Below the pieces are notes generated by a model. It was not told the DNA's origin, did not search any database, and was given only the letters and a program-made list of their open reading frames with translations. From the NCBI GenBank assembly GCA_032622095.1, contig CP136069.1, positions 6,248,976-6,312,975 of the forward strand: DNA of 64,000 nt, given 5' to 3'. Position numbers and translations under genes: made by a program. Below are positions 1 through 64,000 of the stretch, piece after piece; the stretch's first letter is position 1; the number at the start of each line of letters is the position of its first letter. The stretch comes from Siphonodentalium dalli. Its lineage: Eukaryota; Mollusca; Scaphopoda; Gadilida; Siphonodentaliidae.

Positions 1-225
1 TTCTCTATCGTAACTGCGCGGTGTTAGTCTGAATGTACGGTTCTTGTTTGGTTCGGGTTAGTGACTATCGGATGAAGGCGGTTGGCGTATTAACACGAGA
101 GCCGAAGGCTCGAGTGAAATCCTTACGCCAGCTACAGTAATGTCGTTACCTCTAACCTGTGCCAGTACGAGTACATCTGTAATTACGTTTGCAACATAAT
201 TTACCACACGCTTCTACGGGGTTAA

Positions 226-688
226 CCATTTACCCAACAAAACGCCCAGAAAAATAGCCCAAAATGAAGCTGCAACAGCCTAAATTATCTTGGGCCTGTC
301 TCAATAGAACCTTACAAATATGGATATCATTGGAACCGGTTCATTGACCACATTGTGATAGTTACAGTTATGCCCTGTGCCAATGCATTCTCTTATATAT
401 GCGAGTCGACCATAGGTCGCCTCGCATATATATAAGAGAATGCATTGGCCTAAAAAAAATCATTTTTTAACACTTTTTACCATTTTTTCTTACATTCTTT
501 AACAATTTTATAATTTTTTCTTATATTTTTTAACAATTTTTATAATATTTTTCTACATTCTTTGACAATTTTATCATTTTTAATATGTGTTAAGCCAATT
601 GATTCTCTGATATATGCGAGGCGACCTATGGTCGACTCGCATATATAAGAGAATGCATTGGCACAGGGCCGTTTTGTTGGGTGAAGGA
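226..688 (+). mobile_element. HP1 foldback element, copy 1 (TTAA-bounded)
   Basis: The element lies between TTAA at 222-225 and TTAA at 689-692. Its ends are inverted (CCATTTACCCAACA and TGTTGGGTGAAGGAT), slightly diverged from the consensus CCCTTTACCCAACA. A left arm of about 140 bp leads to a module H hairpin (about 366-448). A T-rich spacer follows, then a second module H in opposite orientation (about 590-667). TTAA target duplications are typical of piggyBac-like transposons. No transposase is encoded, so it would be a non-autonomous MITE. The left hairpin has an extra TA in its stem. Confidence 0.8.
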
Positions 689-692
689 TTAA

Positions 693-1650
693 TCCAAATT
701 GTAGTAAATCGATTTATCGAATCATTATCACACATGATGATTAATAAATCGATTTATCGAAATTTATCACGATGATGGGTGTGCACTAAAGGAATTCGAA
801 GAACACACTAGATGTATATTGCCTTAAGTAGAAACTCATGGTCAAAGTTTTTAGTAACCGTACAAGTGCAAATTACTTTATATAATAGATCTAGGTCAAT
901 ACAACTGTCAATTATTTATAATTGGCTTCGTGCTCGTTATGATTAATCAAGAACTGGTCATGTGATCAGCCATCAGCCATGATGGTCAATTGGAGAATGT
1001 GTTAACATTTTTAAATCACTTAAATGAAAATGTTCTTCAATTTCTTCTGTATCTCGTAATAATTTTACATATAGATGCAGCGGGTATATATATCCTTCAT
1101 TTATAGCATCTACTGCACACCGGTGGTGTGACGTAGCAAACTATTAATAATATTAATATAATTAAGCGGAATGTAAGAAGTGTTATGTTACACAATTGAT
1201 GACAATGATCAACAATGCGGCAAGATTCATCGAGTGAAATACTTTATGTTATAACCGATACATGTTATACCGACGTGGTTGTTTGGAGCATATCAAATGG
1301 GCGTGAGATAAAAACAACACTCACCTCTCGTGATCAATCGTTATTTATCTTTGATACTCGTGATTGCTGGACGACCAGGTGACTCTCTCTCGAGCAAATT
1401 ACAATATCCTTCCGAAATCACAGTCATGCAAAAACATTCCAGTGTGCGGTTATGTCCCTTTCGCGCGCGGACGTCGTGGGTTTGTGCATCAACTTTTTAT
1501 TGGATAATTGATGTTGCTGTGTCCACCATTTTTTACGATTATTAATGAAAATAATGGAATAAATGCAAGAAAATTTTCTATTACCTTACAGAAACCATTT
1601 ATATCGTGCCTAATATAATCTATAATATATGGGGTACATTTGTTTGCGAC
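693..1650. other. No gene seen
   Basis: No coding signal. An exact 15-bp direct repeat (AAATCGATTTATCGA) occurs at 706-720 and 746-760. The short ORF at 1330-1545 has no family resemblance and no splice context. Confidence 0.6.
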
Positions 1651-1654
1651 TAAT

Positions 1655-1985
1655 TACGCTTAAGCGCAATCAATTGCACTTAAGCGCTATTAATTGTACT
1701 TAAGTCCAATTAATTGTACATAAGCAAAATTGAATTATGTTTGATCTTAATTAAATTGCGCTTGATCATAATTAAATTGCGCTTAATCGCAATGGAATTG
1801 CGCTTAATCACAATTGAATTATACTTAAGCGCAATTAAGTTTAATACATATGAAAACGGCCTCCCATAAGGATCGAGGTTTAGCCATATATGGACAGATA
1901 ATTCCGCTTCAGCTGAATAACATTTAAATTACGCTGAATCACATTGATTGCGCTGAAGCACAATTGCGCTTCACAATTTAACTGA
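1655..1985. repeat. Degenerate ~22-bp repeat with mixed polarity
   Basis: Repeated variants of GCGCTTAATCACAATTGAATT and its inverse CTTAAGCGCAATTAATTG occur about ten times. They are interrupted near 1850-1920 by unrelated sequence that contains GGCCTCCCAT, which recurs near 2013. The copies alternate in orientation, so the stretch can fold on itself. It is non-coding. Confidence 0.55.
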
Positions 1986-2231
1986 AGCGCAATTATTGAT
2001 ATATGTGAATTTGGCCTCCCATGTTTCAGATAATGACATTTTTTATATTGAGGCTACCAGCCCCTGCCCCCAAGTGCTCCTGGGACCCGAATCCGTCTTT
2101 AAAAAAGACATGAAATTCAGTTTATGAATTTAGGGCGTAATACGACATTTGAAAGGGTGGGTCGGTGGGGGTTGTAGCCTCATATATATAGGATATCCAT
2201 GTGTGTCACCCTGTCCAACATGGCTAGAGCT

Positions 2232-2400
2232 TCCTGAATTTTGCGAAAACCCTGTGCCAATGCATTCTCTTATATATGCGAGTCCCCCACAGGGAGACTC
2301 GCTTATATAAGAGAATGCGTTGGCCTAACAATATTTACCTTCACCTTGTAAGCCAGTGCATTTTCTTATATATGCGAGGTTCCCTATGGTAGAGATAATG
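2232..2400. mobile_element. HP4 foldback element, decayed copy
   Basis: The left end reads CTTCCTGAATTTTGCGAAAA and leads into a module H hairpin (about 2251-2328) whose loop is CCCCACAGGG-like instead of the usual GACCATAGGTC. A broken second half follows (GCATTTTCTTATATATGCGAG, about 2353-2390), and the right terminus is missing. The inverse of this left end closes the copy at 4.9-5.15 kb. Confidence 0.6.
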
Positions 2401-2950
2401 CACAGCCACATGATCTTCAATGTTTCACAAGCGCAGCGCCCGTCATGAAAGGACAAAGAGTGAATAATGATGCGAATTGGGAGTTTTTGCAAAGGGGGGT
2501 TATCAGATTGTTGTTTTGAACAGCACAGAATACGTAGATAACTAGATATATATGACACGTGTACCTTTCCCATTCACCTCATGGTGCGATCAATATTGCT
2601 GTGATGCCATATCTCATATGACGACTCTCTCATTACGCAATCCTCATTATAGACCACGCTGATTAGTTGGTTGTTTACGTTATTTTCTTCGAAACCGGAC
2701 CAGGCGTCGGAATTTTGATCGTAAACTTCCACCAATTAATCCTGTCGATACAGCGGGAGCTTGTATAATGTCGGGTATATAAAGCAGGTTTAATCGCATC
2801 TGGTGCACTATTTAGTCGGTGTGAGATATTCCCTATGAAGTTTGATTGGTATGTTTGCACCTCAATACCACGAACTGTGGAGGGCATTCGTACTAACGTC
2901 ATGTGTCGGAAACACATTGCGTTGCATTGTATGACACTCAATTTAACTCT
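2401..2950. other. No gene seen
   Basis: Nothing recognised. The short minus-strand ORFs here look like chance frames with no domain resemblance. Confidence 0.5.
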
Positions 2951-2951
2951 T

Positions 2952-3072
2952 GACACATAGAGAGCCCCACATAGACAACAGCAGACGACACTCCACAGTA
3001 CATGCTTCCATCTGGGTGAGGCTCCCTGTGGGTTAAACATTAATCTTTATATATCGCCTCGGTTATTAAGTT
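2952..3072. mobile_element. HP3 hairpin element, copy 1
   Basis: Imperfect hairpin with arms AGAGAGCCCCACATAG and GTGAGGCTCCCTGTGGG, an internal CAGACGACAC at 2982-2991, and a conserved tail TATATCGCCTCGGTTATTA. The same hairpin plus tail recurs at 14.8 kb and twice at 23.65-23.92 kb, and the hairpin alone recurs at 6.15 kb. Confidence 0.65.
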
Positions 3073-3079
3073 TCCTCCA

Positions 3080-3930
3080 CCATTCAAAGTAGGGTCGTGA
3101 TGCCACATAAATTCTATTAGCGAATATGAAAGTTAATCGAACTATTCGTAAGTACCGCCCACCTGTATGCTACATGGTTACTGTTACTAAGCACCGAAAG
3201 CCATCTCAATCTCGCTAAAATGGCTTCCGATGAGAATGGACCGTGTGTTTCAAGTTCGCTTTTAAATGTGTTTTAAAACGCCATGTAGGTTACAAACGCC
3301 TAATTATTTCCCATAGGCGACAGTGTTAACTAGAAGTCCCGCCGGCCATGGGTTAAGCCTATTTGTACTTCAAGTGGTCAATTTTCCCTTAGAACGTCAT
3401 CCGCTGCACCAGTATGTGACGTCAAACGCGCCCTTTTCGGTATTGTTTTCAAACGATAATCTTGCATTTCCACAACTACCCCATTTACTGCACAAAAATC
3501 AGCAGCATAAAAATACCCAGACCCCTTCCATAACATCGGGACCCCACCAGACCCTTCCTGGACATCCAAACATGCATGATCGCCACATTTACGTAGGCTA
3601 TTATTTTATGTTCCCGCTTAGGGATATTTCCCTCAATGATAATCAACCAATCAGCAGCCAGATTTTTTTTTTATGCTGACTCGAGTTTCCCTACACAAAT
3701 TCAAGAAGCGTAACTCTATATAATTAGTTGCTTGTAACCTGTAACACGATAATATAGCTTCTCTCAGAGATTCACGAATTTCAAGATGCCTAACTCTGTT
3801 CTTGAAACTGGATAAAGCGCGAAGATCGGTGGGGACACAGCAACACCAAAAACAAAAAACAAAAAACATGTGATTGTTTGATTGATTCGTATGCCTTTAA
3901 TTGGCATGTCGGCCTGCCATCAAGTCTAAT
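3080..3930. other. No gene seen
   Basis: No supported feature. The ORF at 3323-3679 lacks any recognisable motif and runs opposite another ORF of similar quality. Confidence 0.5.
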
Positions 3931-3932
3931 AA

Positions 3933-4311
3933 TATGGTGCCGGACATTTGCAGAATGAGGTCACAAGAGGGTGACGCTACCCCACACATCGAGCTATAGC
4001 ATTACTAAATTCACCCGCTGTGGACCTCATTCTGCTTAAGCCTCGATTTTCTTGGCCTGTTTTTCTTTAGTTTCTCCTTCACAAATATTCTTGTGCTTTT
4101 TTAGTTTAGTTTCTCTATATCCCAAAATTGACAGACGACACAATGAATAATCGAGGTGCCCAATGGGTGTACATCACAATATTCATCATCTGGGAACTTA
4201 AATCTGAGCCAAGGTCTCCCATAGCGTATTAAGCCATGCAGAATGGGACCTCAGAGGATGAGTTTGTTGACGCTATATCCGGTACCATATCCTCAATCGG
4301 CCTGCTATAAT
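3933..4311. mobile_element. FB5 foldback element, copy 1
   Basis: It begins ATGGTGCCGGACATTTGCAG and ends CCGGTACCAT, a short imperfect inverted terminus. The left part is a hairpin with arms GCAGAATGAGGTCAC and GTGGACCTCATTCTGC. The middle contains TTTCTCTATATCCC, CAGACGACAC at 4132-4141 and AATCGAGGTGCCCAATGGG, all of which recur in the copy at 42.2 kb. The right hairpin is partly degraded. Confidence 0.65.
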
Positions 4312-4895
4312 GACTCCATATGATATGCTCCATTTCAGTCTTCATAGATGCAGATTAACAATTTTATAGGTGGGGGTCACTCGGTCGTGTAATTTTGATA
4401 TTCTGTGTTATAAAATAGGTAAAACATGTAATTCTAAATTCTACTTCGCCTATCACCAAAAGCTTATGTTACTAGAAATTGATTTGTTTTAATTTAATAA
4501 CACACTGGAACAGCAAGTGTTACTATTTAAAAACACTAAGCTGTTCAGCAATTATGTGGTTGTGGCTACCCAGTGATCGTGAAATTCTCTCTATGAAATA
4601 AATATTTATTCGAACATACATGTAAGTGTTTATGCATATTGATGTGATCACGTGGTTCGTTATAAGCATTCTATGATTCTTGAGATGTTGCCAGCGACAA
4701 GTATTCATATTTATGTTGCCAGCGAAATGATCATATTGTTGACGTTAATCTGAATTTGACCTGGCTGGTCACGTGCCGAAGCATTATCCAATTTAATGCC
4801 TGCCATTGCGAATTTGTGACGTTACGTGATATTTTTGTGAACTCATGTTTGCGTACGACGGCTAACAAACTTGGATGATTGAGGTATTAGCCCTA
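4312..4895. other. No gene seen
   Basis: AT-rich sequence in which ATGTTGCCAGCGA occurs twice near 4685-4725. No coding or transposon signal was recognised. Confidence 0.5.
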
Positions 4896-4897
4896 AT

Positions 4898-5150
4898 GTT
4901 CATGACGGGAGCAGCATTAAATATCCTGTGCCAGTGCATCCTCTTATATACGCAAGTCTCTCATAGAGAGCCTTGCTTATATATGAGCATGTTTTGGCTT
5001 ACAAGGTCAATGTAAATATTGTTAGACCGATGTATTCTCTTATATATGCGAGGCTCTCTATGGGAGACTCGCATATATAAGAGAATTCATAGGCACAGGG
5101 TTTCGCAAAATTTCAGGAAGCTCCAGTCATGGAAGGGATAAATCTATCAC
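4898..5150. mobile_element. HP4 foldback element, copy 2
   Basis: Starts near TTCATGACGGGAGC and ends with TTTCGCAAAATTTCAGGAAG followed by CTCCAGTCATGGAAGGG. Two module H hairpins lie inside (about 4927-5010 and 5030-5100) in inverted orientation. Their loops differ from the HP1/HP2 type (TCTCATAGAGAG and CTCTCTATGGGAGA), so HP4 carries its own sub-lineage of the hairpin. Confidence 0.65.
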
Positions 5151-5154
5151 AATA

Positions 5155-6148
5155 AATTCACACAATTTTCAGTATTTTTATGTATTTTTTAACTCATAAT
5201 ATTTAACATGTTGTGTTGACTTTTGGAAGTCATTTAGTAGAAAAGCCAAATCTTTCATAAGATATTCATCCATTCGAGATCCATGCTCTATCACAACATT
5301 AATTGTGCAATGGCACTTATTTGGTCCTAAGATATCTCCAATATTCCTGTCTGGTTTTTATTTTAGAATTTCCACAGCCCTATAGCACTATTCTCATATA
5401 TCATAGTATAATTTTGCTATTCTACACAAAAGAACAATTCACCTTTGTTTCACGGTGGAAAATGTCACCAAGTTTGTTGACCGTGCTTCCGTCAAATATC
5501 TCTTGTTGACAGTCATGTGACCTTGTTATGTATTTTCAGTCATGTGACCTTGTGATGTATTTTCGTACTATGAACGTTTCCAGTCCATCTGTAGCCATTG
5601 GGCGCGATTTTGCCATATTTCGTGACCGTAATACGAAATAGGATATAATATATTCATCCAGCTTAATCATATGCTGTTCATTAGATAATATTGCCACATT
5701 TCTGGCTATTGAAAGTAGGCAAGTGCATAATGTTGCTCTTATAAAAATAGTTTGTTTATATTACGAATTTGCTGGTGTTTTATCCCCACCAAATTCTAAT
5801 TTTACCAACATTGTAAATCCAAGCACTGCTAGGTTATTCATATTTTACTAGAATCTTCCACACAATAATATCTTCTTTTCATTGTTCCTCTTTACTATTT
5901 TTATATAACAAAATTATTTGTCTTGAAATAAGTTTTTCTTAGTGCTGCTATGGTGGACTGGTTTCGTTACTCCGTAACGTGTGTCTTCTTGTACGTTTGA
6001 TGTAATTAAATCTATTTATTTCTCTTCTTTTTAAGCTAGGCTATATACTTCGTGGATTGTATCAGTTTTCGTACCATTCAATATAGTTATCGTTCCTGTC
6101 AACACACTGCGCGCAGTACCCTGTGTCAAGCCAAGATAAATTTACCTA
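5155..6148. other. No gene seen
   Basis: Single-copy-looking AT-rich sequence. A 26-bp unit beginning CAGTCATGTGACCTTGT is tandemly duplicated at about 5512-5565. No exon-like GC-rich reading frame was found. Confidence 0.5.
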
Positions 6149-6149
6149 A

Positions 6150-6214
6150 ACCATAGAGAGCCCCACATAGACAACAGCTTCCATCTGAGTGAGGCTCCCT
6201 GTGGGTTCATTTAC
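6150..6214. mobile_element. HP3 hairpin, short internally deleted copy
   Basis: AGAGAGCCCCACATAGACAA joins directly to CTTCCATCTGAGTGAGGCTCC. The middle with the CAGACGACAC box and the downstream tail are both absent. Confidence 0.6.
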
Positions 6215-6624
6215 CTAGCATATAATATACTGAGAACAAAACAAGCAGTGAATTTCAAATCGAAAATTGAAGTTTTCTGCATACAATCTTGTCGTGGTAT
6301 AACCATGATAGAACGTACCTACTATTTAACACACATTACATTTATATATAAATATAAAACATTGCAAAGATCAAGAATGTTTGAGATACAGCAGACCCCG
6401 CCAGTATATTTATTATGGTAGCTTGGCATTAAAGAGTTACTCGAGCATCTTACGCACACTGAACGACTGAATTCTTTTTGAAACCATGACAATTATTGTC
6501 TGTATAGTTTAACTAGCGACAAATGCACACTTAATTGCGAAAACTTGGAATCTTAAATTGCTACAGGTTATACATGTACATAAACCAAACATAAACCAAA
6601 AGTTGTGCAAATGAATAACAACAA
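6215..6624. other. No gene seen
   Basis: AT-rich, with nothing recognised. Confidence 0.5.
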
Positions 6625-6626
6625 TA

Positions 6627-7091
6627 TGTGACCCGCCATATCAAATCCAGTCGTAAGTCGGGATTTTTTACCCTGTGCCAATGCATTCTCTTATGTATGT
6701 GAGTCGACCATAGGTCGCCTCGCATATATAAGAGAATGCATTGGCCTAACAATGTTTTATCATTTTTTTTAAATAAATGTTTCTTACAATTTTTAGGACA
6801 TAAAATAAAAACACATCTATTACCCTGCAGGGAGCCCCACACATATATGTATATAGAAGCATATAGAAGAGTGTCGACTGCTCATGTTTGTCTGGGGCTC
6901 TGTGTGGGTGAAATTATAAAATTGTTAAAGAATACAAGAAAAAATTATTAAAATTGTAAAAAATTGTTAGGCCAATGCATTCTCTTATATATGCGAGGCG
7001 ACCTATGGTCGACTCGCATATATAAGAGAATACGTTGGCACAGGGTAAAAAAAATCCCGACTTACGACTGGATTTGATATGGCGGGTCACA
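6627..7091 (+). mobile_element. HP2 foldback element, copy 1
   Basis: Inverted termini TGTGACCCGCCATATCAAAT and its complement are flanked by TA on both sides (6625-6626 and 7092-7093). In order it holds a module H hairpin (about 6671-6746), a central HP3-type hairpin (GGGAGCCCCACA to TGGGGCTCTGTGTGGGT, about 6828-6910), and a second module H in inverse orientation (about 6970-7045). The TA flank suggests a Tc1/mariner-type or other TA-targeting transposase supplied in trans. No coding capacity is visible. Confidence 0.8.
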
Positions 7092-7093
7092 TA

Positions 7094-8004
7094 TATGAAT
7101 CCGGGTTTTTTTTAATCTTGAATACTATCAGTGATTCGGCTTAGATTGTAATGGCATTGTCCGCAGGATAGTTTGGAAACATGCTATACGAACGCTAAAG
7201 TTACCATGGTGCTAATTCTAGAAACCTTAAGGCTATATAGTCAGGACAACTCTATTAACCAAAGAATATTCTTCTAGTTAGTTAATTGTTTATGACTTGT
7301 TATTTCAATAAATAAATCAACATTGACACATTTAACTCGCTTTTGTCCTTGACAGAATGTTCGATCAATGCGCCCAGTCAATGAACACGACAGGGCGTAA
7401 CGTTTCTGCCTTTCACATTTCACAAATCATGCGCCGAATGACAATGTGAATTCATTATTTATGGGATGACGAAGGTTGGTGGAATTATTGCACTTTGCTA
7501 TTCCAATCATCGTCCGTGTGACGTTTTATAGTATTATAGTACTGAAATCGTTAGATCGTCATCGGTATTTATACTTTTGAAATATCTCCGTCAACATCGG
7601 TAGAATCATCCTGAGATAATATATTATATTATACGCTCAATGGTGACATATCGTAAAAGAACGCGGTTAAATCAATTTCGATATCTCCAGTTTTCACTTT
7701 CGTGCCTGCGACCGATTCACTTGCCTGTATCAATGCGCTACCGGAATATTCCAAACTCCTCGAGCATCAGTAGAGTTATTCTTTAGTTATTATAATAAAA
7801 ATCTATTCTATGTTGAATTTCGACACGATTATGGGGGAAATGGAAGAATTCCGGAACTATATTTCTCTATTATGCGGATGATTAAGTAAACAGGCAGCGA
7901 TAAACTGGTTGCTTTGATATAAAGATTGACGCGATTGTGAGCGCATTTATCATCGTAAATGGCGAATTTGGAAACGCATGCAAAAAAAAAGAGAGAAGAG
8001 AATA
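7094..8004. other. No gene seen
   Basis: Single-copy-looking sequence without exon or transposon signals. Confidence 0.5.
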
Positions 8005-8005
8005 T

Positions 8006-8150
8006 CTTGTGTTTTTGAGTAGACACCGAAAGTCATGTCATTCACGAACGAGAGAAATCTATATAGATTTCCGCTCGCGAAAATAACAAAAAAAATTCTC
8101 GCTGACTCATGACACAATTTCGGTATCCACTCAAAAACACTGGATATCTT
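8006..8150. repeat. Imperfect inverted repeat with ~40-bp arms
   Basis: The left arm (ATATCTTGTGTTTTTGAGTA, with ACACCGAAAGTCATGTCAT) pairs with the right arm (ATGACACAATTTCGGTATCC, then ACTCAAAAACACTGGATAT). A second small palindrome, AAATCTATATAGATTT, lies in the loop. It looks like a decayed foldback element. No target duplication was identified. Confidence 0.6.
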
Positions 8151-8339
8151 CTATGTATCAGACATGGCATTCGTAAGACATCAGTGCAACTGAACGCATC
8201 ATCATCTCAAGAATTATGGACATCCATATTAATATCCGTGGGGCAATGGCTGAGTAGAATGGAGATACAATTAGGGTTATGCTCATGTAATCGTGTTGGC
8301 ATTTGATGTCAGGTTATGGTGCTGAATTGTGCTACTGAT

Positions 8340-8450
8340 CTCTAACGATCACATGTGGAGGAAACTCCACATCAGTTATAAAGTTATACATTGGAACGTT
8401 CTATTATCCATTTGAAGGGGTGTTCATATAATGACATCAGACCACAAACA
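8340..8450. repeat. Fragment related to the 34.6-kb foldback flank
   Basis: The block ATACATTGGAACGTTCTATT followed by ATCCATTTGAAGGGGTGTTC matches ATACATTGGAACGGTCTATT and its continuation at about 34645-34680. GAAGGGGTGTTCTGATAATA at about 26765 is a further partial match. This marks a dispersed element that is associated elsewhere with the 68-bp satellite. Confidence 0.5.
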
Positions 8451-8474
8451 CGAAAAGATAATACAGTGCTGATG

Positions 8475-8747
8475 GAGTTGACCACATTGTGATAGTTACA
8501 GCTATGCCCTGTGCCAATGCATTCTCTGATATATGCGAGTCGACCATAGGTCGCATCGCATATATAAGAGAATGCATTGGCCTAAAAAAAAAAATTCTTA
8601 CATTTAAAAAAAAACAATTATAACATTTTTCTACATTCTTTGACAATTTTATCATTTTTAATATGTGTTAAGCCAACGCATTCTCTTATATATGCGAGGC
8701 GACCTATGGTCGACTCGCATATATAAGAGAATGCATTGGCACAGGGA
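8475..8747 (+). mobile_element. HP1 element, copy truncated at both ends
   Basis: Begins inside the HP1 left arm (GACCACATTGTGATAGTTAC). Both module H hairpins are retained (about 8505-8580 and 8672-8745). It stops at GGCACAGGG without the TTGGGTAAAGGG end, so both TTAA termini are lost. Confidence 0.75.
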
Positions 8748-9128
8748 CTTTGTTCACTTGTTGAACTTATTTGTGGAATATTTCCTTAGTGATACCTACT
8801 CGCCAATTAGTGTTTTGTACAGAAAATGTTAAAATAGAATATTCCGAGTTCTAACGAGTTTGCAGTGCTAGATATTGCACATGTCATGAAATCTTATTTG
8901 TTAAAATGAAATTTCAATGGTTAATGAATAATCTATATTAAGTTGTGTTTTCAAACATTGGAAGTGTTACAAATTCTACTCGTATGTTGTATTTCTATGA
9001 TAAAATAGAAAAGTTATGCCATACGTTGAGTATATATGCAGCTCTGTTCATAAATGCCTGTCCTGGTATTGCTTGTAGTTGGTTAATTTGTCTTATAAAA
9101 ATAAACTAGTTTGAAATTCGTGGTGTAA
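8748..9128. other. No gene seen
   Basis: Nothing recognised. Confidence 0.5.
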
Positions 9129-9129
9129 A

Positions 9130-9589
9130 TGTGACCCGCCGTATCAAATCCAGTCGTAAGTCGGGATTTTTTTTTACCCTGTGCCAATGCATTCTCTTAT
9201 ATATGCGAGTCGACCATATGTCGCCTCGCATATATAAGAGAATGCATTGGCCTAACAATTTTTTATCATGTTTTTTAAATAAATGTTTCTTACAATTTTT
9301 AGGACATAAAATAAAAAACACCCATTACCCTGCAGGGAGCCCCACACATATATAGAAGCATATAGAAGAGTGTCGTCTGCTCATGTTTGTCTGGGGCTCT
9401 GTATTGGTGAAATTATAAAATTGTTAAAGAATACAAGAACAAATTATTAAAATTGTAAAAAATTGTTAGGCCAATGCATTCTCTTATATATGCGAGGCGA
9501 CCTATGGTCGACTCGCATATATAAGAGAATGCATTGGCACAGGGTAAAAAAATCGCGACTTACGACTGGATTTGATATGGCGGGTCACA
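9130..9589 (+). mobile_element. HP2 foldback element, copy 2
   Basis: Same architecture as the copy at 6.6 kb: TGTGACCCGCC termini, outer module H hairpins (about 9178-9253 and 9468-9542), and a central HP3-type hairpin with GTGTCGTCTG at 9370-9379. It is flanked by AA on both sides instead of TA. ORFs of 71-74 codons are inverted-repeat shadows. Confidence 0.8.
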
Positions 9590-10079
9590 AATAACTCACA
9601 AAAACCCTTCAGACGTTCAGTGTGCATACAGATGGCTTGTGTCACTTCTCTGATATGCCAGGGTTGATGTATGTAGTTGCCAGGGTTGATGTATGTAGTT
9701 GGTTAATTTGACTTACAAAAATAAAATAGTTGGGGAAACTCTTGGATGCAAAGAAATCATCAAAACCATTCAGGCGTGCTGCACTCATCAACAATGCCAA
9801 GACTGGTGGATGTAGTTGGCAAACGGATTGGGATTCGTTCATAGTCAATATGATTGTTTTGTTTTATCTTGGATTGGCACAGGGGTACTCGTTGTCGGTA
9901 TATTTTATATTTATCAAAGGAAAACCACGCAAACCATCCGTAATAGCGGGGTGTGTTGATTTCGATTCACAACAACAACGCGATGAGGAATTCATTGGTT
10001 AAAATGTAGCTTTCCACACACTAGTAGGAGGAACTTACTGTTTTTAGGAGACCGGATGTCTGCCTAAATATATTAATTA
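9590..10079. other. No gene seen; short direct repeat
   Basis: GCCAGGGTTGATGTATGTAG is tandemly duplicated at about 9657-9700. A 90-codon ORF at 9730-10002 has no recognisable family or splice context and is not called. Confidence 0.45.
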
Positions 10080-10081
10080 TA

Positions 10082-10294
10082 CAGTAATGCCCTAAATAAT
10101 CGACTTCTTAACCACAGCAGAATTATGGGTAACTTTTCAGGAATTAGTCGGAAATATGGCTTGTTGCCATTCATCGGAAAGCTCCAACTGAGAGCTTTCC
10201 GACGAACGGCAACAAGCCATATTTCCGACTAAATCCTGAAAAATTACCCATAATTCTGCTGTGGTTAAGTGGTCAATTACTTTGGGCATTACTG
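10082..10294. mobile_element. TM palindromic MITE, copy 1 (TA-bounded)
   Basis: A near-perfect palindrome beginning CAGTAATGCCC and ending GGGCATTACTG, with TA at 10080-10081 and 10295-10296. Its arms include CCACAGCAGAATTATGGGTAA and GTCGGAAATATGGCTTGTTG, and the loop is only a few bases. TA duplication and full palindromy fit a Tc1/mariner-type foldback MITE. The two arms differ at a few positions only. Confidence 0.85.
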
Positions 10295-10397
10295 TATATT
10301 GGTAGATACCAATAGTTTACATGGATAGAGTGGTAGTATCTTCTACATGCAGACATAGGAATAAGTATGTTCTCCGTATGGATACATTGGGCAGATC

Positions 10398-10686
10398 CAG
10401 TGTTCGCGCTGTCGGTGGCCAAACTGGCCAATGGCCAATCTTTTTCGAATTTGGCTAATAAAAATTTCATTTGGCTAAATTTTTGGCTAAATTGTGTTTT
10501 ACCCCAATTGGAGACGGAAAGAATGGAGCCGGAAAGCTATTTTTAAAAGCGCTGAATAGATCGACATTCAAGACGAAGTTAGGCGAGTATTTTTGTAATG
10601 TCCAAAATCAAAAAACATTTGGCCAAAGTTTTTTGCATTTGGCTAAACTTTCGGCCGCAAATTATTTCGGTCCAGCGCAAACACTG
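10398..10686. mobile_element. hAT-M1 MITE with exact 8-bp target duplication
   Basis: The 8-mer GGCAGATC occurs at 10390-10397 and again at 10687-10694, directly outside inverted ends CAGTGTTCGCGCTG and CAGCGCAAACACTG. An 8-bp duplication with CAGTG-type ends is the hallmark of hAT transposons. The interior repeats TTTGGCTAAA-like motifs in both orientations. The ORF across it (10471-10749) runs through the terminus and is not a transposase. Confidence 0.85.
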
Positions 10687-10699
10687 GGCAGATCACTCG

Positions 10700-10810
10700 A
10701 AGATGATCTCGAAACCAACGATGAGGTCACCAGACGGTGGATTTGGTGATGCTAGCCCGCTGTGTGAGATAACGTCACTAAACTCACACTCTAATGGCCT
10801 CAATTTGATC
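10700..10810. mobile_element. FB5 fragment, diverged
   Basis: GATGAGGTCACCAGACGGTG, GGTGATGCTAGCCCGCTGTG and AACGTCACTAAACTCACACT match the FB5 hairpin at 36.6 kb with many substitutions. It lies a few bases outside the right duplication of the hAT-M1 element. Confidence 0.55.
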
Positions 10811-10924
10811 ACATATGCTGATTCAGCTGCTTATGCTGTATGTCTGGTGAAAATGACTTATACGACATAACGATACCATACGTCGTACATCAACACACCC
10901 CGGCTATTTACTGTGATGATTTAA

Positions 10925-11282
10925 GAGGGAGGTAATTTGAAAGTGAATTTCCATGCAAATCTCTGGAGCAAACGTTATACACGAAGCAGGTGTCTGGGAA
11001 GTTGGACATTTAACTAGGTAAATTTATCAATTTTTATTATAAATTTATTTTTGTGAAAATGTTCTAGAATTACAACACTTGACCTACTCTTGAAAAATAA
11101 ATCTAAAATTTTAAAATAAACACATCAATATTCTACTGTTTACAAGTTCCAAGATGACCTGCCTCTCAAATATCTATTAATTCAGATATCACACATCAAG
11201 TCACAACTGGAAACATTTGGAACTCTTCCTCTGAAGATTTGCATGGAAATCCCCGTTCAAAATTGGTCACGTGCCCCCCTCC
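10925..11282. mobile_element. PB-A: TTAA-bounded MITE
   Basis: TTAA at 10921-10924 and 11283-11286. The ends are inverted over about 45 bp with gaps: GAGGGAGGTAATTTGAA on the left against the complement of TTCAAAATTGG...CCCCCCTCC on the right, with GATTTGCATGGAAAT near the right end and ATTTCCATGCAAATC near the left. No coding capacity. A fragment of the same family is at 48.8 kb. Confidence 0.7.
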
Positions 11283-11286
11283 TTAA

Positions 11287-11636
11287 AGGGATCACTGTAC
11301 ACTAACTCCGCCCATTTATGGGACCATCTCATATTATACTGAACATAATATATGCAACAAATGAATGAATTGGAGCCAAAGATAATTGCAAAATACACTC
11401 ATTTCCCTTTATGGACGATGCGAGCAGCATGGTAATTATAATGAAAATGAAATTATGACTGGAGTCTTTAAATCATGTTCATCATAATTGCCATGCTGTT
11501 TGCATCGTTCATAGGGCACATGAGTGTATATTGCACCTATCCATGGCTCAAATTCATTCCTTTGTTGCATTAATTCTTTTGAATATAAAAGGAGATGTTC
11601 ACATACATGGCCGGATTTAGTTTGTTCAGTATCCCT
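11287..11636. mobile_element. PB-B: TTAA-bounded foldback MITE
   Basis: TTAA at 11283-11286 (shared with PB-A) and 11637-11640 (shared with PB-C). Ends AGGGATCACTGTAC and GTTCAGTATCCCT are inverted. The whole body is one long imperfect inverted repeat: GCAACAAATGAATGAATT with GCAGCATGGTAATTATAATG on one arm, and their complements on the other. One arm recurs at about 60943-61125. Confidence 0.75.
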
Positions 11637-11640
11637 TTAA

Positions 11641-11848
11641 CCCTTTCAGTGCCAAGTCCGATTTTTTGTATCAACCCATATTTTCTTGATCATTTTTTCA
11701 AATTTATTGGTTATAATAATGTGATACATTGACGTAAGAGCTCTAAGAGCTCTTTCCATTAATGTATCACATTATTATAATCAATAAATTTTAAAAATGA
11801 TCAAGGAAATATGGGTTGATACAAAAATCGGACTTCGCACTGAAAGGG
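11641..11848. mobile_element. PB-C palindromic MITE, copy 1
   Basis: Bounded by TTAA at 11637-11640 and 11849-11852. Ends are CCCTTTCAGTGCCAAGTCCG and the near-complement CGGACTTCGCACTGAAAGGG. The element is a continuous palindrome centred on AGAGCTCTAAGAGCTCT. A second copy with the same termini lies at 49147-49353. Confidence 0.85.
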
Positions 11849-11852
11849 TTAA

Positions 11853-12460
11853 GTCAAATATCAAATAAGAGAATAACCTTCTGGTTCGTTTCACTTTTCG
11901 AAAGGTGGTGGCGCTATTCAAGAGATGATGCCCTTTCGTAGTAAGTCTTTGAGTGTTTATGTGCATGTTTTTGCAGCCCGGTCACCCTGCATTGGCGAAA
12001 GTTGATGGACATGTATAATTATTAAACACATAGCGCGATTATAGCATTACCTCGCTTCACTTTCGCCGTGTAGGTGGCCGGAATTTATACTAACAAATCC
12101 AACAGCATGCGCATGCGTAAGACATGATTGTCGTTTTCCATCCCCAGATAATTGTAGCACCCCGTTACTAACAATAATGAGTACGCATAGCAACAGATTG
12201 AAATTAGCTTCGATCTCGTTGATAATGACATAATAGTGTCGCCTATATAGTGCTATTTATCCATAGAGCTTCCTCGTAGTTCCTTATCGATATATATAGG
12301 ATTAGGACGTAAATGTGAACTTAATAATTTATTCATATCAGCTAAGAAAGCTGGTATCATCGATCGTGTATTCGACGTGTGCAGCTAAGTTCAGTGTCCG
12401 CTTCTCGTATTCAAGAAACGCCATGCACTCCCGCAATTCATACATTATATTATTCAACTA
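11853..12460. other. No gene seen
   Basis: Single-copy-looking sequence with no exon or transposon signals. Confidence 0.5.
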
Positions 12461-12464
12461 TTAA

Positions 12465-12905
12465 AGGCCTACTTTATTTTCGAGTCGCCGATTTTTTTTT
12501 TATCATGCCTTGATATACGGTTTTAATAACAATCTATGCCATAAAATATTATTTAAATACTATAATCATCACCATTTGAAACGTCTGTGTCTCAGAAGAT
12601 GTCCATAGAGAAATAGAAAACAGCTGAAATCATAGAAAGATTTCCCCAATATGGCTCCCATAATGCATCAGAATTCAAACTAAAAATGCAGTTTCAATGG
12701 AAGGGGAATAACTCTATCTTTAAGATATAAAGATAATCAGCTCCATTGAAAATTATACTTTGCACTACAATCCAGATAAAACTTAAACACAAAAACACGT
12801 CGGTAACTAAAAAAACGTCATGGTCACATCGGATAAGTTGATAATGCAATGTTTTGAAGCTTCTTTCAAATGATATTTAATATTTTATATATGTGATCTG
12901 GGCCT
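12465..12905 (+). mobile_element. PB-D: TTAA-bounded MITE, copy 1
   Basis: TTAA at 12461-12464 and 12906-12909, with short inverted ends AGGCC and GGCCT. The interior (ATTTTCGAGTCGCCGATT, AGCTGAAATCATAGAAA, ACACGTCGGTA) recurs in the partial copy at 31.76 kb, which confirms a dispersed family. No coding capacity. Confidence 0.75.
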
Positions 12906-13081
12906 TTAATCTGCATTTCATTATAAATTAATTACTAAAATTGTAAATAGTCCTTTGCTTTGGTACATACATATATACGTATGTAACGTATCTACGTAAT
13001 ATGTGAAGGTTGTACTTTCGCGGAATGAGTTCAGAGGTCGTGCTAACTTGGCTGCATATCGATAGAACCGTCACGTGTCGG

Positions 13082-13340
13082 CCTGTCCCCAGAGAGTGAA
13101 TTTAGTTATGCTATCCCGCATAGCGGGCTAGCATCACCAAATTCACCCTCTGGGGACCTCATTCTGCTTAGGATCATCTTCTGAGAAGTATCTATAGTAT
13201 CAAATTAACTTTGTTTTTAGTTACATTTCCCTTCTAGGAAGTTTCTATATCCCCTAATTTGCAGAAGATAAAATTCATAATTGAGGTGCCCAATGGGTGA
13301 ACATCACCAACTTCAACTGGGGAACTGGTGGGGGCATTTA
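13082..13340 (+). mobile_element. FB5 element, right-truncated copy
   Basis: One hairpin (GTCCCCAGAGAGTGAATTTA to CACCCTCTGGGGAC, about 13086-13160, centred on CCCGCATAGCGGG) is followed by the FB5 middle (TTTCCCTTCTAGGAAGTTTC, AGGTGCCCAATGGGTGAACA). The right hairpin and terminus are missing. Confidence 0.65.
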
Positions 13341-13795
13341 GTATAGAAGGGGTTAAAGTCATATCCAGTGGTTTTGGGTTGAATACCATAATATTATATA
13401 TTATTATCCATCCCTTAACTAAGACTATTTCTGATTAGACAAAAGCTGCCACGTGATAATCTGGGAAAAAATCATATCGGACTCCCGAATGTCATATTGG
13501 ACTCCCCAAGTGTGCAATATGACATTTTATGGAGACTCTGTGACGTCGCCGATTAACTATTGCGAAATGAATCTGTGATATTGTGATGCGCGCGCAACAC
13601 TGGTGGATTTAGCAGACGTTTCACTTTTCATTTCCGTGTTTACTATTCCAAATCATGCTTTCAGATGATCAAATACAGGCTTTTATAGAAAAAGAAGTGC
13701 CGACAAATACAAAAAATAACCACAAACGTTTTATTCCCAAAATTTGGATAAACATACAGATGGATAATAAAAATGTCATTATACATGTACAATAT

Positions 13796-13938
13796 GTTGT
13801 GTACAGTATGAGCTTTTCTTGTACTCGTCCAGGTTGTGGTGAAAAGTCATATTGGACTCGACACTGTGTGTTTCGTCCAATATCACTTTTCACCACAACC
13901 TGGACTCGTACAAGAAAAACACATACTGTACACATCAT
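13796..13938. repeat. Inverted repeat with ~58-bp arms
   Basis: GTGTACAGTATGAGCTTTTC and GTACTCGTCCAGGTTGTGGT on the left arm pair with complements on the right arm, with a loop around CTCGACACTGTGTGTTTCG. GTCATATTGGACTC also occurs nearby at about 13492 and 13847. ORFs on both strands here (13655-13945 and 13669-13938) are mirror images of the palindrome and not genes. Confidence 0.75.
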
Positions 13939-13939
13939 T

Positions 13940-14805
13940 GTATAATAACTTTATAATATGTGAGTGGCGGGAAAATCGTTCAACCATGGCGGTCTCCAAT
14001 CTACTGATAATCTCCACACAGCGTTCATGTGTGAAATCGTATGGGTATATCTCGCATACATTAGTATTTACTACTGCAATATATCATTTTCCTTTTTTAT
14101 TGTCGACTAAAGAATCTTGCGGGAAAAAATGTTTCGGATATGTGAAACAAACTATAACAGTTTCTAACTGGGCGATTCGGGCTTATATAGTCGTTCTCTA
14201 TTGTTGACGTTACTCAGTTGATCTAAACATGGCTATTGTATAATTATCTCATTGTTTCGACGTTGGTACGATGAAAGGTCGTTCCGATGTCTTTATATTC
14301 ACCAAAAGAGTTAAGTAAGTCATCTTCATTGTTTTCGGGATGATTTTATGACGTCATCAATCTTTGACAGGTGGGCGGCATTACCCGATTTATGGTTTGT
14401 TCACTTTCACATTTAGGACTGGGTCAAACTGCAATGTAGAGTTCAGTCCCTTGATGTGCTGGACATAACACTGCCATCACGTACAGATTATGTGAGGAAA
14501 TCACCCATTTTTTAATGAATACTTTTGTCGATAACAAATCATTCTGCACGAGAAACAGAGCTTCCATATTCATTGAATATTGGCTATAGATGAAGCCAGA
14601 ATGAATTGTAACTGACAAACCACTTAATTGAAATTAGATTTAATTACTAAAATATACACAATGGCAGCGGACAGACCAGTGTAGCGAGGGGACTGAAATC
14701 TGTTTTGTAGCTTATATAGGGCTGGGTATTTACCTCATTCGATATATATATATACTGTGCATGCATTTTAAAGATGGTCTATCTCTTCTCAACAAGCAGT
14801 TTAAC
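13940..14805. other. No gene seen
   Basis: No supported gene. A 123-codon ORF at 13836-14207 begins within the inverted repeat and has no recognisable motif. Confidence 0.45.
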
Positions 14806-14807
14806 CC

Positions 14808-14937
14808 TTTCGTGACCCACAGGGAGCCCCACAAAGACTGCACCAGACGACACTTCGTAGTGCATGCTTCCATATGTATGAGGCTCAATGTGGGTTAAAC
14901 GTTAAACTTTTTTATATCGCCTCGGTTATTATCCATT
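14808..14937. mobile_element. HP3 hairpin element, copy 3
   Basis: TTTAACCCTTTCGTGACCCA precedes GGGAGCCCCACAAAGACTG, CAGACGACAC at 14844-14853, the second arm GAGGCTCAATGTGGGTTAA, and the conserved tail TATATCGCCTCGGTTATTA. It runs directly into an HP4-type element. Confidence 0.65.
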
Positions 14938-15172
14938 TCATGACGGGAGCTGCGCTGTTACAGCATTAACGATCATGTACGAGTGCATGCTATGATAATA
15001 TATGCGAATCTACCTCACATGTATATCAGGGAATCAAGGTAAATATTTTTAGACCAATATATTCTCTTCTATATGCAAGGTTCCCTATTGGAGACTCGCA
15101 TATAAAATACAATGCATTGGTTCATGGTTTTCGCAACATTTCAGCAAGCTTCAGTCATGGAAGGGTTAATAA
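14938..15172. mobile_element. HP4 foldback element, diverged copy
   Basis: TTTCATGACGGGAGCTGCG at the left and TTTTCGCAACATTTCAGCAA at the right correspond to HP4 ends. Both internal hairpins are heavily mutated (TATTCTCTTCTATATGCAAGG with ACTCGCATATAAAATACAAT). This is the oldest-looking copy in the window. Confidence 0.55.
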
Positions 15173-15312
15173 GGGGGGGTAACTCCAGTCACGGAAGGGC
15201 TAATAAGGGAGGTAACTCCAGTCATGGAAGGGCTAATAAGGGAGGTAACTCCAGCCATGGAAGGGTTAATAAGGTAGATAACTCCAGTCATGGAAGGGTT
15301 AATAATGATTTT
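15146..15312 (+). repeat. 33-bp minisatellite (~5 copies)
   Basis: Unit GGAAGGGCTAATAAGGGAGG followed by TAACTCCAGTCATGG. The first unit overlaps the right terminus of the HP4 element (CAGTCATGGAAGGGTTAA), so the repeat seems to have been seeded from that terminus. Because 33 is divisible by 3, it gives a short open frame (15112-15333) that need not be coding. Confidence 0.8.
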
Positions 15313-15622
15313 ATTTCGTATTTTCTAGTATAATACATAAGTCAATTTAGGACATTTTACTGCTCGCGGGGCTTAGTAAGAAGAACACTATCTCTCGCGG
15401 GGGGAGGGGGGGGGTAGCAAGAAGGAGAACTCTATCTCCATCTGAGATCGCATGAACGTATCATGACAGACTGTTATAAAAATAGTAACGCAAAATGCAT
15501 CATGCAATTGGTTATTGCATTATATAAGACATTATCGATATAAAATCAATAATAATTTATATAAGAGTTTCCGGCCAGGTGTCTTCCATTCATATTTATT
15601 ATTGTATACCCCGGATACTATA
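15313..15622. other. No gene seen; G-rich tract
   Basis: Only a G-rich tract (GCGGGGGGAGGGGGGGGG, about 15397-15415) stands out. Confidence 0.5.
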
Positions 15623-15624
15623 TA

Positions 15625-16087
15625 TGTGACCCGCCATGCATATCAAGTCCAGTCGTAAGTCGGGATTTGTTTTACCCTGTGCCAATGCATTCTCTTATAT
15701 ATGCGAGTCGACCATAGGTCGCCTCGCATATATAAGAGAATGCATTGGCCTAACAATTTTTTATCATGTTTTTTAAATAAATGTTTCTTACAATTTTTAG
15801 GACATAAAATAAAAAACATCCATTACCCTGCAGGGAGCCCCATACATATATAGAAGCATATAGAAGAGTGTCGTCTGCTCATGTTTGTCTGGGGCTCTGT
15901 ATGGGTGAAATTATAAAATTGTTAAAGAATACAAGAACAAATTATAAAAATTGTAAAAAATTGTTAGGCCAATGCATTCTCTTATATATGCGAGGCGACC
16001 TATGGTCGACTCGCATATATAAGAGAATGCATTGACACAGGGTAAAACAATCCCGACTTCCGACTGGATTTGATATGGCGGGTCACA
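15625..16087 (+). mobile_element. HP2 foldback element, copy 3
   Basis: TGTGACCCGCC termini with TA on both sides (15623-15624 and 16088-16089). Two outer module H hairpins (about 15682-15748 and 15968-16034) surround a central HP3-type hairpin with GTGTCGTCTG at 15869-15878. It is nearly identical to the copy at 9.1 kb. Confidence 0.8.
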
Positions 16088-16089
16088 TA

Positions 16090-17022
16090 TGTATTGAGGA
16101 AGAGATAGACCATCATACATTTTACAACTTTGTCTGAAGATTTTAGCAACCACTTTTCACATATGTTCATTATGGGAGCTTTACAGGGGTACACTTTTTA
16201 CACACTTACAAGTATTTTATACAATTTTTTATTCTTGATTACTAGTGTTTTCTTTGGAGAGGGTACTAATGTCATACCATGTCATGAATTTCTACTCTGA
16301 CTACGCCCGTAGATATCATATTCCACCCATTCAAAATATAGGAACATTTTGATGTTATGACCTGTTCTGATGGGAATTTTATAACATTGAACACACAACG
16401 CAAGGTGCATATTTCGTTGTTAATACTCGTTCCTTAATAATCTAGCTCTCGATTGCATGATTTTTGTGACTTTTGTGAGTTGATATCGCAATAAACGTGG
16501 AAATATTTCCCGGGAGAAATGCCATAATGATTGTGAGCGATGAAAATCAAAATCGGCTCAACAAAGTCACCTAAATCATGCAAACTCAAGCTGGAACCTT
16601 CACGTACTGTGAAATACATTATTACGGAAATGGTATTAACGAAGATATATATCAGCGGCACTGTTTTTCTTTCTCTCTCAATGTTATAAAGTTCCCAGGT
16701 TTTGATCTGCATGGAGTATGGTCACTACGGGTGTACCGTGAGTAGATACGCATGACGTGTTCTAGGTTAGATGGGCATGTACAAATGCATGGGGTTTGGT
16801 AATGAATTATAAACCCATAATATACGCACTGGTGATATATACTAGACTTCTTATCACAATGGCATTATATTATGTGTAGCACTATGCCATGGAATGCAAC
16901 ATTTTATCAGAAAACAGTGTAAACCGCTCATTGATTCGATTATTGATTCTATATCGACGCCAAGATCATGTCTCGTCGTGTTCGATTATTGATCGATTAT
17001 TGTGTTTGAATGATTGTTTATT
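16090..17022. other. No gene seen
   Basis: Single-copy-looking, without exon or transposon signals. The minus-strand ORF at 16434-16712 has no family resemblance. Confidence 0.5.
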
Positions 17023-17027
17023 TTTAA

Positions 17028-17407
17028 CCCTTTACCCAACAAAACGGTCAACAACGCCCAAATAAAGCTTCAACAGCCTAAAATATCTTCGGTCTGTCTC
17101 AATAACACCATACAAATATGGATATCATTGGAACCGGTTCATTGACCACATTGTGATGGTTACAGTTATGCCCTGTGCCAATGCATTCTCTTATATATGC
17201 GAGTCGACCATAGGTCGCCTCGCATATATAAGAGAATGCATTGGCCTTATAACAATTTTTATAATATTTTTCTACATTCTTTGACAATTTTATCATTTTT
17301 AATATGTGTTAAGCCAATGCATTCTCTTATATATGCGAGGCGACCTATGGTCAACTCGCATATATAAGAGAATGCATTGGCACAGGGCCGTTCTGTTGGG
17401 TAAAGGG
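17028..17407 (+). mobile_element. HP1 foldback element, copy 2 (intact TTAA ends)
   Basis: TTAA at 17024-17027 and 17408-17411, ends CCCTTTACCCAACA and TGTTGGGTAAAGGG. The left arm contains AATAAAGCTTCAACAGCC. Module H hairpins lie at about 17178-17245 and 17315-17390. The spacer between them is shorter than in the copy at 0.2 kb. Confidence 0.85.
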
Positions 17408-17411
17408 TTAA

Positions 17412-18626
17412 CATAATTACAAGCGTATGACAACGGTGATAATAAACAAAACAAAACTATGATAATATGAATCGTACGTGACACGCAGTGGAGCAACCAC
17501 ACATGGTGTGCCTCAAATTTGCCTTTTTTCGGCGACATAATGCTAAGATTAATTTATGTAACATCATTCATTGGTCATGACGCATGCCAACTTGACAAGA
17601 CGTGTCGTGGATTGTAAAATCTTATCTGGATTCTCGTCATGACTTCTTCATTTTTCGTTTTCATTAAGCGAACCAACGGAATTGGTCTAAATGAAATTAA
17701 TAGACTTAAATCACATGTGAATTCTTCGTCAGTTTGTGAAGTAGTTACTTTAATTTTTGTCGCGATCCTTAATTTCCAATTCCGCGTTTTGTTTTTGCAA
17801 TCTCCACACGGTTGCTAACCGGAAGTCACGTGACAATTTCTCCAAAATCTGTACCCGCGATCTTGAAAAATCACTGATGGATATAGAAAAAAGATATTGG
17901 TGATTGCTATTATACAGGAGCGACATGGCCCAGGTGCGCCTTCTTCCTGTGGCCACTATACGTTACAAACATGAAGTGGCATCTAATAAAGTGAAATGGA
18001 ATGATAGAACGTAATTCACAGAAGACAAATAATGTATCTAAACCAAACGACCTTGCTCACCCGTATGTGTACAAAGCGCCCCAATTCGTTTATACAACAC
18101 ATACACTGTATTGATGTAAGCTCTCATTTAATGGAGGTTAATGAAGATATATATTCACTTACGGGATGTACCTATAGGTGTTGATACATATGTATTGGTT
18201 GTTTTCATACATCTGTCACTAATGGTGGGGGTATGGTTGGGGCTGTTTCGATTGTTTACTGGATAAGAAAATAATGGCTTCCGATTATGAAATTCATTGA
18301 AAGATCGTTATTGCAGAAGTTCGTCGATCTCGTGCACAATTGTATTTAAAGTGATGTGAAACACTACGGTAGGGTGATCAAATAGAAATTGAGAATAATC
18401 TTGCTCAAAGAAATTATTTTTTACGAATATTAATCCAAGTTGACAACACAAAGCGTCATTTTCATATATTAATTAAATGCAATGACTTTATGGCGAAATC
18501 AATTCTGTTAGTTTATCGCCAAAAGTTGCGTCCCGAATCGAGGTGTAAATATTTACAATTGAGCGTAGTTCAGACGATGTTTTCTATGGAGTGGTATGGT
18601 CGATTTCTTTGATTTTTTCGGCGACG
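17412..18626. other. No gene seen
   Basis: No supported gene in 1.2 kb. ORFs of 68-79 codons are present on the minus strand only by chance. Confidence 0.5.
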
Positions 18627-18630
18627 TTAA

Positions 18631-19021
18631 CCCTTTACCCAACAAACCGGCCAAAACCGGCCAAATAAAGCTTCAACAGCCTAAAATATCTTCGGTCTGT
18701 CTCAATAGAACCATACAAATATGGGTATCATTGGAACCGTCTCCTTGACCACATTGTGATAGTTACAGTTATGCCCTGTGCCAATGCATTCTCTTATATA
18801 TGCGAGTCGACCATAGGTCGCCTCGCATATATAAGAGAATGCATTGGCCTAAAAAAAATCTTTTTTTAACACTTTTTACCATTTTTTCTTACATTCTTTA
18901 ACAATTTTATAATTTTAATGTGTTAAGCCAATGCATTCTCTTATATATGCGAGGCGACCTATGGTCGACTCGCATATATAAGAGAGTGCATTGGCACAGG
19001 GCCCTTCTGTTGGGTAAAGGG
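18631..19021 (+). mobile_element. HP1 foldback element, copy 3
   Basis: TTAA at 18627-18630 on the left. The right target copy has mutated to TTAG (19022-19025). Ends are CCCTTTACCCAACA and TGTTGGGTAAAGGG. The left arm shows GGCCAAAACCGGCCAAATAA, a small tandem duplication that also occurs in the copies at 43.6 and 48.4 kb. The two module H hairpins are at about 18782-18848 and 18930-18994. Confidence 0.85.
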
Positions 19022-19325
19022 TTAGTAGAATAATACATTCCCCAGGTTGCCATATGGCATAAGTAACTTATCATTTTCACGCACCCGAACAACTCCATAA
19101 TATGTCTTTAACAGGCCACGCACATCCTGGATTGATTGTTTATTTAAAACAATATTTACAAACATAATGATAACAGTAAAATATTCAGAAATAAACATGA
19201 ATATATTGTACAGGAGCGGCATGGCAATTTAGGCCGTCTCCATGCTGCCCATATGTGGAAATGAAATTTAAATAGTAAAATGACAAGGTGAAATAGAGTA
19301 AATAGATGAACGCAATATGAACAAG

Positions 19326-19442
19326 ATATGTATGAATGTCGTATATATCCAAACCATTCACATGGTGTACATAGTATGATAGTATATGTATGAATGTCGT
19401 ATCCAAACCATTCACATGGTGTACATAGTATGCTAGTATATG
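19326..19442 (+). repeat. ~57-bp tandem duplication
   Basis: Two copies of a unit containing ATGTATGAATGTCGTAT and AACCATTCACATGGTGTACA, differing by a short TATA insertion. Confidence 0.75.
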
Positions 19443-20264
19443 TAATGGTTGTACCAAGCACTTGGCCAATGTTACTGTATCATAAGTGTAGTGGAAATTA
19501 TGGTTTTAGGCTATATGACCATATAAGAGCCTTTGGTGATCGCTGTTCATATGATCAGGTCTGTTCACAAAGGGCAGGGAAACTTCCTGGATTCATCTAG
19601 TATGGTTATATTTAACTATTATATTTGAATTTGTTAAGCCAAAACCAACTATTTCATTGTTTGGGGGGGGGGGGGCATCAAAGTCATGGTTATAAGGTCT
19701 CCATTGTGGTGTCTACATTGGAATTTCCAACTGCAATAGCCAGACCAAAACTCACAAGCGTTTGTGTAATTTCATTTGCATACCCCCCCCCCCCCCCATG
19801 GGCTTTGATTTTTCTAACATCTGTATTGGTCTAACTCCAGGCAAATTTCCACTCCGATTTGTTTTACTTGAATTCATTAACAGTTTTGATTGGCCATGGG
19901 GAAGTGAGCAGGACACATCGAGCAATAAAATGTTTGAAATATGAACATGAACGTATCAAAATCTTAGCATCTAGACTGCCCTCAAGCTTTCAAAGTGTAG
20001 GAAATGGTCCAACCTGACACTCCATTAAGGTTGGACATTTTCCAATTGATGGCCATATTTTAAATGCTCTACACCCATTTAACTAAAACTAATAGTGTGT
20101 CAGGTATGAAATTTCCAACTGTTGAACATTTTGATCAAAGTTGGGGAAAGTCAGACCCTCTCGACCCCAAACCAACCCCACTCAACCCCCCATTGACGCC
20201 ATGTCCCTGTGCGCATCACAGAGCACAACTACAGCACATGGACTTTCTCCAGATACAATTTCAC
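19443..20264. other. No gene seen; long G and C runs
   Basis: A run of about 13 G lies at 19663-19676 and a run of about 15 C at 19783-19798, bracketing about 110 bp. Such runs can form quadruplexes and are error-prone in assembly. No coding call is supported. Confidence 0.5.
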
Positions 20265-20392
20265 GGAAATTCGTAATTCAATTTATGGCTCCAGCCATAA
20301 ATTAAATCTATGTCAAATTATTAACTTTGATTTTAAGATAACCTATTAACCTGAACGTTTACAGAATACATCTTCTACTCAAATTACCCCTT
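20265..20392 (-). mobile_element. PB-E fragment with one TTAA end
   Basis: Reverse complement of the first part of the 54.8-kb PB-E element. Matching pieces include CAATTTATGGCTCCAGCCAT, the stretch through CAGAATACATCTTCTACTC, and the terminal ACCCCT followed by TTAA at 20393-20396. The other end is lost, so this is a truncated copy. Confidence 0.65.
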
Positions 20393-20629
20393 TAAGGAAC
20401 ATGTATTAACTAAGAAATATATTGCACTGATTTTTCAATGGTATAAACTTCCCTGTCACAAAATCAAAATGTTCCCATGCGTTGTACTGGTAGAATATGA
20501 TCTCTTCGGGCGAGCTGGAGCGGAGACTCATGGCCTAATGGAAACAGCGACGGGTGAAATATGAAGACCAAACTACTTATGTATTCCTTTCACGATCTCG
20601 TCCCTGTCTGACCATCACACCCTTTCTAT

Positions 20630-22054
20630 ACTAAAGCATCATTGAAAAGTAGTTATCCCATAGGACATGTTCAGATAATAAGTTTAACCCTTTCTATACT
20701 AAAGTATCATTGACGAGTAGTTATCACATAGGAAATGTTCAGATAATAAGTTTAACCCATTCTATATTATAATAAGTTTAACCCTTTCTATACGAAAGTA
20801 TCATTGACGAGTAGTTATCCCATAGGAAATGTTCCGATAATAAGTTTAACCCATTCTATACTATAATAAGTTTAACCATACTAAAGTATCATTGACGAGT
20901 AGTTATCCCATAGGAAATGTTCCGATAATAAGTTTAACCCATTCTATACTATAATAAGTTTAACCCTTTCTATACTAAAGTATCATTGACGAGTAGTTAT
21001 CCCATAGGAAATGTTCAGATAATAAGTTTAACCCATTCTATATTATAATAAGTTGAACCCTTTCTATACGAAAGTATCATTGACGAGTAGTTATCCCATA
21101 GGAAAAATGTTCAGATAATAAGTTTAACCCATTCTATACTATACTAAGTTTAACCATACTAAAGTATCATTGACGAGTAGTTATCACATAGGAAATGTTC
21201 CGATAATAAGTTTAACCCATTCTATATTATAATAAGTTTAACCCTTTCTATATGAAAGTATCATTGACGAGTAGTTATCCCATAGGAAATGTTCAGATAA
21301 TAAGTTTAACCCATTCTATATTATAATAAGTTTAACCCTTTCTATACTAAAGTATCATTGACGAGTAGTTATCCCATAGGAAATGTTCAGATAATAAGTT
21401 TAACCCATTCTATATTATAATAAGTTTAACCCTTTCTATACTAAAGTATCATTGACGAGTAGTTATCCCATAGGAAATGTTCAGATAATAAGTTTAACCC
21501 ATTCTATATTATAATAAGTTTAAACCTTTCTATACTAAAGTATCATTGACGTAGTTATCACATAGGAAATGTTCAGATAATAAGTTTAACCCATTCTATA
21601 TTATAATAAGTTTAAACCTTTCTAAAGTAAAGTATCATTGACGAGTAGTTATCACATAGGAAATGTTCAGATAATAAGTTTAACCCATTCTATATTATAA
21701 TAAGTTTAAACCTTTCTATACTAAAGTATCATTGACGAGTAGTTATCCCATAGGAAATGTTCAGATAATAAGTTTAACCCATTCTATATTATAATAAGTT
21801 TAAACCTTTCTATACTAAAGTATCATTGACGAGTAGTTATCCCATAGGAAATGTTCAGATAATAAGTTTAACCCTTTCTATACTAAAGCATCATTGACGA
21901 GTAGTTATCACATAGGAAATGTTCAGATAATAAGTTTAACCCTTTCTACACTAAAGCATCATTGACGAGTAGTTATCACATAGGAAATGTTCAAATAATA
22001 AGTTTAACCCTTTCTATACTAAAGTATCATTGACGAGTAGTTATCCCATAGGAA
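20630..22054 (+). repeat. 68/94-bp satellite, orientation A
   Basis: Tandem units containing ATCATTGACGAGTAGTTATC and CATAGGAAATGTTCAGATAA. Most units carry an extra AACCCATTCTATATTATAA segment (about 94 bp in all). Units at both edges lack it (about 66-68 bp). This is the reverse complement of the satellite at 23.95-26.7 and 27.9-30.2 kb. Non-coding. Confidence 0.9.
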
Positions 22055-22109
22055 ATGTTCAGATAATAAGTTCAACATAGATAGTTTGATGAACTTATTT
22101 TCTAAACAT
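22055..22109. repeat. Palindrome at satellite polarity switch (left)
   Basis: ATGTTCAGATAATAAGTTCA pairs with TGAACTTATTTTCTAAACAT across a loop of about 15 bases. It sits exactly where the satellite changes from orientation A to the opposite orientation. Confidence 0.75.
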
Positions 22110-22149
22110 ATCGTCTGCTTTTATCACCTTAGCATCCCTCCAAATGAAT

Positions 22150-22685
22150 TATATAGATCCCACCAAATATAGCTTATTATCTGAACATTTCCCACCAAAT
22201 ATAGCTTATTATCTGAACATTTCCCACCAAATATAGCTTATTATCTGAACATTTCCCACCAAATATAGCTTATTATCTGAACATTTCCCACCATATATAG
22301 CTTATTATCTGAACATTTCCCACCAAATATAGCTTATTATCTGAACATTTCCCACCAAATATAGCTTATTATTTGAACATTTCCCACCAAATATAGCTTA
22401 TTATCTGAACATTTCCCACCAAATATAGCTTATTATCTGAACATTTCCCACCATGTATAGCTTATTATCTGAACATTTCCCACCAAATATAGCTTATTAT
22501 CTGAACATTTCCCACCATATATAGCTTATTATCTGAACATTTCCCACCAAATATAGCTTATTATCTGAACATTTCCCACCAAATATAGCTTATTATCTGA
22601 ACATTTCCCACCAAATATAGCTTATTATTTGAACATTTCCCACCAAATATAGCTTATTATCTGAACATTTCCCACCAAATAACAT
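22150..22685 (-). repeat. 32-bp satellite derived from the 68-bp unit (~17 copies)
   Basis: Unit AGCTTATTATCTGAACATTT followed by CCCACCAAATAT. The first 20 bases match the 68-bp unit in its 23.9-kb orientation (CTTATTATCTGAACATTTCC). The copies are highly uniform, with AAATAT/CATATAT/CATGTAT variants only. Confidence 0.9.
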
Positions 22686-22714
22686 GAATCATTCTGCACT
22701 TGTGTTATCATTTT

Positions 22715-23240
22715 TATACCCCCTTTTTTTGTTCATGTCATAACTTGAACAGTAGTGCTCGGATCTCAATAAAATTAGGTATGGATGTTCACTACTATGA
22801 GGACATTGAGGGTTCCATCGTTTTGTTCCATTTTTCCATTCTAGAGTTATTCATCTTTTTGGTCCGTCTGGTGTCTGTTCGTGTCGTAACTTCAACAGTT
22901 GTGCTGCGATCTCAATGAAATTTGGTATGGATGGTCACTACTATGTGGACATTTAATAGAGGGGTCCATCGTTTTGTTCGGGTTTTCCATTCTAGAGTTA
23001 TACATCTTTGATTATCTGGAAATGTTGGCTTTTTGGTCAATCTGGTGTCTGTTACGTTCATAACTTGAACAGTAGTTCTCGTATCTCAATGAAATTTGGT
23101 ATGGATGTTCACCACTATGAGGCAATTTAATGGCGCATTCAGCTGTTTTGTTTTGATTTTTGGTTCTATAGTTATTCAGCTTTGTTTATATGAACATGCT
23201 GATGTTTGGGTCCATCAGCTATAAGTTATAGATATGCCCA
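22715..23240 (+). repeat. ~160-bp tandem repeat (3 diverged copies)
   Basis: Three units starting near 22735, 22880 and 23055, each with TAACTTGAACAGTAGTGCTC-like sequence, then TCTCAATGAAATTTGGTATG, GTTCACTACTATGAGG and CATTCTAGAGTTAT. The composition resembles the 155/164-bp satellite at 38 kb (ATGAAATTTGTCATGGATGT), but homology between them is not proven. Confidence 0.75.
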
Positions 23241-23649
23241 CACTAGGCGGTATGCCACAAGGGTGTATGCACCGGACGACAGTCCATCTCTTGTTTATAC
23301 TGTCGTCTGCTGATTTTTCCTGAACACCGATCCAAATGAAGAATAGACAATTCTAGTGTTTTCTTGTATAACTGATTGGAAGAAACCATTTAGTAACTGC
23401 AGGGTTAATAGAGTGTGGCACGATCGATTGAACTCAAGCTGTGTGTTCTTATATGAAATAATCCGCACTGGGCCGATGTGTGGCCACGGTATTCAATTGA
23501 TTAAAACTGAAATAATTGGATTCGCAATCTGTTCGGAATTCCGCCCCAGCTGGCAGTATTTCGTAATAACTCGGCCCTCGCATCACCAGGCCAACCTGCT
23601 GCCATCAGCAGATAAATAGGTCAAATGCTACAGCCCGACTTCTCACTCT
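23241..23649. other. No gene seen; possible small TIR unit
   Basis: A 107-bp stretch (about 23471-23577) starts GGGCCGA and ends TCGGCCC, which could be a tiny inverted-terminus element, but no target duplication was found. The 87-codon ORF across it has no recognisable family. Confidence 0.35.
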
Positions 23650-23925
23650 TAACCTGTTCATGAACCCTATAGAGAGCACCATGTATAGTGCAGCAGACGA
23701 CACTCCGTAGTGCATGCTTCCATCTGTGTGGGGCTCCCTATGGGTTAATCATTAAACTCTATAATATATCGCCTCGGTTATTATGTTTAACCATTTCATG
23801 AACCATAGAGAGCCCCATGTATTCTGCAACAGACGACACTCTGTAGTGCATGATTCCATCTGTGTGGGGCTCCCTGTGGGTTAATCGCTAAACTCTATAT
23901 ATCGCCTCGGTTATTATGTTTATCC
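23650..23925. mobile_element. HP3 hairpin elements, tandem pair
   Basis: Two adjacent ~135-bp copies, each with ATAGAGAGC arms, CAGACGACAC (23694-23703 and 23830-23839), TGTGGGGCTCCCTGTGGGTT, and the TATATCGCCTCGGTTATTA tail. The tandem pair suggests local duplication, not two separate insertions. Confidence 0.75.
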
Positions 23926-23953
23926 CTAAACAATGGACCAAAATCAATGGTGG

Positions 23954-24022
23954 GAAATGTTCAGACAATAATTTCAACAAACATCCTATAGTCGTTTGTT
24001 GAACTTATTTTCTGAACATTTC
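23954..24022. repeat. Palindrome at satellite polarity switch (right)
   Basis: GAAATGTTCAGACAATAATT and TCAACAAAC pair almost perfectly with GTTTGTTGAACTTATTTTCT and GAACATTTC (about 29-bp arms, 11-base loop). It marks the left edge of the long 68-bp array and is built from the same GAAATGTTCAGA motif. Confidence 0.8.
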
Positions 24023-26715
24023 ACAAGGGAACACCTCATCAATGGGTATTTAGTATAGAAAGGGTTTAACTTATTATCTGAACATTTCCTATGGGATAAC
24101 TACTCATCAATGATGCTTTAGTATTGAAATGATTAAACTTATTATCTGAACATTTCCTATGGGATAACTATTCATCAATGATGGTTCAGTATAGAAAGGG
24201 TTTAACTTATTATCTGAACATTTCCTATGTGATAACTACTCATCAATGATGCTTTAGTATTGAAATGATTAAACTTATTATCTGAACATTTCCTATGTGA
24301 TAACTACTCGTCAATGATGCTTTATTATTGAAAGGATTATACTTATTATCTGAACATTTCTCATGAGATAACTACTCATCAATGAGGCTTTAGTATAGAA
24401 AGGGTTAAACTTATTATCTGAACATTTCCTGTGGGATAACTACTCATCAATGATGCTTTAGTATAGAAAGGGTTAAATTTATTATCTGAACATTTCCTAT
24501 GGGATAACTACTCATCAATGATGCTTTAGTATTGAAATGATTAAACTTATTATCTGAACATTTCCTATGGGATAACTACTCATCAATGATGGTTCAGTAT
24601 AGAAAGGGTTTAACTTATTATCTAAACATTTCCTATGGGATAACTACTCATCAATGATGGTTCAGTATAGAAAGGGTTAAACTTATCTGAACATTTCTCA
24701 TGAGATAACTACTCATCAATGATGCTTTAGTATAGAAAGGGTTAAACTTATTATCTGAACATTTCCTATGTGATAACTACTCATCAATGATGCTTTAGTA
24801 TTGAAAGGATTAAACTTATTATCTGAACATTTCCTACGTGATAACTACTCATCAATGATGCTTTAGTATAGAAAGGATTAAACTTATTATCTGAACATTT
24901 CCTACGTGATAACTACTCATCAATGATGCTTTAGTATTGAAATGATTAAACTTATTATCTGAACATTTCCTATGTGATAACTACTCATCAATGATGCTTT
25001 AGTATTGAAAGGATTAAACTTATTATCTGAACATTTCCTATGGGATAACTACTCATCAATGATGGTTCAGTATAGAAAGGGTTTAACTTATTATCTGAAC
25101 ATTTCCTATGGGATAACTACTCATCAATGATGGTTCAGTATAGAAAGGGTTAAACTTATCTGAACATTTCTCATGAGATAACTACTCATCAATGAGACTT
25201 TAGTATAGAAAGGGTTAAACTTATTATCTGAACATTTCCTGTGGGATAACTATTCATCAGTGATGCTTTAGTATAGAAATGGTTAGACTTATTATCTGAA
25301 CATCTCCTATGGGATAACTACTCATTAATGATGCTTTAGTATAGAAAGGATTAAACTTATTATCTGAACATTTCCTACGTGATAACTACTCATCAATGAT
25401 GCTTTAGTATAGAACGGATTAAACTTATTATCTGAACATTTCCTACGTGATAACTACTCATCAATGATGCTTTAGTATTGAAATGATTAAACTTATTATC
25501 TGAACATTTCCTATGTGATAACTACTCATCAATGATGCTTTAGTATTGAAAGGATTAAACTTATTATCTGAACATTTCCTATGGGATAACTACTCATCAA
25601 TGATGGTTCAGTATAGAAAGGGTTAAACTTATTATCTGAACAGTTCCTATGGGATAACTACTCATCAATGATGCTTTAGTATAGAAATGGTTAAATTTAT
25701 TATCTGAACATTTCCTATGGGATAACTATTCATCAGTGATGCGTTAGTATAGAAAGGGTTAGACTTATTATCTGAACATCTCCTATGGGATAACTACTTA
25801 TCAATGATGCTTTAGTATAGAAAGGGTTAAATTTATTATCTGAACATTTCCTATGGGATAACTACTCGTCGATGATGCTTTAGTATAGAAAGGGTTAAAC
25901 TTATTATCTGAACATTTCCTATGGGACAACTACTCATCAATGATGCTATAGTCTAGAAAGGGTTAAACCTATTATCTGAACATCTCCTATGGGATAACTA
26001 ATTAACAATGACTCTTTAGTATAGAAAGGGTTAAACTTATTATCTGAATATTTCCTATGGGATAACTATTCATCAATGATGCTATAGAATAGAAAGCGTT
26101 AAACGTATTATCTGAACATTTCCTATGGCATAACTACTCATCAATGATGCTTTAGTATAGAAAGGGTTAAATTTATTATCTGATCATTTCCTATGGGATA
26201 ACTATTCATCAATGATGCTTTAGTATAGTAAGGGTTAGACTTAATATCTGAACATTTCCTATGTGATAACTACTCACCAATGAGGCTTTAGTATATAAAT
26301 GGTTAAACTTATCTGAACATTTCTTATGAGATAACTACTCATCAATGATGCTTTAGTATAGAAAGGGTTAAACTTATTATGTGAACATTTCCTATGGGAT
26401 AACTACTCATCAATGATGCTTTAGTATAGAAATGGTTAATCTTATTATCTGAACAGTTCCTACGGGATAACTACTCATCAATGATGCTTTAGTGTAGAAA
26501 GGGTTAAACTTAGTATCTGAACAGTTCCTATGGGATAACTACTCATCAATGATGCTTTGGTATAGAAGGTGTTAAACTTGTTATCTGAAAATTTCCTATA
26601 GGGTAACTAATCATCAATGATTCTTCAGTATAGAAGGTTCTAAACTTATTATCTGAACATATCCTAATTGGTAACTACTCATCAATGGGTATTTAGCATA
26701 CAAAAGGGTTAAACT
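24023..26715 (-). repeat. 68-bp satellite, main array (~40 copies)
   Basis: Unit AACTTATTATCTGAACATTT, then CCTATGGGATAACTACTCAT, CAATGATGCTTTAGTATAGA and AAGGGTTA. Variants such as TACGTGATAAC and TGAGATAAC, and GATGGTTCAG versus GATGCTTTAG, recur in blocks. For example, a block of several units near 24.76-25.15 kb resembles one near 25.33-25.62 kb, indicating higher-order duplication. Non-coding. Confidence 0.92.
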
Positions 26716-26834
26716 AATGACATTGGATATTTAGACATGTTTAAAATACGTTCAATTAGTTTTGAAGGGGTGTTCTGATAATACAATTGAAGACATATTC
26801 GATTCCTAGCTATTTGTTTCGTCGATTAAAATTA
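26716..26834. other. Satellite edge sequence
   Basis: Non-repetitive transition that contains GAAGGGGTGTTCTGATAATA, a match to the dispersed block also seen at 8.4 kb and (more diverged) 34.66 kb. Confidence 0.45.
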
Positions 26835-27480
26835 AAATAAGAGATGGTGTGATTTGAGAGAGTCTGCTGTGCCATGCTGCCATGAATATGATCGGAATTC
26901 GATTGTGTGATTTGAGAGAGTCTGCTGTGCCATGCCACCATGAATATGATCGGAATTCGATTGTGTGATTTGAGAGAGTCTGCTGTGTCATGCCGCCATG
27001 AATATGACCGGAATTCGATGGTGTGATTTGAGACAGACTGCTGTGCCATGCCGCCATGAATATGATCGGAATTCGATGGTGTGATTTGAGAGAGACTGCT
27101 GTGCCATGCCGCCATGAATATGATCGGAATTCGATGGTGTGATTTGAGAGAGTCTGCTGTGCCATGTCGCCATGAATATGATCGGAATTCGATGGTGTGA
27201 TTTGAGAGAGTCTGCTGTGCCATGCCACCATGAATATGATCGGAATTCGATGGTGTGATTTGAGAGAGTCTGCTGTGCCATGCCGCCATGAATATGATCG
27301 GAATTCGATGGTGTGATTTGAGAGAGTCTGCTGTGCCATGCCGCCATGAATATGATCGGAATTCTATGGTGTGATTTGAGAGAGTCTGCTGTGCCATGCC
27401 GCCATGAATATGATCGGAATTCGATGGTGTGATTTGAGAGAATCTGCTGTGCCATGCCGTCATGAAGATGATCGGAATTC
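26835..27480 (-). repeat. 58-bp minisatellite (11 copies)
   Basis: Unit TGTGATTTGAGAGAGTCTGC, TGTGCCATGCCGCCATGAAT, ATGATCGGAATTCGATGG. Copies differ by a few substitutions only. On the minus strand the unit has no stop in any frame, and because 58 is not divisible by 3, each frame reads the three frames in turn. The resulting ORFs of up to 217 codons are therefore not evidence for a protein. Confidence 0.92.
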
Positions 27481-27545
27481 GGCTTGTTCAGAGCCTTTGT
27501 TTATATACAACCTTCTTAGATCATGCCATGGAACTATTCTCTGGC

Positions 27546-27800
27546 TAACGCCCGTATCATAATCAACCAGCTCAAAACACTAACGCCCGTATCATAATCA
27601 ACCAGCTCAAAACACTAACGCCCGTATCATAATCAACCAGCTCAAAACATTACTCTGGCTAACGCCCGTATCATAATCAACCAGCTCAAAACACTAACGC
27701 CCGTATCATAATCAACCAGCTCAAAACACTAACGCCCGTATCATAATCAACCAGCTCAAAACACTAACGCCCGTATTATAATCAACCAGCTCAAAACATT
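27546..27800 (+). repeat. 35-bp minisatellite (~7 copies)
   Basis: Unit ACTAACGCCCGTATCATAAT followed by CAACCAGCTCAAAAC. The array is interrupted once by ATTACTCTGGCTAACGCC, which also occurs at the start, so a block of about 112 bp was duplicated. Confidence 0.9.
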
Positions 27801-27924
27801 ACTTTTTGAAGTTTTGAAAGGGAAACTTTTGAAGTTGAAAAAAATAACGCGGAAAATATATTTCTTAGTTATTATCTGTTCCTTAAATTTTATTTCGAAA
27901 TTTCACGATTTAAGTGACTTTGTG

Positions 27925-30165
27925 GGCGATGAAACTTATTATCTGAACATTTCCTATCGGATAATTGCTCATCAATGATGCATTAGTATAGCAAGGTTTA
28001 AACGTATTATCTGAACATTTCCTATGGGATAACTACTCATCAATGATGCTTTAGTGTAGAAAGGGTTAAACTTATTATCTGAACATTTAATATGGGATAA
28101 CTACTCATCAATGATGCTTTAGTGTAGAAAGGGTTAAACTTATTATCTGAACATTTCCTATGGGATAACTACTCATCAATGATGCTTTAGTATAGGAAGG
28201 GTTAAACTTATTATCTGAGCATTTCCTATGGGATAACTACTCCTCAATGATGCACTAGTATAGAAAGGGTTAAACTTATTATCTGAACATTTCCTATGGG
28301 ATAATTGCTCATCAATGATGCATTAGTATAGCAAGGTTTAAACGTATTATCTGAACATTTCCTATGGGATAACTACTCATCAATGATGCTTTAGTGTAGA
28401 AAGGGTTAAACTTATTATCTGAACATTTAATATGGGATAACTACTCATCAATGATGCTTTAGTATAGGAAGGGTTAAACTTATTATCTGAACATTTCCTA
28501 TGGGATAACTACTCATTTTATGGTGCTATATGGTAGAGGAATGGTTACACATATTATCTGAACATTTAATATGGGATAACAACTCATTTTATGGTGCTAT
28601 ATGGTATAGGAATGGCTACACATATTATCTGAACATTTAATATGGGATAACAACTCATGTAATGATTATATAGTATAGACAGGGTTAAACTTATTATCTG
28701 AACATTTCCTATGGGATAACTACTCATTTCATGGTGCTACATGGTATAGGAATGGTTACACATATTATCTGAACATTTAATATGGGATAACTACTCATTT
28801 TATGGTGCTATATGGTATAGGAATGGTTACATATATTATCTGTACATTTAGTATGGGATAACGACCCATTTTATGGTGCTACATGGTACAGGAATGGTTA
28901 CACATATTATCTGAACATTTAATATGGGATAACAACTCATCTTATGGTGCTATATGGTATAGGAATGGTTACACATATTATCTGAACATTTCCTATGGGA
29001 TAACTACTCATTTTATGGTGCTATATGGTATAGGAATGGTTACACATATTATCTGAACATTTCCTATGGGATAACTACTCATCAATGATGCTTTAGTATA
29101 GAAAGGGTTAAACTTATTATCTGAACATTTCCTATTGGATTACAACTCATGTAATGATTCTATAGTATAGAAAGGGTTAAACTTATTATCTGAAAATTTC
29201 CTATGAGATAACTACTCATTTTATGGTGCTATATGGTATATGAATGGTTACACATATTATCTGAACATTTGATATGGGATAACTACTCATTTTATGGTGC
29301 TATATGGTATAGGAATGGTTACGCATATTATCTGAACATTTCCTATGGGATAACTACTCATTTTATGGTGCTATATGGTATAGGAATGGTTATACATATT
29401 ATCTGAACATTTCCTATGGGATAACTACTCATTTTATGGTTCTATATGGTACAGAAATGGTTACACATATTATCTGAACATTTAATATGGGATAACTACT
29501 CATTTTATGGTGCTATATGGTATAGGAATGGTTACACATATTATCTGAACATTTATTATGGGATAACTACTCATTTTATGGTGACATGTGGTATAGGAAT
29601 GGTTACACATATTATCTGAACATTTAATATGGGATAACTACTCATTTTATGGTGCTATATGGTATAGTAATGGTTACACATATTATATGAACATTTCCTA
29701 TGGGATAACTACTCATTTTATGGTGCTATATGGTATAGGAATGGTTACACATATTATCTGAACATTTAATATGGGATAACTACTCATTTTATGGTGATAT
29801 ATGGTATAATAATGGTTACACATATTATCTGAACATTTAGTATGGGATAACTACTCATTTTATGGTGCTACATGGTACAGGAATGGTTACACATATTATC
29901 TGAACATTTCCTATGGGATAACAACTCATGTAATGATTATATAGTATAGAAAGGGTTAAACTTATTATCTGAACATTTCATATTGGATAACAACTCATGT
30001 AATGATTCTATAGTATAGACAGGGTTAAACTTATTATCTGAACATTTAATATGGGATAACTACTCATATAATGATGCTATATAGTATAGACAGGGTTAAA
30101 CTTATTATCCGAACATTTCCTATGGGATAACAACGCATGTAATGATTCTATAGAAAGGGTTACTG
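27925..30165 (-). repeat. 68-bp satellite, second array with a new subtype (~33 copies)
   Basis: Starts with units like those at 24-26.7 kb, then is dominated by a derived subtype: TCATTTTATGGTGCTATATG, GTATAGGAATGGTTACACAT, ATTATCTGAACATTTAATAT. Standard units reappear near 29.08 and 29.93-30.15 kb. A block of about 320 bp near 27.95 kb is repeated near 28.27 kb. Same orientation as the main array. Confidence 0.9.
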
Positions 30166-30207
30166 GACATATCAAGTCCACAGATGGTTCGCGTCTTAGT
30201 GGAATAT

Positions 30208-30590
30208 ATTTTTTACCCTGTGCCAATGCATTCTCTTATATATGCGAGTCGACCATAGGTCGCCTCGCATATATAAGAGAATGCATTGGCCTAACAATTT
30301 TTTACAATTTTAATAATTTATTCTTTTATTCTTTAACAATTTTATAATTTTACCCATACAGAGCCCAGACAAACATGAGCAGACGACACTCTTCTATCTG
30401 CTTCTATATATGTGTGGGGCTCCCTGCAGGGTAATGGATGTTTTTTATTTTATGTCCTAAAAATTGTAAGAAACATTTATATTTAAAAAATGATAAAAAA
30501 TCGTTAGGCCAATGCATTCTCTTATATATGCGAGGCGACCTATGGTCGACTCGCATATATAAGAGAATGCATTGGCACAGGGTAAAACAA
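30208..30590 (-). mobile_element. HP2-type core lacking the outer termini
   Basis: Runs from TTTACCCTGTGCCAATGC to GGCACAGGGTAAAACAA with two module H hairpins (about 30223-30291 and 30513-30580) and a central HP3-type hairpin with CAGACGACAC at 30380-30389. The TGTGACCCGCC ends are absent, so it is either truncated or a distinct shorter form. It is inverted relative to the other HP2 copies. Confidence 0.75.
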
Positions 30591-30821
30591 ATAGTCGCTG
30601 TATATCGATGTCTGGGAAAAGAAATAATGTGGGGTCGAACATTGTATGGTTCTTTAAGATGCCGCTTCAACATAAATCATAGTACATCAATACCCCCTCC
30701 AGTCCCCATTTAGATTCGATATTAATCTGCTGTTTATTTTCGGACGGAAGGCCAACCGAACCGTAGCAATGAAGCAACAAATCAGCGTGAATTGAAAGAC
30801 GGCCAAATTGAAATCATATGA

Positions 30822-30925
30822 ATGAAGCCCCGAACAACTATACGTTCGAGCGGTATGTAGCCCCGAACAACTATACGTTCGAGCGGTATGTAGCCCCGAA
30901 CAACTATACGTTCGAGCGGTATGTG
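30822..30925 (+). repeat. 33-bp minisatellite (3 copies)
   Basis: Unit GCCCCGAACAACTATACGTT followed by CGAGCGGTATGTA, three identical copies. Confidence 0.9.
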
Positions 30926-30954
30926 ATTCTCCAATCTGGCGTAAATTTAGTCCA

Positions 30955-31730
30955 TGTTTCTTTCGACGTAAACCAGCTAGTGAAATCGGTAGTGATAATA
31001 CTGGTTTACGTAAACCAGCTAGTGAAATCGGTAGTGATAATACTGGTTTACGTAAACCAGCTAGTGAAATCGGTAGAGATAATACTGGTTTACTTAAACC
31101 ATCTAGTGAAATCGGTAGTGATAATACTGATTTACGTCCACCAGCTAGTGAAATCGGTAGAGATAATACTGGTTTACTTAAACCATCTAGTGAAATCGGT
31201 AGTGATAATACTGATTTACGTCCACCAGCTAGTGAAATCGGTAGAGATAATACTGGTTTACTTAAACCATCTAGTGAAATCGGTAGTGATAATACTGATT
31301 TACGTCCACCAGCTAGTGAAATCGGTAGAGATAATGATGGTTTACTTCAACCAGCTAGTGAAATCGGTAAGGATAATACTGGATTACGTCGACCAGATGG
31401 TGAAATCGGTAGAGATAGTGATGGTTTACGTCAACCAGCTAGTGAAATCGGTAGAGATAATGATGGTTTACTTCAACCAGCTAGTGAAATCGGTAGGGAT
31501 AATGCTGGTTTACGCCAACCACTAGTGAAATCGGTAAGGATAATACTGGTTTACTTCAACCAGCTAGTGAAATCGGTAGGGATAATGCTGGTTTACGCCA
31601 ACCAGATAGTTAAATGGGTAGGGATAATGATGATTTACGCCAATCAGCTAGTGAAATCGTTAGAGATAGCACTGGTTTACGCCAACCAGCTAGTGAAATC
31701 GGTATAGGGGTGATATTGGTTTACGTCCAA
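30955..31730 (+). repeat. 42-bp minisatellite (~18 copies) with 84-bp dimers
   Basis: Unit GTAAACCAGCTAGTGAAATC, GGTAGTGATAATACTGGTTT, AC. In about 31080-31330 an 84-bp dimer (one unit with ACCATCTAG, one with CCACCAGCTAG) repeats three times. Since 42 is divisible by 3 the array is open over 235 codons (30818-31525), but there is no start context, splice site or family match. A frame-breaking 1-bp deletion near 31521 also argues against coding selection. Confidence 0.9.
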
Positions 31731-31758
31731 GAACGGTTGCCTTAATTGTAGTAATTAA

Positions 31759-32095
31759 AGGCCCATTTAATTTTCGAGATTCCGATTATTTTTATTATAG
31801 TGCCGTGATATACGGATTTAATAGCAATCTATGACATAAAATATGATTATCATTTCACTATAATTCATCACCATTTGGAAAGTCTGTGTCCCAGAAGGTG
31901 CTCATAGAGTAATAGAATATAGCTGAAATCATAGAAACATTTACCCCGTTTCACTCCCAGAATGCAACATAATTCAAACTAAGATATAAAGTTATTCCCC
32001 TTCCATTGGAAATTATATACTTTGCAGTACAGTCCATATGGAACTTATGCACATAAAGCACGTCGGTACTTCAACAAAAAAACATCCGCTCCTCT
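31759..32095 (+). mobile_element. PB-D copy 2, right-truncated
   Basis: TTAA at 31755-31758 then AGGCCCATTTAATTTTCGAG. The interior matches the 12.46-kb copy (TGATATACGG, AGCTGAAATCATAGAAA, GCACGTCGGTA). It ends near 32095, where a different sequence with ATTAAAGGCTGGGCACACCG begins. Confidence 0.7.
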
Positions 32096-32366
32096 CTCGC
32101 AATGTCATGACCAGGGGTGAGATTAAAGGCTGGGCACACCGTCGGATCGGGAGCCGACGCTAAATGGCTGTCTCGTGTGCTACAATCCCTACCGCAACGA
32201 ATAAGTCATGGTTTCAGCGATAAAAATCCTGGACAAATTGGGCAAAAATTCCGTGTTCGATCTACTCGACCCAAGTGCATCATGATCAGCATTGCCCCCT
32301 GTACTGAAAACTCTAAATATACAGATACACTAAGGGTATTAATAGTATAATCGTCAGTGAGTATAT
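32096..32366. other. No gene seen; possible repeat start
   Basis: GGCTGGGCACACCGTCGGAT followed by CGGGAGCCGACG looks like a transposon or repeat start, but no partner end was found. The 77-codon ORF from 32117 is not recognised. Confidence 0.35.
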
Positions 32367-32367
32367 A

Positions 32368-32694
32368 CAGTAATGCCCTAAGTAATCGACCTCTTAACCA
32401 CAGCAGAGTTATGGGTAACTTTTCAGGATTTAGTCGGAAATATAGCATGTTGCAATTCATCGGAAAGCTCTCACCGAGGATTTAGTCGGAAATATGGCTT
32501 GTTGCCATTCATCGGAAAGCTCTCACTGGGAGCTTTCCGATGAATGGCAACAATCCATATTTCCGACTAAATGGAAATGGAAATATGGCTTGTTGCCATT
32601 CATCGGAAAGCTCTCACCATATTTCCGACTAAATCCTGAAAAGTTACCCATAATTCTTCTGTGGTTACGAGGTCGATTACTTTGGACATTACTG
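32368..32694. mobile_element. TM palindromic MITE, copy 2 (rearranged)
   Basis: TA at 32366-32367 and 32695-32696, with ends CAGTAATGCCC and GGACATTACTG. The central hairpin part (GTCGGAAATATGGCTTGTTG, CATCGGAAAGCTCTCAC) is present about four times in alternating orientation, so the palindrome has been partly duplicated. That makes it 327 bp against 213 bp at 10.1 kb. Confidence 0.8.
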
Positions 32695-32696
32695 TA

Positions 32697-32975
32697 GTAT
32701 AGGAAGGGTTAACTATCAATAATGAGATTTATTTCACAGCGAGGCTGAGCGAGGGGTCTTAATTGGTAACTCATACGGCTATGTTTGAATGAGCGCAATG
32801 CTATGTATTCTTAAAAGACATACCCCCACCCCCCCCCCCCCCGTTAACAGCGGCCCCTGCCGATGTCATCAAACGCATTATTCTATGGACAAACATATCC
32901 AGCGCTAAGCGATTGTTCATGGAGTGTTCAGCGCGAGTGTTCAGGGAGTGACCTGTTGTGAGGACGTGGAGTTTT
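32697..32975. other. No gene seen; C-run
   Basis: Contains a long C-rich run (about 32826-32842). Nothing else recognised. Confidence 0.45.
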
Positions 32976-33325
32976 CAGTTGTCACAGCACTCAATAATCT
33001 GAAAACAAATCCAAGCATAACGTACCTAACACGATCTGATATCGATCTCACATCGATCTCGTATCGACCCGTAACACGACCTTATCGATCTGTTCATTGT
33101 CTGGTGATCCTTTGGGAGAATGATATTTTCAATTTCGCCCCGTAGACGGCCTGATATTTCAGTTGTCACAGCACTCAATAATCTGAAAACAAATCCAAGC
33201 ATAACATACCTAACACGATCTGATATCGATCTCACATCGATCTCGTATCGATCTGTTCATTGTCTGGTGATCCTTTGGGAGAATGATATTTTCAATTTCG
33301 CCCCGTAGACGGCCTGATATTTCCA
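32976..33325 (+). repeat. ~180-bp tandem duplication
   Basis: TTTCAGTTGTCACAGCACTC through GACGGCCTGATA occurs twice (about 32974-33157 and 33158-33322). The second copy lacks about 20 bp around ACCCGTAACACGACCTTATC. The paired ORFs here are products of the duplication. Confidence 0.85.
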
Positions 33326-33604
33326 GTTTCCCCCCCAAGCCCACCCACCATATAGAAGAATTTGACTTATATTTCACCAGAGTTGATCTATTGTGGTGTT
33401 GGAATTTCTCATACAAATCGCCGTTATTTCGTAAATGTACATTCTTTATAGAGTTATTACCCTTCAGATTAAATATGATAGTCAATCGAAACCACGCGTG
33501 CCTCCCGTGGTCGCGATTGTATGCCAATAACCATCTCATCGTGAACCCCGATATGTTATCTTGTGGTAGTCAAGCGTGTGCGTATTAGGTGAATAAATAG
33601 TGTT

Positions 33605-33770
33605 CCTACTTCAATCATTACTGATATGTAGTTAAAATTGTAATTGAAATGCATTTCAAAGTAATTATAATTGTAATGAATTACATTGTGAAATAGATGT
33701 AATGGGAAGTGTGATTGTAATTGAAAAATGTTGAAGTAATTGTAATTAATTACATTCACAAGTAATTTCT
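33605..33770. repeat. AT-rich degenerate TAATTG repeat
   Basis: Repeated GTAATTGTAATT / AATTACATT motifs in both orientations, typical of simple-repeat-like decay. Confidence 0.55.
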
Positions 33771-33774
33771 TCAA

Positions 33775-34480
33775 GCCCGCCTCCCATTGGCACCCGTTGG
33801 AATATGTTTTCCATAATGTAAGCTTCGAATACACACACATGATCTTTGATGACAACCTAAAATATACGGTGATATGTACGAAGCTTGTGTATTATACTCA
33901 CGCGCGTATATGCACGGCATAAATACTCGAGCTCTCAGGCTTTATACAACTCGCCAGGCTTTATACATCTCGCCGATATTGTTGACAACAAAAATATGCT
34001 CCATACCACCCTTCCTGCTTTGAGTGTTTACAAACCGCTATATTCGTGAAATGTTGTGCATATTTGTGTTTGTATCTATATACTATAGAGTTATGACCCT
34101 TTCTATTATACTGAAAGGATTATCGCATTTGGTTATAACAGTATATTTACATACTAAGTGTTGTCATCACTAAATCCAGCATTCTGATTTGTCGGCGACC
34201 ACGTGGCTAGTTGCAGTTATTTCTCAGTGAATGCGCAACAGCTAATAACGGCAAGCTCATAACAACATCGATACGTCATTTGGGTTTGGAAAGACGAACG
34301 CGTAATGTTTTGGGCGCATTTGGATCCGCGCAGGATTGACTTAATAAATCATCGGGTTTCAATTGTTCCTGTTAACTTTTGCCAAGGGTGTTATGGGTTA
34401 TTTTGGGCTGGTTTTGTCATGATACACTTTTCGATTTAAATACATTTACAAAAGTGGCTTATTCGCTAAATGTATATAAA
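33775..34480. other. No gene seen
   Basis: Only a short direct repeat (CAGGCTTTATACAACTCGC, about 33938-33972) is visible. Confidence 0.5.
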
Positions 34481-34481
34481 T

Positions 34482-34641
34482 ATAAGGATTAAATGTCATG
34501 TGGACTGTTTTTATGGAGATGTAACCGTGAGGTAAGTGGTCATAACTTGTATGTAAAACGATTCGGGTTTTACACAAGTTATGACCACTTACCTCACGGT
34601 TACATCTCCATAAAAACAGTCCACATGACAGTTAATCCTTA
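34482..34641. repeat. Long perfect-arm foldback (~68-bp arms)
   Basis: ATAAGGATTAAATGTCATGT and the following bases through GGTCATAACTTGT pair with ACAAGTTATGACCACTTACC and its continuation to AATCCTTAT. Mismatches are limited to the outermost part. It is followed by the dispersed block ATACATTGGAACGGTCTATT and, at 34752-34807, by a solo 68-bp-satellite-like unit. Confidence 0.85.
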
Positions 34642-34749
34642 TGTATACATTGGAACGGTCTATTATTCATTTGGAGGGTTTTTTTCAGAAGAAAACATTA
34701 AGCGGATAAAAAGTGCAGAAGATCGAGTCCAATGTATAGGAGAGCAGAC

Positions 34750-34807
34750 GACTTGTTATCTGCACATGTCATAAGGGATAACTACTCGTCGATGAGTATT
34801 TAGCATA
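34750..34807 (-). repeat. Solo monomer related to the 68-bp satellite
   Basis: TTATCTGCACATGTCATAAG, GGATAACTACTCGTCGATGA, GTATTTAGCATA aligns with the satellite consensus and especially with the last unit of the main array (ATCAATGGGTATTTAGCATA, near 26680). It is single copy here. An HP2 element starts directly at its end. Confidence 0.7.
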
Positions 34808-35267
34808 TGTGACCCGCCATATCAAATCCAGTCGGAAGTCGGGATTTTTTTACCCTGTGCCAATGCATTCTCTTATATATGCGAGTCGACCATAGGTCGC
34901 CTCGCATATATAAGAGAATGCATTGGCCTAACAATTTTTTATCATGTTTTTTAAATAAATGTTTCTTACAATTTTTAGGACATAAAATAAAAAAAAACAT
35001 CCATTACCCTCCAGGGAGCCCCACATATATATAGAAGCATATAGAAGAGTGTCGTCTGCTCATGTTTGTCTGGGGCTCTGTATGGGTGAAGTTATAAAAT
35101 TGTTAAAGAATACAAGAAAAAATTATTAAAATTGTAAAAAAGTGTTAAGCCATGCATTCTCTTATATATGCGAGGCGACCTATGGTCGACTCGCATATAT
35201 AAGAGAATGCATTGGCACAGGGTAAAACAATCCCGACTTCCGACTGGATTTGATATGGCGGGTCACA
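34808..35267 (+). mobile_element. HP2 foldback element, copy 4
   Basis: TGTGACCCGCC termini. Left flank TA (34806-34807) and right flank TG, possibly a mutated TA. Module H hairpins lie at about 34860-34926 and 35152-35218, and the central HP3-type hairpin has GTGTCGTCTG at 35050-35059. The second module H has lost one base of GCCAATGCATT. Confidence 0.8.
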
Positions 35268-35269
35268 TG

Positions 35270-35332
35270 TGGTCCAATAAAGTTACAAAATTCCATGTGG
35301 TCCAATAAAGTTACAAAATTCCATGTGACAAA
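35270..35332 (+). repeat. 30-bp tandem duplication
   Basis: ATGTGGTCCAATAAAGTTAC followed by AAAATTCC, twice. Confidence 0.8.
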
Positions 35333-35375
35333 TATTGTCGTCACCCGATCCTTACAGAAGTACAGTACTCATATG

Positions 35376-36017
35376 CTGGGTTCGCGTTGCTACTTGCCAA
35401 ATTTACCAATGGAAAACATAATTCGCATTTGGAAAAAAAATATTTTCATTCAGCAAAAATTTTAGCAATTCACTTTTGATTCCCCAAGAAAGTGTAATAA
35501 CCAATACCACTCATTTCAGGAAACTCTTATATGGTGTTAGTGGTGATTTATAAGGTTATGAACGTTAGCACATCTATCAAGATACGATTAATCCGATATC
35601 ATTTGTATCTGCTGGTGATGTTTACATAGCTAATCATCTGCTGGTGGTGTTTACATAGCTAATCATCTGCTGGTGGTGTTTACATAGCTAATCATCTGCT
35701 GGTGGTGTTTACATAGCTAATCATCTTTGTTTCGACGTCCCTTTCTGAATTCTAATGAAGAAACCCTTCTACAATTCCATTGTAATGTTGTTGGTTTATT
35801 GTTCTATAATAAACCCAAGTATAGAGGCAAACTTGTTAACTGCTTTCATATCGATATCAAAGGCCGCTCAAGCACCGATTGTCGAAATAGTCAAAACAAA
35901 AGGCACAAAGTTGTAGAACTGATAGTATTTGGCAAGTTCTAACAGCATTTGGCAAAATATTATTTTCATTTAGCAAAATATTTGGCAAAACAAAATTTCG
36001 GGCCAACCCGGGCCCTG
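35376..36017. mobile_element. hAT-M2 element with 8-bp target duplication
   Basis: CTCATATG at 35368-35375 and GTCATATG at 36018-36025 (7 of 8 identical) flank ends CTGGGTTCGCGTTGC and CCAACCCGGGCCCTG. Like hAT-M1, the interior repeats TTTGGCAAAA / TTTGGAAAAA motifs in both orientations near both ends. A 71-codon ORF at 35727-35942 inside shows no hAT transposase motif. Confidence 0.7.
35612..35725 (+). repeat. 29-bp minisatellite (4 copies) inside hAT-M2
   Basis: Unit CATCTGCTGGTGGTGTTTAC followed by ATAGCTAAT. The first copy has TGATG in place of TGGTG. Confidence 0.88.
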
Positions 36018-36253
36018 GTCATATGCTGTTGTAGAATATCGTAACCAGATTTCCATTATTTGACTGCCTGCTGAGTACGAAATAATGTTACAAATGGCAG
36101 ACAAGCCGGAATGCAAAAATAGATGGCTTGTCAGTGATATATTTGTGTACAGTTATCAGGTAAATGTATCAAATAAATATATATGCACACTAGTCCCAGA
36201 TACTCATTAATTGTGTTGCATAGTCAGTGAGTGGCTTCACTTCTCGTCCCGTT

Positions 36254-36642
36254 TGTCATTTGCAAAATGAGGTCCCCAGAGGGTGAATTTAGTGATGCTA
36301 TCCCGCACAGCGTGATAGCATAACCAAATTCTCCCTCTGGAGACCTCATTCTGCTTAGGCCTCATCTTCTGTGAAGTATCTATAGTATCAAATTAACATT
36401 GTTGTTAGTTACGTTTCCCTTATGGGAAGTTTCTATATCCCCTAATTTGCAGAAGATAAAATGCCAATGGGTGAACATCACCAACTTCAACTGGGGAACT
36501 TCAATCTGATCCTAGGTCTACTATAGCAGTTGGGGGCCTAAGCAGAATGAGGTCCCTAGAGGGTGAATTTGGTGACGCTAGCCCGCTGTGTGGGATAGCG
36601 TCATTAAAATCACTCTCTGGGGACCTGAATCTGCAAATGACA
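36254..36642. mobile_element. FB5 foldback element, TGTCATTTGC-ended copy
   Basis: Ends TGTCATTTGCAAAATGAGG and the matching complement GAATCTGCAAATGACA. Two hairpins (about 36266-36352 and 36541-36635) surround the FB5 middle (AACATTGTTGTTAGTTACG, TTTCTATATCCCCTAATTTG). Arms of the left hairpin meet at CCCGCACAGCG. Confidence 0.78.
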
Positions 36643-36689
36643 GACAAGCTATTTTACACGATGCTTACCAATCCACTATCCGTCCATTA

Positions 36690-37881
36690 ATTTGATTGCG
36701 TCTTATACGTTAAACTTCGCAACTAGATTCATAAAGTAAATTAATATTAAATTACTAAAATTTGATTTAAGATAATATTTTAACATGTTTACAGAAGACA
36801 TCTTCGACATCAAATTTATTATTGTTCTGTATACTATCGATATTATATCGCTGTTTTTAACGGTAATTTATTATTGTTCTGTATACTATCGATATTATAT
36901 CGCTGTTTTTAACGGTAATTTATTATTGTTCTGTATACTATCGATATTATATCGCTGTTTTTAACGGTAATTTATTATTGTTCTGTATACTATCGATATT
37001 ATATCGCTGTTTTTAACGGTAATTTATTATTGTTCTGTATACTATCGATATTATATCGCTGTTTTTAACGGTAATTTATTATTGTTCTGTATACTATCGA
37101 TATTATATCGCTGTTTTTAACGGTAATTTATTATTGTTCTGTATACTATCGATATTATATCGCTGTTTTTAACGGTAATTTATTATTGTTCTGTATACTA
37201 TCGATATTATATCGCTGTTTTTAACGGTAATTTATTATTGTTCTGTATACTATCGATATTATATCGCTGTTTTAACGGTAATTTATTATTGTTCTGTATA
37301 CTATCGATATTATATCGCTGTTTTTAACGGTAATTTATTATTGTTCTGTATACTATCGATATTATATCGCTGTTTTTAACGGTAATTTATTATTGTTCTG
37401 TATACTATCGATATTATATCGCTGTTTTTAACGGTAATTTATTATTGTTCTGTATACTATCGATATTATATCGCTGTTTTTAACGGTAATTTATTATTGT
37501 TCTGTATACTATCGATATTATATCGCTGTTTTTAACGGTAATTTATTATTGTTCTGTATACTATCGATATTATATCGCTGTTTTTAACGGTAATTTATTA
37601 TTGTTCTGTATACTATCGATATTATATCGCTGTTTTTAACGGTAATTTATTATTGTTCTGTATACTATCGATATTATATCGCTGTTTTTAACGGTAATTT
37701 ATTATTGTTCTGTATACTATCGATATTATATCGCTGTTTTTAACGGTAATTTATTATTGTTCTGTATACTATCGATATTATATCGCTGTTTTTAACGGTA
37801 ATTTATTATTGTTCTGTATACTATCGATATTATATCGCTGTTTTTAACGGTAATTTATGGAAATTGGGGTCCAGTCTACCT
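36690..37881 (-). mobile_element. PB-E copy invaded by its own 52-bp satellite
   Basis: Sequence before the array (TTGATTTAAGATAATATTTT, ACAGAAGACATCTTCGAC) and after it (AAATTGGGGTCCAGTCTACC then TTTAA) matches the reverse complement of the first ~130 bp of the 54.8-kb element, including the TTAA end at 37882-37885. The left end is cut off by the FB5 element. The array expands one internal segment of the transposon. Confidence 0.7.
36815..37858 (+). repeat. 52-bp satellite (20 near-identical copies)
   Basis: Unit TTTATTATTGTTCTGTATAC, TATCGATATTATATCGCTGT, TTTTAACGGTAA. All copies appear identical except one that lacks a T (near 37271). Each unit contains the small palindrome CGATATTATATCG. 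Such uniformity points to very recent amplification or ongoing homogenisation. Confidence 0.95.
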
Positions 37882-38068
37882 TTAAGATCAGTACGGAATG
37901 TGACTCAAACGTTCATATGCATAGCAAACCCACACCACACAGCACCACGCACAATGGGTATGACAATCTATTCATGGCTTCATCGTGGACCATGGGTTGT
38001 TCACAGAATGTACAGTAATTCCCAAAGTAATTGACCACTTAACCACAGCAGAATTATGGGTAATTTTT

Positions 38069-41000
38069 AGCTCAACTTACTTTTGTAAGTTTGAGCTATT
38101 GCCATGGCTTGGCGTCCGTCGTCCGTGTGTGCGTGTGTTCGTGTGTGCGTGTGTGCGTGTGTCCGTCACCAATTTCCTTTGGCGCGGGCTACAGGTCGTA
38201 CCTTTGGTCTGATCTTTATGAAATTTGTCATGAATGTTGACATTGACATGTAGATGGGAACGAGTCATTTTGGGGTCATTCGGCCAAAAAACATGGCCGC
38301 TGGTGGCCATTTTGGATTTCAAAATTCAATCCATTGGCGCGGGCTACAGGTCGTACTGTTCGTCTGATCATTATGAAATTTGTCATGGATGTTAATATTG
38401 ACATGTAGATGGGAACGAGTCATTTTGGGGTCGTTCAGCCAAAAAACATGGCCGCTGGCAGCCATCTTGGATTTTACTCTTTGCATGACTAAATCCTTTG
38501 GCGCGGGCTACAGGTCGTAGTTTTGATCAGAATTTCATGAAATTTGTCATGGATGTTAACAATGACATGTAGATGGGAACGAGTGATCTTGGGGATGTTC
38601 GGCCAAAAAACATGGCCGCCAGCAGCCATCATGGATTTTACTCTTTGCATGACTAAATCCTTTGGCGCAGGCTACAGGTCGTACCTATGGTCTGATCTTT
38701 ATGAATTTTGTCATGAATGTTGACATTGACATGTAGATGGGAACGAATCATTTTGGGGTCATTCTGCCAAAAAATATGGCCGCTGGTGGCCATTTTGGAT
38801 TTCAAAATTCAATCCATTGGCGCGGGCTACAGGTCGTGCTGTTCGTCTGATCATTATGAAATTTGTCATGGATGTTAATATTGACATGTAGATGGGAACG
38901 AGTGATTTTGGGGTCGTTCAGCCAAAAAACATGGCCGCCAGCAGCCATCTTGGATTTTACTCTTTGCATGACTAAATTCTTTGGCGCGGGCTACAGGTTG
39001 TAGCTTTGGTCAGAACTTCATGAAATTTGTCATGAATGTTAACAATGACATGTAGATGGGAACGAGTGATTTTGGGGTCATTTGGCCAAAAAACATGGCC
39101 GCCAGCAACCATCTTGGATTTTACTCTTTGCATGACTAAATCCTTTGGCACGGGTTACAGATCGTACCTTTGGTCTGACCTTTATGAAATTTGTCATGAA
39201 TATTGATATTGACATGTATATGGGAACGAGTCATTTTGGGGTCATACGGCCAAAAAACATGGCCGCTGGCAGCCATCTTGGATTTTACTCTTTGCATGAC
39301 TAAATCCTTTGACGCAGGCTACAGGTCGTAGTTTTGATCAGAACTTCATGAAATTTGTCATGGATGTTAACAATGAAATGTGGATGGGAACGAGTGATTT
39401 TGGGGTCATTCGGCCAAAAAACATGGCTGCCAGCAACCATCTTGGATTTTACTCTTTGCATGACTAAATTCTTTGGCGCGGGCTACAGGTCGTGCTGTTC
39501 GTCTGATCATTATGAAATTTGTCATGGATGTTAATATTGACATGTAGATGGGAACTAGTGATTTTGGGGTCGTTCAGCCAAAAAACATGGCCGCCAGCAG
39601 CCATCTTGGATTTTACTCTTTGCATGACTAAATTCTTTGGCGCGGGCTACAGGTTGTAGCTTTGGTCAGAACTTCATGAAATTTGTCATGGATGTTAACA
39701 ATGACATGTAGATGGGAACGAGTGATTTTGGGGTCATTCGGCCAAAAAACATGGCCGCCAGCAACCATCTTGGATTTTACTCTTTGCATGACTAAATCCT
39801 TTGGCACGGGTTACAGGTCGTACCTTTGGTCTGACCTTTATGAAATTTGTCATGAATATTGATATTGACATGTATATGGGAACGAGTCATTTTGGGGTCA
39901 TACGGCCAAAAAACATGGCCGCTGGCAGCCATCTTGGATTTTACTCTTTGCATGACTAAATCCTTTGACGCAGGCTACAGGTCGTAGTTTTGATCAGAAC
40001 TTCATGAAATTTGTCATGGATGTTAACAATGACATGTGGATGGGAACGAGTGATTTTGGGGTCATTCGGCCAAAAAACATGGCCGCCAGCAACCATCTTG
40101 GATTTTACTCTTTGCATGACTAAATTCTTTGGCGCGGGCTACAGGTCGTGCTGTTCGTCTGATCATTATGAAATTTGTCATGGATGTTAATATTGACATG
40201 TAGATGGGAACGAGTGATTTTGGGGTCGTTCAGCCAAAAAACATGGCCGCCAGCAGCCATCTTGGATTTTACTCTTTGCATGACTAAATTCTTTGGCGCG
40301 GGCTACAGGTTGTAGCTTTGGTCAGAACTTCGTGAAATTTGTCATGGATGTTAACAATGACATGTAGATGGGAACGAGTGATTTTTGGGGTCATTCGGCC
40401 AAAAAACATGGCCGCCAGCAACCATCTTGGATTTTACTCTTTGCATGACTAAATCCTTTGGCACGGGTTACAGGTCGTACCTTTGGTCTGACCTTTATGA
40501 AATTTGTCATGAATATTGATATTGACATGTATATGGGAACGAGTCATTTTGGGGTCATACGGCCAAAAAACATGGCCGCTGGTGGCCATTTTGGATTTCA
40601 AAATTCAATCCATTGGCGCGGGCTACAGGTCGTGCTGTTCGTCTGATCATCATGAAATTTGTCATGGATGTTAACAATGACATGTAGATGGGAACGAGTC
40701 ATTTTGAGGTCGTTCAGCCAAAAAACATGGCCGCCAGCAGCCATCTTGGATTTTACTCTTTGCATGACTAAATTCTTTGGCGCGGGCTACAGGTTGTAGC
40801 TTTGGTCAGAACTTCATGAAATTTGTCATGGATGTTAACAATGACATGTAGATGGGAACGAGTGATTTTGGGGTTGTTCGGCCAAAAAACATGGCCGCCA
40901 GCAGCCATCTTGGATTTTACTCTTTCAATGACTAAATCCTTTGGCGCGGGTTACAGGTCGTACCTTTGGTCTGACCTTTATGAAATTTGTAATGAATATT

Positions 41001-41519
41001 GATATTGACATGTATATGGGAACGAGTCATTTTGGGGTCATACGGCCAAAAAACATGGCCGCTGGCAGCCATCTTGGATTTCAAAATTCAATCCATTGGC
41101 ACGGGCTACAGGTCGTACTGTTTGTCTGATCATCATGATATTTATCATGGATGTTAATATTAACATGTAGATGGGAACGAGTAATTTTGGGGTCGTTTGG
41201 CTAAAAAACATGTCCGCCAGCAGCCATATTGGATTTTACTCTTTGCATGAATAAATCCTTTGGTGTGGGCTACAGGTCGTAGCTTTGGTCGGAACTTCAA
41301 GAAATTTGTCATGTATGTTATCAATGACATGTAGATGGGAAACGAGTCATTTTGGGGTCGTTCAGCCGAAAAACATGGCCGCCAGCAGCCATCTTGGATG
41401 TTATAAATGTTGATATTGACATGTACATCTAGTCTTACTTAGACATTTCAATTAGCACTTTTCCTATTCCTCCATTTACTGTCGACCATTAAATTATTCC
41501 CCTACCTAAGTTGAGCTAC
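38069..41519. mobile_element. Insert with AGCTCAACTTA termini carrying a satellite array
   Basis: 11-bp inverted ends AGCTCAACTTA (38069-38079) and TAAGTTGAGCT (41509-41519). The left end folds into its own hairpin (AGCTCAACTTAC, TTTT, GTAAGTTTGAGCT). A GTGTGCGTGTGT microsatellite with CGTCCGTCGTCC follows, then the satellite, then about 100 bp of unique sequence. No ORF resembles a transposase. Confidence 0.65.
38181..41400 (+). repeat. 155/164-bp satellite (20 monomers) with 656-bp higher-order unit
   Basis: Monomers start at 38181, 38336, 38500, 38664, 38819, 38983, 39147, 39311, 39475, 39639, 39803, 39967, 40131, 40295, 40460, 40615, 40779, 40943, 41098 and 41262. The consensus includes GGCGCGGGCTACAGGTCGTA, TGAAATTTGTCATGGATGTT, GACATGTAGATGGGAACGAG and AAAAAACATGGCCGCCAGCA. 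The 155-bp type ends in TTTCAAAATTCAATCCATT and the 164-bp type in TTACTCTTTGCATGACTAAA. Monomers at 39147-39802 and 39803-40459 form two near-identical four-monomer blocks. Confidence 0.95.
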
Positions 41520-41699
41520 AGTGTCATTGACACTTTCATTCAGGATTTAGTCGGAAATATGGCCTGTTGCCATTCATCGGAAAGCTCTCGACGAGAGCTT
41601 TCCGATGAATGGCAACAAGCCATATTTCCGACTAAATCCTGAAAAATTACCCATAATTCTGCTGTGGTTAAGTGGTCAATTACTTTGGGCATTACTGTA

Positions 41700-42169
41700 T
41701 GAGCTTATATAGTTGTTATCATTTCTTAGCGGACTTGGGCAGTTGGGATATAGCATTTGGGTTTTGTTTAGTGGTGTAAATATACCACGATCGCTCGTTT
41801 GATCATTTATTTTGTTTGTTGTGTTGGCTATTGTCAATGTTCACCCCTGCTTCCTATATGAAGAACAACATGTTTTTACAGCGTAAAAATTAAATTATCA
41901 TTTAAGACATGCAGCTTGCGTTAATTCTACCAAGGAACGGATGTTAGCAGTTATTGTCCATGTGATGCCGAGTTTTCATCGAAACTAAGCACCGATGGGA
42001 TCACCATAATTATGTCGATCGGGGTCACCATGTATCGATCGAGGTCACCATGTATGGATCGGGGTCACCATGTGTATCGGCTCATTGACGATATAGATCC
42101 CCAATAAGACTTCGTCGGCATCAGATTATATTTTATATTTCATCAGCTAGCGACCAGCCTGAAAACATA
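41700..42169. repeat. Unique sequence with a ~20-bp repeat
   Basis: About four copies of GATCGGGGTCACCATGTAT-like units at 41997-42075. No gene is visible in the rest. Confidence 0.6.
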
Positions 42170-42611
42170 GTGCCGGATATTTGAAGAATGAGGTTCACAG
42201 AGGGTGTACTTAGTGACACTACCCTACACAGCGGGCTAGCATCACTAAATTCGACTTCTGGTGGCCTCATTCTGCTTAGGCCTCATCTTCTCTGGAAAGT
42301 ATATTTATGATCAAATTAACAAGATTTTTAGTTTTTTTAGAAACTTCTTCAGAAAAAAAGGTTTTCGTTTTTAGATTAGTTTCTCCATATCCCCAAATTG
42401 GCAGACGACACGATGCATAATCGAGGTGCCCAATAGGCGCACATCACCATCTTCGCATCTGGAACTTAAATCTGAGTCTAAGTATCCCATATCAGATGAA
42501 ACCATGCAACATGAGGTCCACGGAGGATGACTTTGATGACGTTAACCCGTTGTGCGGGGTAGCACCACTAAATTCACCCTCTGGGAACCTCATTCTGCAA
42601 ATATCCGGCAC
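42170..42611. mobile_element. FB5 foldback element, GTGCCGG-ended copy
   Basis: Inverted ends GTGCCGGATATTTG and CAAATATCCGGCAC. Two hairpins with ATGAGGT arms (about 42186-42275 and 42511-42597), and between them the FB5 middle with TTAGTTTCTCCATATCCCC and CAGACGACAC at 42402-42411. Same end type as the copy at 3.9 kb. Confidence 0.8.
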
Positions 42612-42663
42612 CACGCGTTCAGTCTTGTCAGCGACGACTATAATAAAGGACCCAGAGTAATCG

Positions 42664-42792
42664 TTATCCAGGTGTTCCAATCGTTTCCAGGTGTTCTAAT
42701 TGGTATTCAGGTGTTCCAATCGGTATTCAGGTGTTCCAATCGGTATTCAGGTGTTCCAATCGGTATTCAGTTGTTCCAATAGTTATTCTGGA
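42664..42792 (+). repeat. 20-bp minisatellite (~6 copies)
   Basis: Unit GGTATTCAGGTGTTCCAATC. Edge units are diverged (CGTTATCCAGG, AGTTATTCTGG). Confidence 0.9.
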
Positions 42793-42924
42793 GTCGGTCC
42801 AAAACATCAACCCAACCAATTTACCTATAATCCAAAGACATACAAGCAAAATAACTCCCGCCCAGGGTCTGTTATAGAAGAGTAACAGGACGGATCTCTG
42901 TCAAAAATAACATCAACCCAACCA

Positions 42925-43179
42925 CAAGCCTTGAAATAGTGTGTCTGTCATTTGCAGAATGAGGTCCCCAGAGGGTGAATTTAGTTATGCTACCCCGCAT
43001 AGCGGGCTAGCATCACCAAATTCACCCTCTATGGGACCTCATTCTGCTTACAACTCAACAGAATGAGGTTCCCAGAGGGTGAATTTGGTGATGCTAACCC
43101 GCATAGCGGGCTAGCATCACCAAATTCTCCCTCTTGGGACCTCATTCTGCAAATGACAGGCACACTATTTCAAGGCTTG
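42925..43179. mobile_element. FB5 short form with CAAGCCTTGAAATAG ends
   Basis: Inverted ends CAAGCCTTGAAATAGTGTG and CACACTATTTCAAGGCTTG surround two adjacent FB5 hairpins (about 42956-43047 and 43060-43152), each meeting at CCCGCATAGCGGG. The usual ~200-bp middle is missing and the hairpins are separated by only about 15 bp. Confidence 0.8.
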
Positions 43180-43626
43180 CCCAACCGTTACCACAAGCTG
43201 TTGTGGACCGAGAAGATTTGGTCTGAGCAGAAACTCATAAAGTCAAGTCCCTTCTGATCAATCAACTATTTATTTTAACTAATATATTAATTTATTTTTG
43301 TGGTATAACGCTGGTCGTTAACATGTTTTTATCGCCTATGAAACCACGCTTAATGTGATTACAGATACGCCCCTCGTTTTTAAATTACTAGAACGACTGT
43401 TGTATAAATATAAAAAAACATGTATTATCGCGTTCGTAAGTTGACCGTATTTCTATATACAATGCAATTCGGGTATATACTTCAGTTTCACGCACAGCTG
43501 CTTTATATTTCGTTGCACACATGAATTTACATTTATCATCATATTATGAGTTTGTAAATAGATCCAAATTGTTTGTCTTCTGTTATGATATACATGTTCC
43601 CATATAGGTGGCATTTAACATGTTAA

Positions 43627-44007
43627 CCCTTTACCCAACAGAAGGGCCCTGTGCCAATGCATTCTCTTATATATGCGAGTCGACCATAGGTCGCCTCGCA
43701 TATATAAGAGAATGCATTGGCTTAACACATTAAAAATTATAAAATTGTTAAAGAATGTAAGAAAAAATGTTTAAAAAGATTTTTTTTAGGCCAATGCATT
43801 CTCTTATATATGCGAGGCGACCTATAGTCGACTCGCATATATAAGAGAATGCATTGGCACAGGGCATAACTGTAACTATCACAATGTGGTCAAGGAGCCG
43901 GTTCCAATGATATCCATATTTGTATGGTTCTATTGAGACAGACCGAAGATATTTTAGGCTGTTGAAGCTTTATTTGGCCGGTTTTGGCCGGTTTGTTGGG
44001 TAAAGGG
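43627..44007 (-). mobile_element. HP1 foldback element, copy 4 (intact TTAA ends)
   Basis: TTAA at 43623-43626 and 44008-44011. Reverse orientation: the short end CCCAACAGAAGGGCCCTGTG comes first and the long arm with GGCTGTTGAAGCTTTATTTG last. Module H hairpins at about 43653-43721 and 43793-43860. The 59 bp to its left are duplicated at 48.34 kb. Confidence 0.85.
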
Positions 44008-44011
44008 TTAA

Positions 44012-44810
44012 TGTCTTTGTTGGTATATAGACGAGCTATGTTTGCACTTAATTAGGTATTCGATTAACGTTAATCCTGAGACAACCAATGGCATGTCTTG
44101 ACTTTATAAATAACGCAAACTATACTTTAATTTAATTACTTAGGACTCAGAATCGACTTCAAACCGCTAATGTCGATCATATGCTGCTGTTAAAAACTTG
44201 CAAAAACAAGTTGTCGTTTTACTATTTAGCGCGGGATATATTTTAGTCTCATATCACGTTATTGAACTGTTTGAATTTGAATATATATTGATTTACATAT
44301 CATTGAAATTATTATAGTACATATACTTTAAGTACAGTACATATACTTTATTCTACAATTATAGTACATATAGTTTCATTTATAATATAGTACATATACG
44401 TTAATACATATATAGTGCAATTGAATGCACATATGCGCTGAGGTTAACTTTGAAATTGAATACTTAATAGGAATTGTTCTAGTCTTTGAATTTGAATAAA
44501 TATAGGTACATGTACTTACTTGTCTAATCCTTGCGATAGAACGTTAATTGCAATGTTTCAAATAAATATAGTTACTGACATAATTCTTGAGCTGGAAGGG
44601 TTATTGAATTGACTAAATATAGGTACCAGCATAATCCTTGAGATGGGTGTCTCATTGAAATGTTTGAATTTGAATAATCTTATAATCTTTAATCTTCCGC
44701 CTTAATTTGCGAAGAACTACTCGTCATAAAACACTCGTTGTGTTCGTTACTGATCTATTTTGTTATTTGGTTGTGCATTGGTTAAATTTAGCTACTGACT
44801 TTTACCTTTA
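44012..44810. other. Likely intron; degenerate repeats
   Basis: Holds TAGTACATATACTTTA-like repeats (about 44310-44400) and diverged relatives of the 45-bp repeat that follows (for example ATAATCCTTGAGATGGGTGT at about 44630, and TTTGAATTTGAATA). If the terminal exon below is real, this is its upstream intron on the + strand. Confidence 0.5.
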
Positions 44811-44818
44811 TCCTTGAG

Positions 44819-45000
44819 ATGGGTGTCTCATTGACATGTTTGAATTTGAATATATAGGCAGGAACGGAAGTCTCATTGACATGTTTGAATTTGAATATAT
44901 AGGCAGGAACGGAAGTCTCATTGACATGTTTGAATTTGAATATATAGGCAGGAACGGAAGTCTCATTGACATGTTTGAATTTGAATATATAGGCAGGAAC
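44819..45000 (+). repeat. 45-bp minisatellite (4 copies) overlapping a splice acceptor
   Basis: Unit GGAAGTCTCATTGACATGTT, TGAATTTGAATATATAGGCA, GGAAC. The copies are nearly identical. Each unit carries TATATAGGCAG, a possible splice acceptor, and the last copy runs straight into the coding-like stretch. The 45-bp length keeps the upstream frame open, which gives a 15-residue repeat if read through. Confidence 0.88.
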
Positions 45001-45192
45001 GGAGAAGAGGCCATACCGATGCTGATGATAAATCACACGGATTCTAAAGACGAAATGCCTCCCCGGAACAGGCCACCACCTCAGTACAGCTCCGTGGAGA
45101 AATCGAGTACACCCAGACTGGTCGAGATCAGCTCCCAGCCCGGCTCGCCCTTAAAAGTGACCGAAATTAAATCGGGCGGTCAGTATAGATGA
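44993..45192 (+). CDS. Candidate 3'-terminal coding exon, unknown protein
   Basis: Not recognised as a known family. What is seen: an open, relatively GC-rich frame of about 65 codons with balanced codon use, ending in TGA at 45190-45192, in an otherwise AT-rich and stop-rich neighbourhood. The peptide is hydrophilic and proline/serine-rich. It contains PPRNRPPPQY, with a PPxY motif (PPQY, of the type bound by WW domains) and a proline-rich, SH3-ligand-like stretch, then several Ser/Thr-Pro sites, and ends GGQYR. It has no membrane segment or fold signature, which fits a disordered cytoplasmic tail or C-terminus. The start is uncertain: AG at 44991-44992 gives a phase-1 acceptor, while AG at 44995-44996 and 45003-45004 are alternatives. 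The 45-bp repeat upstream duplicates the acceptor. An AATAAA follows at 45523-45528. The terminal-exon role is inferred from the lack of a start codon context and from the poly(A) signal. Confidence 0.55.
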
Positions 45193-45545
45193 ATTCACAA
45201 ATCTATTCTCTCACGTTTCCCTTCTGTATCTTTTATCGTTGGACAATAGACTCTTTTTCCAAAATTTTGATTTTTCTCACCTCACGCTTTTACTTCGTGT
45301 TCTTGTGATTATTGTGACGTCATTTCTCGTTGTGTTGTGTAACTTGTATCGGTTCAATGTCCCCCGCCATGCAGTGTCTAGCAACAGTTGTCATAGGGGA
45401 GCAAACTTAACAAAAGCCCTTGTGCTTGTTCTTTAACCCCCTTTCCGATCAGACAATCTGTACTATTCTATTTATCAATGTCAAAACGCCTGTTAAATGT
45501 TCATATATGTTGTTAGGATTGGAATAAAATATGTTTGATTTAACA
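45193..45545 (+). other. Candidate 3' UTR
   Basis: Sequence between the TGA at 45190 and the AATAAA at 45523, T-rich and non-repetitive. The ORF at 45239-45436 within it is not recognised. Confidence 0.4.
45523..45528 (+). promoter_or_regulatory. Candidate poly(A) signal AATAAA
   Basis: Canonical hexamer about 330 bp downstream of the terminal-exon stop codon, followed by T-rich sequence. No earlier AATAAA was noticed between the stop and this site. Confidence 0.45.
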
Positions 45546-46095
45546 GTTGCCATAACAACAAACTTGAATACCATAGCAACATTTTTTGTTTCGATTGGAA
45601 AGATCTAATTTTGTTGAACTTTTTTTGTCCTATCACGCATAAAATTAGTTTTATTGTCGAATACCGATGGACTCGGATATGGCGAAGAATATTCACCCAC
45701 AGCAAATAAATGATTCTCGAGATATAGTTAAATAGTGTAGCTATGGTAACCATCGGCAGCCAATGTTGCAAATCTTCGATATGGCAAAACAAATATATTT
45801 ATTTAATTTGAGCTAACCGTATCTGATAGACTATATACTCAGTGACGCCTACTTTCCGTTTCACCGTCACAAAAATAGCTGATTTTATAGGACGGTGGGC
45901 CAATTTCAGTATCAATTTATTTGGAACAAGCATTCGGCTTTCACATTATGTTAATGGTGTATGCATGTTACATGGCGATGAATTAAGAGTCAACTTATTA
46001 ACTGACATAAGACTAATTATTTCCACTATTTATCCGGCATAAAGACATCAGTAAATGATCTGTGTTTCCCCCTTCCACTGAAATAAACTGAAGTG
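45546..46095. other. No gene seen
   Basis: Nothing recognised. Confidence 0.5.
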
Positions 46096-46107
46096 AAGCT
46101 AACACTA

Positions 46108-46345
46108 TTGCACCTATTTACCACACTTATTGTTACATACCACCACCTATATCTAGATGCTGCACCTATTTACCACACTTAATATCACATGCCACCACCT
46201 ATATCTAGATGCTGCACGCACTCATCGTGAAACACCACACTGCCAATATCACACAGCCTGCTAAAATGATTCTACTAGAATATTAGGTTGTTGTGGGTCC
46301 AGCTTGCTAAAATGATTCTGCTATAATATTAGGTTGTTGGTGGGT
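46108..46345 (+). repeat. Two tandem duplications (~53 bp and ~50 bp)
   Basis: TGCACCTATTTACCACACTT with ACCACCTATATCTAGATGC occurs twice (about 46109-46215). GCTAAAATGATTCT with ATATTAGGTTGTTG and GGGTCCAGCT occurs twice (about 46260-46350). Confidence 0.8.
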
Positions 46346-46434
46346 CCAGCTGATTTGTTTGAAAAATCATAACGATTCGAGAAAAAGTCATTATCTGTAA
46401 CAGCGATATTTAAAATATTTTTCAATGGCTATTT

Positions 46435-47470
46435 GCTTGTTTAGAAGTTAGACGTGTTTTTTGTCACAAAGTTATCAGAAATGAAAATATTTCACCCATC
46501 CTTGTTTAAAAAGGGTTACAAAGTTACATTTGGAAGTCGTTTCAAAAATGCGACGTGTGTTTTGTCACATAGTTATAAATGATTTTCAGAGAACTAGAAA
46601 AATGAAAATATTTCACCCATCCTAGTTTTAAAACGGTTACAAGGTTACATTTGGAAGTCGTTTCAAAAATCCAACGTTTTTTTTGTCACAAAGTTACGAA
46701 TGCTTATCAGAATATTACTCCAACTAGAAAAATTAAAATATTTCACCTCTCCTTGTTTAATAAGGGTTACAAAGTTACATTTGGAAGTCGTTTCAAAAAT
46801 CCGACGTGTTTTTTAGTCACAAAGTTACCAATGCTTATCAGAATATAACTCCAACTAGAAAAATGAAAATATTTCACTTATCATTGTTTAAAAAGGGTTA
46901 AAAGTTACATTTGCAAGTCGTTTCAAAAATCCGACTTGTTTTTGTCACATAGTTACAAATGCTTATCTGCGAATAACCGCAACTATAGATAAATGAAAAT
47001 ATTTCACCCGTCCTTGTTAAAAAGGATTACAAAGGTGAAATATTTTCATTTTTCTAGTTGGAGTTATTCTCTGATAATCATTGGTAACTTTGTGACAAAA
47101 ACACGTCGCATTTTTGAAACGACTTCCAAATGTAACTATGTGACAAAAAAATACGTCGCATTGTTTAAACGACTTCCAAATGTAACTTTGTAACCCTTTT
47201 TAAACATTGATGGGTGAAATATTTTCATTTTTCTTCTAGTAGGAGTAATTCTCTGATAAGCATTTGTAACTATGTGACAAAAAACACATCGCATTTATAA
47301 ACGACTTCCAAATGTAACTTTGTAACCCTTTTTTAACAAGGATGGGAGAAATATTTTCATTTTTCTAGTTGGGGTTATTCTCTGATAATCATTGGTAGCT
47401 TTGTGACAAAAACACTTCGCATTTTTGAAACGACTTCCAAATGTAACTATGTGACAAAAAAACACTTCGA
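46435..47470. repeat. ~125-bp minisatellite with polarity reversal
   Basis: Units with TTTGTCACAAAGTTA, AATGAAAATATTTCACCCAT, TTAAAAAGGGTTACAAAGTT and ACATTTGGAAGTCGTTTCAA run forward from about 46440 to 47030 (about five copies). The reverse complement (TGAAACGACTTCCAAATGTA, AACCCTTTTTAAACA) then runs from about 47031 to 47470 (about three copies). The array can fold into a long hairpin. The centre lies near AAGGATTACAAAGGTGAAAT. Confidence 0.88.
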
Positions 47471-48229
47471 AATTAATGTAGCATATTAGAGACCTTTCGC
47501 AAAATCACTAATACGATTACGGATAGGACATATTGTCCTAGTAAGGTGGACACAATCACAACTTACATACGATGGTTATTTGGTGAGACGGCATATGCCC
47601 CACTCTTTTCAGTTACACATATATTTGATGGAAAAAGTAATGTGTGTCTCTTTCAGATCCCATGTTATATCCCTTGATATACACCACACGGATAATGTTA
47701 GAGCGTCCCCAAGCAGGACCAGTGGCACATCCTTGACACATCTGAACATGATTAAACTGAATGGGGTATATTTCGTCTCACATAAGAACCCCCGCGCGTA
47801 AAGATCTCTAACAATGGGTTATACACGCATATTAAAAGGCGTTAAATAGACCTCTCGTTGTAGTTAAATAGACCTCTCGTTGTAGTTACATCACAAACTG
47901 CGATCATGTATCAAAACACCGTTTCCATATAAGGAAGTGACACCTGTCAATATATTTGGGCTTGTTTGATCCGATTCGGTATGATTACTATCGAATAAGC
48001 AACACAAACAATGGTAATTTGCCTTTCATTTGGGACTACGTTTACTCATAATGGGTAACAGAAACCCATACATATTTGGCTGCCACATTAACATTTGTAT
48101 TTGCTTGCACAAAAGATCACATTTTGGTGAAGTAACATTTAACTGTCGGTTGGGCTAGGTAAATTGTCAATTTGTGCTATATATTTATTTTTAAGAATTC
48201 TTTTTCTAGAATTTCCACACAATCCTCTG
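47471..48229. other. No gene seen; 22-bp duplication
   Basis: TTAAATAGACCTCTCGTTGT occurs twice at about 47844-47886. Nothing else recognised. Confidence 0.5.
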
Positions 48230-48233
48230 TTAA

Positions 48234-48338
48234 CCCTTTACCCAACAGAAGAGCCCTGTGCCAATGCATTCTCTTATATATGCGAGTCGACCATAGGTCG
48301 CCTCGCATATATAAGAGAATGCATATATAAGAGAATGC
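48234..48338 (-). mobile_element. HP1 fragment (left end plus one module H)
   Basis: TTAA at 48230-48233, then CCCTTTACCCAACAGAAGAG and one hairpin (about 48260-48340) with a partial duplication (GCATATATAAGAGAAT twice). It is cut at 48338, where a copy of sequence from 43.57 kb begins. Confidence 0.75.
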
Positions 48339-48397
48339 ATTGTTTGTCTTCTGTTATGATATACATGTTCCCATATAGGTGGCATTTAACATGTTAA
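48339..48397 (+). repeat. 59-bp copy of the 43.57-kb HP1 flank
   Basis: Identical to 43568-43626: TTGTTTGTCTTCTGTTATGA, TATACATGTTCCCATATAGG and the rest up to TTAA. The flank is not part of the HP1 element, so this records a copying event between the two loci. Confidence 0.85.
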
Positions 48398-48788
48398 CCC
48401 TTTACCCAACAGAAGGGCCCTGTGCCAATGCATTCTCTTATATATGCGAGTCGACCATAGGTCGCCTCGCATATATAAGAGAATGCATTGGCTTAACACA
48501 TTACAAATTATAAAATTGTTAAAGAATGTAAGAACAAATGGTAAAAGGTGTTAAAAAAAGATTTGTTTAGGCCAATGCATTCTCTTATATATGCGAGGCG
48601 ACCTATTGTCGACTCGCATATATAAGAGAATGCATTGGCACAGGGCATAACTGTAACTATCACAATGTGGTCAAGGAGCCGGTTCCAATGATATCCATAT
48701 TTGTATGGTTCTATTGAGACAGACCGAAGATATTTTAGGCTGTTGAAGCTTTATTTGGCCGGTTCTGGCCGGTTTGTTGGGTAAAGGG
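48397..48788 (-). mobile_element. HP1 foldback element, copy 5 (intact TTAA ends)
   Basis: TTAA at 48393-48396 and 48789-48792. Close to the copy at 43.6 kb in orientation and sequence, with the GGCCGGTTCTGGCCGG duplication in the long arm. Module H hairpins lie at about 48426-48494 and 48570-48640, and the loop of the second reads CTATTGTC. Confidence 0.85.
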
Positions 48789-48819
48789 TTAAAAACTCAA
48801 TATAAAATGAAAACATAAC

Positions 48820-48916
48820 TACATCAATTAATTTCAATATCACATCAACTCATAACTGGAAACATTTGCAAGTCTGTAACGTTTGCATAGAAATCCCCAT
48901 TCACCATTGATCAATT
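48820..48916 (+). mobile_element. PB-A fragment
   Basis: CACATCAACTCATAACTGGA, AACATTTG and GTTTGCATAGAAATCCCCAT match the right part of the 10.9-kb PB-A element. No TTAA end is present on the right. Confidence 0.55.
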
Positions 48917-49054
48917 TGGATAATTTGTTTGACAAAGTGTATGTTTTATTACTCTGCCATTCAAATGCAATGACCACAGACGAGCTTCTTGTGATTTCTT
49001 ATGGAAAGACACTCTCGGCACAGCGACTATCATAACGCATACAAACTACTAATT

Positions 49055-49492
49055 AACAACATTATTTTGGCTCACCAACATCACCGCAATTTAGCAGGAT
49101 CTGCCAATACCATAGAACAAACTAGCACGAACCATCAACACCTTAACCCTTTCAGTGCCAAGTCCGATTTTTGTATCAACCCATATTTCCTTGATCATTT
49201 TTCAAATTTATTGATTATAATAATGTGATACATTGATGGAAAGAGCTCTTAGAGCTCTTTCCATCAATGTATCACATTATTGTAATCAATAAATTTGAAA
49301 AATGATCAAGGAAATATGGGTTGATAAAAAAATCGGACATGGTACTGAAAGGGTTAATTATTGAGCAGAACCCACCATCATCAAAGAATAAATTAGCACG
49401 AACCATAAACATCTTAGTTATTGAGCAGGACCAACCAACATAATAGAACAAAGTAGCACGAACCACCAACATCATAGTAACTTAGCAGGACC
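49055..49492 (+). repeat. ~62-bp degenerate tandem repeat, interrupted by a MITE
   Basis: About four units with TTTAGCAGGA / TTGAGCAGGACC, CAACATAATAGAACAAA and TAGCACGAACCACCAACAT. The PB-C element lies inside the first-to-second unit junction. The repeat resumes on the other side. Confidence 0.75.
49147..49353. mobile_element. PB-C palindromic MITE, copy 2
   Basis: TTAA at 49143-49146 and 49354-49357. Ends CCCTTTCAGTGCCAAGTCCG and CATGGTACTGAAAGGG. Palindrome centred on GAGCTCTTAGAGCTC. The outermost right arm has a few substitutions relative to the copy at 11.6 kb. Confidence 0.85.
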
Positions 49493-49654
49493 ATGGGTTA
49501 TTCCGCTGTGACAAATGTATGATACATCACTCAATATATGTCCCAAATGTGAACATCAGTCAGTCGTGACGTAATATGATAACTTGGAGCAGACGAATCG
49601 CCAGCACACAGTTCGTTCTCATTTGACTTCGGTTCTAACTTATGAACAGACAAT

Positions 49655-49785
49655 AGCTGTACAGCGACTATCATATACACGACTAATAATGCACAGGCGC
49701 TGTCCGTACAGCGACTATCATATACACGACTAATAATGCACAGTCGCTGTCCGTACAATGGCTATCATACACGCCGCTAATTATT
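49655..49785 (+). repeat. ~44-bp minisatellite (2.5 copies)
   Basis: Unit GTACAGCGACTATCATATAC, ACGACTAATAATGCACAG, with a diverged third copy (GTACAATGGCTATCATACAC). Confidence 0.85.
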
Positions 49786-49800
49786 TCCCAGAGGCGACAT

Positions 49801-52800
49801 CTATAACAGTACTCCGCCTTGCGACAGTGACCGCCTTATAACAGTACTCCGCCTTGTAACAGTACTCCGCCTTGTAACAGTACTCCGCTTTGTAATAGTA
49901 CTCCGTCTTGTAACAGTACTCCGCCTTGTAACAGTACTCCGCCTTGTAACAGTACTCCACCTTGTAATAGTACTCCGTCTTGTAACAGTACTCCGTCTTG
50001 TAACAGTACCCCGCCTTGTAACAGTACTCCGTCTTGTAACAGTACTTCGTCTTGTAACAGTACTCCGCCTTGTAACAGTACCCCGCCTTGTAACAGTACT
50101 CCGCATTGTAACAGTACTCCGCCTTGTAACAGTACTCCGCCCTGTAATATTACTCCGCCTTGTAACAGTACTCCGCCTTGTAACAGTACTCCGCCTTGTA
50201 ACAGTACTCCGTCTTGTAACAGTACTCCGTCTTGTAACAGTACTCCGCCTTGTAACAGTACTCCGCCTAATAACAGTACTCCACCTTGTAACAGTACTCC
50301 GCCTTGTAACAGTACTCCGCCTTGTCACAGTACTCCGCCTTGTAACAGTACTCCGCCTTGTAACAGTACTCCGCCTTGTAACAGTACTCCGCCTTGTAAC
50401 AGTACTCCGCCTTGTAACAGTACTCCGCCTTGTAACAGTAATCCGCCTTGTAACAGTACTCCGCCTTGTAACAGTACTCCGCCTTGTAACAGTACTCCGC
50501 CTTGTAACAGTACTCCGCCTTGTAACAGAACGCCGCCATCTAATAGTACTCCGCCTTGGAACAGTACACTGCCTTGTAACAGTACTCCGCCTTTGAACAG
50601 TACTCCGCCATGTAATAGTATGCCGCCTTGTAGCAGTACTCCGTCTTGTAACAGTACTCCGCCTTGTAACAGTACTCCGTCTTGTAACAGTACGCCGCCT
50701 TGTAACAGTACTCCGGAATACTCCGCCTTGTAACAGTACTCCGCATTATAACAGTAATCCACCTTGTAACAGTACTCCGCAGTACTCCGCAGTGTAACAG
50801 TACTCCGCATTGTAACAGTACTCCGCCTTGTAACAGTACTCCGGAATACTCCGCCTTGTAACAGTACTCCGCATTATAACAGTAATCCACCTTGTAACAG
50901 TACTCCGCAGTACTCCGCAGTGTAACAGTACTCCGCATTGTAACAGTACTCCGCCTTGTAACAGTACTCCGCCGTGTAACAGTACTCCGCATTATAACAG
51001 TAATCCACCTTGTAACAGTACTCCGCAGTACTCCGCAGTGTAACAGTACTCCGCATTGTAACAGTACTCCGCCTTTTAACAGTACTCCGCCTTGTAACAG
51101 TACTCCGCATTGTAACAGTATGCTGCCTTGTAACAGTACTCCTCCTTGTAACAGTACTCCGCCTTGTAATAGTACTCCGCCTTGTAACAGTACTCCGCCT
51201 TGTAATAGTACTCCGCCTTGTAACAGTACTCCGTCTTGTAACAGTACTCCGCCTTGTAACAGTACTCCGCCTTGTAACAGTACTCTGCCTTGTAATAGTA
51301 TGCCACCTTGGAACAGTATGCGGCCTTGTAATAGTACGCCACCTTGTAACAGTAATCCGCCTTGTAACAGTACTCCGCCTTGTAACAGTACTCCGCCTTG
51401 TAACAGTACTCCGCCTTGTAACAGTACTCCGCCTTGGAACAGTAATCCGCCTTGTAACAGTACGCCGCCATCTAATAGTACTCCGCCTTGGAACAGTACA
51501 CTGCCTTGTAACAGTACTCCGCCTTTGAACAGTACTCCGCCATGTTATAGTATGCCACCTTGGAACAGTACTCCGCCTTGTAACAGTACTCTGCCTTGTA
51601 ACAGTACTCTGCCTTGTAATAGTATGCCACCTTGGAACAGTATGCCGCCTTGTAATAGTACGCCGCCTTGTAACAGTACGCCGCCTTGTAACAGTAATCC
51701 GCCTTGTAACAGTACTCCGCCTTGTAACAGTACTCCGCCTTGTAACAGTACTCCGCCTTGTAACAGTACTTCGCCTTGGAACAGTACTCCGCCTTGTAAC
51801 AGTACGCCGCCATCTAATAGTACTCCGCCTTGGAACAGTACACTGCCTTGTAACAGTACTCCGCCTTTGAACAGTACTCCGCCATGTAATAGTATGCCAC
51901 CTTGGAACAGTACTCCGCCTTGTAACAGTACTCTGCCTTGTAACAGTACTCTGCCTTGTAATAGTATGCCACCTTGGAACAGTATGCCGCCTTGTAATAG
52001 TACGCCGCCTTGGAACAGTATGCCGTCTTGTAACAGTACTCCGCCTTGTAACAGTACTCCGCATTGTAACAGTAATCCGCATTGTAACAGTACCCCGCCT
52101 TGTAACAGTACTCCGTCTTGTAACAGTACTCCGCCTTGTAACAGTAATCCGCTTTGTAACAGTACTCCACATTGTAACAGTACTCCGCCTTGTAACAGTA
52201 CTCTGCATTGTAAGTGTTCTCCGCCTTGTAACAGTATTCCGCATTGTAACAGTACTCCGCATTGTAACAGTACTCCGCATTGTAATAGTACTATGCCTTG
52301 CAACAGTACGCTGTCTTGCAACAGTACTCCGCATTGTAACAGTATTCTGCCTTGTAATAGTATGCCACCTTGGAACAGTATGCCGCCTTGTAATAGTACT
52401 ACGCCTTGCAACAGTATGCTGTCTTGTAATAGTATGCCACCTTGGAACAGTATGCCGCATTGTAATAGTACCCCGCCTTGTAACAGTACTCCGCATTTTA
52501 ACAGTACTCCGCCTTGTAACAGTACTCCGCATTGTAACAGTACTTCGTCTTGTAATAGTACTCCGCCTTGTAACAGTACTCCGCCTTGTAATATTACTCC
52601 GCCTTGTAACAGTACTCCGCCTTGTAACAATACTCCGCCTTGTAACAGTACTCCGTCTTGTAACAGTACTCCGTCTTGTAACAGTACTCCGCCTTGTAAC
52701 AGTACTCCGCCTAATAACAGTACTCCGCCTTGTAACAGTACTCCGCCTTGTAACAGTACTCCGCCTTGTCACAGTACTCCGCCTTGTAACAGTACTCCGC

Positions 52801-54757
52801 CTTGTAACAGTACTCCGCCTTGTAACAGTACTCCGCCTTGTAACAGCACTCCGCCTTGTAACAGTAATCCGCCTTGTAACAGTACTCCGCCTTGTAACAG
52901 TACTCCGCCTTGTAACAGTACTCCGCCTTGTAACAGTACTCCGCCTTGGAACAGTACTCCGCCTTGTAACAGTACGCCGCCTTGGAACAGTACACTGCCT
53001 TGTAACAGTACTCCGCCTTTGAACAGTACTCCGCCTTTGAACAGTACTCCGCCATATAATAGTATGCCGCCTTGTAGCAGTACTCCGTCTTGTAACAGTA
53101 CTCCGCCTTGTAACAGTACTCCGTCTTGTAACAGTACGCCGCCTTGTAACAGTACTCCGGAATACTCCGCCTTGTAACAGTACTCCGCATTATAACAGTA
53201 ATCCACCTTGTAACAGTACTCCGCAGTACTCCGCAGTGTAACAGTACTCCGCATTGTAACAGTACTCCGCCTTGTAACAGTACTCCGGAATACTCCGCCT
53301 TGTAACAGTACTCCGCATTATAACAGTAATCCACCTTGTAACAGTACTCCGCAGTACTCCGCAGTGTAACAGTACTCCGCATTGTAACAGTACTCCGCCT
53401 TGTAACAGTACTCCGCCTTGTAACAGTACTCCGCATTATAACAGTAATCCACCTTGTAACAGTACTCCGCAGTACTCCGCAGTGTAACAGTACTCCGCAT
53501 TGTAACAGTACTCCGCCTTGTAACAGTACTCCGCCTTGTAACAGTACTCCGCATTGTAACAGTATGCTGCCTTGTAACAGTACTCCTCCTTGTAACAGTA
53601 CTCCGCCTTGTAATAGTACTCCGCCTTGTAACAGTACTCCGCCTTGTAATAGTACTCCGCCTTGTAACAGTACTCCGCCTTGTAACAGTACTCCGCCTTG
53701 TAACAGTACTCCGCCTTGTAACAGTACTCTGCCTTGTAACAGTACTCTGCCTTGTAATAGTATGCCACCTTGGAACAGTATGCCGCCTTGTAATAGTACG
53801 CCGCCTTGGAACAGTATGCCGTCTTGTAACAGTACTCCGCCTTGTAACAGTACTCCGCATTGTAACAGTAATCCGCATTGTAACAGTACCCCGCCTTGTA
53901 ACAGTACTCCGTCTTGTAACAGTACTCCGCCTTGTAACAGTAATCCGCTTTGTAACAGTACTCCACATTGTAACAGTACTCCGCCTTGTAACAGTACTCC
54001 GCCTTGTAACAGTACTCTGCATTGTAAGTGTTCTCCGCATTGTAACAGTACTCCGCATTGTAACAGTACTCCGCATTGTAATAGTACTACGCCTTGCAAC
54101 AGTACGCTGTCTTGCAACAGTACTCCGCATTGTAACAGTATTCTGCCTTGTAATAGTATGCCACCTTGGAACAGTATGCCGCCTTGTAATAGTACTACGC
54201 CTTGCAACAGTATGCTGTCTTGTAATAGTATGCCACCTTGGAACAGTATGCCGCATTGTAATAGTACTCCGCATTGTAACAGTATTCTGCCTTGTAATAG
54301 TATGCCACCTTGGAACAGTATGCCGCCTTGTAATAGTACTCCGCATTGTAACAGTATTCTGCCTTGTAATAGTATGCCACCTTGGAACAGTATGCCGCCT
54401 TGTAATAGTACTACGCCTTGCAACAGTACGCTGTCTTGTAATAGTATGCCACCTTGGAACAGTATGCCGCATTGTAATAGTACTCCGCATTGTAACAGTA
54501 TTCTGCCTTGTAATAGTATGCCACCTTGGAACAGTATGCCGCCTTGTAATAGTACTCCGCATTGTAACAGTATTCTGCCTTGTAATAGTATGCCACCTTG
54601 GAACAGTATGCCGCATTGTAATAGTACTACGCCTTGCAACAGTACGCTGTCTTGTAATAGTATGCCACCTTGGAACAGTATGCCGCATTGTAATAGTACT
54701 CCGCATTGTAACAGTATTCTGCCTTGTAATAGTATGCCACCTTGGAACAGTATGCCG
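49801..54757 (+). repeat. 18-bp minisatellite, ~5 kb (~275 copies)
   Basis: Unit AGTACTCCGCCTTGTAAC. Five of six frames of the consensus lack a stop codon, so ORFs of 400-685 codons on both strands are a property of the unit and not evidence of a gene. Irregular blocks with TACTCCGGAATACTCCG and CGCAGTACTCCGCAGTG occur at about 50.70-51.06 and 53.15-53.48 kb. The array contains nested duplications: about 2.44 kb (51.12 and 53.56 kb), 342 bp (51471 and 51813) and 216 bp (54195, 54411, 54627). Confidence 0.95.
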
Positions 54758-54791
54758 TCTTTCTCGATACATAATTAAGTAATTTACTTAA

Positions 54792-55422
54792 AGGGGTACT
54801 GTACCCCAATTGCAATAAATTTCTGGTGACAATAGCTATCTATTATCAATATTATATTTTAAAATAACTAATTTGAGTCGATGATGTCTACTGAAAACCT
54901 TCGGTTAACAGGCTATCATAAAAGTTAAATTGAATTATTTAATATAAATCAATTTATGGCTGGAGTCATAAAATGGAGAATTATGCCATTACGAGTTACC
55001 GTTCTTTAAATCTCATATGTTGGGTGACTTTTATCGACGGCCGTTCGCGAACATTATTGAGTTGCAAACAAAACATGTTACCTGCAAAAGAAAGGCCCGC
55101 TATAACCGATTCGGAAATAAACGAGAAAGAAACAAGATTCAAAGCGTCAAGTATTTTTATAGGGAGTGATTCTCACTCGATGAAAGAGATTGAAGCTGCG
55201 AACAACGAACTTCCGGTTCTTCATGCGACCTGCGTTTTCTCCGGTGAAGGTCAAAAACATGGCGCGTAGTTTGAAATCGTAATATTTTTGTTTCCAAGAT
55301 CAATATTTTCTTCGCTAAATTAGGTTTATACGAAACTCGTATAACGCGAGCACAATCTAACTTGAAAGTTATTTCAGTGGGAGTAAATAAAAAAATCGTC
55401 TATCTCTGTGTACAGTACCCCT
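54792..55422 (+). mobile_element. PB-E: intact 631-bp TTAA-bounded element
   Basis: TTAA at 54788-54791 and 55423-55426, with a perfect 13-bp inverted terminus AGGGGTACTGTAC / GTACAGTACCCCT. This is the piggyBac-like signature. A 98-codon ORF (54973-55269) lies within but shows no DDD transposase or other motif and is too short, so it is not called. Two damaged copies are at 20.3 and 36.7-37.9 kb. Confidence 0.82.
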
Positions 55423-55426
55423 TTAA

Positions 55427-57405
55427 GAATTTTAAAAACTGTACGTCTGGATTTTCGAAATATGTGTACGACTTATATCCAAGTCGGTAGAAGCCACTAA
55501 ATTGCTTTGGGGTTAAATGGAGCTAAGCAATGCTGACCTATTATTGGACTAATATTATGTGGTGCTATTACAGTAAAAAATGCACATTCATCCTTCTAAT
55601 GTATTAAAAGATAAATTGTAGCTTCTGTTACCACTGTGCTTGGGAAATCCCATCGCTTAGGTCCAATACAGTGTAAACCTGGCTGCAAAGAAACCAATTA
55701 TTTAAACCGCATTTTGACAGCTAAAAACAGTTAAAAGCTTTAAGTGACAGATTCGCCATCTTCAGTTTCGCCAATCGGTACATCTAGACAGTTGTAATGT
55801 CTCCTTATCATTGAATATAATAACCGCATTGTGTGTACCGCCCAGTTATATCGACAGTGACAGTCTGAAAACTAAGAAACAGCGAAACTTCGTTAGATAC
55901 AAGCATTCCCAGCTGTATATGTTATGATGGAGAACTTTTGTTAAATATGTGTTTCAAGGGGAAGTAGCAGTGCCAAAGTCCCTACCACATGCTCCGAGAA
56001 TAATTATATATTATCGTCTATATCCTCTAACCATGTGTGATCGTAACAGCCAAGCTTCTAGAAGACCAACTAATGAATTGTACCGCTTGGCAAACTAGTA
56101 CTCTGGAAGATCTTATCAGCGATAATGCAGTCTTTAAGTTTGCACCATATAGAATCATTTCTGTTATCGCCATATTGTTACTGTAAATTTGTGTTATCGA
56201 GATGTGTATTCGAGTTAGAGGCTTGATACGTTGAAACAACTTGTGTCCGAACTCTTATGCAAATACAATATGTTTGATGGACAGACGTGACAGGTGATAC
56301 AATCGGGGAAGCCAATTCTCAAGAAACAACTGACAAACTAAGTATATGTGTTTATGCGGACAGACAGAAGATCACTACGATGATATCTCCCAGTGTCAGC
56401 TTTTCTCTATCAAAGGCTACTGTCGTCCCTTCTGTTAATATTTTTCTTAGTGGTGACTACACCACAAGTTTGAAAAGGAATTTATTGATTTTCGAAGAAA
56501 TTCAAAACATTTATTTCATGCAAAACAATTTTCATAGTCTTAAAATTATAGCGCTGACCACAATGCATACTTTAAATATCTTACATGGCCCAACAGATAA
56601 AGAAAGCCTCCGACTTACTGTCATTCTCCTTCTCATCAGATATAACACACTTATATAAATCCCCATTGAACACCCGTTACTCTACTTTTGTATCCATATT
56701 CATGTATTAAATTTATAATATTATTTTGATGGGAATACACAAAGTTTAAACAAACTAGTCCAAACCATTTTGTGTCAATGTTTTTCCGCTACTGCTATTT
56801 CTGCCGCCAACTCTTTGTTGGTTCTTGCTGAATATATTCAACAATGGGAAGGTAAACTGAGATAGATATAACGCTAGATCCATGCTAGTTAGTGTGAATG
56901 TGTACTACGTGTGGTTATATGCCACATTATCCCACTTAGTGTCCAGTAAATGATAGAATCGTTTATTGGCTCAGTTCCCTGAATGTTCCTTCGTGTGTAT
57001 AGTTTACACCGGAGATGTGAATTTAAATCGTCTAACAATATATCACTTGAATTCCACTTTGCTTGTGAGTCCTTTGTACTTCTGAATTACTCACTTGTGT
57101 GTTATATGAGGAAATAGGTATTATATAATATTAGCATATACTGTCTATACATACATGTTGGCATACATGGGTATTTGACGATATATCTTGTATGGTTATA
57201 CCACACGTTCTGCTGTCTTGCTTGAAAACATAGATAAACAGTTTCACATCTACTGACGTAAAGTGACAAATACAGTGTGTACGACCTGGACACTAAACTT
57301 ACTAACTCGCCCACACCTCCACTATAACTGTTTAAATGTGTCATGTAGTGAAACAAATCCACTGTAACATTTAACCTTTAGAAGTTAGAAGCACTATCTA
57401 CTCAC
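55427..57405. other. No gene supported in 2 kb
   Basis: The least repetitive stretch of the window. A 123-codon + frame (56287-56658) and an 86-codon minus frame (57102-57362) exist, but neither has a recognisable domain, strong start context or exon boundaries. It could be intron or intergenic sequence. Confidence 0.45.
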
Positions 57406-57408
57406 TCA

Positions 57409-57545
57409 TATGGTGTGTTCACCAGACTGTTCACTCCATACTACAGTAACTACTCACTCATATGGTGTTCACCAGACTGTTCACTCCATACTACAGTAAC
57501 TACTCACTCATATGGTGTTCACCAGACTGTTCAATCTATACTACT
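57409..57545 (+). repeat. ~50-bp minisatellite (3 copies)
   Basis: Unit CTACTCACTCATATGGTGTT, CACCAGACTGTTCACTCCAT, ACTACAGTAA. Confidence 0.9.
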
Positions 57546-57723
57546 CACTCCGTTATCGAGTGTTCACCAGACTCTTCGTAGATTAGAGCTCATTTGTAGA
57601 GAATTTAGCCAGGGACGTGACGACAGAGGGTTTGGTGCGACTTTACAAATCCGAATCTCAATCAATGACAGTGAAACATTTCAGACCGAAAATTGGTTGA
57701 GAATGTTCCAATAGATTGAGTTT

Positions 57724-57857
57724 GAAACCAACAACTTGTGCAACATATGTCATTTTTAACTAACAACTTGTGTAAAATGCGTCGTTTTAACCAACAACTT
57801 GTGTATAATATGTCGTTTTAAACCAACAACTAGTGTAAAATGTGTCGTTTTAACCCA
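57724..57857 (+). repeat. ~34-bp minisatellite (4 copies)
   Basis: Unit AACCAACAACTTGTGTAAAA followed by TGTGTCGTTTTA, diverged. Confidence 0.85.
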
Positions 57858-58007
57858 CGATTAGGATATCTTGCTACTTTCAGTAAGTACTGTAGACTGG
57901 AACAGCAATCAGTTGGAAATGTCACGTCATGGAGAAATTAACTTTGAGTTATCATTTAGAAAAAAATCCAAATTGAGAGGGGGGAGTCAATTAATTTGCG
58001 AGTGTAA

Positions 58008-58090
58008 TGCAGGGAGCCCCATAAATGTAGCTGATTATATTGCTGACTGTCGTCTGCTCACATCTGTGTGATGCTCCATAAGGATTTGAT
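58008..58090. mobile_element. HP3-like hairpin, diverged
   Basis: GCAGGGAGCCCCATAAATG, then ACTGTCGTCTGCTCACATCT and TGTGTGATGCTCCATAAGG. It keeps the GTCGTCTG box but lacks the conserved tail. Confidence 0.5.
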
Positions 58091-58477
58091 ACCACAGGAC
58101 CCTCTAGCCACGTCCCTACGAATCACTTAGTACAAAGTTAAATATTTCATCAAGAAGACGCAACTATTTGGTGAGTATATTTATCTATTTGATTTATTCG
58201 AGTATCTCTCTCTTTTCGCATATTTATGTAGGAATCATCATTTATGTTAGTGTAATTATAATTATTCACACAGTAACTAACACTGAAGTGGTCACACTCG
58301 CCAAAAAAAGTGCTGAAGGGTACACAGGTTTTGATGGCGCGCTGAACGGTACACAGGTTTTGAAATATCGTTATAAATGACGTTTATTGTTCGTGTCTGC
58401 CATCATTGTACATGGTCCAAGGGAAATTAAAATAAACTGAAAACGAACTGCTGTTGGGCCCCAGACTTTTAGCAACA

Positions 58478-58592
58478 CAGTTAAAGTAACTGCATTAGTG
58501 TCGACCTGTTAAAGTAACTGCATTAGTGTCGACCTGTTAAAGTAACTGCATTAGTGTCGACCTGTTAAAGTAACTGCATTAGTGTCGACCAC
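58478..58592 (+). repeat. 28-bp minisatellite (4 copies)
   Basis: Unit GTTAAAGTAACTGCATTAGT followed by GTCGACCT. Copies are identical. Confidence 0.92.
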
Positions 58593-58703
58593 AAACCTTG
58601 TCAACCTTCGCACATTTTTAAAAACTGTGTAACCTTCAGCACTTTTTGTGGTGAGAGCGTCACCTTCAGCGTAACTAACATCTATTTATTCTTGTATGTT
58701 CAT

Positions 58704-58762
58704 TATCGTAACCCACAAACGTCAAAGTCCACCATTATCGTAACCCACAAACGTCAAAGTAA
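58704..58762 (+). repeat. 29-bp tandem duplication
   Basis: ATTATCGTAACCCACAAACG followed by TCAAAGT, twice. Confidence 0.85.
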
Positions 58763-59169
58763 TGAAAACTCAATCAGCACTTTTTCATTATTTCATATTC
58801 ACAATCCTCAGATTTTGAAACATATGTAGCAACATTATCTGATTTATCAGTTTCCATTGTCAGTTACAAATTGTCGTTCCACATATTTGGCAGCTACTGA
58901 TGTTTTGTAGCCACATATATTGGCAGCCACATATGTGGCAATTCTTCTCTGTGGAGATTCCTGAATATAGAACAATTTGAACATTCAGACTCCAGATATT
59001 CATTACTCTTTTAATTTTCCCTTGCGTTCACCATACATTTCGGACACCAAACATTCAATATTTAGAGCAATGTTTTGCTAAACATTACACAATTCGGCTA
59101 TTTTCGGTACATGTCTTAAATTGGAACATTGGTTGCATTTTCATTTTAATAACAAATATTTCGATTGGG

Positions 59170-59250
59170 TATGTCACCCTAATTTGCAGAACATAAAATT
59201 CATAATCGAGGTGAGTCACTAAATTCACCCTCTGGGAACCTCAATCAAAG
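59170..59250. mobile_element. FB5 fragment with internal deletion
   Basis: CACCCTAATTTGCAGAACAT, AATTCATAATCGAGGTGAGT and CACCCTCTGGGAACCTCA are FB5 middle and right-hairpin pieces brought together. Confidence 0.6.
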
Positions 59251-59507
59251 TATCGTCGCTGATCTTTAATATTTTTGACCGCAACAAAAAGTTGAATCGA
59301 CACAACTACAGCCCTCATTGTTTTGCAGGTATAGAAGCATAAAAGGTAAAAATGGAGTTATATGGTGTCAAACGGGGCGTCTATAACATTCATATGTTGC
59401 TTTCAGAAGTGTGGAATTTCATATCGTTGCAGTCAGTAAAACTATGTTGAAGTAATTGACATCTTATAGAGGTCGTTGCCCTGCAGTTTACTGCACAAAA
59501 TGTTCTT

Positions 59508-59725
59508 TGTAACCACGTGAAATCACATGGCAACATCACATATTCCTAGTAACCACATGTTTTGCCTTGCAATCAAGTGTTATTTCATAGTAACCACATG
59601 TTCTTGCCTAGCAATCAAGTGCTATTGCATAGCAACCATATTTTCGTGCCTAGAAACCACGTGTTCTTACATAGTAACCACGTGTTCTTACGTAGTAACC
59701 ACGTGTTCTTGCCTGGTAACTGCAA
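59508..59725 (+). repeat. ~21/42-bp degenerate minisatellite
   Basis: About nine 21-bp units of the form TAGTAACCACATGTTCTTGCC, alternating with TAGCAATCAAGTGCTATTGCA. The ORFs on it (59527-59754 and 59562-59771) are repeat-driven. Confidence 0.8.
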
Positions 59726-60418
59726 TATTACGGAAGGTATGTTTTATTATATGAATTATGTATTGTGTTAATATGTATGCCGGCATTAAATATACACATT
59801 TGCAATATTGATAGAGCATGCACAATTTGATGTCTTTCTCTTTCTAAATAGTTTTTATTTGTAGTGCTTTTACCTCTCTATTAATATATTTGCCTTGCTG
59901 TATGTTTTATATATTTTCATTCTATAACATGCCTCAATTTCAGGAAGAGGATACTACTGTTTTATATCAGATGAGATTAACGCATGTCCATCGCCGCTTT
60001 AGATTGTCAACATTGTTTCAGGTGTTCCCGATTGAAAGCAACTATAAAGTATATCCAATGTGTGACATGTTACCGTCATATATTTAGTTAAAATATAACA
60101 ATTGTTCTACTAAATCAGTTCCATGGCGTGGTTAATGGTTGTGTTTCTCTAAAGTGTAAACGTCACCTGCATGATTAGTGAATTTACGTTGAATAGTTAA
60201 AGTGACTATTTCCAAATTCCAATATTCCAAATTTTAATTTGCTGTTGTATTTGCCAATTAGGATAATTCTAAACTATTGGCATATTTCTTTGAGGTAGAG
60301 TTTCGGTTGTTTTTCATCTGCCACTCTCTAAACACATAACGTGTTCTTCTTAACTATGTTTAGATTCCAAATAGTGTTTCGTTGATATGAAATCGACCAC
60401 AAAATATATCTGTACCTT
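59726..60418. other. No gene seen
   Basis: Nothing recognised. Confidence 0.5.
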
Positions 60419-60422
60419 TTAA

Positions 60423-60862
60423 CCCTTTACCCAATAAAACGGCAAAAAACGCCCAAATAAAGCTTCAACAGCCTAAAATATCTTCGGTCTGTCTCAAAAA
60501 CACCATACAAATATGGATATCATTGGAACCGGTACATTGACCACATTGTGATGGTTACAGTTATGCCCTGTGCCAGTGCATTCTCTTATATATGCGAGTC
60601 GACCATAGGTCGCCTCGCATATATAAGAGAATGCATTGGCATTTTACCATTTTTTCTTACATTCTTTAACAATTTTATAATTTTTTCTTACAGTTTTTAA
60701 CAATTTTTATAATATTTTTCTACATTCTTTGACAATTTTATCATTTTTAATATGTGTTAAGCCAATGCATTCTCTTATATATGCGAGGCGACCTATGGTC
60801 GACTCGCATATATAAGAGAATGCATTGGCACAGGGCCGTTCTGTTGGGTAAAGGCCAAAGGG
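60423..60862 (+). mobile_element. HP1 foldback element, copy 6
   Basis: TTAA at 60419-60422 and 60863-60866. Left end CCCTTTACCCAATAAAACGG. The right end TGTTGGGTAAAGG carries a short duplication (AAGGCCAAAGG) before TTAA. Module H hairpins lie at about 60572-60640 and 60763-60830. Confidence 0.82.
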
Positions 60863-60942
60863 TTAAAAGATAAATGAGCGTATGCATTGTCGTGGTGCTC
60901 GTGTTTGTCGCAACTAACCACGGGACATTTTTCCTGATAAAT

Positions 60943-61127
60943 GGGATCTGTACCCTAAATCCGGCCATTTATGGGACCATCTCCTTTTATACTCAACAGA
61001 ATATATGCAACAACTGAATGAATTTGAGCCATGGGGTAGTGCAAAATACACTCCTTTGCACTATGAACGATACAAACAACATGGTAATTATAGCGAAAAT
61101 GAATCTGGAGTTGGCCGGATTTATGGT
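60943..61127 (+). mobile_element. PB-B half copy
   Basis: AAATCCGGCCATTTATGGGA, GCAACAACTGAATGAATTTG and ACATGGTAATTATAGCGAAA match one arm of the 11.3-kb PB-B element. It closes with GAGTTGGCCGGATTTATGG, so a short foldback remains. No TTAA ends. Confidence 0.65.
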
Positions 61128-61185
61128 GTTTCGGGATTTTTTTTACATGTTCACAAAATGGGATTTGTTTGACCGAGGTTGTGTA

Positions 61186-61325
61186 CAGGCTCAGCTCCCG
61201 TCATTGGTCTTGTCAGCCTTCTCTTATATATCCGAGGCTCCATATGGGAGCATATATAAGAGAATACAATGGCACATGATAGTTAATGCCGCAATGCAGT
61301 TCCCGTCATGAGCACCGGGGTTAAA
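61186..61325. mobile_element. Diverged HP4-like foldback with one hairpin
   Basis: CTCCCGTCATTGG on the left and CAGTTCCCGTCATGAGC on the right flank a single module H hairpin (TTCTCTTATATATCCGAGGC to GAGCATATATAAGAGAA, about 61221-61272). Confidence 0.5.
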
Positions 61326-61561
61326 GTTCTATTCAGGGTTCCTGTCCCCAGTTAACCGACAAAAAATATCATATTTTACACGCTGAAATAAGGTCGAGAA
61401 CCTACATGCTTATTCCAAAGAATGCCATTTTATTATTGAATATTAACACAATATTCCGACGTAGGAACAATTTATTCTGCATTTCACGCACTGTTTGTTG
61501 TTAAAGTGCAGTGAATTTGCAAATAATCTGGTTATTTATGTTAATTATTTACTCTTTTCAG

Positions 61562-61711
61562 ATGCACAAGCGACTGCCCTATCGAGTTTGATCATGAGCC
61601 CACACCCTCCCGTCTCAGCCGTCAACTCATCCGTATCGTCTATAGCCAAATCCACAGCAAACTCTACCACCATCAACGCGACGGGCAGTGCGCCGTCGAC
61701 AGATATAAAAA
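61562..61711 (+). CDS. Candidate internal coding exon, unknown protein (phase 1-1)
   Basis: Not recognised as a known family. What is seen: a pyrimidine-rich tract (TTTACTCTTTTCAG) ends at the AG at 61560-61561, and a consensus donor GTGAGC starts at 61712. Between them is exactly 150 bp with no stop in the chosen frame, richer in GC than its surroundings. The exon begins with two bases of a split codon and ends with one, so it is symmetrical (phase 1-1) and could be skipped or duplicated without shifting the frame. The 50-residue product is rich in Ser, Thr, Ala and Val, with MSPHPP near the start and three N-glycosylation sequons (NSS, NST, NAT). It has no charge-rich or hydrophobic segment. 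It may be a mucin-like extracellular linker or a low-complexity nuclear linker, and the sequence cannot decide between them. A 31-bp minisatellite fills the following intron. The candidate terminal exon 16 kb upstream is on the same strand, but a link is unproven. Confidence 0.6.
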
Positions 61712-61734
61712 GTGAGCAAAAACCATACCACAAA

Positions 61735-63995
61735 ACGATCTTATATATACCACAACACGACCAGCTTTACGTCTTATATACCACAACCCTATCATGTGTA
61801 CGTCTTATATACCATGACATGATCATCTGTACGTCTTATATACCATGACACGATCATATATACGTCTTATATACCATAACACGATCATCTGTACGTCTCA
61901 TATACCATAACACGATCATCTGTACGTCTCATATACCATAACACGATCATCGGTACGTCTTATATACAATAACATGATCATCTGTACGTCTTATATACCA
62001 CAACACGATCATCTGTACGTCTTATATACCATAACACGATCATCTGTACGTCTCATATACCATAACATGATCATCGGTACGTCTTATATACCATGACACG
62101 ATCAGCTGTACGTCTTATATACCACAACACGATCAGCTTTACGTCTTATATACCACAACACTATCATGTGTACGTCTTATATACCATGACACGATCATAT
62201 ATACGTCTTATATACAATAACATGATCATCGGTACGTCTTATATACCATGACACGATCATCTGTACGTCTTATATACAATAACATGATCATCTGTACGTC
62301 TTATATACCACAACACGATCATCTGTACGTCTTATATACCATAACACGATCATCTGTACGTCTCATATACAATAACATGATCATCGGTACGTCTTATATA
62401 CCATGACACGATCAGCTGTACGTCTTATATACCACAACACGATCAGCTGTACGTCTCATATACAATAACATGATCATATGTACGTCTTATATACCACAAC
62501 ACTATCATATGTACGTCTTATATACCACAACACGATCAGCTGTACGTCTCATATACAATAACATGATCATATGTACGTCTTATATACCATGACACGATCA
62601 TATATACGTCTCATATACAATAACATGATCATCGGTACGTCTTATATACCACAACACGATCATCGATACGTCTTATATACCACAACACGATCATATGTAC
62701 GTCTTATATACCATGACACGATCATCTGTACGTCTTATATACAATAACACGATCATCGGTACGTCTTATATACCACAACACGATCATCGATACGTCTTAT
62801 ATACCACAACACGATCATATGTACGTCTTATATACCATGACACGATCATCTGTACGTCTCATATACCATAACACGATCATATGTACGTCTTATATACCAT
62901 GACACGATCAGCTGTACGTCTTATATACCACAACACTATCATGTGTACGTCTTATATACCATGACACGATCATCTGTACGTCTTATATACCATGACACGA
63001 TCATCTGTACGTCTCATATACCATAACACGATCATATGTACGTCTTATATACCATAACACGATCATCTGTACGTCTCATATACCATAACACGATCATATG
63101 TACGTCTCATATACCATAACACAATCATCTGTACGTCTTATATACCATAACACGATCATCTGTACGTCTCATATACCATAACACGATCATATGTACGTCT
63201 TATATACCATAACACAATCATATGTGCGTCTTATATACCACAACACGATCAGCTGTACGTCTTGTATACCACAACACTATCATCTGTACGTCTTATATAC
63301 CACAACACGATCATATGTACGTCTTATATACCACAACACGATCATCTGTACGTCTTATATACCACAACACGATCATCTGTACGTCTTGTATACCACAACA
63401 CTATCATGTGTACGTCTTATATACCATGACACGATCATCTGTACGTCTTATATACAATAACACGATCATATATACGTCTTGTATACCATAACACGATCAT
63501 CGATACGTCTTATATACCATAACACGATCATATGTACGTCTTATATACCATAACACGATCATATGTACGTCTTATATACCACAACACGATCAGCTGTACG
63601 TCTCATATACAATAACATGATCATATGTACGTCTTATATACCATAACACAATCATATGTACGTCTTATATACCACAACACGATCAGATGTACGTCTTTAT
63701 ACCATAACACGATCATATGTACGTCTTATATACCATGACACGATCATATGTATAATGTACGTCTTATATACAATAACACGATCATATGTACGTCTTTATA
63801 CTATACCATAACATGAGCATATGTACGTCGTATATACAACAACACGATCATATGTACGTCTTATATACCACAATACGATCATCTGTACGTCTTATATACA
63901 ACAACACGATCATATGTACGTCTTATATACCACAATACGATCATCTGTACGTCGTATATACCATGACACGATAATATGTACGTATTATATAGAAC
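61735..63995 (+). repeat. 31-bp minisatellite (~72 copies), continues past the window
   Basis: Unit GATCATCTGTACGTCTTATA followed by TACCATAACAC, with variants CAGCTGTACG, CATATGTACG, CATCGGTACG, and CACAAC/CATGAC/CAATAAC. It begins about 25 bp after the candidate splice donor and reaches the window end near 63995. Short ORFs on it are repeat-driven. Confidence 0.95.
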
Positions 63996-64000
63996 AAACC

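Follow-up and report, generated by a model that had tools for sequence, protein, structure and literature searches.

CMITEs of Acropora corals are TTAA-targeting MITE families with differing CCCTT-type ends and an inside that is better conserved than the ends (PMC2872659). A new element of this kind arose by insertion at an internal TTAA, and piggyBac-like transposons were proposed as cross-mobilisers (PMC2872659). The internal region measures 75 bases, about 1,600 copies were estimated for a genome taken as 200 Mb, and all the families are TTAA families (PMC2872659). The same source describes piggyBac/TTAA MITEs as carrying CC[C/T]T ends and usually an inside of their own for each family of ends (PMC2872659).

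The elements analysed here, grouped into families A, B, C and D, resemble the CMITEs so described in that an inside is common to families with different ends. They differ from that description by a paired 69-bp hairpin and by the presence of one non-TTAA family, and the 123,984 exact ends of their core found in 2,227 Mb amount to tens of times more copies and, per Mb, a few times more. When the internal 60-mer of the CMITEs was compared with the window and the collected loci, the best match had an E value of 0.054, to which we attach no weight. Families A, B and C share TTAA, CC[C/T]T ends, short length and the lack of coding sequence with piggyBac/TTAA MITEs as this source presents them, whereas one inside is here common to four families. 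Elements of the DINE-1 type contain inner tandem repeat units in variable number. The number of inner repeat units is variable here also, but inverted ends and short target duplications distinguish the present elements from that type.

An earlier note on this DNA had judged the sharing of a folded cassette between transposons not to be a standard MITE pattern; this holds, with the qualification that TTAA MITEs already offer a close published precedent (PMC2872659). New here is a cassette common to TTAA and non-TTAA families together with a mosaic trail, and no report of sharing across these two kinds of family was found in the literature searched. The elements offer a traceable case of small transposons trading ends and insides, which is a weak point in accounts of the origin of MITE families.

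Structure and abundance of the cassette

The window, i.e. the whole 64,000-nt stretch analysed, contains 29 complete hairpins by script count, in agreement with the roughly 30 copies, mostly inverted pairs, noted before. The hairpin as such was confirmed, and its previously given length of about 75 bp was corrected to a palindrome of 69 bp (GCCAAT...ATTGGC) with 27+5 paired bases and the apex ATA. Folding of the common hairpin sequence as RNA yielded an energy of -54.3 kcal/mol. Its arm GCATTCTCTTATATATGCGAG matched the window 59 times at up to three mismatches and had no match in any of 100 dinucleotide shuffles; the genome (2.23 Gb, 9 contigs) contains this 21-base sequence in exact form 301,531 times. 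A search of the window against Rfam gave no match at gathering scores. The mollusc haemocyanin profile PF14830 matched neither this genome nor the control genomes, a result that carries no information on the host.

Most hairpins of the window are arranged as an inverted pair within a core bounded by CCCTGTGCC and GGCACAGGG, the former boundary being identical in all four families. The cassette consists of two inverted copies of the 69-bp palindrome and an AT-rich spacer. Assignment by eye placed 15 hairpins in B (HP1), 8 in D (HP2) and 4 in A (HP4), while the remaining two of the 29 lie within a D-type core devoid of D arms. The following elements were delineated in the window.

226–688, plus strand: B (HP1) element, two hairpins, TTAA on each side
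2226–2453, plus strand: degenerate A (HP4) element with two hairpin regions
4895–5137, minus strand: A element, core 4924–5100, left terminus decayed, right GAAGGG followed by ATAA
6628–7090, unstranded: D (HP2) element, flank repeat ATAT
8478–8746, plus strand: truncated B, core and 29 bp of the B left arm, no B termini
9131–9588, unstranded: D element, flank repeat AAAT
11641–11848, unstranded: X element without hairpin, TTAA on each side, end resembling the family C left end
14933–15165, minus strand: degenerate A element with TTAA only to its right
15626–16086, unstranded: D element, flank repeat ATAT
17028–17407, plus strand: B element, TTAA on each side
18631–19021, plus strand: B element, left TTAA, right TTAG
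30216–30582, unstranded: D-type core, D arms absent on both sides
34809–35266, unstranded: D element flanked by ATAT and ATGT, with a match of just 2 bp
43627–44007, minus strand: B element in reverse orientation, TTAA on each side
48231–48792, minus strand: TTAA-flanked composite of a single-hairpin B end, 55 bp and a complete B (48398–48788)
49147–49353, unstranded: X element without hairpin, TTAA on each side, first 40 bp 95% match to C
60423–60855, plus strand: B element, right end slightly rearranged
61180–61312, unstranded: decayed A-type copy, one hairpin

Relatives outside the window were collected at 20 fixed, evenly chosen 10-kb places, which are not random draws (L009–L028), and at the first-listed places on one contig that were selected for an exact arm (L029–L048). 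The core-end alignment comprised 89 rows, a few of which are inner hairpin edges (e.g. L031:626, L014:1386 and window 30502). Five overlapping loci were omitted from this alignment and from the table of flanks and targets, and nine loci from the hairpin-by-locus and folding surveys.

Termini and target sites

Three distinct termini had been proposed for the hairpin-bearing elements, and all three were recovered. The HP1 terminus CCCTTTACCCAACA matched the window 13 times at up to two mismatches and the HP2 terminus TGTGACCCGCC eight times at up to one mismatch. The HP4 terminus CTTCCTGAAATTTTGCG had two window matches at up to three mismatches; since two of 100 shuffles also reached two, this terminus rests on the relatives. 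TTAA accompanied 13 of 21 A ends counted by eye (one of five in the window itself). TTAA on both sides was seen in one of three paired A copies (L027:2092–2345), the others being decayed, in 14 of 16 paired rows of B, two of which have a common right end, in 7 of 8 paired rows of hairpin-bearing C, and in all six paired rows of X and Y, which lack the hairpin; near-duplicates among these rows are L001/L006, L034/L035 and L039/L044. CC[C/T]T termini are present in A, B and C (CCCTTTACC, CCCTTTGAG, CCCTTCCATG / CCCTTTCATG). HP1/B and HP4/A accordingly form one target class of piggyBac type with TTAA and CCCTT ends, and family C, encountered among the relatives, is a third family with these properties. 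Kolobok elements also target TTAA.

None of seven D elements had TTAA on both sides. Their flanks showed a 4-bp AWAT repeat in five cases, 2-bp AT in one and no repeat in one. In a check by eye for the TA duplication of Tc1/mariner MITEs, TA stood on both sides outside TGTGACCC in four of the seven, AT-rich targets blurring the distinction between 2 and 4 bp. For the D target, duplication of 4 bp (AWAT) is the preferred reading, and the TA given previously is not established by these flanks. At least two target classes (TTAA and AWAT-like) are supported; the third class proposed in the earlier note falls away with the union of HP1 and HP4. The data support the capture of one folded cassette, on more than one occasion, by families with unrelated ends and at least two target classes.

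Junctions between arms and core

Exact junctions of arm and core were counted genome-wide for B (34,170 left junctions), D (19,118) and C (12,598). About 58,000 exact core ends are not covered by these counts; ends of A, the right ends of B and junctions with changes may make up this number. B left arms were followed by a base other than C at 454 places; in seven of eight such loci read, this base had changed (with further changes in L059), and the eighth (L060) carried a deletion. Exact D arms facing each other within 24 bases occurred at two places, one of which holds text resembling the D core spacer. B and D arms are thus nearly always found with a core, so that no empty hosts were seen for these two families.

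These counts bear on the idea that the core, ending in CCCTGTGCC, is a transposon in its own right and inserted separately into the middle of A, B, C and D elements. It would explain why the boundary is the same across the four families and why the D arms are symmetric about the core, and it suits the arm-less D-type cores at L012:6946–7305 and in the window at 30216. Nevertheless, we regard it as improbable. Only 1,043 of the 123,984 exact core ends (0.84%) were preceded by C or T and 99.2% by A or G, a test that a mobile core could evade if it always targeted one base. Eight pyrimidine-preceded loci were read; six belong to A, B or D elements that have been altered, and the other two are D-type copies that have been cut. 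Their left arms assigned L049 and L051 to A, L050 and L053 to B, and L054 and L055 to D; the right arm marked L052 as D, and L056 was placed in D on its spacer only, the left flank of the latter, in favour of a mobile core, resembling no known arm. Inspection of the eight loci by eye revealed no target duplication around a core, and comparison of flanks with the collected loci no empty site for arm-less or odd copies. The near absence of B and D arms without core also argues against such mobility. The earlier suggestion that the hairpin may be its own mobile unit is not supported, the junctions being fixed within each family.

Descent of the cassette

An apex survey covered 104 hairpins, 14 of them unassigned. 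The apex GA/TC was found in 48 of 49 hairpins of B and in all hairpins of C (9) and D (18). Family A had TC/GA in 11 of 14 hairpins and GA/TC in two (L032 and L064), one being ambiguous. Two double changes at paired positions, TA to GC and CG to AT, separate these types. A late branch of A combines the altered apex with a spacer of ~31-bp units, and it is with this branch of an old family that B, C and D are linked by the apex of their hairpins, a link that rests on two copies. None of 500 shuffles reached the spacer likeness scored between late-A L032 and each of B, D and C, between B and D, or between C and D; one of 500 reached that between C and B. A point against this descent is that the mismatch ages are uneven: means in the C1 set were 1.88 for A and 3.15 for B, the latter raised by copies with deletions. 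Array duplicates were retained in this survey, and the 18 rows classed as 'other' include chance matches.

Family C is visibly a mosaic, in which half a core stands between sequence of X and sequence of Y, both known as hairpin-free elements, with a TTAA-like join. In L041, bases 1–40 correspond to X (95%), 42–134 to the D core (94.6%) and 202–468 to Y (87.6%), and the join, located by eye, lies at the spacer TTTAG, not TTAA, beside text resembling Y's own end. The passage of the inside between families can be traced in sequence because hairpin-free X, Y and mosaic C all survive. No single ancestor yielding all termini by simple deletion was found; X arms, which equal the family C left arm, run on without a core at 9,007 exact places. 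Descent of all families from one ancestor, with termini diverged or trimmed around an inside that stayed similar, would account for the TTAA and CCCTT common to A, B and C and for the related spacers. It is highly improbable given that C begins as hairpin-free X and ends as hairpin-free Y, and that the ends and target of D differ. Of the two routes that had been offered before, repeated capture is upheld by the apex series and mosaic C, and self-mobility is not.

We consider it probable that the cassette of these non-autonomous transposons was passed from old A to B, C and D and then locked in place. Its oldest host would be family A, which has CCCTT ends and targets TTAA; a late branch of this family may have delivered it, once or a few times each, to three younger families: B and C, with TTAA and CCCTT ends, and D, with GTGACCC ends and a target other than TTAA. 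For the transfer step, one element would insert at a TTAA inside another, whereupon a transposase would pair unlike outer ends. What the anatomy of the elements itself shows is that junctions are fixed and that flanks are TTAA, along with the series of apex types, mosaic C and the composite B at 48231–48792. The 55 bp within this composite match the left flank of the 43.6-kb B copy, and 43568–44011 and 48339–48792 match at 96%. We infer the order of events in C; B and D presumably gained their core in the same way, by steps that are themselves unseen. The hairpin itself would need no role.

Alternatively, the families could have gained or homogenised the cassette while gaps were repaired, through gene conversion or template switching instead of nested insertion. 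The similarity of the arms across families and the paired double changes of the apex, as expected of copying across a palindrome, agree with this route, which appears somewhat unlikely to us as the join in C lies at a TTAA-like site beside text resembling the end of Y, as insertion predicts.

A further, improbable reading is that the cassette works as an amplifier that can be carried from element to element and that, through its RNA or its folded DNA, boosts the spread of the host element whichever transposase moves it. If true, a single cassette would have driven the bursts seen in three families, served by two or more transposase systems. An effect of the cassette on copy number would be directly testable by placing it between different ends.

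Transposase supply

Following transfer from A, each family would have multiplied with the cassette fixed inside, mobilised in trans. Families A to C were presumably moved by piggyBac-like transposases. Among the places examined, no element combined a transposase gene with ends of A, B, C or D, and the one 1-kb transposase flank read had none of these ends. A variant of the B end has 377 copies; when 100 of these were compared by eye with the listed piggyBac matches, none lay 5 kb or less from any of them. The PF13843 profile, which had no match in 14 control genomes, gave 128 matches in this genome (12 genes with two each), many of them in open frames of about 600 codons.

Anatomy and abundance of the hairpin cassette

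The 21-base sequence forming the hairpin stem (arm) matched 59 times within the window, compared with none in 100 shuffles, and these matches, read as pairs, correspond to 29 hairpins. Each hairpin is palindromic over 69 bp, has 27+5 paired bases and carries ATA at its apex; two of them in inverted order, together with an AT-rich spacer, make up a core which starts with CCCTGTGCC and ends with GGCACAGGG. The earlier note, which described about 30 hairpins usually arranged as inverted pairs, is thus confirmed in number and arrangement, and its folded cassette holds except for the length of ~75 bp. The genome holding the window (2,226,750,531 bases in 9 contigs) contains 150,852 forward and 150,679 reverse exact arms (backwards control, 0) and 123,984 exact occurrences of the 33-base core end. 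Its size indicates a eukaryotic host; a mollusc haemocyanin domain (PF14830) had no match in it or in the control genomes. Likeness to cassette-bearing elements, used as queries, covered 4,489 bases (2.2%) of a 200-kb sample of 20 evenly chosen places and was present in 7 of these. The core spacer was seen to expand by ~31-base units (CATTCTTTAACAATTTTATAATTTTTTCTTA) at window 461-581, window 60641-60748 and locus L032.

Families and target sites

Sorting by the sequence outside the core-end matches (89 rows, a few of them inner hairpin edges) yielded four groups, A to D; a few ends match none.

Cassette-bearing families and hairpin-free elements
Family A (HP4): one side CCCTTCCATGACTGGAGCTTCCTGAAATTTTGCGAAAA, other side CCCTTTCATGACGGGAGCTGCGCTGGTGCAGCATTAAAGA
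Family B (HP1): ends CCCTTTACCCAACA; left arm ~145 bp, right arm ~20 bp
Family C: ends CCCTTTGAGTGCCAGG; single hairpin; none seen in the window
Family D (HP2): ends GTGACCCGCC; arms symmetric
X element: window 11641-11848 and 49147-49353; hairpin-free, TTAA
Y element: L034:56-341 and L039:195-467; hairpin-free, TTAA

Among paired rows, TTAA lay on both flanks in 14 of 16 for B, in 7 of 8 for C and in all six X/Y rows; by eye, it was read at 13 of 21 A ends (1 of 5 in the window alone). None of the seven D elements had TTAA on both sides. With the end taken as GTGACC, a 4-bp AWAT repeat flanks five of the seven complete D elements (2 bp in one, none in one), and TA outside TGTGACCC matches four of the seven. 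Therefore two target classes are demonstrated, not the three proposed previously, while the distinct termini stand. The D spacer also contains, at window 6820-6910 and 9325-9415, another short hairpin-like element (GGGAGCCCCACA...GGGGCTC), of which a related form stands solo at about 2955-3035, 6150-6210, 23670-23745 and 23800-23885.

At least 128 matches to PF13843 (piggyBac-type) were found in the genome, 12 genes yielding two each, and none in 14 control genomes. Many lie in open frames of ~600 codons forming near-identical sets, which makes a supply of piggyBac-type transposase likely. No direct link to the A-C ends was found in one 1-kb transposase flank or at the 100 places compared out of 377 copies of a B-end variant.

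Mobility of the cassette

The hairpin had also been suggested to be itself the mobile unit. An independently mobile cassette predicts a variable base before CCCTGTGCC, unless its target is fixed; C or T precedes only 1,043 of the 123,984 exact core ends. All eight such loci that were read resembled known families: L049 and L051 belong to A, L050 and L053 to B, and L054 (without right arm) and L055 to D, as does L052, cut on both outer sides; L056 has a D-type spacer, its left flank does not resemble the D arm, and on the right it is broken off. The B left arm runs into the core 34,170 times genome-wide and is followed by a base other than C 454 times; among eight of the latter, seven had that base changed and one (L060) a deletion. 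For D, 19,118 arm-core junctions compare with two places where arms closely face each other without a core. Arms are absent from both sides of two D-type cores (L012:6946-7305; window 30216-30582), for which no empty sites were seen among the genome loci compared. As B and D arms nearly always run into the core, both families amplified after gaining the cassette. Overall, the cassette appears not to transpose on its own.

Probable direction of transfer

Mean outer-arm mismatches were 2.2 for A, 0.14 for B and 0.38 for D in the window; 3.73 for A, 3.4 for B (values 0, 0, 1, 1, 15), 0 for C (one copy) and 0 for D (three) in the 200 kb; and 1.88, 3.15, 0.3 and 0 for A to D in a one-contig set selected for exact arms, where four B copies with 7 to 13 mismatches from deletions raise the mean. 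By this measure A predates D and C in every set where each was sampled, and B in the window and, once deleted copies are set aside, elsewhere.

The hairpin apex is TCTCCCATAGGGAGC in A and TCGACCATAGGTCGC in the other families, two adjacent pairs being altered on both sides. Among 104 typed hairpins (14 not placed in a family), the new apex occurred in 48/49 of B, 9/9 of C and 18/18 of D; A showed the old type in 11/14, the new in 2/14 (L032, L064) and one ambiguous case. L032 combines the new apex with an A end, and its spacer of ~31-base units beats all 500 shuffles against each of the B, C and D spacers; B-D and C-D exceed all 500 and C-B 499 of 500. Apex type and spacer likeness thus point to late A, the branch with these changes represented by L032 and L064, as the likely cassette donor. 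The repeated capture proposed in the earlier note gains a likely source. For B and D we infer that the core was acquired in the way described below for C.

Family C arises most simply by nested insertion. In L041, bases 1-40 resemble X (95%), the stretch 42-134 is like the D core (94.6%), and positions 202-468 are like Y (87.6%); its join, read by eye, is TTCTTTA-G-CTCTTTCAG, a spacer TTCTTTAACA site followed by text resembling Y's own end. L043 reads TTCTTTAA, then Y from about its thirteenth base. Both joins suggest that Y landed at a TTAA of the core within an X-type element, whose left end and the far end of Y would thereafter have been used as one element. Exact C junctions number 12,598 genome-wide; the X arm continues without core 9,007 times. 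At window 48231-48792, a TTAA-flanked composite joins a one-hairpin B end to a whole B through 55 bp that match sequence flanking the 43.6-kb B copy on its left. As for C, the simplest reading is that two distant ends came to be used as a pair. C-type cassettes at ~820-921 kb of contig C1 are mostly 11.17 kb apart and are thus carried within an array of large repeats.

Comparison with coral elements

In the account of Wang and co-workers (PMC2872659), coral CMITEs form TTAA families that differ in their ends but have a common 75-base inside, and a new element arose through insertion at an inner TTAA. Our case is alike in its unlike ends, shared inside and probable insertion at an inner TTAA, but the sequence is not the same in the loci examined. 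Relative to that account, it adds the non-TTAA family D, a shared part that is a paired hairpin, a mosaic (C) with both hairpin-free parents X and Y still in the genome, and tens of times as many copies, the genome being ~10x larger.

Other repeats in the window

An array at window 49804-54752 consists of an 18-base unit repeated about 279 times. Arrays of 68-94-base units, related around TATTATCTGAACATTTCC and on opposite strands, occupy 20675-22076, 23998-26715 and 27937-30152.
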